64,000 nt of DNA from Siphonodentalium dalli (Eukaryota; Mollusca; Scaphopoda; Gadilida; Siphonodentaliidae). The notes beneath the pieces were generated by a model that was not told the origin of the DNA, did not search any database, and saw only the letters and a program-made list of their open reading frames with translations. This document shows, piece after piece, positions 1 through 64,000 of the stretch. Position 1 is the stretch's first letter. The number at the start of each line of letters is the position of its first letter. The DNA is taken from assembly GCA_032622095.1 (NCBI GenBank), contig CP136061.1, forward strand, positions 59,289,301 through 59,353,300, in the 5' to 3' direction. The position numbers and the translations under genes were made by a program.

Positions 1-195
1 AAAATAATAAGCATTTAGTGATATGATCAATAATTCGATTTTGTGATATCACAAATTCATTTTATGATGTCACTAAAAAAATTATGATATCACTAAATTG
101 CGTTTAGTGATATCAGTAAACAGTCTTTTCGTCCGCATTATTGATATAACAGAATGAATATAAAATGAATTTATAAAAGCCTCGGCTGATACACT
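1..195. repeat. GATATC-palindrome tract, left
   Basis: Several copies of the self-complementary core TGATATCA are spaced about 20-30 bases apart, separated by short AT-rich spacers (aaattcatttta, attcgatttt). The stretch from base 8 onward reappears in inverted orientation at 3300-3352, so this tract may be one arm of a larger element or one end of a dispersed satellite-like repeat. Confidence 0.5.
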
Positions 196-938
196 AAAAG
201 GGGTACTGTACGCCAAATGTTGTTGTTGGTTTCTATAGTCTCCGAGTCGGAGAATAAGGTAATCAGGGCTTACCTGACTCCAAGCATACACTTTAGGACA
301 AGACGGCTGTCAATCAAGACTAAGAATACGGTAACAATGTTTCCATTATTTGAAAGTCTGTTGAGTACGAAGTCATCTTACGGATGACAAATTTACCGGA
401 ATGCAAAAATACAAATTGTCGTTGTCGAGTAAGTTTTGTAAAGTTTTCAACTAAATGAATCAAATAAAAGTTATATTATATGCATACTAGTCCCATATAA
501 TCATTTAAGTTATTGTATCGTCGCTAGTCAGCAGGGTTCGCGCTGCCACTTGCCAAATTTGCCAATGGCAAAAATAATTAACATTTGGCAAAAAATATTT
601 ACTAGTAGTCAGTGAGTGGCTTGAGTGTTCTCCCCGTATCATCATAATATTTTAAGCGATCGTGTGTGCGATCGGTTTAACAATCCAGTATCCCTCAATT
701 ACTGTTTTTGATTACGGTAATTCGTAATTTAATTGACGCCATTTTATGGCTCCAGTCATAAATTCAATTTATATCAAATTATTAACTTTTAAATTATTAA
801 ATTTTAAGATAGCCTATTAACCTGAGCGTTTACAGAATACATCTTCGACTCAAATTACTTATGTTTCTATATATTATCGATATTAGATCGTTATTGTCAC
901 CGGAAATTTAATGAAAATGGCGTACAGTACCCCTTTAA
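196..938. mobile_element. TIR element, AGGGGTACTGTA family (743 bp)
   Basis: Left end aaaggggtactgtacgcc and right end ggcgtacagtacccctttaa are inverted copies. The right end preserves TTAA. The same termini occur in a 271-bp copy at 43278 and a partial copy at 63820. No transposase frame is visible, so it is non-autonomous. It abuts the LINE fragment that follows. Confidence 0.65.
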
Positions 939-941
939 AGA

Positions 942-2560
942 CATATACTGTAAACTTTTTAATCTAGTCTTGGATTCTGGGTTTATACCTGATTCCTGGG
1001 GAATTGGAACCATTATCCCCATATATAAAAATAAAGGAGATTCAAGTGACCCTAAAAACTATAGACCAATTACTTTACTCAGTTGTTTTGGGAAATTATT
1101 TACCAAAATATTATCAAATAGGATCAACACATATCTAGAAGAACATGAAGTAATGAAAGAAAATCAATCCGGTTTCATAAAAGGATATTCCACAGTTGAT
1201 AAAATCTTTGTTCTTCACATGCTGACAGAATTTACTAGGTCACTCAACAGAAGCTTATATTGTGCATTCATTGATTTTGAAAAAGCATTTGATAAAGTAT
1301 GGAGACAGGGACTATGGCACAAACTTTTATCTAACGGTGTTAATGGACAAATATTTAAAGTCATTTGCAATATGTACTCGAACATTAAGTCCAAAGTTCA
1401 ACTAGGAAATGAGTAATCCAATTACTTTCCATGTTTATCTGGTGTCAGACAAGGCGGGAATCTTTCACCAATACTCTTTGCCCTGTACGTAAACGACTTG
1501 GAATCTTATCTGACAAATACAGGAGTTATTGGTCTGCCAAAATTGTCGGATGATAATGAAAACAATTTGAACATATATATGAAACTTTTTGTAATTTTGT
1601 ATGCAGATGATACTGTACTAATGGCAGAAACACCTGCAAAATTTCAAACTGCTTTGGATTCATTCTATAAGTACTGTGAAATGTGGAAATTAACAGTTAA
1701 TGGCGATAAAACTAAAATAATGTTGATATCAAAGCGTAGCCTTCCAAAAAAAGAGAAACAAATTCTATAATGGGAGGGAAATTGAAGTTGTTAAAAAATC
1801 AAATCTGGTTCATATACGGAGGCAAAGAAGGTGCTTGTAGATAAAGCCACTAGAGCAATGTACGCTATAATCACCAAATCAAGAGCACACTGCCTTTCGA
1901 TAAAGGACCAATTTGATTTATTTGATGCACAAGTTGTACCCATACTTGCTTATGGATCTGAAATTTGGGGTACAGGAAATAATGATATACTTGAGAATAT
2001 AAATAGAAAATTTTGTAGGTAAAATTCCCTGTACTGAGCGATTACTCTCATACATTGAGTGCAACCTTATTTGTAGATTCCGTAATAAATGGAAAAATGA
2101 TATAGAGGCCTCGGGCAGTAGGCGAATTATATACAAAATGTTCAAACAAGATATCAATTTTGAAGATTACTTGAGCATTCTTGATAGCAGAAACCGGTTA
2201 ACATTATGCAGATTCCATACATGTAACCACCAGCTACCTATAGAGACGGGCCGATGGAATAATATTGATATCGCTGACAGAATATGCCCAAAGTGTCACA
2301 AATACATTGGTGATGAATTTCATTATTTATTGGAATGTGAGTTCTTTACGGATGTAAGAAAAGCTTTTTACAACCAAAATATAGTAGACGAATAAATGCT
2401 ACCGCGATAAATGAAATTTTCAATATGAAGAATCCCATATTACTATACGCAGAGTTTGTTCTTTCATTCGGATCATCACGAACGTATTCTCAGATCACAA
2501 TTAATGCATCGAAATTTCTCGTCATGAATCTGTCTAATTTTGATCTGCTATGATATATGT
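942..2560 (+). pseudogene. Broken LINE reverse transcriptase fragment (LINE A)
   Basis: Translated + strand fragments give RT motifs in order: IPIYKNKGDSSDPKNYRPIT, AFIDFEKAFDKVW, GVRQGGNLSPILFALYVNDL, and the catalytic LYADDTVLMAE. After a frame break come AYGSEIWG and a C-terminal zinc-type segment CPKCHKYIGDEFHYLLEC. A TAA at about 1414 interrupts the frame, about 1770-1810 is deleted or frameshifted around the usual YLG segment, and another shift lies near 2390. It lacks endonuclease and ORF1, so it is a 5'-truncated dead copy. It belongs to a different subfamily from the LINE in intron 1. Confidence 0.88.
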
Positions 2561-3290
2561 GTATATTCGAGCAGACGACGCGGATTAACATTCATTCATC
2601 TATGGCGATGGTCAGATGCGGGATTTGACAGAAAGTCTCAAACTTTCTGCTGAATTTAGCTAGCTGAGCATCCACATTGATGAATGGATGTGAACCAAGA
2701 ATTAAAGTAAATATATACCTGCCAACAAGCGCAATGAGGATTCAAGTATATTTACATTTATATCAGTTGTAATTGATTATTTAAATAGTCATACGTTATG
2801 ATATTAATACTTTGCTTTTATGATGGTATATTAGTATATATGTATGGTTCCCGGAATCAATTATACGATAGTCACTAGTGAACGATATGGCAATCATCGA
2901 TGGTATAAATACTAAAATTGACGACCTACATGTAGTAACCTATTATTTGTACCTTAATCTAAACACACATGTGTGACTGTGAAGACATCAACCTTTTATG
3001 TCAGCGTTGCGATTAAATAGTTTACTCCAATCAACAAGGTTTCACACGAGATTGCGCCGTCATTACTCTTGGCGAAAATAAGCAAAAGTACCGATGTCAG
3101 AATAAAACTCGGAATACATTCATCGAATTTCAACATGCCATCGACCCGGAACCATATGTACATATCTATTGTATAATATTTCTATATATCTATTGTTTAT
3201 ATAATTCTATATCTCAATATCCTTATGTTATACATGTATTAACTTGGATGAGAGAATAAAGCATTAAATATATAACTTCACAAATTTATA
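2561..3290. other. AT-rich stretch, possible LINE A 3' tail
   Basis: No coding frame or clear repeat is seen. The end near 3255 (gagagaataaagcatt) resembles a LINE 3' UTR with a polyadenylation-type AATAAA, so part of this may be the untranslated tail of LINE A; the boundary is not visible. Confidence 0.3.
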
Positions 3291-3462
3291 TAAGTGATAT
3301 TACAAATTCATTTTATGATATCATAAAATCGAATATGTGATATCACTAAATGCTTACTTAGTTTGTGATATCATATATTCGATTTTATTATATCAGATAT
3401 TCATTTTGTGATATCACTTATTCGAATTTGTGATATCAGAAAATGAATTCTTGATGTCATAA
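3291..3462. repeat. GATATC-palindrome tract, right
   Basis: At least seven GATATC-like cores occur in about 170 bases, separated by the same AT-rich spacers as the tract at the window start. Bases 3300-3352 read in reverse match 8-72, including the word aagcatttagtgatat. Confidence 0.5.
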
Positions 3463-4735
3463 ACTATGTAATATAAATAGAAGAACGACGCCCCATATGT
3501 GTCAGGGTGAATTTCATTTTCCTCAGATCGAAATGGTGTGATTTGCACAAAAATCCAACCGGGTGCCTACCTTTAAATATAATATCAACTATTATCTCAA
3601 ATACAACGGAAAGCTCACATAAAGAGTGTTTCAATATGATATAGTGTTGCCCTGTCTACATAAAACTGTGCATACGGAGGAACACATCTTCGCGTGTGAA
3701 ATATGCAACACGCGCGCGCGCGCGGCATTTAAGATGTCCCGTCCGAATTTGACACAATATAGGTACTATATGTTCACGTTTTCTATATTCGAAAGTAATT
3801 AGATCAAACCCATGTTCATGATGTTTACACTGACCGGAGCTACTTTTCACAATCCACATAAGTGTGACTGTGACATATGCACCTGAAGCATGTGCGGAGA
3901 GTGCAGACCATGCAGTTAATGTATGTGTAGTTCTAAATGATATGGTAAATAATAAAAAAAATTGGAAAGCTTTCCTTACTTACTGCAGATACAAGTTTTA
4001 TTATGATGATTGTAATTTTGCATGAGATCAAGACATGCATGAAATCTGTTTTAATATAATAAGCGGCCACATAAGTGTGATCTATGTGGGAAATAACTCA
4101 ACACAGGTATACTCGTATACGCACGACGTGTTTATACTCACAACGGCTGCGTACAATCTGGCAACGTTAAGTATATAGACACACTCAAACGGGCGACGAT
4201 AATTATAATATGAGTGTAATAATTTCAATTATTATTATATTATATCAGCTGAGGAATCTGTGCACACAAAAAACTCACAAATAAATTATGGGCGTAATTT
4301 ACAGGCGGTATTCATATGAAAAAAAGAATATAGTCAGTAAAATTATTTGAAACAACACATTAATTATGCTGATTTATTGTAATAAGCGACCAATTATATG
4401 TTGTTTCTGTCGGTAATATTTTAACAGCTCTTTATTATGTATGTTCATATAAAAATGTACCCATAGTCCTGCATTCTGCGTTCTCCGCGGAATATATTTG
4501 CACACGATTCTTCTGTCTATTAGAATATCTCAAAACACATGCTGACCAATGTATTTGAATATATAGCCGACCGTATTCATACAATGTACAATCTGTCGGA
4601 ATAAACCACATGTATGTGCAATTATTGAATGAAATGTGAGGTGTCATGTTGTGGTTTGAGTATTGTTGATGATTAATCATGAATTTTATATTTGCTTGGG
4701 TTGAGCAACAAGCAACACTTTTATGTCTTGTATTT
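3463..4735. other. Intergenic stretch without recognised genes
   Basis: Nothing coding is supported. A short (CG)n run lies at about 3709-3724; the rest is AT-rich single-copy-looking sequence. Frames here show no domain, codon bias or splice logic. Confidence 0.4.
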
Positions 4736-5205
4736 AAACGTGTCAAGTGACACGGAGTTGATTCACTTACTGTGTCAACAAATTATATAGGCGACACAGC
4801 GCTACACATCTGCTGTGTCAGATGACACATCTGCTGTGTCAGATGACACAGCGATAAACCTCGGCTTGAAAATTTCCAAATTCCACAAATAAACTACTCA
4901 AAGACATATATACATACTTATATGTGATGATATGAAACGTTACTATTTCGATTCCGAGGGGCTGAGAATTATTTTATATTTCCACAGAAACGTGTCATAT
5001 GACACATAAGACGAAAAAACGACACGTTCCGTGTGTCGGCAATGAAATTGGTAATTTTGTTTAGAAACTTGCGACACAGAGCGACACATATAGCGTGTCA
5101 GATGACACACCTGCACTAATTGAAATCAAATAATGAGCTGCCGTGTCGCTATACGTGTCGTTTGACACACCTAATTGACTACATGACACGGAAAAGTTTT
5201 TCAGT
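4736..5205. repeat. Cluster of GTGTCA-TGACAC palindromes
   Basis: Five copies of GTGTCAnnTGACAC occur at about 4740, 4815, 4836, 4992 and 5095, plus many half sites (TGTGTCA, ACGTGTC). Flanking pieces near 4750-4775 and 5160-5190 look like diverged inverted copies (cacggagttgattcac against the reverse of tagtcaattaggtg), so the cluster may be a MITE made of internal palindromes. Confidence 0.5.
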
Positions 5206-5244
5206 GTATAGGCCTAGAGTAATGTGACATCTGACTCCCAACAC

Positions 5245-5765
5245 CAGGTACACCGGAAGCACCAAAGGGCAAGGGGGCAAACCAGTCAGGGGGGACTTTT
5301 CTGGTACCCACTGGACGCGTAGTACTCCCCTGGGTCAGGGCAAGGAGGGCAAGTGCCCCCTTCTCACAGGGGCGCCGGAAGCATCCAAGGGCAGGGGGGG
5401 GGCAGAGCCTACAAAAAGGGCATTTTTCCGCAAAAAAGGGCATTTTCTCAGTAAACTCGGGAAAATAACCATAAATTCATTGTGGCAAAAATCCCTATTT
5501 TAATGGTATTTGTCGGTTTTTATGGCCGTTTTGTGATAAAATTGACAAAAAAATTATATTCCTTGTGAAATTGGTGGTATTTGGACCAAAAAAGTCACAT
5601 TTTGCTATAAAAACACGAGATTAAACACACAAAAAGCATTTTCTGTCTCCAGAAAAAAGGGCAAGTCCTGCCCCCGCTCGCCCCCCTTGGTCAAGGGCAG
5701 GGGGGGGGTCAGCTGCCCCCCCCCTACCCCCTCTTCCGGCGCCCCTGCCTTCTCCGGCGTCCCTG
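5245..5765. mobile_element. hAT-like non-autonomous element (outer copy)
   Basis: Starts CAGG and ends CCTG with GC-rich imperfect termini (caggtacaccggaag against the reverse of ctccggcgtccctg). It is flanked by an exact 8-bp target duplication, cccaacac, at 5237-5244 and 5766-5773, diagnostic of hAT insertion. It contains a second copy of the same family. Confidence 0.75.
5367..5747. mobile_element. hAT-like non-autonomous element (inner, nested copy)
   Basis: Termini CAGGGGCGCCGGAAG and CTTCCGGCGCCCCTG are perfect 15-base inverted repeats. Flanks ccttctca and ccttctcc agree at 7 of 8 bases. Inside are G-rich and C-rich strings and the word gggcattttc repeated. Better-preserved ends than the outer copy show it inserted later. 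Confidence 0.75.
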
Positions 5766-5773
5766 CCCAACAC

Positions 5774-6327
5774 TCAGTCCACATAAACCTGTTCACATGT
5801 TACAACAACTCAGGTATATGTATGAATGGGTACATGTAATTAGAATTAGAGTAGGCGAAACCACCAGATTCAATATATTCCATTTCGATATCGCAATTCG
5901 ATGATGAGATTCAATATGAGGCAAAATCCTCGATTCACTGTTGGAACGATTATGTTGCAGTGTAACATGTGTGAACAGATCTATTTCTTACGAAATGAAC
6001 ATGTTTCCATTGGATATGCATCAACATGTGGATGTCCATCAACTCGGCTCATCCGCTACAGTTTACAATGTCGCCACCACGCACCCACTGGGAATGTCTC
6101 CGCCACGCACTGATCGACGGCAACTTTTACCAATTGGTTTGCGAATTGGGAAATTGCAAAAGGTATCCAATTCATGGTACAATTAAATTCGACTTCCTGA
6201 TTCATTCTAGTTGTCATTTCGACAATATTATTGCATATAATTGACGAATTTTGCGGAGAATTTTCATGGATAACATAATTCATATACTTCTATAGTGTCG
6301 AGTTCATACACTAATTCATTGGGCACT
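5774..6327 (+). promoter_or_regulatory. 5' flank and probable 5' UTR of the phosphatase gene
   Basis: This 550-base stretch lies between the outer hAT-like element and the start codon. It carries no recognisable repeat and no convincing coding frame; the short overlapping frames on both strands show no domain. By position it should hold the transcription start and 5' UTR, but I see no TATA box, initiator or CpG island that I can defend, and an upstream non-coding exon elsewhere cannot be excluded. Confidence 0.35.
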
Positions 6328-6432
6328 ATGGCGGACGATTTGGCAGAACGATTGCACCACTTTATAGAAAAGGTGGATTCCATGTACGATCGGGCAGACG
6401 GAACTGGTACAGCTTTCGAACTGCAATATCGG
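6328..6432 (+). CDS. PTPN12-like: PTP exon 1: start codon and N-terminal helix
   Basis: Codes 35 residues, MADDLAERLHHFIEKVDSMY onward, ending ELQYR before the donor gtatgt. The amphipathic 'LhxFIEKV' pattern matches the N-terminal helix of PTPN12 and PTPN22 (E-I-L-x-K-F-I), where it precedes the catalytic fold. The exon ends in phase 0, which fits exon 2. The ATG is chosen because it is the first in frame, sits in ggcactATGG (purine at -3, G at +4), and gives the length expected before the NRYKDI motif. Confidence 0.85.
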
Positions 6433-7900
6433 GTATGTGAGGGTAAAATTATTTGGCCCCAAGGATCGGGATGAGATACAAAAAACTCATAATTCTTTTT
6501 CATCAGCTTGTCACATCACAGTTACATGTAAGGTCAATCCACTTCGGACGCTAGTGGAGCGTGCGATTATAACGGCAGTTTTCTGTTGTCCGTAGTGCAC
6601 TACTGCCACTAGCACTAGCAGTTTAAAGCGCGCGATTTATATATTCACACGGCACGTGATTGAATCGCTGACCATGAGGCGATCACAGCAGTGATTTTAT
6701 GCTTCGTTGATTTCTCGCTTCGTGCCAAATGTGGCAAACAAGCAGGATAATTGGGTCGCTGTCAAATAGGATATTCACACGCGCGTATTTTCCTCCTATT
6801 TGAAGGCGACACATTCATTCGTCATCGCGATAACAAAGGTAGTGGAGGACTTTAGCAACATGATGATAGCTGATTTGCAAGGATAAATAAGAATGAGAAA
6901 ATGCCTGGCAAGAGGCTTGAAGAGCTCGACGTAATAACATGATCGTCAGGTTTATTATTGCCAATATTGGTCCCACTCCATTTCAAGTCACTTTGCAAGT
7001 TTGCCCACAATTTGCCCCCTGGAACACTTGCCACAGCGGAATTACAAATATACACGCTGTGGAAATCCTAGGGAATTCGCTACTAGTAGTGTTTTCCATT
7101 CATAATTGTCAACGACTGAACACAAGGGTATAATTCACTATTTTAATGAGGTCACTGGGGCAGAAAGGGGCATGTTACCATTAACCTGGTGTTGGTTCGT
7201 TTGGGGTAAGGATTCTAAAGTAAATTCTAAATTTTTTGGCTTTATTTTGATGATTGACACAAATTTTCAGGATGCCTCATATTGAAAAGATAAACCACTA
7301 CTGCCCGATATAATCCATTTTTGGTTTCAGTAAGGTCTATATTTGGATAAAATACTATAAGAAACGTTGTGTTTTACACATGTATGTAGGAATCAGGGGG
7401 CTAAATGTGTTCTAGAGTCGGGGAACAAGTACACCGTGGAATGCTAAAGGTGAAGGTAACTGAAGAATGACCTTCACCTGATACATGCGACACGTTATTA
7501 AAGGATGACACGCGTTTATTTGATTTGTACATCATATCTAAATAATTTAAACTGGTGAATGAATGGGGGAATGGATTTTTGTGAGCGGGAAATTTATTTA
7601 ACTAGCTGCTGTAGTTCTGGATTTGTCCAGATCAAATTTGGCTGTGGGATAGCCCTGTCGTACACTTAGGGATATATTTTTAAAAGTAAACACATGACCT
7701 ATGATTTTTCTACCATTTTCGTGATCAACTGGTGTCAATCTAGACGGGTAAATATCACTGATATGGCCTGCAGGTTTCAATTCAGTGAATTTGGCCGAAA
7801 CGGCGAAACGTTAACACTGTCGGCCTGTCGCCTATACATCAGACTTCGACTTCGTCTCACCTGAACTGAAAGCCACACAGGTTGCAGACATTTTTGGCTT
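6433..7900. other. Intron 1, 5' part
   Basis: No supported coding feature. Sequence is mostly low-copy. The start of intron 1 often holds regulatory elements in animal genes, but nothing specific can be named here. Confidence 0.35.
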
Positions 7901-7913
7901 TTATTTTAAGATC

Positions 7914-8219
7914 ACGGTGACCACCAATACTTCTTCAAGTACTTGTCAACGTGCAACTACCAGTGCGGATGCACCAACAAAGTCTGCATTCAGTGTTCTT
8001 ATGGAAAAGACTTTCCAGCTTCCAAAGTTGGACAAATCCATAAATAAAAGGGATGAACTCACCCAAAATTTTCTAGAATATTTGGAAGAAAAAAACTTGG
8101 TTTCAGCAAGGATAGTGTCGACATTATTTATATTCTATATATGTATGTCTGTTTGTACTATCAACAGGTGGAAGCTTGCTAAAACGACAGTAGCAATGGT
8201 GATTAAGAACAACCACTGA
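7914..8219 (+). other. Unassigned open frame in intron 1
   Basis: A 100-codon frame reads TTNTSSSTCQRATTSADAPT and then SAFSVLMEKTFQLPKLDKSI before a run of ordinary codons. The composition looks more protein-like than its neighbours (Thr/Ser/Lys-rich, few rare strings), but no domain is recognised and it has no clear start context. It could be a transposon remnant or chance. Confidence 0.15.
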
Positions 8220-8429
8220 TAATCAATTTACCCATACACATTAAAAAAAATTGATTCTGCATATTGTTGTTATTTTATGTTTAATGAAAGTTTAATATAT
8301 TTTGTTTTTGTCTTGTATTGACACATTCAAAGATGGCTTAGTGAAGCCTGACAAGTTTCAGTATTAATAAAATTTCATTAAGATCAAATCAAGTAGTCAT
8401 GTTTCAATGTCCGAACATTGGTTTTACAA

Positions 8430-8560
8430 TTTTAGGATAAACAAATAAAAACCTGCCTGCCGGGAAATTTTGGTCATAAAATATGGTAATAAAAACCTGC
8501 CTGCTGGAAAATTTTGGCCATAAAAAATAAATATAAAAATCTGCCTGCTTTGGGAAAAAA
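8430..8560. repeat. Three-copy tandem repeat, about 55 bp
   Basis: The words aaaaacctgcctgc and ggaaattttggtcataaa recur three times with divergence: at about 8445, 8493 and 8536. No gene function is implied. Confidence 0.55.
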
Positions 8561-9199
8561 AGTGTCTGAGAAACAGAGAATCAACTTCCTGTGGCCTTAC
8601 TATTAGTGAATGAAAATACATGTACAATGTAGCTATCTACTAGCAGCTGTCATCTGCCACTGTTACTGCAACTCTCTCTGTTTATTTGCACTCACTCAAA
8701 GTCACTTGTCAAATAGACTGGTTCTTGGTCCAAAACTGCAAACTTCGGAAATTGTAGTAACCTGACCCTTCCAGCATCAATGGGCCACCATGAAATGATT
8801 AACAAACCCATGAACCGTCTTCCCAGCATGGTTGTCAGGCGACGACAACATTCTATTTTCCAGAGCAGGATATGCCCATGACCCAGATCACACTTTGTTG
8901 TCTTTACAAATATATTCAATTCAATTCTTTATTGGATATAAGCCAAGAAGCGTGATCCATAACATAAACATAACATATTGAATATGACATTGACAATGTA
9001 TAATCGATATAATGTTAACTGTAACACCTATAATAATTTGTGTGTCATCAAAATGCAAATTGTCAAACGCCTTGTTTTAATACATTATAAATTAATGTAA
9101 TTAATTAATTTGTCAGAATTGTTTTCAGGATGAGAATAGAGGATTTTATAGATATGTATATATCCTAAAAACAATACTATTTCAAGTAACTGGTGATAG

Positions 9200-11909
9200 T
9201 TATTGTGTGGCTTGTCGTTTTTTCAACGCTTCTTTTATGAAGCTACATATTTGTTTTGCACACATAAATGTTGATGGATTCAGGATAGTCTTTACATTGT
9301 TCATAAATTGACCAATCTGAAAAATATTGTACCTTTTTCTTATATCATCATATAGTTCACAATTAAAGAGGAAATGAGTTTCATCTTCGACTTTGTCCAA
9401 ACAATGTGAACAAAACCTTTCAGATGCATCTTTTGGCTTAGGTTTTGTATATCTTAAAGTTTCAATATTAAGTGTGTGTGCACTTATTCTGAGTTTAGTT
9501 AGTTCTTTTCTGAGATCCTTTGGTAAATTAAAAAGTGAAGATAGTCCCTAAATTTTGATCCTATTACAATTTTACTATAGAATCTCAATTTTCCATCATT
9601 TGATACCTTCATTCTGTTATATTCGTTCAATATCTTTTTGTTGTAAGTGTTCACAACTATATCTTTGAATTGTGATTCATCAAGAGTATCTATTTTAATT
9701 TTAACAAATTTAGCAATTTTCACCATATTATTAGACCATGACATATCTGATTTTACACCATTCAGTATCCTATCTTCAAAGGCTGAGATCAAAAGTTTAT
9801 GCTGTTTATTATTGTCTTTTCTACTTGTGAGATCCATCAACCTTTTATGGAATTTAAACAACCCTTGAAAAATCTGCAAGCATACCGGTATTGCCTCCAC
9901 TTCTGAATAAACTGCTATGTTTGTTGATTTTCTGTTTACTCCAAGTATATCTTTCAATATTGATGTACATGTATATGTTTTGTCTGCACATGATTTAAAT
10001 AGGTTATCTATTGAGTTAAAGTTGATTTTTAAGTCAGAAATCCACATTTCTGATCCATATGTGAGGATAGGAAGTATCATTGAGTTAACTAAGTGCATCA
10101 AGTTTTTAACAGATAAATTTGGGAGTTCCTTCAAGTTACTCTTCAGTGCATAATATGCTTTCCTGGCTTTATCTGATAAATTTGATGCTGCCAAAACAAA
10201 TTTTCCACTTTTGTGAAAAGTTATTCCTAAGTATTTATAGTCATCCACAGTTTCTAATGTAAGAGGGCCATAATAAAATGTTGGATAATTAACATTTGAA
10301 TTTTCATTTCCGGAGAAGATGACTGTTTTTGATTTGATAGGGTTAACAGCTAATCGCCAATCCATACAAAATTTTTGAAGTGAGTCAAGGCATGCTTGTA
10401 GACCCTGTGGGGATTCCGAAATTAGGACTAAATCATCAGCATACAAAAGATGGTTAAATTTAACTGAATTGAGTGAAACTGGTTCAGAATGACCTTTGTC
10501 TAAGTAATCTTTTATATCATCTATGTATAAATTGAAAAGTATCGGACTAAGACTATCGCCCTGCTTCACGCCTAAATCCGCTTTGAATGGCTCACTATAT
10601 CCATTGTTCAACTTACAAGAGTAATATGTATTAGAGTACATATTTTCTATTATGTTGTAGAATTTTCCATTTATTCCTTTGTTTTTTAATTTTTGAAATA
10701 GGTATGGTCTATATACTGAGTCAAATTTTTTACGTAAATCAATAAAAGCTGTGTAAAGTTGTTTATCTTCTTTCTTTACATATTTGTTTATTAAAGTTTT
10801 CATGACAAATACATGATCAATAGTCCTAGAGTTCAGTCTAAATCCTATTTGATTCATAGATAAAGATTGTTTATTTTCCAAAAATTCCCCAAGTCTTCTC
10901 TGTAGTATATTGGTACATGTAAATAACTTACCAATACAACTAGATATACTTATCCCTCTATAATTGTTACAATCTGTTTGATCTCCTGATTTGTGGATAG
11001 ATGTTAAAAGGGATAGATTCCATTCTGTTGGAAATATGCCACAGTCTAAAATTTTGTTAAATAATTTTGCCAATATTAGTGACATTGTGTCCGCACTCTG
11101 CTTTATAAATTCATTTATAATCATGTCAGGGCATCCACTTTTCTTCATTTTCAGTTTGCTTATTGCTTTTTTAATTTCTTCACAAGTTATAGGTGCATTC
11201 AAGTTTGTATTTTCATACTGTGAATTTTTCTCTTCTGATAGGGTTGGCATACATGTATGATCCATTTTTGAGTTAATATTGTTACTAATATCTTCGGACA
11301 TATTTGAGCATAAAAGTGATTTATAATGTTCAATCCATTGTTTGTCATTTATGGGTGATGACGGTTGAATTTTCTGTTTGTTCCAGTGTTGGAAAAACTT
11401 CCAGAATTCTTTGGGGTTGTTGGGGTTTATATTATTAATATTCTCAGATAATGAGCCAAGGAAATTTTTTCTCAGATTCTTTTTCATGATATTGTATTTT
11501 TTTCGGGTGAAGCAGAATGATTGTCTTAATGCTACATTCTTTGGTTCATTACGTAACTTTTTGGCCATATATCTTATTTCTTTTCTCATCCTGAAACATT
11601 CAGAGTTCATCCAACCTTTTTTATATTTACTTTTTTTATTTGTATTTTTTCTATTATTTATTCTTGTAGGTTTGAAATCCAATGAACTGTTAGCAGCATC
11701 AATATAAATATTACTTAGTTTTTTTGTTAGGTAGTCAATATCTTTGTAATTATTGTCTTCAATTAGGTCCATTAAAGAAAGTAAGTTATCTACTGATTTC
11801 TCTGTTGCTATTGCATTTCTGTAGTGAAATGCAGATTCATTTTGCCAAATATATCTGCCAGGTAAATTACATATGCTTAAATCCTCATTGTTATTGAATT
11901 CATTAGTTT
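9200..11909 (-). pseudogene. LINE B ORF2: reverse transcriptase and C-terminal zinc segment
   Basis: A frame of roughly 790 codons from the Helitron-like insertion boundary to a shift near 9540, then 110 more. RT motifs in order: NKILDCGIFPTEW, NNYRGISISSCIGKLF, IGFRLNSRTIDHVF, AFIDLRKKFDSV (an unusual RKK where RKA is normal), LGVKQGDSLSPILFNLYIDD, catalytic LLYADDLVL (10432-10455), then YKYLGITFHKSGKF. After the shift, CSHCLDKVEDETHFLFNCEL gives the CxxC...H...C pattern common at LINE C termini. Reverse transcribes the LINE RNA at the nicked target site (known for the family). Confidence 0.92.
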
Positions 11910-12848
11910 TTATACACCCTTTTGAAAAAAAGGCCGTATTATAGTATTAGTCTGTCCGTCCGGGTGGGCGTCCGGGCGTCCGTTAACCTGTTGTCCGGAT
12001 GATAACTTTAGTTAGAGTGAACCAAATTTGGTATGTGGGTTTATTAGCCGAAAAGTAAGTTCAAGTTCGAATTTGGGTTCCGCCCGCCAATTTTCACCGG
12101 AGTTATGCCCCTTATTTGACGTTTTTTGACTTAGAAAATCCTTGAAATTTGTTGTCCGGATGATAACTTTAGTATAGTTTATCGGAATGAATCCAAATTT
12201 GGTATATTACTTTCTCCCACCAAAACACAGGTCAAGTTCAAACTTGGGTTCTGTCCGACCATTTTTGGCAGAGTTATGCCCCTTTTTCGACTCAGAAAAT
12301 TCAGTTTTTCTTATGTTTTTTGGTTTCCGGATGATAACTCGATTTTGGAATGTTTATACGCAAAACCCGTTTTTTTGTGAATTACATATATCGAAATACA
12401 GCTCAAGTCCGAATTTCGTTTTAATCCTATAATTTTTGCGAGAGTTATGGCCCCTTTTTTTATGTAATTTGACTTAGAAAATCCCTGAAATTTGTTTTCC
12501 GGATGATAACTTTAACTAGAGTGAACCGATTTCAATCAAATTTGGTATGTGGTTTTATTAGGAGAAAAGACAGCTCAAGTTCGAATTTGGGTTCCGTCCG
12601 CCAATTTTCACCGGAGTTGTGCCCCTTATTTGACGTAATTTGACTTAGAAAATCCCTGAAATTTGTTGTCCGGATGATAACTTTACTAGAGCTTATCGGA
12701 TTCAATGATAATTTGGTATATTACTTTCTCCCACCAAAACACAGGTCAAGTTCAAATTTGAGTTCCGTCCGCCAATTTTTACCAGAGATATGCCCCTTTT
12801 TTCCCCAGAGAGGGCGTATTTTGCACGCCCAGCGTAGCTCTTGTTATT
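11910..12848. mobile_element. Helitron-like tandem-monomer element inserted in LINE B ORF2
   Basis: Splits the LINE between endonuclease (…SDHTPISAIIT) and RT (KTNEFNNNED…). It starts tatacacccttttgaaaa with a small palindrome, then a tccgtccgg run, then about five diverged monomers of about 165 bp with the word ccggatgataacttta. It ends with the hairpin gggcgt-attttgc-acgccc about 15 bases from the 3' boundary. Tandem monomers with a 3' hairpin recall the bivalve 'pearl' and Helentron-associated repeats (family knowledge). No long target duplication is visible. Confidence 0.72.
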
Positions 12849-13633
12849 ATTGCCGATATTGGGGTGTGATCAGAAAATTCATTAGGTGGGTGAACTCTGA
12901 ATTGGTTAATATAGTAGAATAAATGCAGTGAGGTAATCATGTAGTCGACAGTACTTTGTCCATTGTAGCTGAAAAAAGTGTTATAGCCTAATGAATCTCC
13001 CATAAATCGGCCGTTTAAAATCCTCAACTGAAGATCTTTGCAGATCTCAGTTAAAAGTTCTTCATGTATATTATGCTGTTCATCCAATTGATTTCTTTCT
13101 AATTCGACATCATTGGTATAGTTATAGTTTGTTAGTAAATCTTCATTCATAGGTTCTGTAGAGTCATTTTTTATAAAATCATATAGACCAGATGTTCTGG
13201 CATTAAAATCGCCACATAAGAGAATTTGGCCTTGGTCTTTAAATTGAATAATTTCATCCCTAATGTCTTCAAACACATTTTCTGATGTTTTTATATTAAT
13301 AATTGGCTTGATGTAACAGAATCCAATATAAATTTTTGGGCTATTGTCTAACTCAAACCACATTGAGGTTGTGGATAGTTTAACCTGTCTAATATGTTTT
13401 CTGATACCAGGCTTGCAATACACAAGCATTCCACCTGAACTTTGACCTCTTTTCTTTTTTCTTTTGGCTTTAGATGAGAAAGGTGTGCAAAAACCATCAA
13501 TGTTTATGGGAGATCCACTAGACATAGTTTCCGCAAAACATAAAATGTCATATTTATCTATAAGAGAAGTGAAAGTAACGTCTGATAGTTTTTTGCCTAT
13601 TCCGTGAATGTTCCAAAAACCTATATTGAACAT
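12849..13633 (-). pseudogene. LINE B ORF2: AP endonuclease domain
   Basis: Starts MFNIGFWNIHGIGKKL. Exonuclease-endonuclease-phosphatase motifs follow in order: CFAET, GGMLVYCKPGI, the metal-site CGDFNART, STVDYMITS, and FSDHTPIS with the catalytic Asp-His. All usual catalytic residues appear present. The domain nicks the target DNA for LINE insertion. Continuity with the RT is broken by the Helitron-like insertion. Confidence 0.9.
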
Positions 13634-14510
13634 TTTTCATTGATATTCTGTATCTGGATTAGGGATTTGGACTCCAAATGTTATTTATGATCCACTAATT
13701 TCTATGATCATTAAGTTTTAAAAGTATTGAATAAAGAAAAACACTCTGGCCCAACACCATTTACCCCGCAATCCAGTGCATCCTCCCATGCATGTGAGGT
13801 CCCATCAGAAATCCACATACACTAGAGAACGCCGTGGCACATAATAAATAATGCTACACCAGTGTAATCTGTCATTAACAGGTTAAATATATTTAATATT
13901 TATTTTAAGTTAAGTGACCATAGAATTCATGAGTATTTAATATATAATAGCAATGATCTTCTCATCGAAATGGCCCACTTACCATATTGAAAAAAGTTCT
14001 TAAAAATTCAGTTTTCATCATTGCCACAACTAGTTTAAAAACATTCTTCATTGATTATTTTCTTGAAGATTTTGTCTCAGAATTAATTTAAGTACTATTG
14101 TGAAGATTCATTCACTTCCATATAAGTTATTTAGTAATTACTGAATGAGTTGTATCATCTGACACTAAATGAGTGTAAAATATATGAACACAATAGTTTT
14201 TGCCATTTCAATTACATGTAAATTGTGAAATTGCAGTTGTACTCTCATGACCCAAAATGTTCATGTTGTGTTATTTATGACACGAATAAACAAATATCCA
14301 ATGATTCCCATCATTCTAGAGTGATTGTCTATCACATAATAATATTATGTCATGTGTTGAATGACGTTTGTACACATATGCTCCAAATTGAAATCAGTTT
14401 TGATGTGAGAATGAATAAGCATATATACAGTACATAGTATATTTACAAATATTTTGGGTCATAGGAGTACCGGTACCTGTCGGTTATGAGCGGTAGTGGT
14501 TTTTATTAAA
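13634..14510. other. Gap between LINE B ORF1 and ORF2
   Basis: An 877-base interval with no supported frame. It is longer than a normal LINE inter-ORF spacer, so it may hide another unrecognised insertion, but no inverted termini or target duplication were found by eye. Confidence 0.35.
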
Positions 14511-15144
14511 CTACCACTGATAACCATTTCTGCCAATTTGGGGTGAGATTATTTGTTGCTGTCTTCTTCTATTGTCACCGAGGAATGCATTCTCTGACGC
14601 AGGTTGTTTGTACATGTAGTTTGATCTATCATTTTCTCCCAAGAGATGGTGACTGTATTCATCATATCGTTTTAACCCCAGAAATGGATTCAAATGGTAT
14701 TTCAACAAGCGAATTAAACAGATTGTGCCTTTTGGGTTGAAGTGGATGCCATCCCATATGTAAAGATCCCTGCGGTTAGACGATATTGTTTCGTTTACGA
14801 TCACATGCACATTTGTAAATTTTCGTGACATTTCTTGTATTTTTCTGTTGTATATGTTGACATTCTCATTGAAGTTTTCTTCCTTGACTCTCTCGAAAGC
14901 AGGTATAATATGTACATTTAGATTCGGATTGTTAGTTTTCTGCAAATGATTTAATAATGTTTCAAGCTTTTTTGCTGCTTATCTGGTGTCGATTCAGATA
15001 GGTCATTACTCCCAATTCCGAGCACAATGTTGTGTGGGATGACTGTCATTTTTGCAATATAGTTTGAGGATCCTGTAATGTTCTTTTGTTTTTGTCCTAA
15101 AACAACAAGGTCGATCTTTTTGAATTTATACATTTTGCGCTCAT
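14511..15144 (-). pseudogene. LINE B ORF1: SGNH/GDSL-type esterase part
   Basis: Two frames joined by shifts near 14948 and 15140. Seen in order: IFDSHMETI just upstream (block I Ser), the block III motif GIGSNDLS, and DGIHFNPKGT giving the block V Asp-x-x-His pair. Together these form the Ser/Asp/His arrangement of SGNH hydrolases, as carried by ORF1p of CR1-like elements. The esterase role in retrotransposition is not settled. The C terminus is Arg/Gln/Asn-rich. Confidence 0.8.
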
Positions 15145-15717
15145 TTAGATTGTTTCCATATGTGAGTCAAATATCATGAGCGTCCTGTCTGCTGTATTTC
15201 TACCAGTGTCACTTCCCATCCCTTGATTGTTTCTCACTGCTATTTTGTCTGTATGTTGACTATATTCCAAAGTACACTCGGGAATTATGTATTGAGTGCC
15301 AGCATCCTTATAGTTTAGTGTTTTCACAACTGTTGTCTTGGTAAATGTTAATCTTTCCATATCTGCAATTTTCTCCCTTTGTAACTCAATGGTATGAGCA
15401 CTAATATCCAGATCAGCAAATAGGCTACAAATCTGTTCTTTCTGTAGTTTTATTATTTTATCACAACTAATTTTCTCTTCTTTCATTAAATTCATTGTTC
15501 TCTGTAGTGATTCATTTTCAGTTTCAACCAATTGTTCTCTTTCAATAATATTGTTGTGTTCCAAATTAATATTTTCCATTATTTTAGAAATTTTTGTGTT
15601 CACTTCAGTCATCAAATTTCTGTACTGCTCATCAAATTTATCCTTCATCTCTTTCTGCATTTCTTGTAGATCATGCTCATTCGCACAAACTTTATTCTCC
15701 AACATGTTAATGGTTGT
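15145..15717 (-). pseudogene. LINE B ORF1: coiled-coil part
   Basis: About 190 codons, with long heptad-like Glu/Lys/Leu/Ile-rich runs (from MLENKVCANEHDLQEMQKEM through the KEEKIS region), typical of the trimerising coiled coil of LINE ORF1p. It is in the same frame as the upstream part but separated by a single TAG (about 15718). The end runs into the esterase Ser motif. Confidence 0.8.
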
Positions 15718-16214
15718 CTAAATTTGTTGATTTATTTTATTAGGTTGTGATCTCCTTATATCTGTTGTGGGTGTTGGCATTAGAATCCTTGGTGTACTGA
15801 AATCAACAATTTGTGGACTTGTCGGTTCTAAAAGTGAAAGATTCATCTCATGGAAACTGTCAACTTTTGAACCTGTACTTTCTTCATGTTGTAGTATTAC
15901 TGATTCCTTTAAATGGAGAGCATCCACCATATGTTTTAGTTGTGGAAATTCCTGCTTTGCCCAAGTTTTATAGTGTATACCTTGAACAGTAATTAACAGT
16001 GTTCTTGGATATATATGCAATGTAACCATTTTTTCTTCTTCACATAGTTCCACATTCTCAGGGCTTTCTTTTCCAACCTCACTGTCTGTATTTACTTTAT
16101 TAATTTGGATGAATATAGCATTAACAGGGTCGTCATCTTTAATTTTGTCAGTCCAGTTCACAGAATATTGATTGATAGTTCCCAATTGTTCATGGTATCT
16201 ATATGCAATTACCT
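15718..16214 (-). pseudogene. LINE B ORF1: middle part
   Basis: Open to the Harbinger-like insertion boundary: YRYHEQLGTINQYSVNWTDK then a segment VTLHIYPRTLLITVQGIHYK typical of a conserved patch in ORF1-like proteins of mollusc LINEs (recalled, not searched). The upstream portion continues on the far side of the insert at 17550. Confidence 0.68.
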
Positions 16215-16217
16215 TTA

Positions 16218-17546
16218 GGCCTAAACAAAAAAGACGTTTGTTTCCGCTAACCCGACCGACCCTATTTTAAACCCCTGACCCTAAACTTTTTATTGCCATT
16301 GCAAAAAAAAAAAATTGGACCAAAAAAAAAAAAAAAAAGTTTATTTAAATTTTTTTTTCTTTCAATTTAGGTGACTTTTAGGTCCTAATTCATATCATAA
16401 CAAGATGTAAAACATTTATATATATTGACATAAGAAATTTTAGTTTACAAAAAGATTTAAGTTTAACAGTTGGAATCATACTGTAAAGTATGTTTGGCTT
16501 TATCTAGCTTTCATCTGTGAAAACTTCAAATAGTTTCAGTTCAGGTTTGTTATGATTCAGCCTTCAGACTTCAGTATTTCAATCAAATACAGTACAAGAA
16601 CATTAACAATTTGATCGAATCAACCTGGTTATCAGGTGGGATATCATAATACCAAATGAAAAATTAACATAGAGATTAGTACTATAAATAGTAAATACTA
16701 ACTAAATAGACATTGTTTCTGTACTACATGTAGTATATTATGTATATGTCTCACTTGAATTTTATAAAATAGCCTATTATATGAATTAGAGTGATAATGG
16801 TAAGTCTCATTTCAAGCAGGATAAGCATAATCCATTGAACCAAAAGATATCTGACAATAAGTTATAAGCATTTCCAATCCATACATATATAAACATTTCC
16901 AAAGTTATGCTTGAGAAACTTGATCAAATTGACCTCTCAGTAAAATTCAAAATACTGACTCAAAGTGCCCGAGATTAGCTCTAAATGCAATGGATTTTCA
17001 AATATTTTCCAGGGGGAGAACCCCCACCATCAGCAGGGGGTCACCCCTCCCAATCCTTCCTCCACTCAGGCCTTCAGGTTATGTCTTTGGCATATCATTG
17101 CCCAAAAACAGGTGTCCCCCAAAAATATATAGATCCTTCACTGAATGCGGAGGAGAAGGTGGGTTTGTGAAGCCATCATTAAGAGATCGGTACAAGACAG
17201 TCACTCCAATATGTGACAGTGCAGTGGTGCTGGACTGACTCCAGTTGTCGCCAGACCATATGGGAAATATTAGGATTATTAAAGACTATATTAGTATATA
17301 GACTAGTATATATGTAAATATTGAAGCATATGTAAGATTGAATTGGAGTTTTTAGTTCCTCTGTCATTTGGGTTAACCTGATTGGGGCTAAGAAGTGCAT
17401 AGTTTGGGTTATTGACAAGTATTATACAGTTATTTTTAAAGATACTGAAAAAAAAAAGTTAAAAAAAAGAAAAAAGTTAAGCCTACCTACCTACCCTAAT
17501 TTTTTTCAGCTCGTTAGCGGAAACAAATGTATTTTTTTTTTAGGCC
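16218..17546. mobile_element. PIF/Harbinger-like MITE inserted in LINE B ORF1
   Basis: Inverted termini GGCCTAAACAAAAAAG and the reverse of the right end (GGCCTAAAAAAAAAAT), continuing into gtttgtttccgctaac. It is flanked by TTA at 16215-16217 and 17547-17549. TWA duplications are the Harbinger signature. Relatives are at 20808 and 51773. 1,329 bp, no transposase seen. Confidence 0.75.
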
Positions 17547-17549
17547 TTA

Positions 17550-17761
17550 TCCATGAATCGATCTGCATTTGTGATACGAAAGGAAGTCATCCTGGCGTTC
17601 GGTTCGTACAAATCCATTTTCAGATCTTCTTGCAAGGCAAAAGCTGCTTTTCCTGATGGATTTCTTGTTTCTTGGGGCATATATTTGGAGAAATCATCTT
17701 TTAAGTCATTTATTTCGTTCACAAATGTTTCAATGTCCTCATCAATTAATTCGTTAAACAT
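17550..17761 (-). pseudogene. LINE B ORF1: N-terminal part
   Basis: Starts MFNELIDEDIETFVNEINDL and runs to RITNADRFMDK at the insert. Removing the insert joins MDK to VIAYRY in the middle part. Acidic N terminus; no separate domain recognised. Confidence 0.65.
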
Positions 17762-18047
17762 GTTTCTATTTTTTCGGATTGACCGTTGACAGTTTGACAG
17801 CTTTGTTTTTTCCTAATTTCTAGGCACTCACTTTTTCGTAGTCGATTACTCTTGTAATGTAAGTTGTCGTGGCTGGATCTTCTTCTCATATCATCATGTT
17901 TTATTGTTTATTTGGAGTCCATTTATCCCGTTCTCCGATACTTTTAGCCGAAATGATTCATATAATTAATCATTTTATTCAGCGTATTCCGTTAGATTAA
18001 AATTTAGCTTCCTTCCATATATATATATGTGTTGTTTATATTTTAAG

Positions 18048-18156
18048 GATCTAACTTTGACTTCTATCAAGAATAATGAAGAAAATAACATTCCTGCTGA
18101 AGTTGGCAAAACTCGTGAAAATTTTCCAAGGAATAGGTATAAAGACATCATTGCAT
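18048..18156 (+). CDS. PTPN12-like: PTP exon 2: linker and NRYKDI phosphotyrosine loop
   Basis: Acceptor ttttaag, donor gtaagt. Codes DLTLTSIKNN... then FPRNRYKDIIA plus the first base of the next codon (Tyr). NRYKDI(I/L)xYD is the conserved phosphotyrosine-recognition loop of classical PTPs. The segment before it replaces the STKYxxxKxYPT region of vertebrate homologues and is poorly conserved. It follows an 11.6-kb intron that contains the large antisense LINE. Confidence 0.92.
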
Positions 18157-18577
18157 GTAAGTAATTTTATGGCCTGCCCTGGGAATTGACTTGAGTGATT
18201 ATATACATGTACATGCATGTATGCGCTCTGCATGTAGCTCTGGCTGCTGGGTAAAATTGTTGGTGTCTTTAGTCTTTTGGGACTATCATTTTTTAGTCAA
18301 GTTTTTTTGTTGAAAACCACTTCTATGTGGTTTGACGATGGACGGTTGGTGGGCGGGTGTTCTGGTGCATGGGTGGCCCTAAACCTATATAACATAGCTG
18401 TCTATTGATGGATTTTGACATTTTTTGGTGTATGAGTTTATTGTCAAGTGCTTCCGGCATGAAAGTGTTAATTTAAGTGAACCTGGGTTATTATTAATGG
18501 GATAATGACAGTAAATGATAGCAACTGAAATAAGAATCTTTTACTACCTGCATTATTTTATGGCCGATTATGACACT

Positions 18578-18839
18578 TTAACGCTTTCATGATTGGAGCT
18601 TCCTGAAATTTTGCGAAAATCTTGTGCCAATCATTATCTTATATATTCGAGTCTCCCATGGGGAACATTGCATATATAAGAGAATGCATTGGCCTAACCA
18701 TATTTACATTCACCTTGTAAGCCAGTGCATTCTCTCATTTATGGGAGGCTACCTATGGCAGATTCGCATATATAAGAGAATGCATTGGCACAGGATCCTT
18801 AATGCCGCACCAGTGCAGCTCCCATCATGAAAGGGTTAA
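18578..18839. mobile_element. TTAA-flanked MITE, CATGA type, two internal hairpins
   Basis: TTAA at both ends; termini cgctttcatgattggagc and gctcccatcatgaaaggg. Inside are two hairpins built on the palindrome tgcattctcttatata...tatataagagaatgca. A TTAA target and CCCTTT ends suggest piggyBac-type mobilisation (inference). It lies between PTP exons 2 and 3. Confidence 0.75.
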
Positions 18840-18913
18840 TAGTTAAGGTTTGTCGTACTGATGACAGTCTATTGTTGCATGTAGGGTCTAAAATTTACAT
18901 GAATATTTTCCAG

Positions 18914-18987
18914 ATGATGCAACAAGAGTACATCTCCAGAAAGGTGCAGATAACCAATCAGATTACATCAATGCTAATTTTGTGAAG
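18914..18987 (+). CDS. PTPN12-like: PTP exon 3: DYINANF segment
   Basis: Acceptor ttttccag, donor gtagtt. Completes the Tyr codon and codes DATRVHLQKGADNQSDYINA followed by NFVK. DYINANF is PTP motif M2, part of the domain core. The exon ends in phase 0 and joins exon 4 directly. Confidence 0.93.
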
Positions 18988-19640
18988 GTAGTTAAATGCA
19001 TAGTATCTTTCAATAGTATTTTACAGGGTTGTCACTCACTCATTACTATTAACTGATACGAAAGCACTATGACCGCTTGATCAGAAATTTATCTGACAAA
19101 TTAATTTTCAAATCCCCTTAGGAAAAAAGATGTTCATGGTTGATACATGAATACCAGTAATTTAAGTTGATACACCCTAAGACTTAAAATCTAAAAATTA
19201 AAAGTGATGTTTTCGGTAACATAGGGGGAAAAAAGTATAGGTGAACTGGTATAATTAAATTTTCTATTATTTTTATTTATAAAAAAAATCCATAAGACCA
19301 TATATGGAATAAAAATATTCACTCTGAGTATATGCCCCTGGTGGCACAAATGATATAACAGGACACAATGAGCACAGTACTGTAGGCATTTGATGGGATA
19401 ATGAAGCCTTGTAGTAATTTTAATAAAAACATCGTCAATAATACAGATCAGCTACAAGTCAGCAGTTTTACTATGATCAGAGATTTTTAAACGCCATTTT
19501 TTTGTTTCGGTTTTTACATTTATTTAGACAATGGGTGGGTGGGTTACCAGAAATATCACTATTTTTATTAGGCCTAACCAATGTGAATCATTTAATACTT
19601 AATTTAGTTTCTAAAGAATCATCATTATATTCTTGAAAAG

Positions 19641-20724
19641 TAGTGATGTTCCGATAATCGGAATCGGCCATCGGCCGATAATAGCCCATCGGAAATTAAT
19701 CGTACCTCGCAGTTGAACATCGGCTTTTACCGATTGTCAAAATAAATAAAAACGTTCTAGTATCTAAGCGCAATGTGCACGCTTTAATAAACATACGCAA
19801 TACAACTGTAGTATTGAATGTAAAACGCAGTTGTAACAGCCTAAAAAGAAGCCATTGGCATCATCAAAGCAGTCTGATATTATGATATATTATAAGAATG
19901 GCAATACACATGCCCGACATCCCGTGTAATATGAAGTTATTGGTTCAATCGCGTTGACACGAAATAGATTCAAAGAAAGCTTTAATTAAAAAGCTGACCT
20001 GATTACAGTGAGGCTTCCTCTAGAGCACGTGTCATGTGACGTCACATGCTATGTCAATAACTTGAAGCACACACTGAATGAATTAATACAGTTGTAATCA
20101 GAACTGTCTTCAATAACGATCAACGTTAGTAGGGGCATAATTAGCTTTTTCGTCTGTACAACGTATGCTATGAAATACGCTTAGCTCCACGTTGAACTTG
20201 CGAAACAAAAATTGAGCAGGCGGAACTATAAAAGCTTCCGAGTTGTTAAAAGATAAAAGGTGTGACCAATGGAAACTTGGGAAATCTCAGACAAATATGA
20301 CAGCAATTATTATCCATCAATCAAAATTTAGTTAATAATCATCGCCATTCCATACATTGTTGCAACTTTGAAGTATTCAATCAAGACTTTTACTCCGCAT
20401 GCAAGTGTTCCACACATGGTCATAACGTTACTCTGTGTCGGCACCTTTGATCTCTTTGTCAAAACAACTACCGGTATATACATCAAAGGAAGCACACAAC
20501 CGACGTCGGCAGAAATACTGTCACGACAGTGTGTATATATTTATTTGATGTATTTGGCTTTGAAACTATGCGGGATATGGAGTGCATTGGGTGTATATAA
20601 GTCCATTATAGGAACACACGCACAATATATATAAACATCGGAATCGGAATCGGAAATCGGCCGATTGTGCCTCCAGTTATCGGAAATCGGTCCGATAAGC
20701 TTTTTCATTATCGGAACATCACTA
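19641..20724. mobile_element. hAT-like element with ATCGG repeats (1,084 bp)
   Basis: Termini TAGTGATGTTCCGATAA on the left and the exact reverse on the right. Flanked by a perfect 8-bp duplication, ttgaaaag (19633-19640 and 20725-20732). Both ends carry runs of atcgg/ccgat. No transposase frame, so non-autonomous. Intron 3. Confidence 0.88.
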
Positions 20725-20807
20725 TTGAAAAGTATTTTTTATTCTCAAAAATTGGTAGTATAATTGTAGAATCTTGTTTAGTTCTTGTTTTCCTGCTGGT
20801 TACCTTG

Positions 20808-21180
20808 GGCCAAAGAAACAAATAATTGTGGTTTGGGTTTCCCTACTGAACCTATTTAATTTTAAACCCCCTACCCTAAAGTTTTTTTCATGGTTTTCAA
20901 GAAAATCTATTGAATTTTTTTGTCAAAAAATTTCATAAAACACAAAAAACACATATCAGCAACTCAGAATAGGTTGATTTTTTTAGTAACAGTATGGTGC
21001 AATATTAAAATTTATACCAAAATAATCAAAAGTAGTTTTATGTCAATCTTGGAGAGTGAAATATGCACATGAAAAGTAATAAGAATATGTCAAAATAAAA
21101 AAATAAAAAGTTCAGGCCTACCTACCGACCCTATTTTGTTCAGCTTGTAACCCAAACCAAACATGTAATTTTCTTTGGCC
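20808..21180. mobile_element. Harbinger-like MITE next to PTP exon 4 (373 bp)
   Basis: Inverted ends ggccaaagaaacaaa and the reverse of ttttctttggcc, with internal tttaaaccccctacccta and ctacctaccgaccctatttt strings shared with the copies at 16218 and 51773. Flanks no longer match. It ends 37 bases before the exon 4 acceptor. Confidence 0.6.
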
Positions 21181-21217
21181 TCAGAAAGACCAATTAACTA
21201 TTGTCCATAATTGACAG

Positions 21218-21352
21218 GATGTGAAGGGGGAGAATGGATACATCGCAGCACAGGGACCATTACCACATACTGTCAATGATTTCTGGAAGATGTTGTGGGA
21301 ATATAACATAGAAATCGTGGTGATGCTTTGCAAGGAAATGGAACTCAGGAAG
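21218..21352 (+). CDS. PTPN12-like: PTP exon 4: core beta-sheet, AAQGPL and DFWxMxWE
   Basis: Acceptor ttgacag, donor gtacga. Codes 45 residues including [20 protein letters not shown] and [22 protein letters not shown](A/T)QGP and TVxDFWxMxWE are hallmark classical PTP motifs, and the MELRK tail corresponds to the FEMGRKKC region specific to the PEST group. A Harbinger-like MITE ends 37 bases upstream of the acceptor. Confidence 0.94.
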
Positions 21353-21789
21353 GTACGAATTCCTTTTCATGCATTACTTGCTTAACTCATAATACCATGA
21401 CCAAACCTTAACCCTTGGATACATGGAAGAATGGATACTCGCTGATATAGCTCTATATTTCCATTCATCTGTAGAGATTTTCAGCAATGAATACCTCCTA
21501 AATCCTTTGATAACTAGAAGACTGGATACTCCTTGATTCAGTCCTCAAAATTATTATAAATGTCCTAGTATGGCAAATTAATGCTGTAGCATGTCAATTT
21601 CTAATGATGTTACTCACGGTATTGCATATTGCTGTGGACAATATCGAGGACTGTTGATTTAACACTTTAACAGTATTCCCATTCATTTTAATGATGATAA
21701 GTTCTTATTGCCTGAACATTTACTGAGTATATGGGAATCCACATGATGTTTCTTTGCATGTAGTTTGATAATATTATCAGAGCATCCCT

Positions 21790-22085
21790 ATGATCAAGCC
21801 CAGAGGGTGAAGTTAGTGACGCTGTCCTGCATAGAGGGCTAGCATCACTAAATTTACCCTCTGGGGACCTCATTCTGCTTATGCCTCATCTTCTCTGATA
21901 TGTTTCTTTATCATCAAATTTCTATAGAAACTTAGATTCTATTTCTTTTTTAGTTTAGTTTCTCTATATAATTTCCCCAAATTAGCAGATGACACATTGC
22001 ATAATCAAGGTTCCCAATGGGTGTACTACGTGTACATCACAATATTCACCATTTGAGAACTTCAATCTGATCCTACAGATGGCCC
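21790..22085. mobile_element. Degenerate CAAGCCT-family MITE
   Basis: Contains the family core gaggtccccagagggtgaa in diverged form, the reverse ttcaccctctggggacctc-like arm, and the internal words aatttccccaaattagcaga and ttcaatctgatcct found in longer copies. Ends are not resolved. Confidence 0.5.
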
Positions 22086-22231
22086 AGTTGTTAGCATATC
22101 TCAACGCACTGGCATGAGTTCACTGCCTGTCTGGATTATTGAGTTTCCCCACAATAGTGGCTTGGTCGGCTGTAGAGTCACATGCTGTTCAATTGTCATG
22201 CCAAGTTGTGTCCCTTGAGCACGGTCACTTA

Positions 22232-22415
22232 CAGTAATGCTCTAATTAATCGACCTCTTAACCACAGCAGAATTATGGGTAACTTTTCAGGATTTAGTCG
22301 GAAGTATGGCTTGTTGTCATTCATGAATGGCAACAAGCCATATTTCCGACTAAATCCTGAAAAGTTACCCATAATTCTGCTGTGGGTAAGAGGTCGATTA
22401 ATTAGAGCATTACTG
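22232..22415. mobile_element. Palindromic (fold-back) mariner-like MITE, copy 1
   Basis: Begins CAGTAATGCTCTAATTAA and ends with its reverse, flanked by TA on both sides (22230, 22416). The two halves are nearly perfect reverse complements over about 85 bases each, so the unit folds into one long hairpin. CAGT ends and TA targets point to Tc1/mariner-type mobilisation (inference). Intron 4. Confidence 0.8.
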
Positions 22416-22524
22416 TATACTGTGGTGGCTTCGTCTTACCTAGACGTGAAATAAGTACGTAGCATGTTGGGCAGAATATTCCTTATCGCGCTTAAACGAA
22501 ATTAGATATTCCTTATTGATCTTA

Positions 22525-22804
22525 TGCACCTGCGATTATGACGTCTGTCCGACTTTTTTGTGTGAGTTATTCTCCTTTTTTTACTTAGAACATTTTTGCA
22601 ACATGCATAATTTTGTCCGAGCTTTTATTCCTACATTTTTCGGTCAATAGGTTTAGGATTAGGGTTGGGGGTTAGGGTTGTGCACCTGCAATGGGAATCT
22701 GTTATTTTATTATTTTAACTTAATGTTTACTGACATGTGAAACATCTTAGTGTTTCAAAAACAGGGGGGTATCCTTAGTCCCTTTGGGACAGTCAAACCT
22801 CTAG
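22525..22804. mobile_element. 3' fragment of a CCCCCCGCAAC Helitron-like repeat
   Basis: Matches the 3' part of the copies at 26011 and 37508 (gcgattatgacgtctgtccg ... gggggtatcc). It ends with hairpin gtccc-ttt-gggac and then CTAG about 10 bases on, the Helitron-type 3' signature. The 5' part is missing. Confidence 0.65.
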
Positions 22805-23188
22805 TTATTATTATAATTTTAATACATATGTCCGACAACATTTTTTACTTACCTGGCAGACTGGAATTCATTAATGACAAATAGAATCATTCATAATATT
22901 CATTTTCAAGCAGATACCTGTACACACATGAGATATTCGTATATCTCAAAGAAGAAATAAAAAATTTGAGCCAAGCAAAAACCATGATCTGTACCTCAAC
23001 TGTCATTTGTTTATGATCCTCGACTTGATTATGCGATATGAAGCACCGTTGGTATGATGAGTAGCATGCGGATAATCATGTAAGATCATTTGGGATGTCA
23101 GAATAATAAAAAAGGTGATTATTCCATGGTAAATACCCATCTTTGTCACTGTAAAATCAGTCTATGTCAAAAGTTCCAATCCTATATA

Positions 23189-23389
23189 CAGTAATGCTCT
23201 AAATAATCCACTCCTCAACGACAGCAGAATTATGGGTAATTTTTCAGGATTTAGTTGGAAATATGGCTTGTTGCCATTCATCGGAAAGTTCTCACTGAGA
23301 ATGGCAACAAGCCATATTTTTTACTAAATCGTGAAAATTTACCCTTAATTCTGCTGTGGTTAAGGAGTCGATTATTTAGGGCATTACTG
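23189..23389. mobile_element. Palindromic mariner-like MITE, copy 2
   Basis: Same family as at 22232: CAGTAATGCTCTAAATAA start, reverse at the end, TA flanks. Arms diverge slightly more. Ends 34 bases before PTP exon 5. Confidence 0.8.
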
Positions 23390-23423
23390 TACATGTATAC
23401 ATCCTATATACATTTTATTTCAG

Positions 23424-23492
23424 GTTAAATGCCACAAGTATTGGGCAAAAGACGGTGAGGTGCTTGAATTTGGTGCTATCAAAGTGTCCTTA
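23424..23492 (+). CDS. PTPN12-like: PTP exon 5: KCHKYW segment
   Basis: Acceptor tatttcag, donor gtaagt. Codes VKCHKYWAKDGEVLEFGAIK then VSL, matching the K-C-x-x-Y-W-P region of classical PTPs. The usual Pro after KYW is Ala here. Phase 0 at both ends. A palindromic mariner-like element ends 34 bases upstream of the acceptor. Confidence 0.92.
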
Positions 23493-23847
23493 GTAAGTTT
23501 ATGCTAATATGCTCTAGTGGCTAGATCTTTGTATTTGATAGTTAAAACAACAGACGAGTTAAGGAATGTTCAGACGAATCCACTGCCTTGTGCATCAATT
23601 TTAATTACTAGTACATGTACAAGCAATAATAGTATTATAATACTAAGGTAATACTACCGTAACGACACATCTGTTATGTTGTATCCCATAATGCGAGAGG
23701 GGCAAGTTTGTAATAGGAGAGGGGCAAGTTTGTAAGTTTTGTAACTTGTGCCCCGATCCCTATGTATATTTTCTAGATACATTAAAATATGTTTAAATTA
23801 ATCCCATAATGCACACAACAGAGATTAATTTTCAATGCAACGCAAAC

Positions 23848-25187
23848 TAGGCCTGTAACGATTCATCGCGATTTCGATTCATCGCGATTCGTCATTCATG
23901 ATTCTATACGCGATTCATTTGACTGTAATTTCGATACACTACGATACAGTTCTGCTTCCGTATTATGCAGTTGCCATACGAAGTCAATCGGGTCCCCTCG
24001 TTCGTTTTCATAAGCTGTGAATGCTTACGAAGTGTTATCAGAAGTAAATCTGTAAATTTCATTTGTTTCCGTGAGCTCGTACTTTGACCTTTGACACAAA
24101 CGTTGGCGGAAGTGAAATGACTGACCTCCGTAACCTAGCCTCAGACTGTAAGCCATGTTCTGATTGGTTTAATTTGATGAACTGCTGTGATTTCAACCAA
24201 TCAAATACTAGTATATTGGATATATCGTCTGCGAAAAACAACAACACGTGGGCCGTGGAAAGAGTGTACGTAACATCTAGTCGTTTTCATAAATTTGTGA
24301 TCAAGTTTGGGTGAAAAAACTCTGAATCTTCGGTATTAATTTTGCTTTGCAAGTTTGGCTATTAGTAGTAACTCATACAATTGAAATTTAACAAGTAGAC
24401 TATGATCATGAGGTATAGTATATTTCTATTTTGAAGTTGAGTTTAAATTCCACAAAATGGTTCGAATTACTGCAATTATAAATCTTAAACTTCAAAATCA
24501 AAGGTATGGTGCATGGCACTGCATGCAACATCTAACTAAAATTTGTGAACATTATATATAAATCTGCTGACCGTATGTCCTTCATTACAATGATTTACGA
24601 CCCATAGCCAATATAGTGAACATACTATAAGCTACCCATGCAGTAGTACCAGGGAAATTGAGGGAATGCAGGGATTAATTACATACCTGTCACACCTAGT
24701 CACCTAGCCCCAAGTCAATATACCATATGGCCTATGGATCCTTCATGCATTTAGACTCAATGATTCATTCCCCATATTGACATACTAGTTTGTAAATAGA
24801 GTTGAAAATTATCACACTAGGCTGCTCAGCTCAGCCAGCTGTTGTGATTTATGTGATATATAAACAGATGAGTGAGAAACTTTTCAACTCTTTTACCGAC
24901 TTCAGTATCAATATGTCATGTTGTACTGGTATTTCCGGATGTGTACGAGCATACTACAATACTACATACCACAATACACATATAACTAAACAATTATGAA
25001 AGTCCACAGTAATATTAGAAAAACTATCATTAAAACTCAACCTGAGAGTTGTGCAAATTTGGAGTGTTGAACTTGAATAGATATTTACTCGTGGGATCAA
25101 ATTTTGCGTATCGCTATACGTATCGTATCGTTGGCCCCGTATCGCGATACGTATCGTACCGTGACCAAGCGTATCGTTACAGGCCTA
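23848..25187. mobile_element. hAT-like element with CGATAC/ATCGCG ends (1,340 bp)
   Basis: Termini TAGGCCTGTAACGAT and its exact reverse; an exact 8-bp target duplication acgcaaac lies at 23840-23847 and 25188-25195. Subterminal runs of atcgcgat and cgtatcg repeats are seen at both ends. Non-autonomous; intron 5. Confidence 0.9.
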
Positions 25188-26010
25188 ACGCAAACCCCAA
25201 CTCATAACTTATACAGTCAATTTCAGTTCCGCTATAAACTGGGGATGAGTTGTAGATTCTATTTATTACATGATCCATAACCTCGACAAAACATACTTAA
25301 ATCAACAAATGGGATGCGAAACTAACATCGGCTTCTATAAGGCATTCAATGACGTTTCACGTAACTATGCATTGTTTGCCAGCATAAAGAAATAGTCTCA
25401 GATAAATAAAGATCCTTTGTCATATTTAATGGCGTATATTTAATGACATAACTTTTCAAACTCTTCATTCATTAGAGTATGTTGGAAAAATATTGGAATC
25501 CATAGTATTTTGAGACGTAGCGTATGGAAAATAAACAGCCGACAAACCGGAAGTCAAAGGTCACCTGGCACTATTTCCTGTTATTAAACAAACATTTAAT
25601 ATCACAATTTATAGAATGGGTTTATTGAATGGAATAAGGGTAAAATCATGTAATAAATTCAAATACCAAATTTTAAGCTGCAATCGGAAGCTCTGTGTTA
25701 CAACATAATGCACCCGTGTGAACAGTTAAATGCAGCAACGGATTGTGTCATCAAATTGGACCAATGCAAGGACCAATGCACTGCAGTCGTCTATACGATA
25801 CTTAGGTGCTGACAAAGATGAAGTTCTATCCCATGTTTGTATACCTTGACAAGTACCTGGCTGACATGTTACATAATACATATTATCCATCTATCATTCT
25901 TTAACATGGCTACCAGACCTGTTAACCTCACAAAATATTTTTTCGGGAGATTGGTAACGATTTTCCATGATATTGTGGTCATCATCCGGGAGATTTAAAG
26001 AATTGTTATT

Positions 26011-26672
26011 ATAACCCCCCGCAACAAAGTTGTCGGGGTTTTTCTCAGTCGTTTTTTTTATCAATTTCCGTGAAACTTGGCACAGGCATCAACCACCATG
26101 GGAACCTGTGCACTTGCGATTATGACGTCTGTCCGACTTTTTTTGGTGGAGTTATTCCCCCTTTTTCAACTTAGAACATTTTTGCAACATGTATAATTTT
26201 GTCCGAGCTTTTATTCCTACATTTTTAGGTCAATTTTTTAAAAACTTGGCACAGATATTTAGTACCATGGGAACCTGTGCACCTGCGATTATGACGTCTA
26301 TCTGGCATTTTTTGGTGGAGTTATCCCCCTTTTTCGACTTAGAAATTGTTTTGCAACATGTCTAATTTTGTCCGAGCTTTTATTTCTACATTTTTAGGTC
26401 AATGTTTTTTAATTTTAGCACTGATATTTAGTACCATGAGAACCTTTGCACCTGCGATTATGATGTCTGTCCGACTTTTTTTGTGGAGTTATTCCCCTTT
26501 TTCGCAAAATGCATAATTTTGTCCAAGTTTTTATTGCTACATTTTTCGGTCAATAGGTTTAAGATTACGGTTAGGTTTGTGCACCTGCAATGGGAACTGT
26601 TATTTTATTATTTTAACTAAATGTTTACTGACATGTATTTTAAAAATCCCATTGGGACAGTCACACCTCTAG
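26011..26672. mobile_element. Helitron-like tandem-monomer repeat, CCCCCCGCAAC family
   Basis: Starts ataaccccccgcaacaaag; then monomers of about 180 bp sharing gcgattatgacgtctgtccg and tttttcgacttagaa; ends with hairpin tccc-att-ggga, a short spacer and CTAG. No coding capacity. The same family occurs at 37508. Confidence 0.7.
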
Positions 26673-27338
26673 TTCCTTCAGAATCTGTCTGGTGCCCCTG
26701 CTGCGCGAACAATGTTGATTTTATGACCCCAGATTAATCATGGGTGTTAATTGCCACAATGATGTCGCAGTCGGATATCAGGGATGTGTTGATAGCCTGT
26801 CTACTGGTCAAATAGATAAAATAAAGAGATTATATTTTGTGACTTTCTACAGCAGCTGAATCCTGAAGATTGTCATGCCTGTCCGGGAGTGCGGGAGATC
26901 CGGGAGAGTTAACAGGTCTGACGGCTACTGCTAACAGACTAGAACACACCATCCTCCTTATTTTCCACAGTCCACACATCTAGCATTGTAACTCAAGTAC
27001 CAATTGTTTGACTTGAATATCTGTTGGTTTATTCATAGACCAAATATGAGTGAAAAGATAATCCCATATGATGGGTTTCATCAATTAATTTTCACCAGTG
27101 TTACAGACCTTCTTGAACAGCACAATTGTTCCTACATACTAACATTTACCATTGCCCACAGGGCCACTATTATATATGCGCATCTGAAGTTTACTGAGAC
27201 TGGATAATGCTGTCCATTTCTAGAGTCTGGACAAATTTTCCCTCAATCTAATCAATAATGAGGATTCTGATTAAAAGATCTTATTAAAGGGACATATGGC
27301 ATTCGCAGTGGGTAAATGTGAAAAATCAAAAAGGTTTT

Positions 27339-27589
27339 TTAACCCTTTCTGACTGGTGCAGCATTAAAGGTCCTGTGCCTGTGCATTCTCTTATATTTAC
27401 GAGTCTCTCATAAGGAGCCTCGTATATATAATAAAATGCACAGGCTTATAATGTCAAATTAAATATTGTTAGGCCAATGTATTCTCTTATATATGCGAGG
27501 CTCCCTATGGGAGACTCACATATATAAGAGAATGCATTGGAACAGTGTTTTCCAATAAATTCAAGAAGCTCCAGTCATGGAAGGGGTAG
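27339..27589. mobile_element. TTAA-flanked MITE, CATGA type
   Basis: Reverse orientation relative to the copy at 18578; TTAA on the left, degraded on the right (ccagtcatggaaggggta). It contains the two gcattctcttatata hairpins. Intron 5. Confidence 0.7.
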
Positions 27590-28267
27590 AGAATCATCAC
27601 TAAGAAGAACATGGAAACATAGAGAGACTTTGTTCTTATTGTTATTATTGAATAATTTAATCATAAGCTGGAATACCATGGAATACTGTAAAACAATTGG
27701 CTGCCACACACTTTGCAATTTAGGTTATTTCTTGATAACCTAAATTTCTTGATTAATTTCCCCTACAGAAATGACAGCAGCGTCGAGTGACCACGCCTAT
27801 ACCGCATGCCTAAGAATGTACATGGAAACTGTTCGATGCTTCCTACCATTTAACATGAAATTTCGGTGCTGCATCATAATTCCTTAGGGTATCAGGGTAT
27901 GACTGTATTGATACCGTACTAGATGCTAATATTCAGTGCACAAGTAACCAGACAAATCAACAAGATAGAACATTTGCAAAGAAATGAAACAGGGAAATTA
28001 TAACTAACAAGGGTTTGTGCCACGATGGTCGAATATCAATCTCATGTGCCACCACAGCTGTCCGATGCCACGTGATGCGTGATCAGTTGCGACTAAATGC
28101 TCAATTGCCGACACGATTTGAACAATCGATAAGCACAATCTTTGAGTGACAGGTGTCACTTTCAACTTCACGTGTCTTTTTCGTCAGAAATAGTCTGAAT
28201 GTTGTACGCTCGTTAAACTTCCAACTTATACTTTTGGTGGTTCTCTTGTGAAATGACAGGATTATAA

Positions 28268-28412
28268 GAAATATCTCTTGTTTCGATTAAGGTTATGAGT
28301 AGTAACTGATAAGTTTGAAGATAAATTTTCTGTATCTGCGCTACGCGCATTATATAACTTATCTTCAAACTTTTCTGTTATAACTGCATCACCTTAATCA
28401 AAACAAGAATTA
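28268..28412. repeat. Fold-back repeat, about 145 bp
   Basis: Left arm cttgtttcgattaaggttat...gataagtttgaagataa pairs with right arm ttatcttcaaacttt...ccttaatcaaaacaag. The loop contains the small palindrome gcgctacgcgc. It appears to be a MITE of unknown family. Confidence 0.55.
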
Positions 28413-28887
28413 TTTCTTAATAATTCTCCAGGGATATGATTTCACATGTTGAAACTATTGATATGAAAACATTTCTGTTATAGTGAAAGTCATTTTATCA
28501 ACAAACATTAATGATTAAACATTTCAAGCCAAATGCATTTTCAGAATCAAATGTTTTAGTTGAAAACCTATCTGTCTGGAATATTTTTATGTAATGTAGA
28601 CCTTCGAGATTTTATTAGATGTTGCTCAATTGTGTGTTGATAAAATGGCTTGCACTCTAACAGTAAATGTTTACATGACAAACGTTTTAAAATGTGATGT
28701 CACGTCATTATCAATAATAAAAATAGGAACAAATTAGATCTATTTTTACATTTTATTCTAAGTGATGATAGTTGTACAAACTTTTATGATTTTTCAATTT
28801 ACTCACTGCCAGTGCCTTACATATACATCCCTTTAAGAAATTTTGTAGAACTCAATGACCTGAATTTAATCTCATTTCCCTGTCAAG

Positions 28888-29093
28888 GTGGAGGAAACGG
28901 AAATTTCTGATGATTACTATGTGAGGATAATAGAGGCTGACTGTGATGGTACAAAGCGACTCATCAGACAATATCATTTCATGGCATGGCCGGACCGAGG
29001 GATTCCAGACGATCCTACCATTATTCTCGATGTTGTTGAGAACATGTGGGAACACCGGCAGTCTGAAACCATTCCACTTGTCATTCATTGCAG
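28888..29093 (+). CDS. PTPN12-like: PTP exon 6: WPD loop and catalytic His-Cys
   Basis: Acceptor tgtcaag, donor gtaagt. Codes 68 residues, including QYHFMAWPDRGIPDD (WPD loop with the general-acid Asp) and ending LVIHC plus two bases of the next Ser codon. The catalytic Cys is therefore the last complete codon of this exon, and the signature motif is split by intron 6. Both catalytic elements are intact, so nothing suggests an inactive phosphatase. Confidence 0.96.
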
Positions 29094-30494
29094 GTAAGTT
29101 TAAAACCTTGATGTTTTCATATAGGAGGCCCAGTTCACAGTAATTTAGAGGAATGCATAAGAATTAAAGCCACATGGCGATTTGCGCCCCAAAATAGACC
29201 TAATAATATGCGCTTTTACATTTTTACTGGTATTGAAATATGTTAATAAATACCTGAACTACCTTTTTATGAATATTGTATGTCCCAGAAAGATGCATTG
29301 AAGTTACAAGAAAAACGACTTCGAGCACAAAAGTCAGACCCCGAACAAATATTACAATATTTGTATTCATTCAAATTCTGGAATCAGAAACGTCATAACA
29401 TGCAACTGTCCGGAAAAAGTATATTTTTTTATCTTAACATGAAATTGTTTATAAACTTTACGCTCTAATTTCAATTCATTTTAATTAACATTAATTATGT
29501 AGTACCATAAACTTTATAGAATGACAGCAGCTCTACATTTTCTTCCATGGTTTACATCGGAAATTTTTAATCGACGGCTGGTTATAAAAATTGACATCGT
29601 CACAAATGAAACAATCTCAATTTATTGAAAAAATATTAGACACAAATATGTAAGGGGGGGGGGGGGGGGGTGGGGGGTGGTGAATACTCTTTTAAATCGA
29701 CATCGAATCCGAATCGAATCAGGACAAGCACTGGACAGAGAAAATCATAGCTGACCATTGGATATCCTTCTAATTATTGTTCACCACAAATTTATCACTG
29801 AGTATAACATGTGACATATACGTCACCTGACCACAGACCTTGACCACTATAAAATCAGTAAATACTACTGAAGATACACTACTTGACTACTCTAGTATAG
29901 TGTATAAATGTAATATCTATTTCTGCCAAGTACGATAATCCGAGAAGTTGTGATTGCTGTACCCTGATGGGATACTTGTAATAATACATTCTGTTTGACG
30001 GGAGGTAACTCTATATAATCACAATTTTATCCCTGAATTTATAATAAAAGATGGCATGATTACTTTTCCATTGGAATGCATTTTTGTGAGGGACCATCTT
30101 GACATTAAATATATAGGTAGATCGATGGATATTAACAGTATGGGGGGATTAAAATGTATTATTCTGCAACTAGCATAATTATGACTCAAAACACACTTGG
30201 AAAGTAATTATAGGTATGACGTATTAGAGGGTGACGTACTGCGATTGGATGCACTAAGTAGTCGCTTAATTATTACAAACTCCAATTTGCATCATACACG
30301 GCAGCGGCGAGACCTCCAGATTAAAAAAAATGGTACAATGTGGCAATTGCCACGTCAATTTAGCTTATTTAGTTTAGAATGGGCCGATTCGAAATATATG
30401 AATTGGAGAGCCGATGTCGACACTGAATAGAATCTACGAAGCTTTGCAGGGCCCTAGTCTGGCAGTCGAGCTGTCCATCCATTTATGCATTTGA
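29094..30494. other. Intron 6, 5' part
   Basis: No supported exon. A long poly-G run with one T lies at about 29657-29690, possibly collapsed or polymorphic. Two open frames (29280-29468 and 30197-30430) carry no recognisable domain. Confidence 0.35.
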
Positions 30495-30747
30495 CAAGCC
30501 TTGAAATAGGGTGTCTGTCATTTGCAGAATGAGGTCCCCAGAGGTGAATTTAGTGATGCTACCCCGCATAGCGGGCTAGCATCACCAAATTCACCCTCTG
30601 GGGACCTCATTCTGCTTACACCTCAGCAGAATGAGGTTCCCAGAGGGTGAATTTGGTGATGCTAGCCCACTATGCGGGGTAGCATCACTTAATTCACCCT
30701 ATGGGGACCTCATTCTGCAAATGACAGACACCCTATTTCAAGGCTTG
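30495..30747. mobile_element. CAAGCCTTG-family MITE with 8-bp duplication
   Basis: Termini CAAGCCTTGAAATAGGGTGT and the exact reverse. Two internal hairpins of cagaatgaggtccccagagg with its reverse. Exact target duplication gcatttga at 30487-30494 and 30748-30755, consistent with hAT-type insertion. Intron 6. Confidence 0.85.
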
Positions 30748-30956
30748 GCATTTGAGCCTTAGGTGATCAAGGGAGAAGCCTAAAACAAAGAGAGTTTGAC
30801 ATGCTGTCAAAAGAATACCACCTAATGCCTATTATTCCATACATAATCAGGAGTTAGGTGGTCATTATTTAGTTTTTAAGTGGTCAAAACTGTCAAAGAG
30901 AACAAAGGAAAGACTACATAAGGCTCAAATTTATGTGGGGGGGGGGGGGTTGTCTG

Positions 30957-31020
30957 TACATTAATGCCCTAAGTAATCGACTCCTGTGGTTGAGGAGTCG
31001 ATTACTTAGGGCTTTCTGTA
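30957..31020. mobile_element. Minimal palindromic mariner-like derivative (64 bp)
   Basis: Only the outer 25-30 bases of each arm remain (taatgccctaagtaatcgac ... gtcgattacttagggc). It is preceded by a poly-G run at about 30937-30949. An extreme internal deletion of the fold-back family. Confidence 0.65.
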
Positions 31021-31666
31021 TGTCCGTCTGATGACTGTTCAGGTCATAACTTGAACAGTAGTGCTGGGATCTCAATGCAATTTCTTTGGAGTGAGGCCAT
31101 TCAATGGAGTGTTCAATCGATTTGTTCAGGTTTTCCGTTCTAGAGTTATTTATCTTTGTTTATCTGGAAATGTTGGCTTTTTGCCTGTCCAAGCAGATAT
31201 CTCCACCACCGGTTGACGAATCTCAATGAAATATGGTATGGATGTTCACAACTGAGGACATTCAATGGAGTGTTCAATCATTTTGTTTTTTGTTCTAAAA
31301 TTAATCATCTTTGTTTGTCTGAAAATGCTGATTTTTGGGTCCATCTGCCTGAGTATCTCAGTCATAGGTTATAGGTATGTCCACACTAGGCAGTGTGCCA
31401 CATGGGGGTATATTCACTGTACTACAGTCCATCTCTTATTGTTTCCAGTTTTACAAAACCACTGATAACAGTTTGAAATGTAAAATTGGAATTTTATTAA
31501 TTCTCAGGCCAAAAGCTTTTGAAAAGCATGTGTTTTTTCTGGGGCACATGCCAGCAAAGCATTCCACCTCCAATTCGGCAAGCTCCGGGTCTAATTTCAG
31601 TTGCCCGGAACCATTATTTCCATAAAAGTTATTTGATAGATATGATAGATGCAATCCATTACATGT

Positions 31667-32089
31667 TTAACCCTTTACCCAACAAACCGGCCAAAAACCC
31701 CAAATAAAGCTTCAACAGCCTAAAATATCTTCGGTCTGTCTCAATAACACCATACAAATATGGATATCATTGGAACCGGTTCATTGACCACATTGTGATG
31801 GTTACAGTTATGCCCTGTGCCAATGCATTCTCTTATATATGCGAGTCGACCATAGGTCGCCTCGCATATATAAGAGAATGCATTGGCCTTACATTCTTTA
31901 ACAATTTTATAATTTTTTCTTACATTTTTTAACAATTTTCATAATATTTTTCTACATTCTTTGACAATTTTATCATTTTTAATATGTTAAGCCAATGCAT
32001 TCTCTTATATATGCGAGGCGACCTATGGTCGACTCGCATATATAAGAGAATGCATTGGCACATGGCCGTTCTGTTGGGTAAAGCATTAA
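31667..32089. mobile_element. TTAA-flanked MITE, TACCCAACA type
   Basis: TTAA followed by ccctttacccaaca; the other end tgttgggtaaagcattaa is slightly diverged. Two strong hairpins ccaatgcattctcttatata...tatataagagaatgcattgg separated by a gttaaagaatgt-type spacer. Intron 6. Confidence 0.8.
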
Positions 32090-32199
32090 CAAACGCATGA
32101 ACATAGACTCATAGTTACCAATTACAGTAATGAATCAGAAATCTGAAATTGGAAACCAATCTGTTTGATCTCAATTCCACATGTTTAATAAAAACACTT

Positions 32200-32800
32200 A
32201 CTGTGAGGTTTTGAGACCTTGTGCACTTTGCATGGCCTATATATATGTGCATTTGTATAAGCTGAAGTCTGGAACCCTAAATATATCTTTTCTATAGATA
32301 TTTTATGAGATATGAAGAATGAAGACTTATTATTGAAGATGTTTTAAGGGTTCCAGACACCCAGTTATAACAGTAACATACAAAATCTAATTTAATACAG
32401 TGTTTCACTTTGTTGTGCTGAAAATCAAACATGCCATATTAACTAGACCTACATATACCAAAGAATGTCATTCTTTTATTGAAAAAAAGTTATTAATGTC
32501 TCTCTAAAACATCTCAACTATATTAGATAGATGGATACAAAATTCAAGTATTTGATGTGCCATACAAGTCTCCAGAATTGATAATATAAACAAGATTATA
32601 ACACCTTTATAGATGTGTTGTGAAATTTTATATCACAAATGTATTAAAATTTCACAAACAAGTCTATAAAGGTGTTACAATCTTAGTTATATTAAATAAA
32701 TTTTGGGTGGCACTTCTCATTCCAGACATGTTATTTTATACCATACATGTATAATCTTGATGAGAAGTGAAATAGGTTTCATTAAAATTTGCCTGGATCC
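32200..32800. repeat. Repeat with internal fold-back, shared with 44.4-45 kb
   Basis: Contains a palindrome of about 100 bases at 32585-32690 (arms taacacctttatagatgtgt-like). The stretch near 32450-32540 (accaaagaatg...gtctctctaaaacat) resembles 44750-44840. Element ends are not resolved. Confidence 0.4.
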
Positions 32801-32907
32801 CTGAATACACCTTCATATGATAACTGCATGGTGTTTATGATGCTTCACATATCATTTCTCATGAGATGGTACAATGCCTGACTTATTATTAAACTCTTTT
32901 GTTTTAG

Positions 32908-32974
32908 TGCCGGATGTGGAAGAACAGGAACGATAATTGCTGTGGACTTCGCTCTACAGACACTGAAAAACAAT
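32908..32974 (+). CDS. PTPN12-like: PTP exon 7: rest of the P-loop, SAGCGRTG
   Basis: Acceptor gttttag, donor gtgggt (weaker than consensus). Completes the Ser codon and codes AGCGRTGTIIAVDFALQTLK then NN, giving the full signature HCSAGCGRTG with the phosphate-binding Arg. Cys after Gly (AGCGRTG) is typical of the PEST group, where many PTPs have Val or Ile. Confidence 0.96.
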
Positions 32975-33049
32975 GTGGGTGCAATTAAATATATACCGTA
33001 ACTAATATAACTTCCCTACTATAAGCAGGGTTCATACACCTATGGTACC

Positions 33050-33500
33050 CTGAAAACTGTGATATGAACTTTCTGATTTCCAGGTTCTTGAAACCCCCAG
33101 ATCACATTATATGAAATATATGCCACATTATATACCATTTGAAAGAGGAAGTTCCAAAACATTGTATTACCAACTTATCTGGTGTAATAAACTGTGAATA
33201 TGTTATTTTTGTTGAGGTACAGTCATGTTTTTTTGTGCTTAAGTTTCATCTGAATTGTACTGCATGGTCTATTATTTTCAATGGATGGGGAATAACTCTA
33301 TCTTAGTTTGAATTTTGTTGCATTCTGGGAACGAGACGGGAGAAATGTTTCTATAATTTCAGCTATTTTCTATTACTCTATGGGCATCTTCTGAGACACA
33401 GTTGTTCCAAATATGTGATGAATTATAGTATTTTCATCGTATTTTATGTCATAGATTGTTATTAAAACCATATATAAAGGCACTATAAAAAAATCATCGG
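33050..33500. repeat. Dispersed repeat, duplicate of 56320-56770
   Basis: Strings such as cccccagatcacattatatg, ccaaaacattgtattac and ggaatgttgcattctggga-type words occur in the same order in both introns with perhaps 15-20% divergence. No coding frame and no clear termini. Confidence 0.5.
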
Positions 33501-33654
33501 TGACTCGAACATTTATGGGCCTCTAAATTAGAATTACGACATCAAATATTGAATTGAATACGGCAAATTTTTTCAAATGGGATTGATTGATGGGCCCTAA
33601 ATGGAGTGGAAGCTAAACTGCTGTAAATTAAATGTATTTCAGAGATATGTTGAT

Positions 33655-33812
33655 TTGCAGCAGAAATATGGGGCTTTATAACAGAGATATGGGGCTTTAT
33701 AACAGAGATATAGGGCTTTATGGATTTGCAACAGAGATATACATGTAGGGCTTTATGGATTTGTAACAGAGATATAGGGCTTTATGGATTTGTAACAGAG
33801 ATATTGGGCTTT
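33655..33812. repeat. Minisatellite next to PTP exon 8
   Basis: Five or six imperfect copies of acagagatat(a/g)gggctttat with an optional insert ggatttg. It ends about 30 bases before the exon 8 acceptor. Confidence 0.7.
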
Positions 33813-33841
33813 ATGTATTTCACATTTCTCTCTAATTACAG

Positions 33842-33919
33842 AAACTTACAAAGGAATTTGACCTTCATGAGATTGTCAAGAACATGAGAGAACAGCGACC
33901 CTCGATGGTACAGACCTGT
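33842..33919 (+). CDS. PTPN12-like: PTP exon 8: Q-loop start
   Basis: Acceptor attacag, donor gtaagt. Codes KLTKEFDLHEIVKNMREQRP then SMVQTC, matching the family segment NLIxEMRxQRxSxVQTxEQY; Gln of VQT is the conserved Q-loop residue. The acceptor lies just after a short minisatellite in the intron. Phase 0 at both ends. Confidence 0.94.
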
Positions 33920-34431
33920 GTAAGTGATTAGCATAGCATGGTTTCCACTAGACTCATGGGGGATTCATAAAACGGACCTGGTTTTGGTGCAAAACAAAAT
34001 TAAATAAAGGGGGGGGGTAAATATAAAAAGAGTTGTTTCAAATTACACCGGTATTTTTATAGCCCAATACAACCACCCAGCACCATTCTCTGGTTTAAGG
34101 AAACCAGGGGTTTTTTGGGCATGGTATTTCAAAATTTGCATACAACGGGCCAAACCATAGTCCTATCCTAGGTTCTATGGACCCTACATTTTAACTCTAG
34201 TGGTATTGCTGCATAGGCAGCTCACTGGTTAGAGTGTCCGATTTGTCTTTGCTGTCAACTCACTGAGATTAGTTCGCCGTCTGCCTTGGGCTACTGAGTT
34301 TCCCCACAACAGTGGCTTGGTTGGATTAAGTGATGTGTGACTATTGAGTCGCATAAAGTGCAAATCTCTCGCCATGTTGTGACCCCTGAGCAAGGTCACT
34401 CATACTGTGACTGCTTCGCACCACTCATGCA

Positions 34432-34831
34432 TTAACCCTTTACCCAACAGAAGGGCCCTGTGCCAATGCATTCTCTTATATATGCGAGTCGACCATAGGT
34501 CGCCTCGCATATATAAGAGAATGCATTGGCTTAACACATTAAAAATTATAAAATTGTTAAAGAATGTAAGAAAAAATGGTAAAAAGTGTTAAAAAAAGAT
34601 TTTTTTTAGGCCAATGCATTCTCTTATATATGCGAGGCGACCTATGGTCGACTCGCATATATAAGAGAATGCATTGGCACAGGGCATAACTGTAACCATC
34701 ACAATGTGGTCAAGGAGCCGGTTCCAATGATATCCATATTTGTATGGTTCTATTGAGACAGACCGAAGATATTTTAGGCTGTTGAAGCTTTATTTGGCCG
34801 GTTTTGGCCGGTTTGTTGGGTAAAGGGTTAA
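34432..34831. mobile_element. TTAA-flanked MITE, TACCCAACA type (best-preserved copy)
   Basis: TTAA plus ccctttacccaaca at the left, tgttgggtaaaggg plus TTAA at the right. Two near-perfect hairpins separated by an AT spacer, then a unique right segment with the word accggttccaatgatatcca in reverse. Intron 8. About 400 bp, no coding. Confidence 0.85.
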
Positions 34832-35099
34832 AAGAATACTAAACTATACAGGGTGTCGATTGATGGGGGGGGGGGGGGGGGTAATAATTCGTATTGAGCA
34901 TCTTAGAGCATGTTTGTGAGGTCGTCCTGGTTTTGGATCACAATGAGTTTTACATTTCTGACCTGAAACAGACTCCTTATGGCCATTATTGAAGTGAAAT
35001 CACACATATCATATTTAGTCCTTTAGGGCTTAGATACAATTTTCTGGGGCTCACCTACTTGGGTACAATAAACCTTTGAATATATTTATTTTCTTTTAG

Positions 35100-35195
35100 G
35101 ATCAGTACCAGCTGGTGCACTTGGCTGTACAGGCACTATTTGAGAAACATGTTGCTTTGATTGATGAAAATGTTTATGCAAATGTAGACAATCAG
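35100..35195 (+). CDS. PTPN12-like: PTP exon 9: end of catalytic domain
   Basis: Acceptor ttcttttag, donor gtaggt. Codes DQYQLVHLAVQALFEKHVAL followed by IDENVYANVDNQ. QYxLVHxAxxxLFEK is the last helix of the PTP fold. The trailing YANV fits the pYxNx consensus for GRB2-type SH2 domains (inference). Phase 0 at both ends. Confidence 0.94.
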
Positions 35196-35762
35196 GTAGG
35201 TCCTAACACACTATCATTATTTCTTATCTTAAATAGGTCAAAATAAATTTGATCACCACCTCATAAATTTTCCAAAATGTTGAAAATATTTCCTCAGATT
35301 GAATTGAATGTCCATTGAACCATGAACCTAATTTTGGTCAATAGAAAGAAGATTGGAACAAGTCTCTTTTGCAAGAATTGATATATTTTTTACCAACAAA
35401 ATGATAGGTTGGAGACTTGGTCATGTTATTGCCTGGCAGAAATGTTTTGTATCTTCTATTGCCATTTTCTATTGCGTGTTAAAATTTATTCCACACCCAT
35501 TGACGTGAGTCACATGTATTCAATGGAATCTCAGCCATTGAATACATAGTAGTGTATACCTCTAGTGGAATACAAGCTGGAACTATGGTTGACGTTGTCA
35601 CCAAGAAAGATGATGTACATTACGTCGATCATCCGCTTCCGGTGATCCCCCCATAATTACTGGTTATTTGTCGTACTTAAATCACAATAAAGGTAGCTAT
35701 AGTAACAATGAAGGTGACATTCATGGATTGAACTTATCTGACTTAACGGTGTAGAATAAATA

Positions 35763-35923
35763 CCGAACACAACTTGCATCATAATCTCAAATCTTTTATT
35801 GAACTCGTTGTGGACGGCGCAAAGTTATATTTCGCTCGAGCTATGCTCTCGCGAAATATATCCTTGCGCCATCCGCAACTCATTCGATAAAAGAGTCTCG
35901 ATTAAGATGCGTGTTGTGTTCTG
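35763..35923. repeat. Fold-back repeat, 161 bp
   Basis: Arms gaacacaacttgcatcataa and the reverse of taagatgcgtgttgtgttc, with the centre tatttcgctcgagctatgct. Likely a MITE; family unknown. Intron 9. Confidence 0.6.
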
Positions 35924-36556
35924 TCTATTTAGTTCATGTCAAGAATCTCTACGCTTGATGGCTATGCCTGTAGAGAACATGTGAGATCATATTCTACCCA
36001 TTAAAAACATCGCAACTTTATGATATTCCAACCTGTTCTGATGCGGAACTTTATAATGTTGAACAAACAATGCAGGGAATATATTTCATTGTTAATACTT
36101 GTTACTTAATAATCCACTTCAGAGTAGGGGTTGTACCAGGTTGAGATTACTTGATATATGAGAATTGTGTGATCCGATATCGCAATAAACATTGAATTGA
36201 TTACCCAGGAAAATTCGATGATTGTAAGTGACGCAAAGTAAAATCTCTCACCAAAGTCACTTAAATCATGCATTCTAAAGCTGGGACCTTCACCTACAGT
36301 GAAATACACTATTAAGGAACAGTTATTAATTAAGAACCATATTACCTGCACTGTTTTTTTTTCAATGTAATAAACTTCCCTGTCACAACATCAAAAAGTT
36401 GCCAGGTTTTGAACTGGTGGAGTTTGATCTATACTGGCATAGCCAGAGTCGAGATCCAGGTTATGATCTAATTGAAATTTCATTGTTGACTTGTAGAATT
36501 ATTTACAAACCCTGCACAAATACTTTATTTGAAAACTACTGTGAACTTTCTTCCAG

Positions 36557-36581
36557 GATGAAAAGACTACAGACAATGTAT
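36557..36581 (+). CDS. PTPN12-like: PTP exon 10: 25-base microexon
   Basis: Acceptor cttccag, donor gtgagt. Codes DEKTTDNV plus one base. The downstream donor gtgagt is chosen over gtatgt four bases earlier because only a 25-base exon leaves phase 1, which exon 11 needs to read without stops. Joined, the tail reads NVYANVDNQDEKTTDNVFVA. Microexons are easily missed by gene finders. Confidence 0.72.
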
Positions 36582-36933
36582 GTGAGTATCCTGACATAAC
36601 AGGGTTTATACCAGTCTGAATACATACTGACAATTGATGATATCTATGCGATAAGATGTACCTAGGACTCCATACTTTCAGTTGCAACAACAACAAAATT
36701 TTGCATAGAGTCTGATTGTACATTACCAGAGTGTAACTAACTAGCTATGTGTACATCCAATTGAAATTATTGTTACACCCACTGAAATAATGAGGTTTGC
36801 GATTAAATTTCTTATATTCCTGCTGATACCAACATCCTTTGATGTATGAAAGTTGATATATGAATGTTGATCATTGAGATCATTGCGATAAAAACTCTCA
36901 ACTAATACTAATCTGGTCTGTGTATGAGCTTGC

Positions 36934-37255
36934 AAGCCTTGAAATAGTGTATCTGACATTTGTAGAATGAGATCCCCAGAGGGTGAATTTAGTGATGCTA
37001 TCCTGCATGGTGGGCTAGCATCACCAAACTCACCCTATTATGGGAACCTCATTCTGCTAAGGCCTCAACTGCTATGGGAGACCTGGGATCAGATTGAAGT
37101 TCCTCGATTATGCATTTTATCTTATGCAAATTAGGGGATATAGAAACTGAACAGAAGGGCAAAAGTAACTAAAAAAACAATTAATTTGAGACTATACTTT
37201 CCAAAAGCAGAATAAGGTCACCAGAGCGTGCATTTTGGCTGTAGACTCACTTGGG
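36934..37255. mobile_element. CAAGCCTTG-family MITE, longer version
   Basis: Starts caagccttgaaatagtgtat; then the first hairpin, followed by the internal words ctatgggagacctgggatca and gcaaattaggggatatagaa found in other long copies. The right end is lost near 37250. Confidence 0.6.
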
Positions 37256-37507
37256 AGTTTCAGTGCATAACAGTGCACATTTCCTGGATATACCTCTATA
37301 GACATGTTATACTGACTAGCAATAGGTTTGCTCATACTGACATAAATTGTTAAAGATATATTATGGACTTACTTCAGTCAGTAAAATCGATAAATTAATA
37401 GTATTCAAACACTATCTCCACTACAAGAATGTAGCAATCAACTCAAGTTATCTTAAATTTCCACCACATTGGCTGTTTCAGAGAACTACACACAAATGTA
37501 AATATTT

Positions 37508-38294
37508 ATACCCCCCGCAACGAAGTTAGGGGGGGGTATACTGGAGTCAGCTTGTCCGTCCGTCGTCCGTCCGTCGTCTGTCGTCCGTCTGTGGACACAA
37601 ATTTGTCCGGAGTTTTTCTCAGTCGTTTTTTGATCAATTTCTGTGAAACTTGGCACAGACATCAACCACCATGGGAACCTGTGCACCTGCGATTATGACG
37701 TTTGTCCGACTTTTTTTGGTGGAGTTATCCCCCCTTTTTCGACTTAGAAATTTTTCGCAACATGTATACTTTTGTCCGAGCTTTTATTCCTACATTTTTC
37801 GGTCAATTTGTTTAAAACGTGGCACAGTTATTTAGTACCATGGGAACTTGTGCACCTGTGATTATGACGTCTGTCCGACATTTTTTGGTGGAGTTATCCC
37901 CCTTTTTCGGCTTAGAATTGTTTTTTGCAACATGCATAATTTTGTCCGAGCTTTTATTTCTACATTTTTCGGTCAATGTTTTTTTTATCTTGGCACTGAT
38001 ATTTAGTACCATGGGAACCTGTGCACCTGCGATTATGATGTCTGTCCGACATTTTTTGTGTGGACTTATTCCCCTTTTTCGACTTAGAATTTTTTTCGCA
38101 ACATACATAATTTTGTCCAAGCTTTTATTCCTACATTTTTCGGTCAATAGGTTTAAGATTAGGGTTATGGTTGTACACCTGCAATGGGAACTGTTATTTT
38201 ATTATTTTAACTAAATGTTTACTGACATGTGAAACATCTTGTATTTTAAAAAGAGGGGGGTATCTGTAGTCCCATTGGGACAGTCACACCTCTA
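37508..38294. mobile_element. Helitron-like tandem-monomer repeat, CCCCCCGCAAC family (longest copy)
   Basis: Starts ataccccccgcaacgaagtt with a nearby inverted ggggggta, then a (tccg)n region and four monomers of about 160-190 bp sharing attatgacgtctgtccgac. It ends gaggggggtatc, hairpin tcccattggga, and a CTAC (for CTAG) terminus. Apparent frames here are monomer artefacts. Confidence 0.75.
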
Positions 38295-38305
38295 CGAATT
38301 ATTGG

Positions 38306-38517
38306 CAAGCCTTGAAATAGGGTGTCTGTCATTTGCAGAATGAGGTCCCCAGAGGGTGAATTTAGTGATGCTACCCCTCATAGCGGGCTAGCATCACCAA
38401 ATTCACGCTCTGGGGACCTCATTCTGCTTACACCTCCCGCTATGTGGGGTAGCATCACTAAATTCACCCTCTGGGGACCTCATTCTGCAAATGACAGACA
38501 CCCTATTTCAAGGCTTG
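38306..38517. mobile_element. CAAGCCTTG-family MITE with 8-bp duplication
   Basis: Perfect termini caagccttgaaatagggtgt and reverse; target duplication attattgg exact at 38298-38305 and 38518-38525. It sits directly after the Helitron-like repeat. The centre of the second hairpin is shortened. Confidence 0.85.
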
Positions 38518-38827
38518 ATTATTGGGAATAAACCTTACGGCAATTATTCCGCCAACAATAGTCACTGCATGTAATTTGTTTGTAACAATGATGCTGTTTT
38601 CTGCCTATATTGACAACAAATTTATGGAAACAACTTATTTTGGCATGATTCTTGGTAATTCCATTCTGAACAGTGGAGTGTTTCACATCACTTTAAACCT
38701 TTATTTACTAAATGCATTCTCCCATCACTTATAAAAGTATACATTGGAATGGTCTGTTATTCTTCTGGAGGGGTCTTTTAAAATATGAGCAGATGACATA
38801 AGATAATATAAGTGTAGAGCATTCCTA

Positions 38828-39227
38828 TTAATTTGTTACCCAACAGAAGGGCCCTGTGCCAATGCATTCTCTTATATATGCGAGTCGACCATAGGTCGCC
38901 TCGCATATATAAGAGAATGCATTGGCTTAACACATTAAAAATTATAAAATTGTTAAAGAATGTAAGAAAAAATGGTAAAAAGTGTTAAATTTTTTTTTTT
39001 TTTAGGCCAATGCATTCTCTTATATATGCGAGGCGACCTATGGTCGACTCGCATATATAAGAGAATGCATTGGCACAGGGCATAACTGTAACTATCACAA
39101 TGTGGTCAAGGAGCCGGTTCCAATGATATCCATATTTGTATGGTTCTATTGAGACAGACCGAAGATATTTTAGGCTGTTGAAGCTTTATTTGGCCGGTTT
39201 TGGCCGGTTTGTTGGGTAAAGGGTTAA
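38828..39227. mobile_element. TTAA-flanked MITE, TACCCAACA type, before exon 11
   Basis: Almost identical in order and sequence to the copy at 34432, with a damaged left end (ttaatttgttacccaaca). The right end tgttgggtaaagggttaa is intact and lies 84 bases before exon 11. Confidence 0.82.
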
Positions 39228-39311
39228 TTTGTGGGCCATATGTTGAACTTATTATCTGAGTACTTGCGAAGGAACTACTTGTCAGAGTATTTATTTTTTC
39301 TATATTTTCAG

Positions 39312-40169
39312 TTGTGGCTAATGCAGTTTCTGACAAGAAATCCGAACCCATTGCAACCAAACCCGAGAAAGGTCCAAAACCTATGAGATCTAATGCAGTT
39401 CGTAAACCTGCAACAGAATCTACCAGCAGCATGAATGATAATAAACCGACACCTGCAGCTCGTATCTCAAGCATCGAGGAAAAGAAGAAACCTGAGCTTC
39501 CCGTTAAAAGCACAGCAGTTTATGGGAACTTAGAATTGATTGCAGCAAAGTCTCAGGAAAGTAAATCTCCCCTTCTGCCTCATACTCCAAGCATTGAAGA
39601 AAAGAAGAAGTTTGTATCTGAACCTTCAAATAATGCTAACTCACAGAATAAAAATACTCACGGTGCAGATGTCAAGGTCATAAGACTTCAGGATGGTGAC
39701 GCTAAAATCACCAGAGTTGTTAAACGGATGGCAAGTTATGAGAATATAACTCCAAGATCTGAGGAAAAGGAGGTTTCCATGTTAAAAAGTGACTTTAAGA
39801 GGAAGAGTTCTGATAACACTCAAGTTAATGCTAGGCCAAATGTCCAGCCTCCCAAGCGAGATAATTCCAAGAAGAAATTTGTGACTACGATTTCAATTGG
39901 GAATGAAGGCGATGCATCAGATAATTCTAAATCTGACGTGACTCCTGCAATTAAGGCAAATTTAACTCCAAATATAGCGGGAAATAAATCACAAACTCTT
40001 CCAAGCACTGATGTATACATTGATGTTCATAAGCCCAGTAAAGAGGACACTAAAGCCCGGTCTCTTCCAGCTAATCCATCTGATTTATATGCTCATGTTG
40101 ATAAATCACCTAAAACACCAGTTAACGATGAGCAGGAATATGAGATCATTGATACCACAAAATTGCCAG
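39312..40169 (+). CDS. PTPN12-like: PTP exon 11: long Lys/Ser/Pro-rich regulatory tail
   Basis: Acceptor attttcag, donor gtgagt. Codes about 285 residues, open throughout, rich in Lys, Ser, Pro, Asn and Asp, with no folded domain visible, as in the disordered tails of PTPN12 and PTPN22. Seen: two copies of SIEEKKK (about residues 375 and 415), basic clusters, and tyrosines in short acidic or hydrophobic settings (VYGNL, SYENI, DVYIDV, DLYAHV, EYEIID). VYGNL and SYENI fit pYxNx. A TTAA-flanked MITE ends 84 bases upstream of the acceptor. Sequence similarity to vertebrate tails is not recognisable by eye, so the assignment rests on phase and position. Confidence 0.87.
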
Positions 40170-40832
40170 GTGAGTAGGTTGTAATTGTGTAAAGAATAAT
40201 CTTGATTTTAAAGAATAATCTTGATTTTAGTCCCGTGCATTTATGACAAAAAATGCCAAACCTTAAACTATTTATAATTGCAACACTATATTTTTTTAAC
40301 AGGAATAAGTCCAATTGCCCTTTATAATCAGCATATGATTAAAAAAATTAATAATGGGACTTTGGTGAAAATTTGGTATTCAAAATACTTAATTTATGGT
40401 TTTCCAAGGATTTGTTTTAATAAACTTTATTTGATCCTTTCATTTGTGTATACCAATTTTGTAGATTTTACAATGCTGACTACAGAACAGAAAACACTTG
40501 TTGTTTTCTTCTGTTTATGTACAAAAACCATCAAAAGATGTTTGGAAAAGAGTGACAGACCTTCACATTTGGCTATAATAAGTCCATACTATGGAACATA
40601 CATATTATAAGAAAAATATTTTTTCTTAATCCTAGATGCATAAGGCAATAATTTGTTTTTGGTGCAAAATCTATTGAAGGAGTTTTCGAATGTTTTTCCA
40701 ATATAAATTTTTTCACTAGTTTTTAAAATACCAGACCATAAGATATGGATTTTTAGCTATTTCTGAGAAATTGAAGCTCTGTTTGAAATTAGATAAACTC
40801 CCAATTTTGGAGGCACATAACTCAAAGAATAC

Positions 40833-41097
40833 TTAAGCCTTTCATGACTGAAGCTCCCTGAAGTTTTGCGAAATTCCTGTGCCAACACATTCTCTTATAT
40901 ATGCGAGTTGACCATAGGGGCGACTCGCATATATATAAGAGAATGCATTGGCCAAACAATATTTCCTTGATTTTGTAAGCCAGTGCATTCTCTTATATAT
41001 GCGAGGCTCCCTTTGGGAGACTGGCATATATAAGGGACTGCACTGGCACAGGGTCTTCAATGCTGCACCAGCACAGCTCCCATCATGAAAGGGTTAA
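40833..41097. mobile_element. TTAA-flanked MITE, CATGA type
   Basis: TTAA plus gcctttcatgactgaagct on the left, catcatgaaagggttaa on the right; two gcattctcttatatatgcga hairpins. Intron 11. Confidence 0.8.
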
Positions 41098-41444
41098 CAA
41101 ATCTGAGAAAAAATTTCTGTTCTGAAATCAGAATTGCCAAAACCATAAAGTATATAATTTACAAATTTTTCACAAAATTCACCAATATCCCATTTCTTGA
41201 TTCTTTTTTATTATTAATTATTTACTTATAATGGGTGAGTGTACTTATTCCTGCTAAGAAACTTTGTGTTGCAATTAGTTTGAGGAAAAAACCATAAATG
41301 CACTGGACTATTTCCTGATGTGGTTGCACTATATAAACATGTAGGCATTGAATCACATATCACAAATCAGGGTTTCCACATTGGCCTTGAAAACCTGGAA
41401 TAGTCTTAAATTTGACAAGTGGCCATTCAAGTTACTAGTATGGC

Positions 41445-41500
41445 ACTTTGTTGGAATTACCATGGGCGCATTTTGCCACCCCACAGCTATGTTCTTGTTA
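41445..41500. repeat. Solo 3' end of the gatgataac Helitron-like family
   Basis: gttggaattaccatgggcgc followed by attttgccaccccacag and ttcttgtt matches the 3' terminus seen at 12810-12848 and 48720-48770. Confidence 0.45.
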
Positions 41501-42200
41501 TAACTACTTCTCAGAGAAATATTTTTCATTATTGGGAACTGTATAGCAAGGTTACATGTTGCCATGCCGATATCCTATGCTCAACAATCAATTCTGTCAT
41601 AATATCATTATACTGTTTAATTTAGTAGATGCAGTAGATGTAATTAATAATTATTAATTAGAAAATGATTTAAAAAGCTACTCTTAACAGTAATATCAAC
41701 ATATCATGTATATCATCCCACCATTACCATCAAATTCTCTGCAGGGATGTGCTCACGCTGGGCGGCAACGGGTTTAAGTGACTATGTGAGAGGTTTTTAC
41801 TTTGAGTCACTCACAACTATGGAATTTATTCCGTGTAATTAATTCAATGTTTATTGCAATATTCGTTCACGAAAATCACAAAAAACCATGCAATCTCTAG
41901 CTGGCAGCACCCCCAAATGTGAAGTAGATTATTGAGGCACAAGTAGTAACAAAGAAATATATTCCCTGACTTGTTTGTTTAATGTTATAAAGTTTCCTGT
42001 CAGAACGGGTCAGAACATTAAAAAAAATCTCAGGTTTTGTACTTGTGGAATATGATCTCTACGGGCGTAAGCCATGTTAGAGATCATGCCATGATCTAGA
42101 AGAGAGTCTGAGTCTGAGTGAGACATAGAAGTTGAGGGTCAACCACTAAAAGGGAAAATTTCGCCTTTGCCTTTCATCCTCTTAACTTTTTTTTTTTTTT

Positions 42201-42960
42201 AGCTCAACTTGACGAAGTCAAGCTTGCTATTTCCATGGGTTGTCGTCCGTCGTCCGTCTGTCTGTCAACAATTTCCTTTGGCTCAGCCTACAGGCCATAT
42301 CCCTCATCCGATCATCACCAAACTTCATATGGATCTTCGGGGTGACCTCCAGATGGGAGGCCACCGACAGCCATTTTGGATTTCTAATTTGAATCCATCG
42401 GTACAACTTGCAGCCCACATTTATTGGAGAAATGTTTTGAAAAATTGCAGGCACGTTTAGGATCACCTCTAGATGGGACCTATCAAATTTTAGCGATTTT
42501 CAATAAAAAACATGGCTGCCAGCAGCCATCTTGGATTTTACTCTTTGTATGACAAAATCCTTTGGCACACTCTACAGGTCACATCTCACATCCGATTGTC
42601 ACCAAGCTTCATATGAATTTTCGAGGTGACCTCTAGATTTGAGTCCTTGATTATTTACGATATGAGTTGAAAAACATGGCTGCCAGCTGCCGTCTTGGAT
42701 TTCACTCTTTGCAGGACTAAATCCTTCGGCACACCCTACAGGCCACGTCCCTCATCCGAAGGTCACAAAATTTCCTGTGGATTTTCGAAGTGACCTCTAG
42801 ATTGGAGTAATTGATTATTTATTAAATTCATTGTAAAACATTTGAATCCATCGACACACCCTGCAGTCCACATTTATTGGTGAAATGTTTGAAATGAAAA
42901 TTAATTCATCTACACAATACAAGCCTTTACCGTAACTTTTTGACTTTCCTTCTTCATCAT
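42201..42960. repeat. AGCTCAACTTGAC tandem-monomer repeat, copy 1
   Basis: Starts with agctcaacttgac and the palindrome cttgac-gaa-gtcaag, then tccgtcg runs and four monomers of about 160 bp sharing cagccatcttggattt and caggccacatcc-like words. Likely another Helitron-like family; the 3' end is not defined. Confidence 0.6.
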
Positions 42961-43108
42961 TCTATTCATTGCTCAGCAAAAAATATAACTCCTTCCCATG
43001 TTGAGCTACAGTATCATTGACACTTTCATTATAGTTGGCTTTGAAATCGGATGATGGAGACAGTTACATGTACAACATCTATGATCATTTATTCTTCTTA
43101 ATTTGCAG

Positions 43109-43143
43109 AGCAAAGACAGAAGACTAGATCTGCGCCTCATGAG
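43109..43143 (+). CDS. PTPN12-like: PTP exon 12: short tail exon
   Basis: Acceptor atttgcag, donor gtatag (weak). Completes a Glu codon with the G from exon 11 and codes QRQKTRSAPHE, ending in phase 0. It is accepted because it is the only short exon in the interval whose phases link exon 11 (phase 1) to exon 13 (phase 0). Confidence 0.72.
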
Positions 43144-43277
43144 GTATAGTTTTACCTATACTATCAATAATAGTGATTTTTATTCATGTTCATTGGCTTG
43201 GCACATTTTGATTATCTGGAGTATAATGTCATTCTGGTGATTCACCACCGCCTTTACTGTTGCAAATTTAGATTCAA

Positions 43278-43548
43278 TTAAAGGGGTACTGTACTCTAAA
43301 TCCGGCCATTTATGGGACCATCTCCTTTATACTCAACAGGATATATGCAACAAATGAATGAATTTGAGCCATGGATTAGTGCAAAATACACTCATAACGT
43401 GCTGTATGAAAGATGCAAACAGCATGGAATTATAATGAAATTGAATTTATAACTGGCTCAAATTCATTCATTTGTTACATATATTCTCTTCAGTATAAAA
43501 GAAGATGGTCCCATAAATGGCCGGATTTAGTGTACAGTCCCCCTTTAA
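43278..43548. mobile_element. TIR element, AGGGGTACTGTA family (271 bp)
   Basis: TTAA plus aggggtactgtactctaaat at left, reverse at right ending ccctttaa. The arms continue as inverted sequence for about 100 bases. Intron 12. Confidence 0.8.
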
Positions 43549-43689
43549 CAAGATAGAGCAAATGAAAATAAAATATTTGTGACAGTAAAATCAGCGGTCT
43601 GCCACTGAAAATCCATATTGATTTTGCAGATACATATGAACATTAGGACAACCAAACTATAAACGAAAACAAAGAAAGAAAAGAAAAGA

Positions 43690-44340
43690 TACCCTTGGAT
43701 TTTAGCCTTCCCATTATGTATCTCGCTATCATTGTCCCATCATGACTGACAATATTACTCAGAATACCATGGGATTTGGTATGTAGTGCATATTGCAGGT
43801 CAAATTCAAATTTGGTCTTGCCTCTTTTTCGACTTAATAACAACATAAATCACAATGTTTGGGTTGTCTGTATGATAACTTGAGCAATATTAAACAGAAT
43901 TTCTTGATATTTGGTATAATGGTTCAAGTTTGAGAAAACACAAGTCAAGTTTGAAAATGGCTACAGCCCAATGATTTTTGACGTTATGTCACTTTTTTGA
44001 CTTAGAAATCAAAATTTTTGGGTTTTCTGATGATAACTTGAGCAATATTCAACTTAATTTTTTGGGTATGTCATTCAAATTTAAGATGACACAAGTCAAA
44101 TTTGTTGTCATAGTTCAATTATTTTTGACAGAGTTATATTTCTTTGTTTGACTTAGAAATCAAAATATTTGTGTTGTCCAGATAACATGAGCAATCTTCA
44201 AAAGAATGTATTTGATAATTGTTTCACCTTTGAGAACATGCAGGTCAAGGTCAAGTTTGAATCAAATGGGATCATCAACCATTTATTGACCATTGGCTTG
44301 GAATTTTGGGCAAAATGATATTTTCTTTTCCATTTTGATA
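43690..44340. repeat. gatgataac tandem-monomer repeat (diverged)
   Basis: Four degenerate monomers with gatgataacttgagcaatat, caagtcaaatttg and tttgacttagaaatcaaaat words, related to the repeats at 11910, 48400 and 53266. Ends unclear. Confidence 0.55.
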
Positions 44341-44493
44341 AAATATTGGCAATTTGTTTCCATTCATTCGTTTGTAGGGAAAATTCAGATTAAAATTTCA
44401 GTATTGTGCTTCTTTGCCTGTAATCTGATTGTATTATCTCAATGTCCTCGCGAATGAAGAACACATATATCAATAAAATGTTTACTTTTAGAA

Positions 44494-45010
44494 TTGAATG
44501 GGAGTGAATTAAATACCAAGCAAGAGAGCATCTCCCAGGTGGCACCACTTGCTCCAAAAGTGGTGTTTTATACACTAAATTCAAAAGTCAAATTGATTTC
44601 ATAACAATTTGTATGGAACCCTGAATACAACTTTAACGCTTCCATGACTGGAGGTTCCTGAAATTTTGCGATCTCGATATGGAATGAGAATTTGTTCACG
44701 CTCACTGAGTCTGTGCCTACAAAATCTGATATATACACACGCACCAAAGAATTTAATTTTTTTTATGGAAAAATTAACAAAATTATTATTTCTGTCCCTC
44801 TAAGACATTGAAACTATATTTAAATAGATGAAATAAATGGATAGGGAATTAACTACCAAACAAGAGAGCATATCCCAGGTGGCACTCGCTCCAAAAGTGC
44901 TGTTTTATACACTCAAATCTCAATCAAAAGTCAAATTGATTTCATAACAATTGGTATGGAACCCTGAATACATCTTTAACCCTTCCATGACTGGAGCTTT
45001 GCGAAAACAC
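44494..45010. repeat. Tandem duplication, about 345 bp offset
   Basis: ccaagcaagagagcatctcc...gtggtgttttatacact at 44516-44580 recurs at 44855-44925, and both copies are followed by gaaccctgaataca and the left end of a CATGA-type MITE. The duplication therefore includes part of a MITE insertion. Intron 12. Confidence 0.7.
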
Positions 45011-45094
45011 TGTGCCAATGCATTCTCATATATGCGAGTCTCCCATAGGATCTTTAATGCTGCACCAGGGCAGCTCCCGTTACGAAAGGTTTAA
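44976..45094. mobile_element. Deleted CATGA-type MITE next to exon 13 (119 bp)
   Basis: TTAA ccttccatgactggagc ... cagctcccgttacgaaaggtttaa. Only the left half of the first hairpin remains. It ends 32 bases before the exon 13 acceptor. Confidence 0.7.
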
Positions 45095-45126
45095 ACATAA
45101 GTTGGTAGCTTTTTGTTTCTCTGCAG

Positions 45127-45175
45127 GAAAATGCACCACCCACATTACCAGAAAGAAGATATGCTGACGATCCTG
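45127..45175 (+). CDS. PTPN12-like: PTP exon 13: polyproline PPTLPER motif
   Basis: Acceptor ctctgcag, donor gtgagc. Codes ENAPPTLPERRYADDP plus one base. PP(x)LPER is conserved in PTPN12 and PTPN22 (PPPLPERTPESF), where it binds an SH3 domain (CSK SH3 for PTPN22), so an SH3 partner is likely here too. A short deletion derivative of the TTAA-flanked MITE family ends 32 bases upstream of the acceptor. Confidence 0.83.
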
Positions 45176-46907
45176 GTGAGCAAAACAACTAGAGTTGTCT
45201 CCCACCAAATACATTGCCATTGTAATTAGAAAATACGTCATTGATCTACGTCAGTCAGGGATTTAATTTGATGGGCTTGTGGGGGGGGGGGGGGGGGGGG
45301 GGGGTGGGGTGTCCAACTTAGTATATCCAGTTGCACCATTCAATTCATGTGTCTAAATATCATGTGACTTATTGGACATTCCTTATCAATTATAATCAAC
45401 AGTGTTAGTAGATTGGTCTAAAAAAAAATCGTGAGTCATACAGATAATTTATAATCTTATTGCCTATAATTAACTTATATAATGAATAATGATGGCTAAA
45501 GTGTACTTTGAAGTGAAAAAAGTGGAGTGAAATGATATTAATTTATGCAGAAATGCAATGAGCGGAATATAGTGCGAAACGAAATTGAACTGTTTCTGCA
45601 AGAATACAAGTTGAGCCTTACAGCTTCTTCTTCGTTGTATGGTACAAATTTCGGAAGCTAATTTATACCACTGCAATAGTGTCATAGCGTTTTGTGCTAT
45701 AGGAGTGCATTTAATCACCAATGGGGGTGTGATTAAAGAGGTGTTGGTTAATATACTGGTATCAATCATTATGGCTTATATTTGTCATAATAATTTTCCT
45801 CTCTGTTTCTTCACACGAAGCCTTTTGTGTGAAGAAGTGCATAGCTGCGGATCGCTTGCTAAAATCCTTCCAGACAAGATATGATCAGATAGTGTGTAAA
45901 CAAAAGCATTAACTCGAATACACAATAATTATTAATTAGGTACTTTTTTTGTAAATTGTTGGCTAGCCGGGCATTGTTTTTCAGTTTGTGTTTGTTATCC
46001 GTTTTTTTTTTTCATTTTGTTTTACGTTTTGATGGCAGATATTTACTTTCAAGAGAGGAAGTTTTTAATTGTTATTTGCCTAGAAAAAAATCCAATGATT
46101 GCCTCTAATAAAGAGCATCCATGCTTTCATCGCCCAAATGCGGTAGACAATAAAGAGTGTTCTCAATTATGAACGTGATCGTTTTTGAGGTATCATGGGT
46201 GATTTTGTATGTGGTATTTGATTCTAAAGAGCGTCCATGCTTCCGTCTTCCAAAAGTGGAAGACAATAAAGAGCATTTTAAATTAGGAACTGTGTTGTGA
46301 TCTGTGTGTGGCATGGTGGCATTCGAATATACGAATGATTGAGAATTTGGAAATTTTGCCAGTTGACACTGATGAATAGTCGCTGAGTGACTATCAAATT
46401 AACACTATAAGGTCTGCTATACGATAATGACTTTCATATTGAACCACGCTATCTTGATTGCTTAAATAACTCATCGCATAGCGATGTAATCTATATAACC
46501 AACGCACGCGCACAAATCGAATCCGCATTTTAGTATCGTATGACTACGATTACATAGTCGGCATAATCAACTCCAGCTCCAAATCTGTGTTTATAATTTG
46601 TCCGCCAACTACTACGTCTTCTGCAGTTTAGTCTCCAAATATCGGTGTGGTATTATTTATAAATGTTTCGGCTTATTTATTATGCGATCGGAATGGGACT
46701 TGGGACATTTGAATCACAACAGGGAGGGCTTTCCAATTGTGTTTGGTAGTTTCTAGACTGATAAATCCTTTAAAAAATTGATGTGGCAAGTAAGTGCATT
46801 GGCGATGGGGTGATGGTGTTGTCCCTTGCCTAGAGACAATGGCATTAGTAGTCATTAGTAGTAAAGAGTCATTAAGAGGAGTGTATGTAGAAAACCTGTA
46901 CTTGCAG
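45176..46907. other. Intron 13
   Basis: No supported gene. A long poly-G run at about 45281-45306 may be a collapsed homopolymer. A small direct repeat (aaagagcatccatgctttca-like) occurs at 46110 and 46225. The rest is AT-rich. Confidence 0.35.
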
Positions 46908-46975
46908 ATGATGCTGAGAATATAGATTCCAAGCATGGAACATTATCTCGGGTGCGACAGAAGATGACTGGACTG
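46908..46975 (+). CDS. PTPN12-like: PTP exon 14a: alternative tail exon
   Basis: Acceptor cttgcag, donor gtaagt. Completes an Asp codon and codes DAENIDSKHGTLSRVRQKMT then GL, ending in phase 0. It joins exon 13 to exon 15 in frame. The 68-base length is not a multiple of three, so skipping it without substituting exon 14b would break the frame. The segment is basic and carries no named motif. Confidence 0.72.
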
Positions 46976-47079
46976 GTAAGTGTTATAATTCAACTTGATG
47001 ACATGATGACAAACTGGTTTCATGCTCGACTTAACAAATGTATAATAGTAGGTGCTATATAGTTTGTTTGTCCCTTTGA

Positions 47080-47245
47080 GTGCCAGGTCCGATTTTTGTA
47101 TCGACCCATATACCCTGTGCCAATGCATTCTCTTATATTTGCGAGTCGACCATAGGTCGCCTCGTTTTTTTATTTTTTTAGGGCCGATTTTACAGACCGT
47201 AAATTAGGGCCGATGAGATTGGCCCCTGGCACTGAAAGGGTTAAC
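47080..47245. mobile_element. TTAA-type MITE, GTGCCAGG ends, carrying the same palindrome half
   Basis: Ends ccctttgagtgccaggtcc and ggcccctggcactgaaaggg before TTAA. Inside is tgccaatgcattctcttata with gcgagtcgaccataggtcgc, the left half of the hairpin found in the other two TTAA families. The left TTAA is lost. Confidence 0.6.
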
Positions 47246-48379
47246 ATATTTTATTGCTCTTAAAAATTTTAACAATAGGATTGGGGCACATAATCTTTCC
47301 TCCTCTCCAAACACAAATGTAACATAAAAATGATAACAAATGAAAGTAACATATTAGCAAACGAAACAAATTGTTGAACTAATTTAAAATGTAACAGAAA
47401 TAAAATGATGAGTAGAGTAGCAAGACAGATAGAGTGTACTTTGAGAAGTTGAGATAGAATGTGAAAGAGAAGGTGTAGAGTAGGAAGAGATGGAGAGAGA
47501 AGGAAGAGGAGAAGAAGACCAATACATCCATCGTTGCTATATAGTTGTCAAAGGTGTCTCCAGGAAAGTGAATCTGTGAAACCTACATCATCGTGTAGCT
47601 CAAGAATTCTAGTTTTAGGTTGAACAAGTAAATTGTTGGGTAAAATAACTTTTTCATATAGGTTTGTAAAGAGATCGACATGAAATTATGAGCACTTTTT
47701 TCCACATATGGGGTTTCTCTAATTTTTGGGATAAAGAGCATGCACCAGAAATAGACAAGGGTATGTATTGTTTGATTTCTGAAAGACATTTTAGCAACAT
47801 CAATTTGATAGCCTGGTTTACGAACCTATCCTTCAACTTTTTTTTCCAATGTTGAAAAAAATAAAATAAAATTATTGTTTGGTTTATGTTCACTAGAATA
47901 TAAAACAGTTCGTAGTTAAAGAAATATTATGAACAGTGTTCGGGTGCGTGGAACTGATAAGTTAGTACTCAGGCGCTATGCCAACTCTGGGAATGTAGCA
48001 TTCTAGTATCATCGCCGAAAATCTCAAAAGAATTGACCGTACCACTCCACCATAGATATCGTCTGAACTATGCTTAATTGTAAATATTTACATCTCGATT
48101 CATGGTGCAACTATCGGCACTAGACTAATGCAAATAATTTCGCCATAGGGAGTTATTGCATTTAATTAATATATATAAGAATGACGGTGGGTGTGCTGTA
48201 AATTTGAATTAATATTCGTAAAGATAACTACTGTGAGCAAGATTAATCTCCATTTCTATTTGATCACCCCAACCGGAGTGCTTCACATCACTTTAATGGC
48301 AAGGTCTATCCTTGTGTTCTCGTTTTTTCTCATTATTTCGACTGTTGTATGGGAAGAAATACCTTAATTTATTTGTATA

Positions 48380-48772
48380 AATTGAATAAATATTTTTATG
48401 AAATTCGTATTGGTCTGTCCCCGTCCATCTGTTTGCTTCCAGTTGACAACTTTAATAAGTCTGAACTGAATGGAATGAAATTTGGTATGTGGGTTTACTA
48501 TCACAAAATGCAGAGTAAGCTAAAGTTTGGATTTTGCCGGTGGCCACCAATTTTCACCAGAGTTACGCCCTTTTTGTTGGAATTTGCACTCAATTTTCGT
48601 TTCCGGATGATAGCGTTAGTATGTTTGAAATTAATTAAATGAAATTTGGTATGTAAGTTTACTAGCCCAAAATACAGGTCAAGTTCAAATTTTTACTAGA
48701 GTTATGGCTCTTTGTTGAAATTACCATGGCCGTATTTTGCCACGCCATTCCCTAGTGATGCTCTTGTTCCTT
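48380..48772. repeat. gatgataac tandem-monomer repeat, 3' portion
   Basis: Two monomers (tgaaatttggtatgtgggtt and ccaattttcaccagagttac words) and the 3' terminus ggccgtattttgccacgcc ... ctcttgtt. The open frame here is a repeat artefact. Confidence 0.6.
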
Positions 48773-49386
48773 CCTGCATCTACTATATTTCCACCCATAT
48801 GTTCGTAGATCAGGCTATAATGATTATGTTTATTTGGTCTTATTAGAAGAATTTATAGTATCTATCATTTTTTGTACTAACTTCTTTCATGAATAGAACT
48901 GACACCCCTCTGACGTGGCCTACGTTTCTCTCGTTTAATAGTTAAATTATATTTTCTATATTTTACCAGAGAATTTTGCCATTGCATATTCTTGTCTGAG
49001 ATCATAACATTTTTAGGCGTGGCCAGACTACAAGGCTTAATTTTACAAAAATATTTTTTTTAGCTTCAATAATAGTTTCCAGTTCATTTGTATTGGGAAT
49101 TTTGATTATTTATTTATGGTATTGAGCAGAGCGGATTGTCCGTGAGTCTGCCAGACAGCCACGGCTATTCCGCAAATAGGATATCCTCCAATTTCTCCCG
49201 GATTCAGCAAAATAAATGGTGGAATATGTCCATTTCTTTTGGGGGTTAAACTGTAAGATCAGTCCATTTTGTAATTTATTAGTTTATTAGTTTAAACGAA
49301 GTGTCTGCTCCTTTCTCTTTAATAAATTGTGGTGGTCTCTCGATCATCAGAAAGTAGTGACTTGAAATATGGGCTAAAAGCCTAAA

Positions 49387-49641
49387 CAAGCCTTGAAATA
49401 GGGTGTCTGTCATTTGCAGAATGAGGTCCCCAGAGGGTGAATTTAGTGATGCTACCCCGCATAGCGGGCTAGCATAACCAAATTCACCCTCTGGGAACCT
49501 CATTCTGCTGAGGTATAAGCAGAATTAGGTCCCCAGAGGGTGAATTTGGTGATGCTAGCCCACTATGCGGGGTAGCATCACTAAATTCACCCTCTGGGGA
49601 CCTCATTCTGCAAATGACAGACACCCTATTTCAAGGTTAAA
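49387..49641. mobile_element. CAAGCCTTG-family MITE before exon 14b
   Basis: Same structure as the copy at 30495, with two hairpins. Target duplication agcctaaa at 49379-49386 and 49642-49649. The right end is shortened (tcaaggttaaa). It ends 48 bases before the exon 14b acceptor. Confidence 0.8.
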
Positions 49642-49689
49642 AGCCTAAAACCAAACCAACTCATCACTTTACTAACTTCTCTCTTTCAG

Positions 49690-49799
49690 CACAATACTAT
49701 TTGGAGACAGGTACTTTTTCAGAGTTGATATTAGACAAAGTTTCCGTCATCTTTTGTCAGCAAGAGATGTCAGTCGAGGTTGATGCTGACAATGACAAA
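49690..49799 (+). CDS. PTPN12-like: PTP exon 14b: candidate mutually exclusive exon
   Basis: Acceptor with strong pyrimidine tract (cttctctctttcag), donor gtatgc. Read from exon 13 it gives Ala, then QYYLETGTFSELILDKVSVI and FCQQEMSVEVDADNDK, open over 36 codons and ending in phase 0, the same phases as exon 14a. Joined after exon 14a instead, it hits a stop after 12 codons. So it is either an alternative to 14a or a spurious open frame. It would replace a basic segment with an acidic, hydrophobic one. A hAT-like MITE ends 48 bases upstream. Confidence 0.45.
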
Positions 49800-50552
49800 G
49801 TATGCAAGCCAATTATTTTTGTTATTTCACACTTCCTCGTGAAGTGCATGCATTTTTGTTAGAACCACCAAATTATATTTACGTAATTTGGTAAGAGTAA
49901 TATCAAAACATAACTAAGTGGAATATTTTTTAACAAACTTGTTGATGTGGATCTTAAAATATGTTTATTTATCTTCTAATTTGCTGTGCGATCTATCAAA
50001 AAATTGACTGAGAAAAAAAGCTCCTCTAAATTCTATGACTTCAATAAGTTTTTCCAAGGCACATAATAACCTTATAAAAGTATATCATATGTTCATGGAC
50101 CTACATGTATGGGGCTGTGAAAAAAGGTAGAATTATTAGGTATAAATTGAGGCTCCAGAGGCTGATAACATGAATATCTAATTGAGATAAACTGATTAGT
50201 AGAATGTTATAATTGAACCGGACATGCTCATTACAGCATTTCAAACAGATACTTTTATTAAATCTATCTAACTTTTAAATATGTATACAGGGTTTCAGGC
50301 TAATTTTTTTTTCGAAATCTAATTTTCTTTTTATACACCAAAAATTAATCCGTTTGTTTTTCAATAACAAAATGATATTCTTTGGTATTATAGACTAATA
50401 GTTTATCTCTCATATTTCATTTTCCAAGTTTTTTTCTACACAATAAAGCAGAAAACTATGTTAAATTAGATCTTGTATGTTGTTGTTGTAACTGGAGATC
50501 TGGAATACATCTTAAAATTTTTTATATTCATTGTTATATAACATGAACTCAG

Positions 50553-50786
50553 GTTGTGGACACCAAGTGTTTGCTACGAGACGCATGGATTGTCATTGTC
50601 AGTAACTATTTCAACCATCTCACTGTTGGGCAAAGAAAACAGAAACTTGGCCTGAATGGAGCATCATTGTCAAACCTTCTCTACACATTTCTTCCATTTA
50701 TTTGCTTCAATGAATTTCACTCACTTTATGTTCTTGATTATGCTTTCCTGTATATTTGTGCCACATTCTGTTATTACAGAGCTTAG
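50553..50786 (+). CDS. Possible alternative terminal exon of the phosphatase
   Basis: After a weak acceptor (gaactcag) a frame stays open for 77 codons to a TAG. It starts VVDTKCLLRDAWIVIVSNYF, and its phase matches exon 14b. No domain is recognised. It could give a different C terminus lacking the family's C-terminal homology motif, or be a chance frame or repeat remnant. Confidence 0.2.
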   Translation, partial: VVDTKCLLRDAWIVIVSNYFNHLTVGQRKQKLGLNGASLSNLLYTFLPFICFNEFHSLYVLDYAFLYICATFCYYRA

Positions 50787-50871
50787 CATCATGTTGATTG
50801 GTTACTTCAATGTTGTAATAAGTTTACATTGGAATGGTATATTATTCATCTGGGGGGATTTTCAGGAAATA

Positions 50872-51084
50872 CAGTAATGCCTTAAATAATCGACTTCTTA
50901 ACCACAGCAGAATTATGGGTAATTTTTCAGGATTTAGTCGGAAATATGGCTTGTTGCCATTCATCGGAAAGCTCTCACTGAGAGCTTTCCAATGAATGGC
51001 AACAAGCCATATTTCCGACTAAATCCTGAAAAGTTACCCATAATTCTGCTGTGGTTAAGGAGTCAATTATTTACGGCATTACTG
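50872..51084. mobile_element. Palindromic mariner-like MITE, copy 3
   Basis: CAGTAATGCCTTAAATAATC start, reverse at end, TA flanks. Arms of about 105 bases meet at ctctcactgagag, so nearly the whole unit is one perfect hairpin. Confidence 0.85.
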
Positions 51085-51772
51085 TAGAAGCAGACAGCAG
51101 ATAATACAAGTGCATACATATTCCTATTCATGATGGGGAATTGTTCATATAATAAGTTCAATACTATAAATAATAATTATTACTTTCGTACATTAATTGA
51201 CTACCGTAGTGGAAACAGTCATTTTCTGCAAACAAGTATTTAAAATGGGACCAGTTTGATTCCCATAAATTTAGCTAAGCAAAGTGTGCCATAAACACCG
51301 GATTTCATAATTGTCTTGAATTTGATGCTCAGTTTCATGATAACATTTTGGCATGTTCTAAACGTTTTCAGTCCACACCATTAATTATTATTTGTTTGCA
51401 TGAGCAACAAGGAAGGTATCACAGAATGCAGCCTGCTAAAGGCTGAAATCTTTTATAAAATTTAGTTTTAAATTATAATATTGTTGAATGCAGTTCTTAG
51501 TGTTTTAGTTTGTATGTTTAGCATGAATCTTTGTTCAAATTAATTCATTTTAGCACATTTTCAGTTGAGAATGCTGTAAATGTTTCAATATAAGTATAGT
51601 TCCCATTTAAGAAATGTTCATGACTTTTAAATCCATGGTGTCAGATTCTCAATGCAATGCTTGTTTATTTGTGTTCTTTGACATGTTCACCAGTTTGTTT
51701 CTGTATACAGTCTGTTTCTCCATACGTGACATCATCATTCATTGGGAAATTAGTCATGACATTTTTGCTTTA

Positions 51773-52900
51773 GGCCAAACATAAAACATCTGTGTTTCCG
51801 GTTTACCGAAATTGGATCGACCTGGAATTTGTTTTCTAAAATTAATTTTTTTTTTTAATTTTTTTTTATGCATATAATTGACATGTAAAACACATCTATG
51901 TAGATAAAAGCTGCAAAATAAACCATGACTTTATTTTAGCACAGAATGGATACTTCAGTTATCATAATCAAGTCACTTGCTCAGAACTACAACCAAAAAT
52001 CTTGCAATTGATTTAATTGTTTCCTAAAGAAATTCCCCATTAATTTCTTATCCCATTTAAACAGATTTAATAGATGTTAATGACTTTTAAACTTTGGCGA
52101 TGGATAAAAACAATACCCATAAAGTTTGACGAGATACTAGGTTCATTTCGCTTGTCTGATTCAGCAAATGGGGAACCTTGCTAAAGCTCGGTCCCCCATT
52201 TATTTGCTGAATCATACTCACAAAAATAAACCTTGTTTCTCATCAAACTATATGGATATTCTATTATATATATAGTACGGTATATACTATGTTTACATTA
52301 AGCAGCAATAATTTTAGATGGAATTTTCAAAAACAGTTTACTTCTATTAAGATACATGTGTACATGTACATGTATTTGTGGTTGAAGATGAATCCCAATT
52401 TCAGGAATAAATCTGACCTGTTCTGAGAGTCACACGGTCAGGTGAAAATGTGATGTCAACATGATAGCATGGAAGTTGGCTAGACTTTTGCTAGCAATGC
52501 CGATAGTATCAATGTTGTCATGTACAGTATTGTGCAGTCTTTGTAAACATACACTCAGATTCATACTGGGTATGTAGTTTACTCCAGACTGAGTATTGTG
52601 CAACATTGTGTCACGGTGCCATGAGCCACAGGAGATAGCATTTTGGAACTCAGATCACTCCAAACTTTCTGGTGCATATTCTGTGTATATTGTCAGATAT
52701 AAAACTAGTTTTCTGTCAGAAATTTCAGCCACTGAATACAAAGGTATTGAGAATACCAACTTTTATCTTGTTTTTAGAATATGGTGCATTAAAGATGGAT
52801 TTTGAAAAAAAAAGAATTGCCAATTTATTTTTTTCCCTACCTGCCTACCTGGATTTTTTTGCTCAAGAAATCGGAAACAGACAAGTTTTTATTTTTGGCC
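51773..52900. mobile_element. PIF/Harbinger-like MITE (1,128 bp)
   Basis: Ends ggccaaacataaaacatctg and the reverse of gtttttatttttggcc; flanked by TTA at 51770-51772 and 52901-52903. It shares gtttccggtttaccg-like subterminal sequence with the insertion in LINE B. No transposase. Confidence 0.75.
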
Positions 52901-53265
52901 TTATGCTAACTTGAATAACAAAACATACACGGAATATCACACACCTAAATTAGCATCAGATATTTCAAGGGAAGGGGGGGGGGGAACTATCTCACAGTCG
53001 CAAGGACACAGTCTCACACTCTTCATTCGCACCTAGTGTCATCATCTAAGGTGTCATGGATGTATAACATGTTTATTTCAAATAATATGGAAGATTAGGC
53101 TCAATCCAACTTTGAAGAGTTAGAATAACTATAGTTTTTCGGCTTGCCGACCCTCTGAAGAATTGCCATTTTCGCTGGCTTGGATCAGGTCGCTTGTGGT
53201 ACATGGGTGAGGGGCATGTGCCAATCTATATACTGTTGCATATCACCTTTAACACATCATTATTC

Positions 53266-54144
53266 ATTTTTATACACCCATTTTAAAAAATGGGGCATAT
53301 TATATTATTGGTCCATCCGTCCATCTGTCCGTCCATCCGCCTTTAAATTTGGATATTTTTGTGGCTATCAATAAGAGAAATGGATATTTATGTGTCTAAT
53401 TTCCATTAGTTACGTGGCTAGCCACGTAACAGCATTCAGATGAACCTGAAATATTATCTACATGTATTTGGCTTAATCAGCCTATTTAATTTTGAAGTCA
53501 CCCAAAAGTTGGAAACTAAAATTCCATAACAGGAGGTGTTTGGACAGTTCTGTGGCTAGTCTCCCAATCACGGATATGTCAGTTTCTCCTATTCCATTGT
53601 CCTAAATGCTGTATGCAAGTTTTTTAGTTTCAATCAGCTACTTGTGCTATAATTCTTAAATGTTCTGATTCCATAATTTGAAATTGTATCACTATAAACT
53701 ACTTGATAGCCACATAAAATGTTTAGACACATAATTAGTTTAGCCACATAACTCTTAGCCACATATCTACCCATTTTGGTGGTACCTATATGTCGGGGCA
53801 TCCATCCGTCCATTCGATTTTGGTTTCCAGATGATAACTTTAGATAATCTGAACTGAATGAAATTAAAATTTGGTATGTGAGTTTACTAGCACAAAATAC
53901 AGGTCAAATTCAAATTCGGGTTCTGCCTGCCAATTTTAACCAGAGTTATGGCCCATTTTGTGCACTCAATTATTATTTCCGGATGATCACTTTAGTTAGT
54001 CTGAACTGAATGGATTGAAATTTGGTATGTGAGTTTACTAGCCCAAAATACAGGTCAAGGTCAAATTATGATTCCGCCCGCCACTTTTCACCATAGATAT
54101 GGCCCTTTGTTGGACTTGCCACGCCCAAGCGATACTCTTATTTC
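53266..54144. mobile_element. gatgataac Helitron-like repeat, nearly full
   Basis: Starts tatacacccattttaaaaaa, with palindrome cccattttaaaaaatggg, then tccgtccatccg. Monomers with ccggatgatcactttag and aaatttggtatgtgagttta; ends cttgccacgcccaagcgata ctctta. Same family as the copy inside LINE B (11910). Confidence 0.65.
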
Positions 54145-54245
54145 AGAATAGGTTGTTTTAACAGATGGAAACATAGTCTGATGGGGCTCATTAAGCTTGA
54201 GGCCTTCCCATTGATATATAAAATTCTGCTTTAGTTATATTATAT

Positions 54246-54360
54246 GACTCTCGGTGAGAGCTTTCCGATGAATGGCAACAAGCCATATTTCTGACTAAAT
54301 CCTGTAAAATTTCCCGTAATTCTGCTGTGGTTTAGGGGTCGACTATTTAGGGCATTACTG
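54246..54360. mobile_element. Half copy of the palindromic mariner-like MITE
   Basis: Only the right arm remains: gagagctttccgatgaatgg through ggcattactg with TA after it. Confidence 0.65.
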
Positions 54361-54451
54361 TATGACTTCAAAACAGACTGAGACATTTTTCTTTCAGGTG
54401 TGTTTAAATTTTTGCCAAATGCCAGTTTTCCTTGATTGCATCTGGGCTACA

Positions 54452-54760
54452 AACCAGGAAATAAGGTGTCTGACATTTGCAGAATGAGGTCCCCAGAAGA
54501 TGAATTTAGTGACGCTATCCCGCACGGCAGGCTAGCATTACCAATTCACCCTCTGTAAACCTCATTTTGCTTAGGTCTCAACTGCTATGGGAGACCTAGG
54601 ATCAGACTGAAGTTTCCCTGTTGGAAGTTAATGATGTTCACCCATTAGTCAACTTGATTATGCATTTTGTGATGCTAGCCTGCTGTGCGGGGTAACATCA
54701 CTAAATTCACTCTCTGGGACCTCATTCAGCAGATGTCAGACACACTATATTTCCAGGGTT
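54452..54760. mobile_element. CAAGCCTTG-family MITE, diverged long copy
   Basis: aaccaggaaataaggtgtct start; family core gaatgaggtccccagaagat; long-form internal words ctatgggagacctaggatca; ends gtcagacacactatatttcc. Termini decayed. Confidence 0.55.
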
Positions 54761-54796
54761 CTTATCAGCCATATTTATCTTATTTTACCACTTCTA

Positions 54797-54979
54797 TAGT
54801 AATGCCCTAAGTAATCGACTCCTTAACCACAGCAGAATTATGGGAACTTTTCAGGATTTAGTCGGAAATATGGCTTGTTGCCATTCATCGGAAAGCTCTC
54901 ACTGAGTGATGGGGTGGTGGGTGGAAAGTTACCCATAATTCTGATGTAGTTAAGGAGTCGATTACTTAGGGCATTACTG
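54797..54979. mobile_element. Palindromic mariner-like MITE, copy with interrupted arm
   Basis: Left arm intact from agtaatgccctaagtaatcg; the right arm lost its inner half, replaced by ggggtggtgggtgg. TA follows the right end. Confidence 0.7.
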
Positions 54980-55377
54980 TATATCAACCTATTATGTCTG
55001 GATTAGTCACTGCTACAGGTACTTTAAAATCTTATATGAAAGTGTTGTTGCCACATATGATATTCCGCCACTTCCTGAATGAAAACCAAAAAGACATCAG
55101 GTATGCAAACTTGCCACTGAGGCTGAAGTTATAATCTGCTGTTTGAAATCAAGTTTAATTCTTATAACACTTTTATTACTGATTCTCCCATTCAATTATA
55201 AATGAACAAGTATACATTGGAATTGTCTGCTCTTCATGTATGGGTGTGTTCAGATAATGTGAGCAACTCAATCCCTGTTCATTATTTATACATGTATGTG
55301 GAAGCAACATTTTGCTATGAACATTTCAAGATAGTGTTTCTCTTCCGGGCTACAATTACAACAACATATTTTTTTTA

Positions 55378-55765
55378 TTAACCCTTTACCCAACAACCGG
55401 CCAAAACCGGCCAAATAAAGCTTCAAAAGCCTAAAATATCTTCGGTCTGTCTCAATAAAACCATTCAAATATGGATATCATTGGAACTGGCTCCTTGACC
55501 ACATTGTGATAGTTACAGTTATGCCCTGTGCCAATGCATTCTCTTATATATGCGAGTCGACCATAGGTCGCCTCGCATATATAAGAGAATGCATTGGCCT
55601 AAAAAAAATCTTTTTTTACCATTTTTTCTTACATTCTTTAACAATTTTATAATTTTAATGTGTTAAGCCAATGCATTCTCTTATATATGCGAGGCGACCT
55701 ATGGTCGACTCGCATATATAAGAGAATGCATTGGCACAGGGCCCTTCTGTTGGGTAAAGGGTTAA
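55378..55765. mobile_element. TTAA-flanked MITE, TACCCAACA type, reverse orientation
   Basis: TTAA at both ends with intact ccctttacccaacaa and tgttgggtaaaggg; both hairpins near perfect. Intron before exon 15. Confidence 0.85.
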
Positions 55766-56317
55766 ACCCGATTTCAAGACTACAGATACAAATAGCTTTT
55801 TTTATGAATAAAACGCAGACAAACTGAAGATTGAGTATAATATTTATCTATAAAGTCATAATAAAGTCTTTTATCTCTGATGTAGAGAGCAAAATCTCTT
55901 GAATTTGAAATCACTTTGCCCTAACAAGAGTTCTCCCTCTTGCTACGCTTCAAACTTTTCTGCGATATCACCTTAAGTTTCTGTTCCACAAATAGCCCAT
56001 TAAACTGTCCCGAAAGGTTGTATGTTTTATAGCAGAAAAATAAAAATAAAATCAATGTTAATTGATGGAAACAATTCCGGATAGGTGTCTTTGATTTATA
56101 TTTTTTATTATATACCCCTAAAACTATATAAACTATATAAAGGAAGAGATACACTATCTACAAATAATAATTTGGCAGCAACCACTGTTATTATTTTATT
56201 TGGACACCTGCTTCTTCGCTAACGCCATGAGGATGCACTTTTGCAAGCAGTACTCAGCATTTCAATACTTTTCAAGATGATCTTCAACAATGCACCAGAC
56301 CTTTTTATTAAAGGATC

Positions 56318-56770
56318 ACTTAATTTTCGAATCCCCAGATCACATTATATAAAATATATGCCATATTATATACTAATTGAAAGAGGAGCTCCAAAACATT
56401 GTATTATCAACTTATCCAGTGACAGTGTAATAAACTATGAACATGTTGCTTTTGTTGAGGTACCAACATGTTTTCTGTGCTTAAGGTTTATCTAGACTGT
56501 ACTGCAAAGTCTAGTATTTGAAAGTGGAAGGGGAATAACTCTATATCGTAGTTTGAATTATGTTGCATTCTGGGAGCGAAATGGGGGAAATGTTTCTATG
56601 ATTTCAGCTATTTTCTATTACTCTATGGGCACCTTCAGAGACACAGACATTCCAAATGGTGATGATTTATTGAATTTTAATCATATCATAGTTTGTTATT
56701 AAAACAAGGTAATAAAACCATATATCAAGGAACTACATATATAACAAAAATATTCAGCGACTTGAAAATC
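56318..56770. repeat. Dispersed repeat, duplicate of 33050-33500
   Basis: Collinear with the repeat in intron 7 (gatcacattatataaaatat, gctccaaaacattgtattat, tatgttgcattctgggagcg). The short open frame across it has no domain. Confidence 0.5.
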
Positions 56771-57468
56771 AAATTGTCCTTTGACAGCCACACCAACCAC
56801 TTTGGTTACATCATCATTATTTCTCATCATATCTGATTTTATTTCTGCAATTCTAAGCATGATTTACTGGAGATTTACCAAATTTATCAGCACGATAGTA
56901 ACAATCGTTCATCTTTGAATTATTTCTTTACAACACATACATAGTCCCTGGATATTCACCCTTGCCTAACATTATTGCCAAATATTTACAAAGCCTGTTT
57001 GTGTTACACTAAATCCAGTTTCGAGATTGGTCAACTGCCAATTGTTTCATGTGTTTCATATCCAATAAAACACACCATGACATAAATAGACCCCACACCA
57101 TGTTGACCTACATGACTAAAAGCAGGAGATAAAATAGCTGGATGTGTTTTCGTGCAGCATGGTGTAATATTCAAACTGCAGACAGATTTAAGAAAACCAA
57201 TTCAACTATGTTTATAATAATTAATGAAGAAAAGCTATAAAATATAAACAATGAATGTAGTTTGAGTGTTTTTATTGAAGGGGTTGTTGCTCTGTCCTGA
57301 AAATTTCCTGAGGGATAACTACTCATCAATGAGTTTCAAGTGTAGAAAGGGTTAATAAATAACCATTTCAAAGAGTCTAATCAAGGAATGTTTGACAGAA
57401 TGTTATACTACTTGCTATCCTTTACTGAGGTTCTCCTTTTAAAGAAATATATTTTCTCTGTTTTTCAG

Positions 57469-57499
57469 CTTAAACCAGGAAAATTAGGTGGAATACCAG
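57469..57499 (+). CDS. PTPN12-like: PTP exon 15: short tail exon
   Basis: Acceptor gtttttcag, donor gtatgg. Codes LKPGKLGGIP plus one base. At 31 bases it is accepted because its phases (0 in, 1 out) connect both 14a and 14b to exon 16. The preceding pyrimidine-rich tract is good. Confidence 0.68.
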
Positions 57500-57579
57500 G
57501 TATGGTTAATTAACAATGAAACTTTATACATGTGCCATTAATTGTATTATTCTGGTCATGATCTTTCAGTGCAAACCTT

Positions 57580-57965
57580 GACATTTACAGAATGAGGTTC
57601 CTAGAGGGTAAATTTCCTGCATGGAGGGCTATTGTCACCAAATTCACCTTCTGGGGACCTCATTCTGCTTAGGCCTCTACTGCTACGGGAGATCTGGGAT
57701 CAGATTGAAGTTCCCCAATTGAAGTTGATGATGTTCACCCTCGAGTATGCAAATTAGGGGATACAAAAACTGAACAGAAGGGGAAAAAAAGTAACTAAAA
57801 ACAATGTTAATTTGATACTCTCGATAATTCCCGGAAGATGAAGCCAAGGCAGAATGAGCTCCACAGATGGTGAATTTAGTGACACTACCCCACACAGTGG
57901 GCTAGCATCACTAAATTCACCCTCTGGGGACCCATTCTGCTCAGGCCTCATCTTCTGGGAAGTAT
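57580..57965. mobile_element. CAAGCCTTG-family MITE, long form
   Basis: Two hairpin cores (about 57590-57670 and 57850-57950) around the internal segment with gggatcagattgaagttccc and aaattaggggatacaaaaac. Outer termini decayed. Confidence 0.55.
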
Positions 57966-58224
57966 ATACAGTCTCAGATTAACATTGTTTTTAGTTACCT
58001 TTTCCCTTCTGTTCTTTTTCTATATCCCCTAATTTGCAGAAGATAAAATCTGGAATCGGGTTTAAAACCACAGATTTAGCTGTCAAATGGCGGTTTAAAT
58101 CTAGAGGTTTACGTAGACCATGTTTAAACTGGAGATTACGATCCGGCCAATAAGATCAGACACATGAGTCTACTTATATGAGGTTTTTATTACCAGATAT
58201 CGACTTACAAAAGAGGATTTATTT

Positions 58225-58455
58225 TATTATATGACACTCACATATATAAGACTATAAGGTGACTAATGGGTAAACATCACCAACTTCAACTGGGGAACTT
58301 CAGTCTGATCCTAGGTCTCCAATAGCAGTTGAGGCCTAAGCAGGATGAGGTTCCCAGAAGGTGAATTTGCTGCCACTAGCCCTCCATGTGGGATAGAGTC
58401 ACTAAATTCACCCTCTGGGGACTTCATTCTGTAAATGACAAACACACTATTTGCT
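58225..58455. mobile_element. CAAGCCTTG-family MITE, partial reverse copy
   Basis: Internal words catcaccaacttcaactggg and ctaggtctccaatagcagtt, then the right hairpin ending ggacttcattctgtaaatga. The left hairpin is missing. Confidence 0.55.
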
Positions 58456-58867
58456 GCTATGGAAGCTGACAACGAACTTATTCTTTACACACTCAGATAT
58501 GTAATCAGTTAACTTGTGGGTTTATTTGTACAGTAATGGCAGCTATTAGCAGCAATTGCAGTGTAAAGTAATTTTTAAAGGTGACAAATGCTATTTTAAA
58601 ATCTGATCTGTGGCATATATATGTGAACCTTTAGCTATATTTTTGTGGATTGTCTCAACATCAATTGGGAATCACATAAGCATTTTCAGTAAGTTGGTCT
58701 AAATGTTAATTGTAGACAATTATAGAAGGGCACAGTTCAACTCCAATGTCACGTTATTACTATGAAGGAGATATGTTTAACATATTTAGCCAGACCCATA
58801 TATATATATCAGAACTCACTATTAGTACCCCCAAGAAAATAGTGTACCTATATGATTATATATTATA

Positions 58868-59135
58868 TTAACCCTTCCATGACTGGAGCTTCCTGAAATT
58901 TTTCGAAACCCTGTGCCAGTGCATTCTCTTAAACATGTTCATGTATATGCAAATCTCCCATAAGGAGCCTCACATTTATAAGAGAATACATTGGCCTAAC
59001 AATTTTTAAATATTGACTTTGAAAGCCAGTGCATTCTCTTATATATAATAGGGATCCTGACATATATAAGAGAATGCACTGGCACATAATCTTTAGTGCT
59101 ACACCAGCGTAGCCCCCATCATGAAAGGATATAAC
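58868..59135. mobile_element. TTAA-flanked MITE, CATGA type
   Basis: TTAA plus cccttccatgactggagct; two diverged hairpins; right end catcatgaaaggatataac decayed. Intron 15. Confidence 0.72.
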
Positions 59136-59279
59136 ATAACATGATGTGACTTAATTTGGGGGAAGCCTGACATTTCGATGAGACTGTGATAGACTCAGTA
59201 AGTCAGTACGACCCTTGAGTGTCTGTTGACACAGATTGATGTTCAGCTAAATTTATTATTATTCCATTTTTCTTGCCAG

Positions 59280-59312
59280 ATGAAGGTGCAATAAACAGTA
59301 GTACAAATATGG
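59280..59312 (+). CDS. PTPN12-like: PTP exon 16: 33-base tail exon
   Basis: Acceptor cttgccag, donor gtaagt. Completes an Asp codon and codes EGAINSSTNM plus one base of Gly, phase 1 in and 1 out, so it could be skipped without a frame change. A palindromic mariner-like element begins 12 bases after the exon end, directly behind the donor. Confidence 0.7.
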
Positions 59313-59324
59313 GTAAGTAACCTA

Positions 59325-59636
59325 CAGTAATGCTCTAAATAATCGACTCCTTATCCACAGCAGAATTATGGGTAATTTTTCAGGATTTAGTCGAAAATAT
59401 GGCTTGTTGCCATTCATCGGAAAGCTCTCGCTGAGAGCTTTCCGATGAATGGCAACATGCCATATTTCCGACTAAATCCTGAAAAATCACCCATAATTCT
59501 GTTGTGGTTAAGGAGTCGATTACTTAGAAGCGAGAGCTTTCCTATGAATGGCAACAAGCCATATTTCCGACTAAATCCTGAAAAATTACCCATAATTTTG
59601 CTGTTGTTAAGGACTCTATTATTTAGAGCATTGCTG
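59325..59636. mobile_element. Palindromic mariner-like MITE with extra arm, beside exon 16
   Basis: A full palindrome (59325 to about 59525) is followed by a repeated right arm (gcgagagctttcctatgaat ... agcattgctg), flanked by TA. The left end starts 12 bases after the exon 16 boundary. The triple-arm structure suggests unequal exchange or a second insertion. Confidence 0.75.
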
Positions 59637-59639
59637 TAT

Positions 59640-60760
59640 GTTTGTCACATGCATTTACATTTTCTGTTCTGCACAGATATCTCAGCCATCGGTTATCAGA
59701 TCTGAATGAAATTTGTTATGGAAGTTTACCATCACAACTGCTTTCAAAAGATTGCCGTTTGATGTTGTTTGCATTTTATTTTTGCCTCAGTTATCTACCT
59801 TAGTTTTAATTTTTTTGCAATTTTCGTCTGCGGGCTTAACTCTAACAAATATGATCCAATTTCAATAGCTTTTAGCTCAACTTGATGATGTCAAGTTTGA
59901 GCAATGCCATGGGTTGGCATCAATCATGAGTGTTTGCTTCCGTGATCCATCAACAATTTCCCTAAAAAAACATGGCCGCCAGCAGCCATCTTGGATTTCA
60001 AATGTGAATCCATCAGCACACCCTGCAGCTCACATTTATTTGGGAATTGTTTTGAAAATTTACCAACATGTTTAGGATCACCTCTAGATGGGAGCTATCG
60101 AATTAGAATGGTTTTCGATGAAAAATATGGCTGCTGACAACCATCTTCCATTTTACTCTTTGCATGACTAAATCCTTTGGCACACCCTGCAGACCACATC
60201 ATCACCAAATTTCATATGAATCTTCAGACCAGCCACTAGATGGGAGCCATCAAATTTTTCCAAAATTCATTGTAAAAGATGGCCACTGCAGCCATCTTGG
60301 ATATTATTCTTTGCATGACTAAATCCTTTGGCATAACCTACAGGCCACATCCATCATCCGATCATCACCTAATTTCATTTGGATCTTCAGGGTGAACTCT
60401 ACATGGGAGCAGTACATTTTTATCTGAAATTTGTTGAACAAAATGATGGCCTCATTTTGGCATCATTTTGGATTTCAAATTTGAATCTATTGGCACACCC
60501 AGCAGCCCGCATTTATCGGAGAATTGTTTTGAAATTTACTGACATGTTGGGTTTTTTGTCTGTCTGAACAGATATCTCAATGAAATATGGTATGTATATG
60601 TTCACTTTTATGAGGACATTCAATGGAGTGTTCAATCGTTTTGTTCGGGTTTTTCATTCTAGAGTTATGCATCTTTGTTTGTCTGGAAATGTAGATTTTT
60701 TTCTGTCTGCCTGAGTATCTCAGCAATGGATTATCAGTATGCCCACACTAGGCGGTATGC
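59640..60760. repeat. AGCTCAACTTGA tandem-monomer repeat (copy 2) with flanking LINE-like or Helitron-like repeats
   Basis: The core at about 59873-60560 starts agctcaacttgatgatgtca and has monomers cagccatcttggatttcaaa and ctaaatcctttggcacaccc as at 42201. Flanks at 59640-59760 and 60560-60760 (cagatatctcagccatcggt, atgaaatatggtatg) match 31150-31400, so those form a separate repeat family. Confidence 0.55.
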
Positions 60761-61739
60761 ATCATGTGAGAATGCACCGGAAACAACCCAGCTCTTGTTC
60801 CAATTTGTTTGCCTGGGTTGCAGTCCTTCGTTCATCAATTTGTTTTATCCATCCAGCTCTGCTACTAATGTTTTTAAACCATTATTTGAATAACTGATCG
60901 TACAGAGGAGAGAATTGCAGAGGTCCCTTTCATCTGTTGGCATCAGAAATGCCTATGTTTGAATTTACACCATGTGGGTATGCCAGCAGAAGAGGTGAAA
61001 CCTCTTGTTTTTTAGTGAATATGAGAATTATCTCAGATACCTTAAAATTTCTCATATTGAGTATTTAGGATGTACATAAGACACATAAATGCAGCTCAAG
61101 TTCAAGTTATCTGCAAGTTACTCGCCGATGGCCAGTGATTTGACGCACATGGTCGATGAGTTTATCAGCCATTGAAATCACTGTTAGATTAGTCGTAAGT
61201 GTGTGGATTTCCTCCACCACTACAACTGACAATGTCGTGATATGGCTTTAGTTGCTGAAAGCGACATGAAACCCCAATCAATCAATCAAAGTGGGTTCAT
61301 GTAAGCTAACATACTTGTCTATTAAAATGTGAAATAAATATCTTCAACATGTACATCTGAAAAAAGTCCAATAAGATACAAAAGTTTAATCAAAACTTGT
61401 CAGTAAACATTGGGAAAGGTCAAAGGATTTAAAATAATCAGAAAATCATATTTCTACCTGTTTTGACTATAATATTTGAAGTTTTGAACTCAATGTGTAT
61501 TTGTTGACAAATCACAATAACAGTTTTGTTTACATAACAACGGTTTCAAGTCAATGGAATTTCATTATTGGAGAGCTATTTATAATTGAGATAAGAACAA
61601 ATTTAAAGTTTATCTGGTTTTCCATGTTCTTCATGATGGTGATTTATTTACAAACTGTTATTATATTTTTTGCACATTTACTAACTGCTTGTGACTTGTG
61701 TCCATTTAATTAATAGAATGTTTAATTCTGATCTTCCAG

Positions 61740-61837
61740 GATTTGGTAATCGAGTTGGTAAACCTAAGGGACCACGGAGCCCTCCGGCTAACTGGGAGAC
61801 TTCCAAGAAGCCAGGGGGGTTCACCACATATCTATGA
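61740..61837 (+). CDS. PTPN12-like: PTP exon 17: C-terminal homology motif and stop
   Basis: Acceptor atcttccag; stop TGA at 61835-61837. Codes GFGNRVGKPKGPRSPPANWE and then TSKKPGGFTTYL. This corresponds closely to the extreme C-terminal homology box of PTPN12 (GFGNRCGKPKGPRDPP), which binds the PSTPIP F-BAR adaptors in vertebrates. It is the strongest evidence that the short tail exons belong to the PEST subgroup rather than to any generic PTP. Confidence 0.94.
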
Positions 61838-62300
61838 TAGGCAAGGCTCTTATGTGAACTATCAGGGCCTTGTGACCACATTCTAATGAGAAGAGATACA
61901 CCAACCAACCGCGCCAACTGCAGATGGCTTTAATAAACACACACTTGTTAAGACTACTTAGTTTTACACAGTTAAATAAAAGTACTCTTGACACATTCCT
62001 CATCACAAAAATATTCAGCGAGAAATTAATGTCGTTTTTATCAACATTCAGAAATTAGGCATGTTTCAGTCATAATGTTAACATTGCTCCAGCATGTTGT
62101 GTTTGACTTCCAGTTCATTTATTACCAATTGGAATTGAGATTTTCCTACCATGCTCTACAGGCAGCTACAGGTGCAATTTTTATGTGACCGCTGGTTAAA
62201 AGTTTTAACCTGTACAAACGTAAATATTTCAAATTTACTGCAAAAATAATAAACAAAACACATTTATTTCACTGCTGTAACGACAAATCTGTTCAGAAAT
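61838..62300 (+). promoter_or_regulatory. 3' UTR with candidate polyadenylation signals
   Basis: AT-rich sequence following the stop codon. AATAAA hexamers occur at 61932-61937 and 61975-61980, with further AATAA variants near 62245. Either of the first two could end the transcript; the sequence alone does not decide. No repeat is seen until the palindromic element at 62311. Confidence 0.45.
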
Positions 62301-62310
62301 TTTCTGCATA

Positions 62311-62522
62311 CAGCAACGCCCTAAGTAATCGACCTCTTAACCACAGCAGAATTATGGGTAACTTTTCAGGATTTAGTTGGAAATATGGCTTGTTGCCATT
62401 CATCGGAAAGCTCTCGGGGAGAGCTTTCCGATGAATGGCAACAAGCCATATTTCCGACTAAATCCTGAAAATTACCCATAATTCTGCTGTGGTTAAGAGG
62501 TCGATTACTTTGGGCGTTACTG
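62311..62522. mobile_element. Palindromic mariner-like MITE, 3' flank copy
   Basis: CAGCAACGCCCTAAGTAATC start and gcgttactg end with TA flanks. Arms of about 105 bases, near perfect; centre gctctcggggagagc. Confidence 0.82.
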
Positions 62523-62646
62523 TATGTATGTTTTGAGATTATGTGTACATTTATTATGTCATTGACAAACAGTTGACATCATTTTCATTGTGTAGTGAAG
62601 AAGGTAACAGGGTTGTTGTAATAATAGACTCTCCATCTGACATTGT

Positions 62647-62880
62647 TTAAAACTTCCATGACTGGAGCTTCCTTATATTTTGCGAAAACCATGTGCCAAT
62701 GCATTGTCTTATATATGCGAGTCTCCCATAGGGAGCCTCACATATATAAGAGAATACATTGGCCTCACAATATTTAACTTGAACTTATAAGACAGTGCAT
62801 TCTCTTATATATGCGAGGCTCACTATTGGAGGCTCGCATATATAAGAGAATGCACTGTGGCAGGATCTTTAATGATCATC
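62647..62880. mobile_element. TTAA-type MITE, CATGA family, right-truncated
   Basis: TTAA plus aacttccatgactggagct; both hairpins present; the right terminus after ggatctttaatg is missing. Confidence 0.7.
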
Positions 62881-63033
62881 ATACACCGTAGTGACTGTAC
62901 CGACATATAGCAACAAAGAATGTTAATTGATTTAAGAATTTTTTTTTAAATACGCCAGTTATTGCCAGAGCCAGTCCAGTGTGGTAAATGTTGGAGGGAT
63001 TTATTTTCCATATTTTCAGGACTTTCAGATGAC

Positions 63034-63407
63034 CAAGCCTACAAATAGCATGTCTGTCATTTGCAGAATGAGGTCCCCAAAGGGTAATTTAGTGACACTA
63101 TCATGCACAGCAGGCTAGCATCACCAAATTCACCCTCTAGCACTCAACTGCTATGGTAGATTGAAGTTCCCAGTTGTTGGGCACCTCGATTATGCATTTT
63201 ATCTTCTGCAAAATTGGTAAAAAATAACTAAAAACAATATTTAATAATTTGATACTATAGATACTTCCCAGAAGATGAGGCCTATGCAGAATGAGGTCTC
63301 CAGAGGGTGAATTTGGTGATTCTAGCCCGCTGTGCAGGATAGCATCACTAAATTCACCCTCTGGGCACCTCATTCTGCAAATGACAGACATGCTATTTGC
63401 AGGCTTT
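63034..63407. mobile_element. CAAGCCT-family MITE, long form, 3' flank
   Basis: Starts caagcctacaaatagcatgt and ends with its approximate reverse (gcaggctt). Flanked by cagatgac at 63026-63033 and 63408-63415. Two hairpin cores around the gcattttatcttctgcaaaa segment. Confidence 0.75.
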
Positions 63408-63819
63408 CAGATGACCATGTGTTCCAACATAGAAGCATTCCACTGATGTCGCTCTCGCACGTGTAATATTTAATATGAAGTGTTCCAATAGTTATGTTTT
63501 TGTTACATTGATATATAGATTTTTTTATATTTATATTATGATATATCTTGTTATATACAGTTGATACATTTTTTTAGATGTATATGTAATGATCTTATCT
63601 TTTTTCATATGAATATTTTGAATCCTACTGCTTTATTTAAAAGTGATGTTGTATTCGAACAAATACTGACATTTTCTGGTTCAATGTTAAAATGAACATA
63701 CTGAGTTTGTATTGTGGTAATACACTGGAGAATATAGCTTCCAATTGAAATAGAGTTTATAGAATTCATAAATAGTCTGTTGTTTTAAACTCATTACTAA
63801 CACTCCTGTCCACCAGATA

Positions 63820-64000
63820 TTAAAGGGGTACTGTACACTAAATCCGACCATTTATGGGACCATCTCCTTTTATACTCAACATAATATATGCAACAAATGA
63901 ATGAATTTGAGCCATGGATTAGTGCAAAATACACTAGTGTGCTCTATGAACGATACAAATAACATCGTAATATAATAAAAATGAATTTATGACTCCAGTC
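63820..64000. mobile_element. TIR element, AGGGGTACTGTA family, cut by window end
   Basis: TTAA plus aggggtactgtacactaaat, then sequence collinear with 43278-43460 (gaatttgagccatggattag). The right end lies beyond the window. Confidence 0.75.

Follow-up and report, generated by a model that had tools for sequence, protein, structure and literature searches.

The window analysed here (the whole stretch of DNA, 64 kb) raises the question of why one palindrome recurs inside TTAA elements that have different ends. The 20-base arm CCAATGCATTCTCTTATATA was matched 36 times on both strands with up to 3 mismatches, against a chance level of 0.02 on average and 1 at most in 100 shuffles. A hairpin profile, made from 16 hairpins and then run over the whole window, located 21 hairpin loci, eight of them in four elements of family B, ten in five of family A, and the remaining three in the A element at 44976 (one partial hairpin), the C element at 47068 (one half) and a relict at 13773-13838 (one weak). 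We placed 12 TTAA elements, seven with A ends (one being the relict), four with B ends and one with C ends, labelled with the family letter and the position in kb (A18, A40, A62, A13, B34, B38, C47 and so on). The recurrence of the palindrome in TTAA elements with three types of ends, proposed in an earlier sequence-only reading, is thus borne out, and the list of elements given there stands for the three families but lacked the relict.

A mirrored pair of palindromes within three kinds of ends

The elements of family B, with the parts of B34, are as follows.

34432..34831, + strand, family B element, TTAA plus CCCTTTACCCAACA at both ends, two hairpins
34457..34683, + strand, module of B34 from CCTGTGCC to GGCACAGG, 227 bp
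34461..34531, + strand, hairpin 1 of B34: outer stem of 27 bp, perfect, then a T.C mismatch, a 5-bp tip CGACC/GGTCG and the loop ATA
34609..34679, + strand, hairpin 2 of B34, exact reverse complement of hairpin 1
38828..39227, + strand, family B element that has lost its left CCCTT; hairpins 38857-38927 and 39005-39075
55378..55765, - strand, family B element, inverted; hairpins 55529-55599 and 55666-55736
31667..32089, - strand, family B element, inverted, 31-bp tandem repeat in the spacer; hairpins 31818-31888 and 31990-32060

A shared hairpin had been described as the common feature. It is indeed shared, but the common unit is larger and contains two hairpins instead of one, in the order CCTGTGCC-hairpin-spacer-hairpin-GGCACAGG. 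Two palindromes of about 69 bp in mirror arrangement form the core, in which a 27-bp arm is present four times, head-to-head twice. All four B elements have a second hairpin that is exactly the reverse complement of the first, and for the two A elements compared the mirror arrangement is favoured in A62 and undecided in A40. The module start CCTGTGCC is common to the A majority sequence, to B and to C. The A and B modules differ in the tip of the stem, in the spacer and at a few bases, and match otherwise. The tip differs at two positions, each of them on both sides (CTCCC/GGGAG to CGACC/GGTCG), and the arm is preserved as sequence across families. The element at 38828 is flanked by TTAATTTGT on either side and is a B element as had been proposed, although its left end has lost the CCCTT; tips are damaged in two B copies, which we take as damage after insertion.

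The remaining elements have A or C ends.

18578..18839, + strand, family A element; hairpins 18625-18694 and 18720-18790
27339..27588, - strand, family A element, inverted, TTAA lost at the high end; hairpins 27376-27446 and 27472-27542
40833..41097, + strand, family A element; hairpins 40880-40953, whose tip TTGACC is B-like, and 40978-41048
44976..45096, + strand, family A element with internal deletion; one partial hairpin 45013-45057
58868..59136, + strand, family A element, decayed right end; hairpins 58914-58996 and 59024-59084
62646..62890, + strand, family A element, right end missing, last base approximate; hairpins 62694-62764 and 62790-62860
13741..13889, + strand, family A relict, decayed, left half missing, start approximate; hairpin 13773-13838
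47068..47244, + strand, family C element with ends CCCTTTGAGTGCCAGG / CCCTTTCAGTGCCAGG; half of a B-type hairpin, from 47118

Most A elements carry the hairpins as a pair; 44976 has part of one hairpin, and 62647, which has both, is without a recognisable right end. The relict hairpin is a weak profile match (E 0.0017 on one strand) and its right flank resembles a decayed A right end. For family C, earlier placed at 47080, the half palindrome was confirmed, but the left flank reads TTGT instead of TTAA. A paired-end scan for TTAA elements found none without the core among the three that it recovered (B34, C47 and B55 alone); with 9 of the 12 known elements left undetected, it is a poor control.

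Conservation of the core and of the ends

The interior had been said to be better conserved than the ends. Between families this holds: past CCCTTT no likeness was detected among the A, B and C ends in cross-family comparisons against shuffles, the best of the 12 still being equalled by 81 of 500 shuffles. The A and B modules, in contrast, largely match. For left-right end pairs within a family, 7 of 500 shuffles were as good in A, 7 of 500 in C and 49 of 500 in B.

Within families the claim holds in part. In the four B copies as assembled none of the 138 hairpin columns is variable, whereas 12 of the 167 end columns are (P 7e-4; P 0.002 with adjoining variable columns merged to 10), a count that omits gapped columns and the terminal TTAACCCTTT of the left end (four more variable columns). 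Family A, counted without the relict A13, without columns of fewer than four letters and, for distances, without pairs of less than 60% overlap, has 62 deviating cells of 725 in the hairpins versus 56 of 407 in the inner flanks and spacer (P 0.008) and 77 of 621 in all remaining A segments pooled (P 0.02), whereas the hairpins do not differ from the terminal repeats (21/214, P 0.58). The segments were picked after inspection of the data. Diversified ends around an interior without excess conservation, the pattern that the sequence-only reading had set against its own proposal, is not what was found in this small sample. Family B is young and family A is old.

Our preferred explanation, held with roughly balanced confidence, is that a palindrome-pair core was inherited, that the ends were exchanged around it, and that the core is kept because it aids mobilisation in cis. 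The core would have been passed on as one unit and the outer ends swapped among TTAA elements, possibly by recombination or template switching, with CCCTTT as the part that related transposases might have in common. We counted in favour of a core that aids mobilisation the low variation of the B hairpins, the slower decay of the A hairpins compared with their flanks and spacer, the preservation of the arm sequence across families and the coupled changes of the two arms described below; the small number of B copies (four) and the A hairpins being no better kept than the terminal repeats were counted against it.

A real possibility, albeit not a probable one, is a passive interior, in which one fold-back MITE gave rise to the three families by end replacement around an inert core. 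The first hairpin of A40 has a B-like tip together with A ends and an A spacer, so that the core of B and C can descend from a copy of the A lineage, and C agrees with the B type in 50 of 51 aligned bases. Moreover the A hairpins do decay, and are no better kept than the terminal repeats. Nevertheless, inert DNA should vary like its surroundings, which is not the case for the B hairpins in the column counts above.

It seems doubtful, although it can be imagined, that the pair is a portable cassette of four putative arm sites, acquired by exchange between differently tipped TTAA elements and selected for binding by several piggyBac-type transposases or by a host factor, in which case the core and not the tip would set who is mobilised.

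Coupling of the arms and other origins of the palindromes

Changes in the two arms of the hairpins are coupled. Arm covariation was 0.133 versus 0.065 in shuffles, a value reached by none of 500, in a set of 11 of the 18 complete hairpins (10 distinct) that takes in three of the eight B hairpins, none from A58, and the first A40 hairpin with its right arm out of register (2-base insert). Template switching or conversion between the arms might keep them alike without any function, but we consider such mechanical upkeep unlikely. It would fit the 6 of 32 stem pairs in which both sides have changed, although three of these six go back to old differences between hairpins or families. It would also fit the identical deviations found in both arms of the A hairpins (4 versus 0.68 expected under random placement, P 0.003; 10 hairpins, A45 and A13 excluded), but the deviations are mostly in a single arm (37 versus 4), one of the four shared ones adjoins a 12-base insert, and the comparison with re-paired arms is weak (P 0.057).

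Mirrored palindromes are found in a hAT-like family of this window too, so the arrangement is not peculiar to TTAA elements, which we counted against the preferred explanation. In the hAT-like family the palindromes vary at 10 of 450 cells (5 palindromes in 3 elements), whereas 0 of 552 cells vary in B (P 3e-4), which argues against upkeep by the palindromic shape itself, with the ages of the two families unmatched. Two of these ten cells are one difference between hairpins 1 and 2, and P is 0.002 without them; the control is family D1, 3 of its 11 copies, with a shortened palindrome at 38 kb excluded.

We regard as very unlikely that the hairpins are transcribed and processed to small RNAs acting on the elements or the host. 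The folds are certainly very stable (-55.5 and -55.7 kcal/mol in two B hairpins), and no shuffle equalled any of the eight hairpins folded, the weakest being hairpin 1 of A58 (-25.2); such folding, however, is expected of any near-perfect palindrome. One-side changes that keep the pair are few (5 cells, all G-U, versus 11 both-side cells), and the Rfam search gave no family at gathering score. Hardly to be believed is that the pair is a self-moving element inserted into three TTAA families, for in spite of its sharp edges CCTGTGCC and GGCACAGG amid unlike surroundings no target-site repeat was seen by eye at these edges, and none of the 21 loci of the profile search of the 64-kb window lies outside the TTAA elements as we placed them. 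The earlier suggestion of a palindrome that is itself a module is therefore retained for its sharp edges, its unlike frames and its lower variation than the surroundings in B, while movement on its own, for which occurrences outside TTAA elements had been proposed as a check, is unsupported.

Class of the elements and known systems

TTAA is present on both sides of six of the 12 elements (A18, A40, A45, B31, B34, B55) and on one side of the other six (A27, A58, A62, A13, B38, C47). Several ends are damaged, and the better-kept ones carry CCCTTT or near variants, fitting the terminal motif CC[C/T]T given for the piggyBac superfamily in the text available from PMC2872659. The terminal inverted repeats are perfect over 14 bp in B, have 1 mismatch in 12 in C and extend over about 19 bp with mismatches in A, in agreement with the matching repeats of about 12-19 bp used as a criterion for piggyBac MITEs. 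No transposase was found among the 18 of 18 ORFs of at least 110 aa in the window by a Pfam scan. The best reading of these sequence features is that the elements are non-autonomous MITEs, probably of piggyBac type (TTAA). Kolobok elements, of which KolobokP is rich in bivalves, share the TTAA target site, but according to the part of PMC9587614 at hand their ends are 5'-RR...YY-3', and we rejected this identity since the ends here are 5'-CC...GG-3'; the long terminal direct repeats of Kolobok are absent here as well.

In searches of sequence collections, the 20-base arm, the 20-mer GCATTCTCTTATATATGCGA and the ends of A and B had no match in viral_contigs, a 24-mer had none in genome_contigs and a B element had none in plasmids. 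A 19-mer had two matches in bacterial MAGs, which is about chance in 257 billion bases by our estimate. The 97 stretches of viral_contigs matching a 14-mer were taken as chance and not used.

Within the explanation that we prefer, a core kept for mobilisation, each palindrome would most likely be a putative subterminal site that a transposase recognises through its DNA-binding domain, by analogy with piggyBac and piggyBat, in which palindromic sites inside the terminal repeats are bound by paired transposase C-terminal domains (PMC11707139, as far as its text was available). Those palindromes measure up to 19 bp and are unequally placed at the two ends, whereas the candidate sites described here are mirrored and of some 69 bp, a size that we counted against binding. 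On one side of the B elements the hairpin lies about 150 bp from the end, which counts against a subterminal site, and in piggyBat, from the same portion of that paper, a subterminal site can also inhibit, which we counted against an aid to mobilisation.

The conservation of an interior over the ends had been called odd for MITEs, which is too strong, given that the coral Acropora CMITEs show the same pattern. According to the available text of Wang et al. 2010 (PMC2872659), these are piggyBac-type MITEs with six terminal-repeat families and one conserved interior, for which the authors suggest cross-mobilisation by piggyBac-like elements and report one mosaic copy. TTAA sites, differing terminal repeats and an interior better kept than the ends are shared with the present elements, and CMITEs start with CCCTTT, as these do, or with CCCC. 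Their interior, however, is about 75 bp long and that text describes no palindrome in it, as opposed to the mirrored pair of 69-bp palindromes found here. The 60-base interior consensus given there does not resemble the hairpin (equalled by 368 of 500 shuffles), and a weak match to the whole module (6 of 300 shuffles), in an A+T-rich stretch after hairpin 1, we take as base composition. Among the matches listed, and from what that text contains, the coral CMITEs are a direct precedent and the mirrored palindrome is what is new.

If the core is kept rather than the terminal repeat, a classification of TTAA MITEs by tip separates related elements, and core-based mobilisation, if true, would explain how elements without genes switch between helper transposases. 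A core shared by differently tipped, gene-less elements suggests that it may help their movement, as proposed for the coral elements in the text cited, and a second case beside the CMITEs (PMC2872659), with a plainly symmetrical core, turns the question of interior conservation into one that can be put to a test of binding and mobilisation.

TTAA elements that carry the hairpin

The arm CCAATGCATTCTCTTATATA of the 69-bp hairpin has 36 matches in the window at three mismatches or fewer, against 0.02 expected. A profile made from 16 hairpins and then run over the window found 21 hairpin loci (the 16 input hairpins and five more), which were assigned to twelve elements of three TTAA MITE families with different ends, A, B and C.

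Elements carrying the hairpin (positions in the window)
18578, 27339, 40833, 44976, 58868, 62646 and relict 13741: family A
31667, 34432, 38828, 55378: family B
47068: family C

The relict, assigned to family A from its decayed right end, is an addition to the earlier list. None of the 21 loci of this profile search lies outside the TTAA elements as placed here, which gives no support to the independent module proposed in the sequence-only reading.

Flanking DNA is present in two copies about 345 bp apart (44567-44667 and 44910-44999), each with an A left end, truncated in the first copy a few bases short of the module edge. This repeat looks like a tandem duplication adjoining the A element at 44976. 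The B element at 38828 has lost its left CCCTT and is flanked on both sides by TTAATTTGT (38828-38840 and 39224-39235), as if one end had been lost during insertion or repair. About 30 bp past a B element there is a 305-aa open frame (39260-40177) with no Pfam match, possibly a host exon. The content of the window is eukaryotic. Frames coding for LINE reverse transcriptase and endonuclease are also present, together with satellite arrays that presumably resemble those of bivalve molluscs.

Architecture and variation of the palindromes

A B element opens with TTAA and CCCTTTACCCAACA; after a short flank come CCTGTGCC and hairpin 1, then a spacer rich in A+T, then hairpin 2 and GGCACAGG. Some 150 bp of other sequence lead from there to the inverted end and the second TTAA. 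In hairpin 1 a perfect 27-bp stem is followed by a T.C mismatch and by a tip of 5 bp with a loop of 3 bases. Because mismatch and loop break its symmetry, hairpin 2 could be recognised as its reverse complement, exact in all four B elements. Local alignment scores between both hairpins, reverse complement vs direct, were 69 vs 60 in the B element at 34432 and 49 vs 42 in the A element at 62646; at 40833 (family A) the gap, 38 vs 36, was too small to decide. Hairpin 2 mirrors hairpin 1, and therefore the module is one long inverted repeat with palindromes as arms. Spacer length varies among B copies, and one spacer is a 31-bp tandem repeat in three copies (31888-31980).

Over 10 distinct hairpins 90.6% of the cells were paired, with both-side changes at 6 of 32 pairs, three of them old differences (one between A hairpins 1 and 2, two between A and B tips). 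The covariation score, a figure inflated by relatedness, was 0.133 vs 0.065 in shuffles and was reached by none of 500. Within single A elements 4 deviations were common to both arms and 37 confined to one (both-arm deviations, P 0.003 vs random placement and 0.057 vs arm re-pairing). Thus, the arms change in step beyond random placement, yet decay mostly singly.

The idea that the interior is better conserved than the ends holds in family B, where the hairpins vary little: among four copies, variable columns were 0/138 in the hairpins vs 12/167 in the ends (P 7e-4; P 0.002 when adjacent end columns were merged, leaving 10), and 19/68 ungapped spacer columns varied. The elements at 31667 and 38828 are damaged in the terminal bases too. 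It fails against the terminal repeats of family A (six copies, relict left out), with deviating cells at 62/725 in the hairpins and 21/214 in the 20-bp terminal repeats (P 0.58). Hairpins deviated less there than inner flanks plus spacer (56/407, P 0.008) and than all other segments (P 0.02). So hairpin upkeep is about that of the terminal repeats in A and exceeds that of the ends in B, by tests picked after the alignments had been seen and with few B copies.

A hAT-like MITE family of the window, from an unrelated superfamily, has an interior built on the same design and served as control.

Copies of the hAT-like MITE
30495-30747
38306-38517, second palindrome shorter
49387-about 49640
further copies

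Its ends are CAAGCCTTGAAATAGGGTGTCTGTCATTT, and two copies are bordered by 8-bp target repeats, GCATTTGA and ATTATTGG. Inside are two palindromes, each about 92 bp long, that mirror one another (scores of 84 vs 71 for the element at 49387). Palindrome cells varied at 10/450 vs 0/552 in B (P 3e-4), or at 8/450 without the difference between its two hairpins (P 0.002). Thus, palindromes in the window are not immune to change, the ages of both families being unmatched. There is also a family made of one long palindrome starting near TACAGTAATGC.

Copies of the one-long-palindrome family
22224-22420
23181-23394
50864-51089
59317-59641, with an additional half unit
62303-62527

A common core between unlike ends

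The core, its edges and symmetry, and the TTAA frames around it can be read directly from the elements. Only the spacer, the stem tip and a few single bases interrupt the end-to-end alignment of the A majority module with the B module, and the C core is identical to B at 50 of 51 bases. The ends were compared without TTAACCCTT; in each of 12 cross-family comparisons between 81 and 496 of the 500 shuffles scored as high or higher, the B left end limiting the test with just 15 bases, and therefore no homology is seen among A, B and C ends. For left against right end within a family, shuffles did as well in 7/500 (A), 49/500 (B) and 7/500 (C). This bears out the claim of a core common to three TTAA families. 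The ends look swapped out, not gradually diverged. Hairpin 1 of the A element at 40833 has a B-like tip, but the ends and spacer of this element are of type A, and thus the B core could derive from an A-lineage copy.

Possible transposase binding and known TTAA systems

Ends would have been exchanged between TTAA elements, and the core may have been retained because the transposase binds it. A binding site, supported by analogy, appears the best of several remaining readings. As described in PMC11707139, paired C-terminal domains bind palindromes of 19 bp in piggyBac and, likewise, an imperfect palindrome in piggyBat. Inhibitory subterminal sequences are also reported there for piggyBat, so a binding site need not raise activity. 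A Pfam scan of all 18 ORFs of at least 110 aa in the window detected no transposase. Kolobok, the other TTAA superfamily considered, does not fit because of its 5'-RR ends as given in PMC9587614.

A conserved interior had been thought odd for MITEs, but there is a published precedent in the CMITEs, piggyBac-type families of Acropora corals. PMC2872659 describes them as TTAA elements that start with CCCTTT or CCCC and form six families by terminal repeat, with one interior conserved across families more than the terminal repeats. Its authors proposed that, with the CC[C/T]T motif and the interior, an element may have all it needs to be transposed by several piggyBac-like elements. The CMITE consensus showed no likeness to the hairpin, and its weak match to the whole module (6/300 shuffles) is located in A+T-rich sequence. 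The elements of the window have the same kind of arrangement as the coral CMITEs described there, built around a different core.
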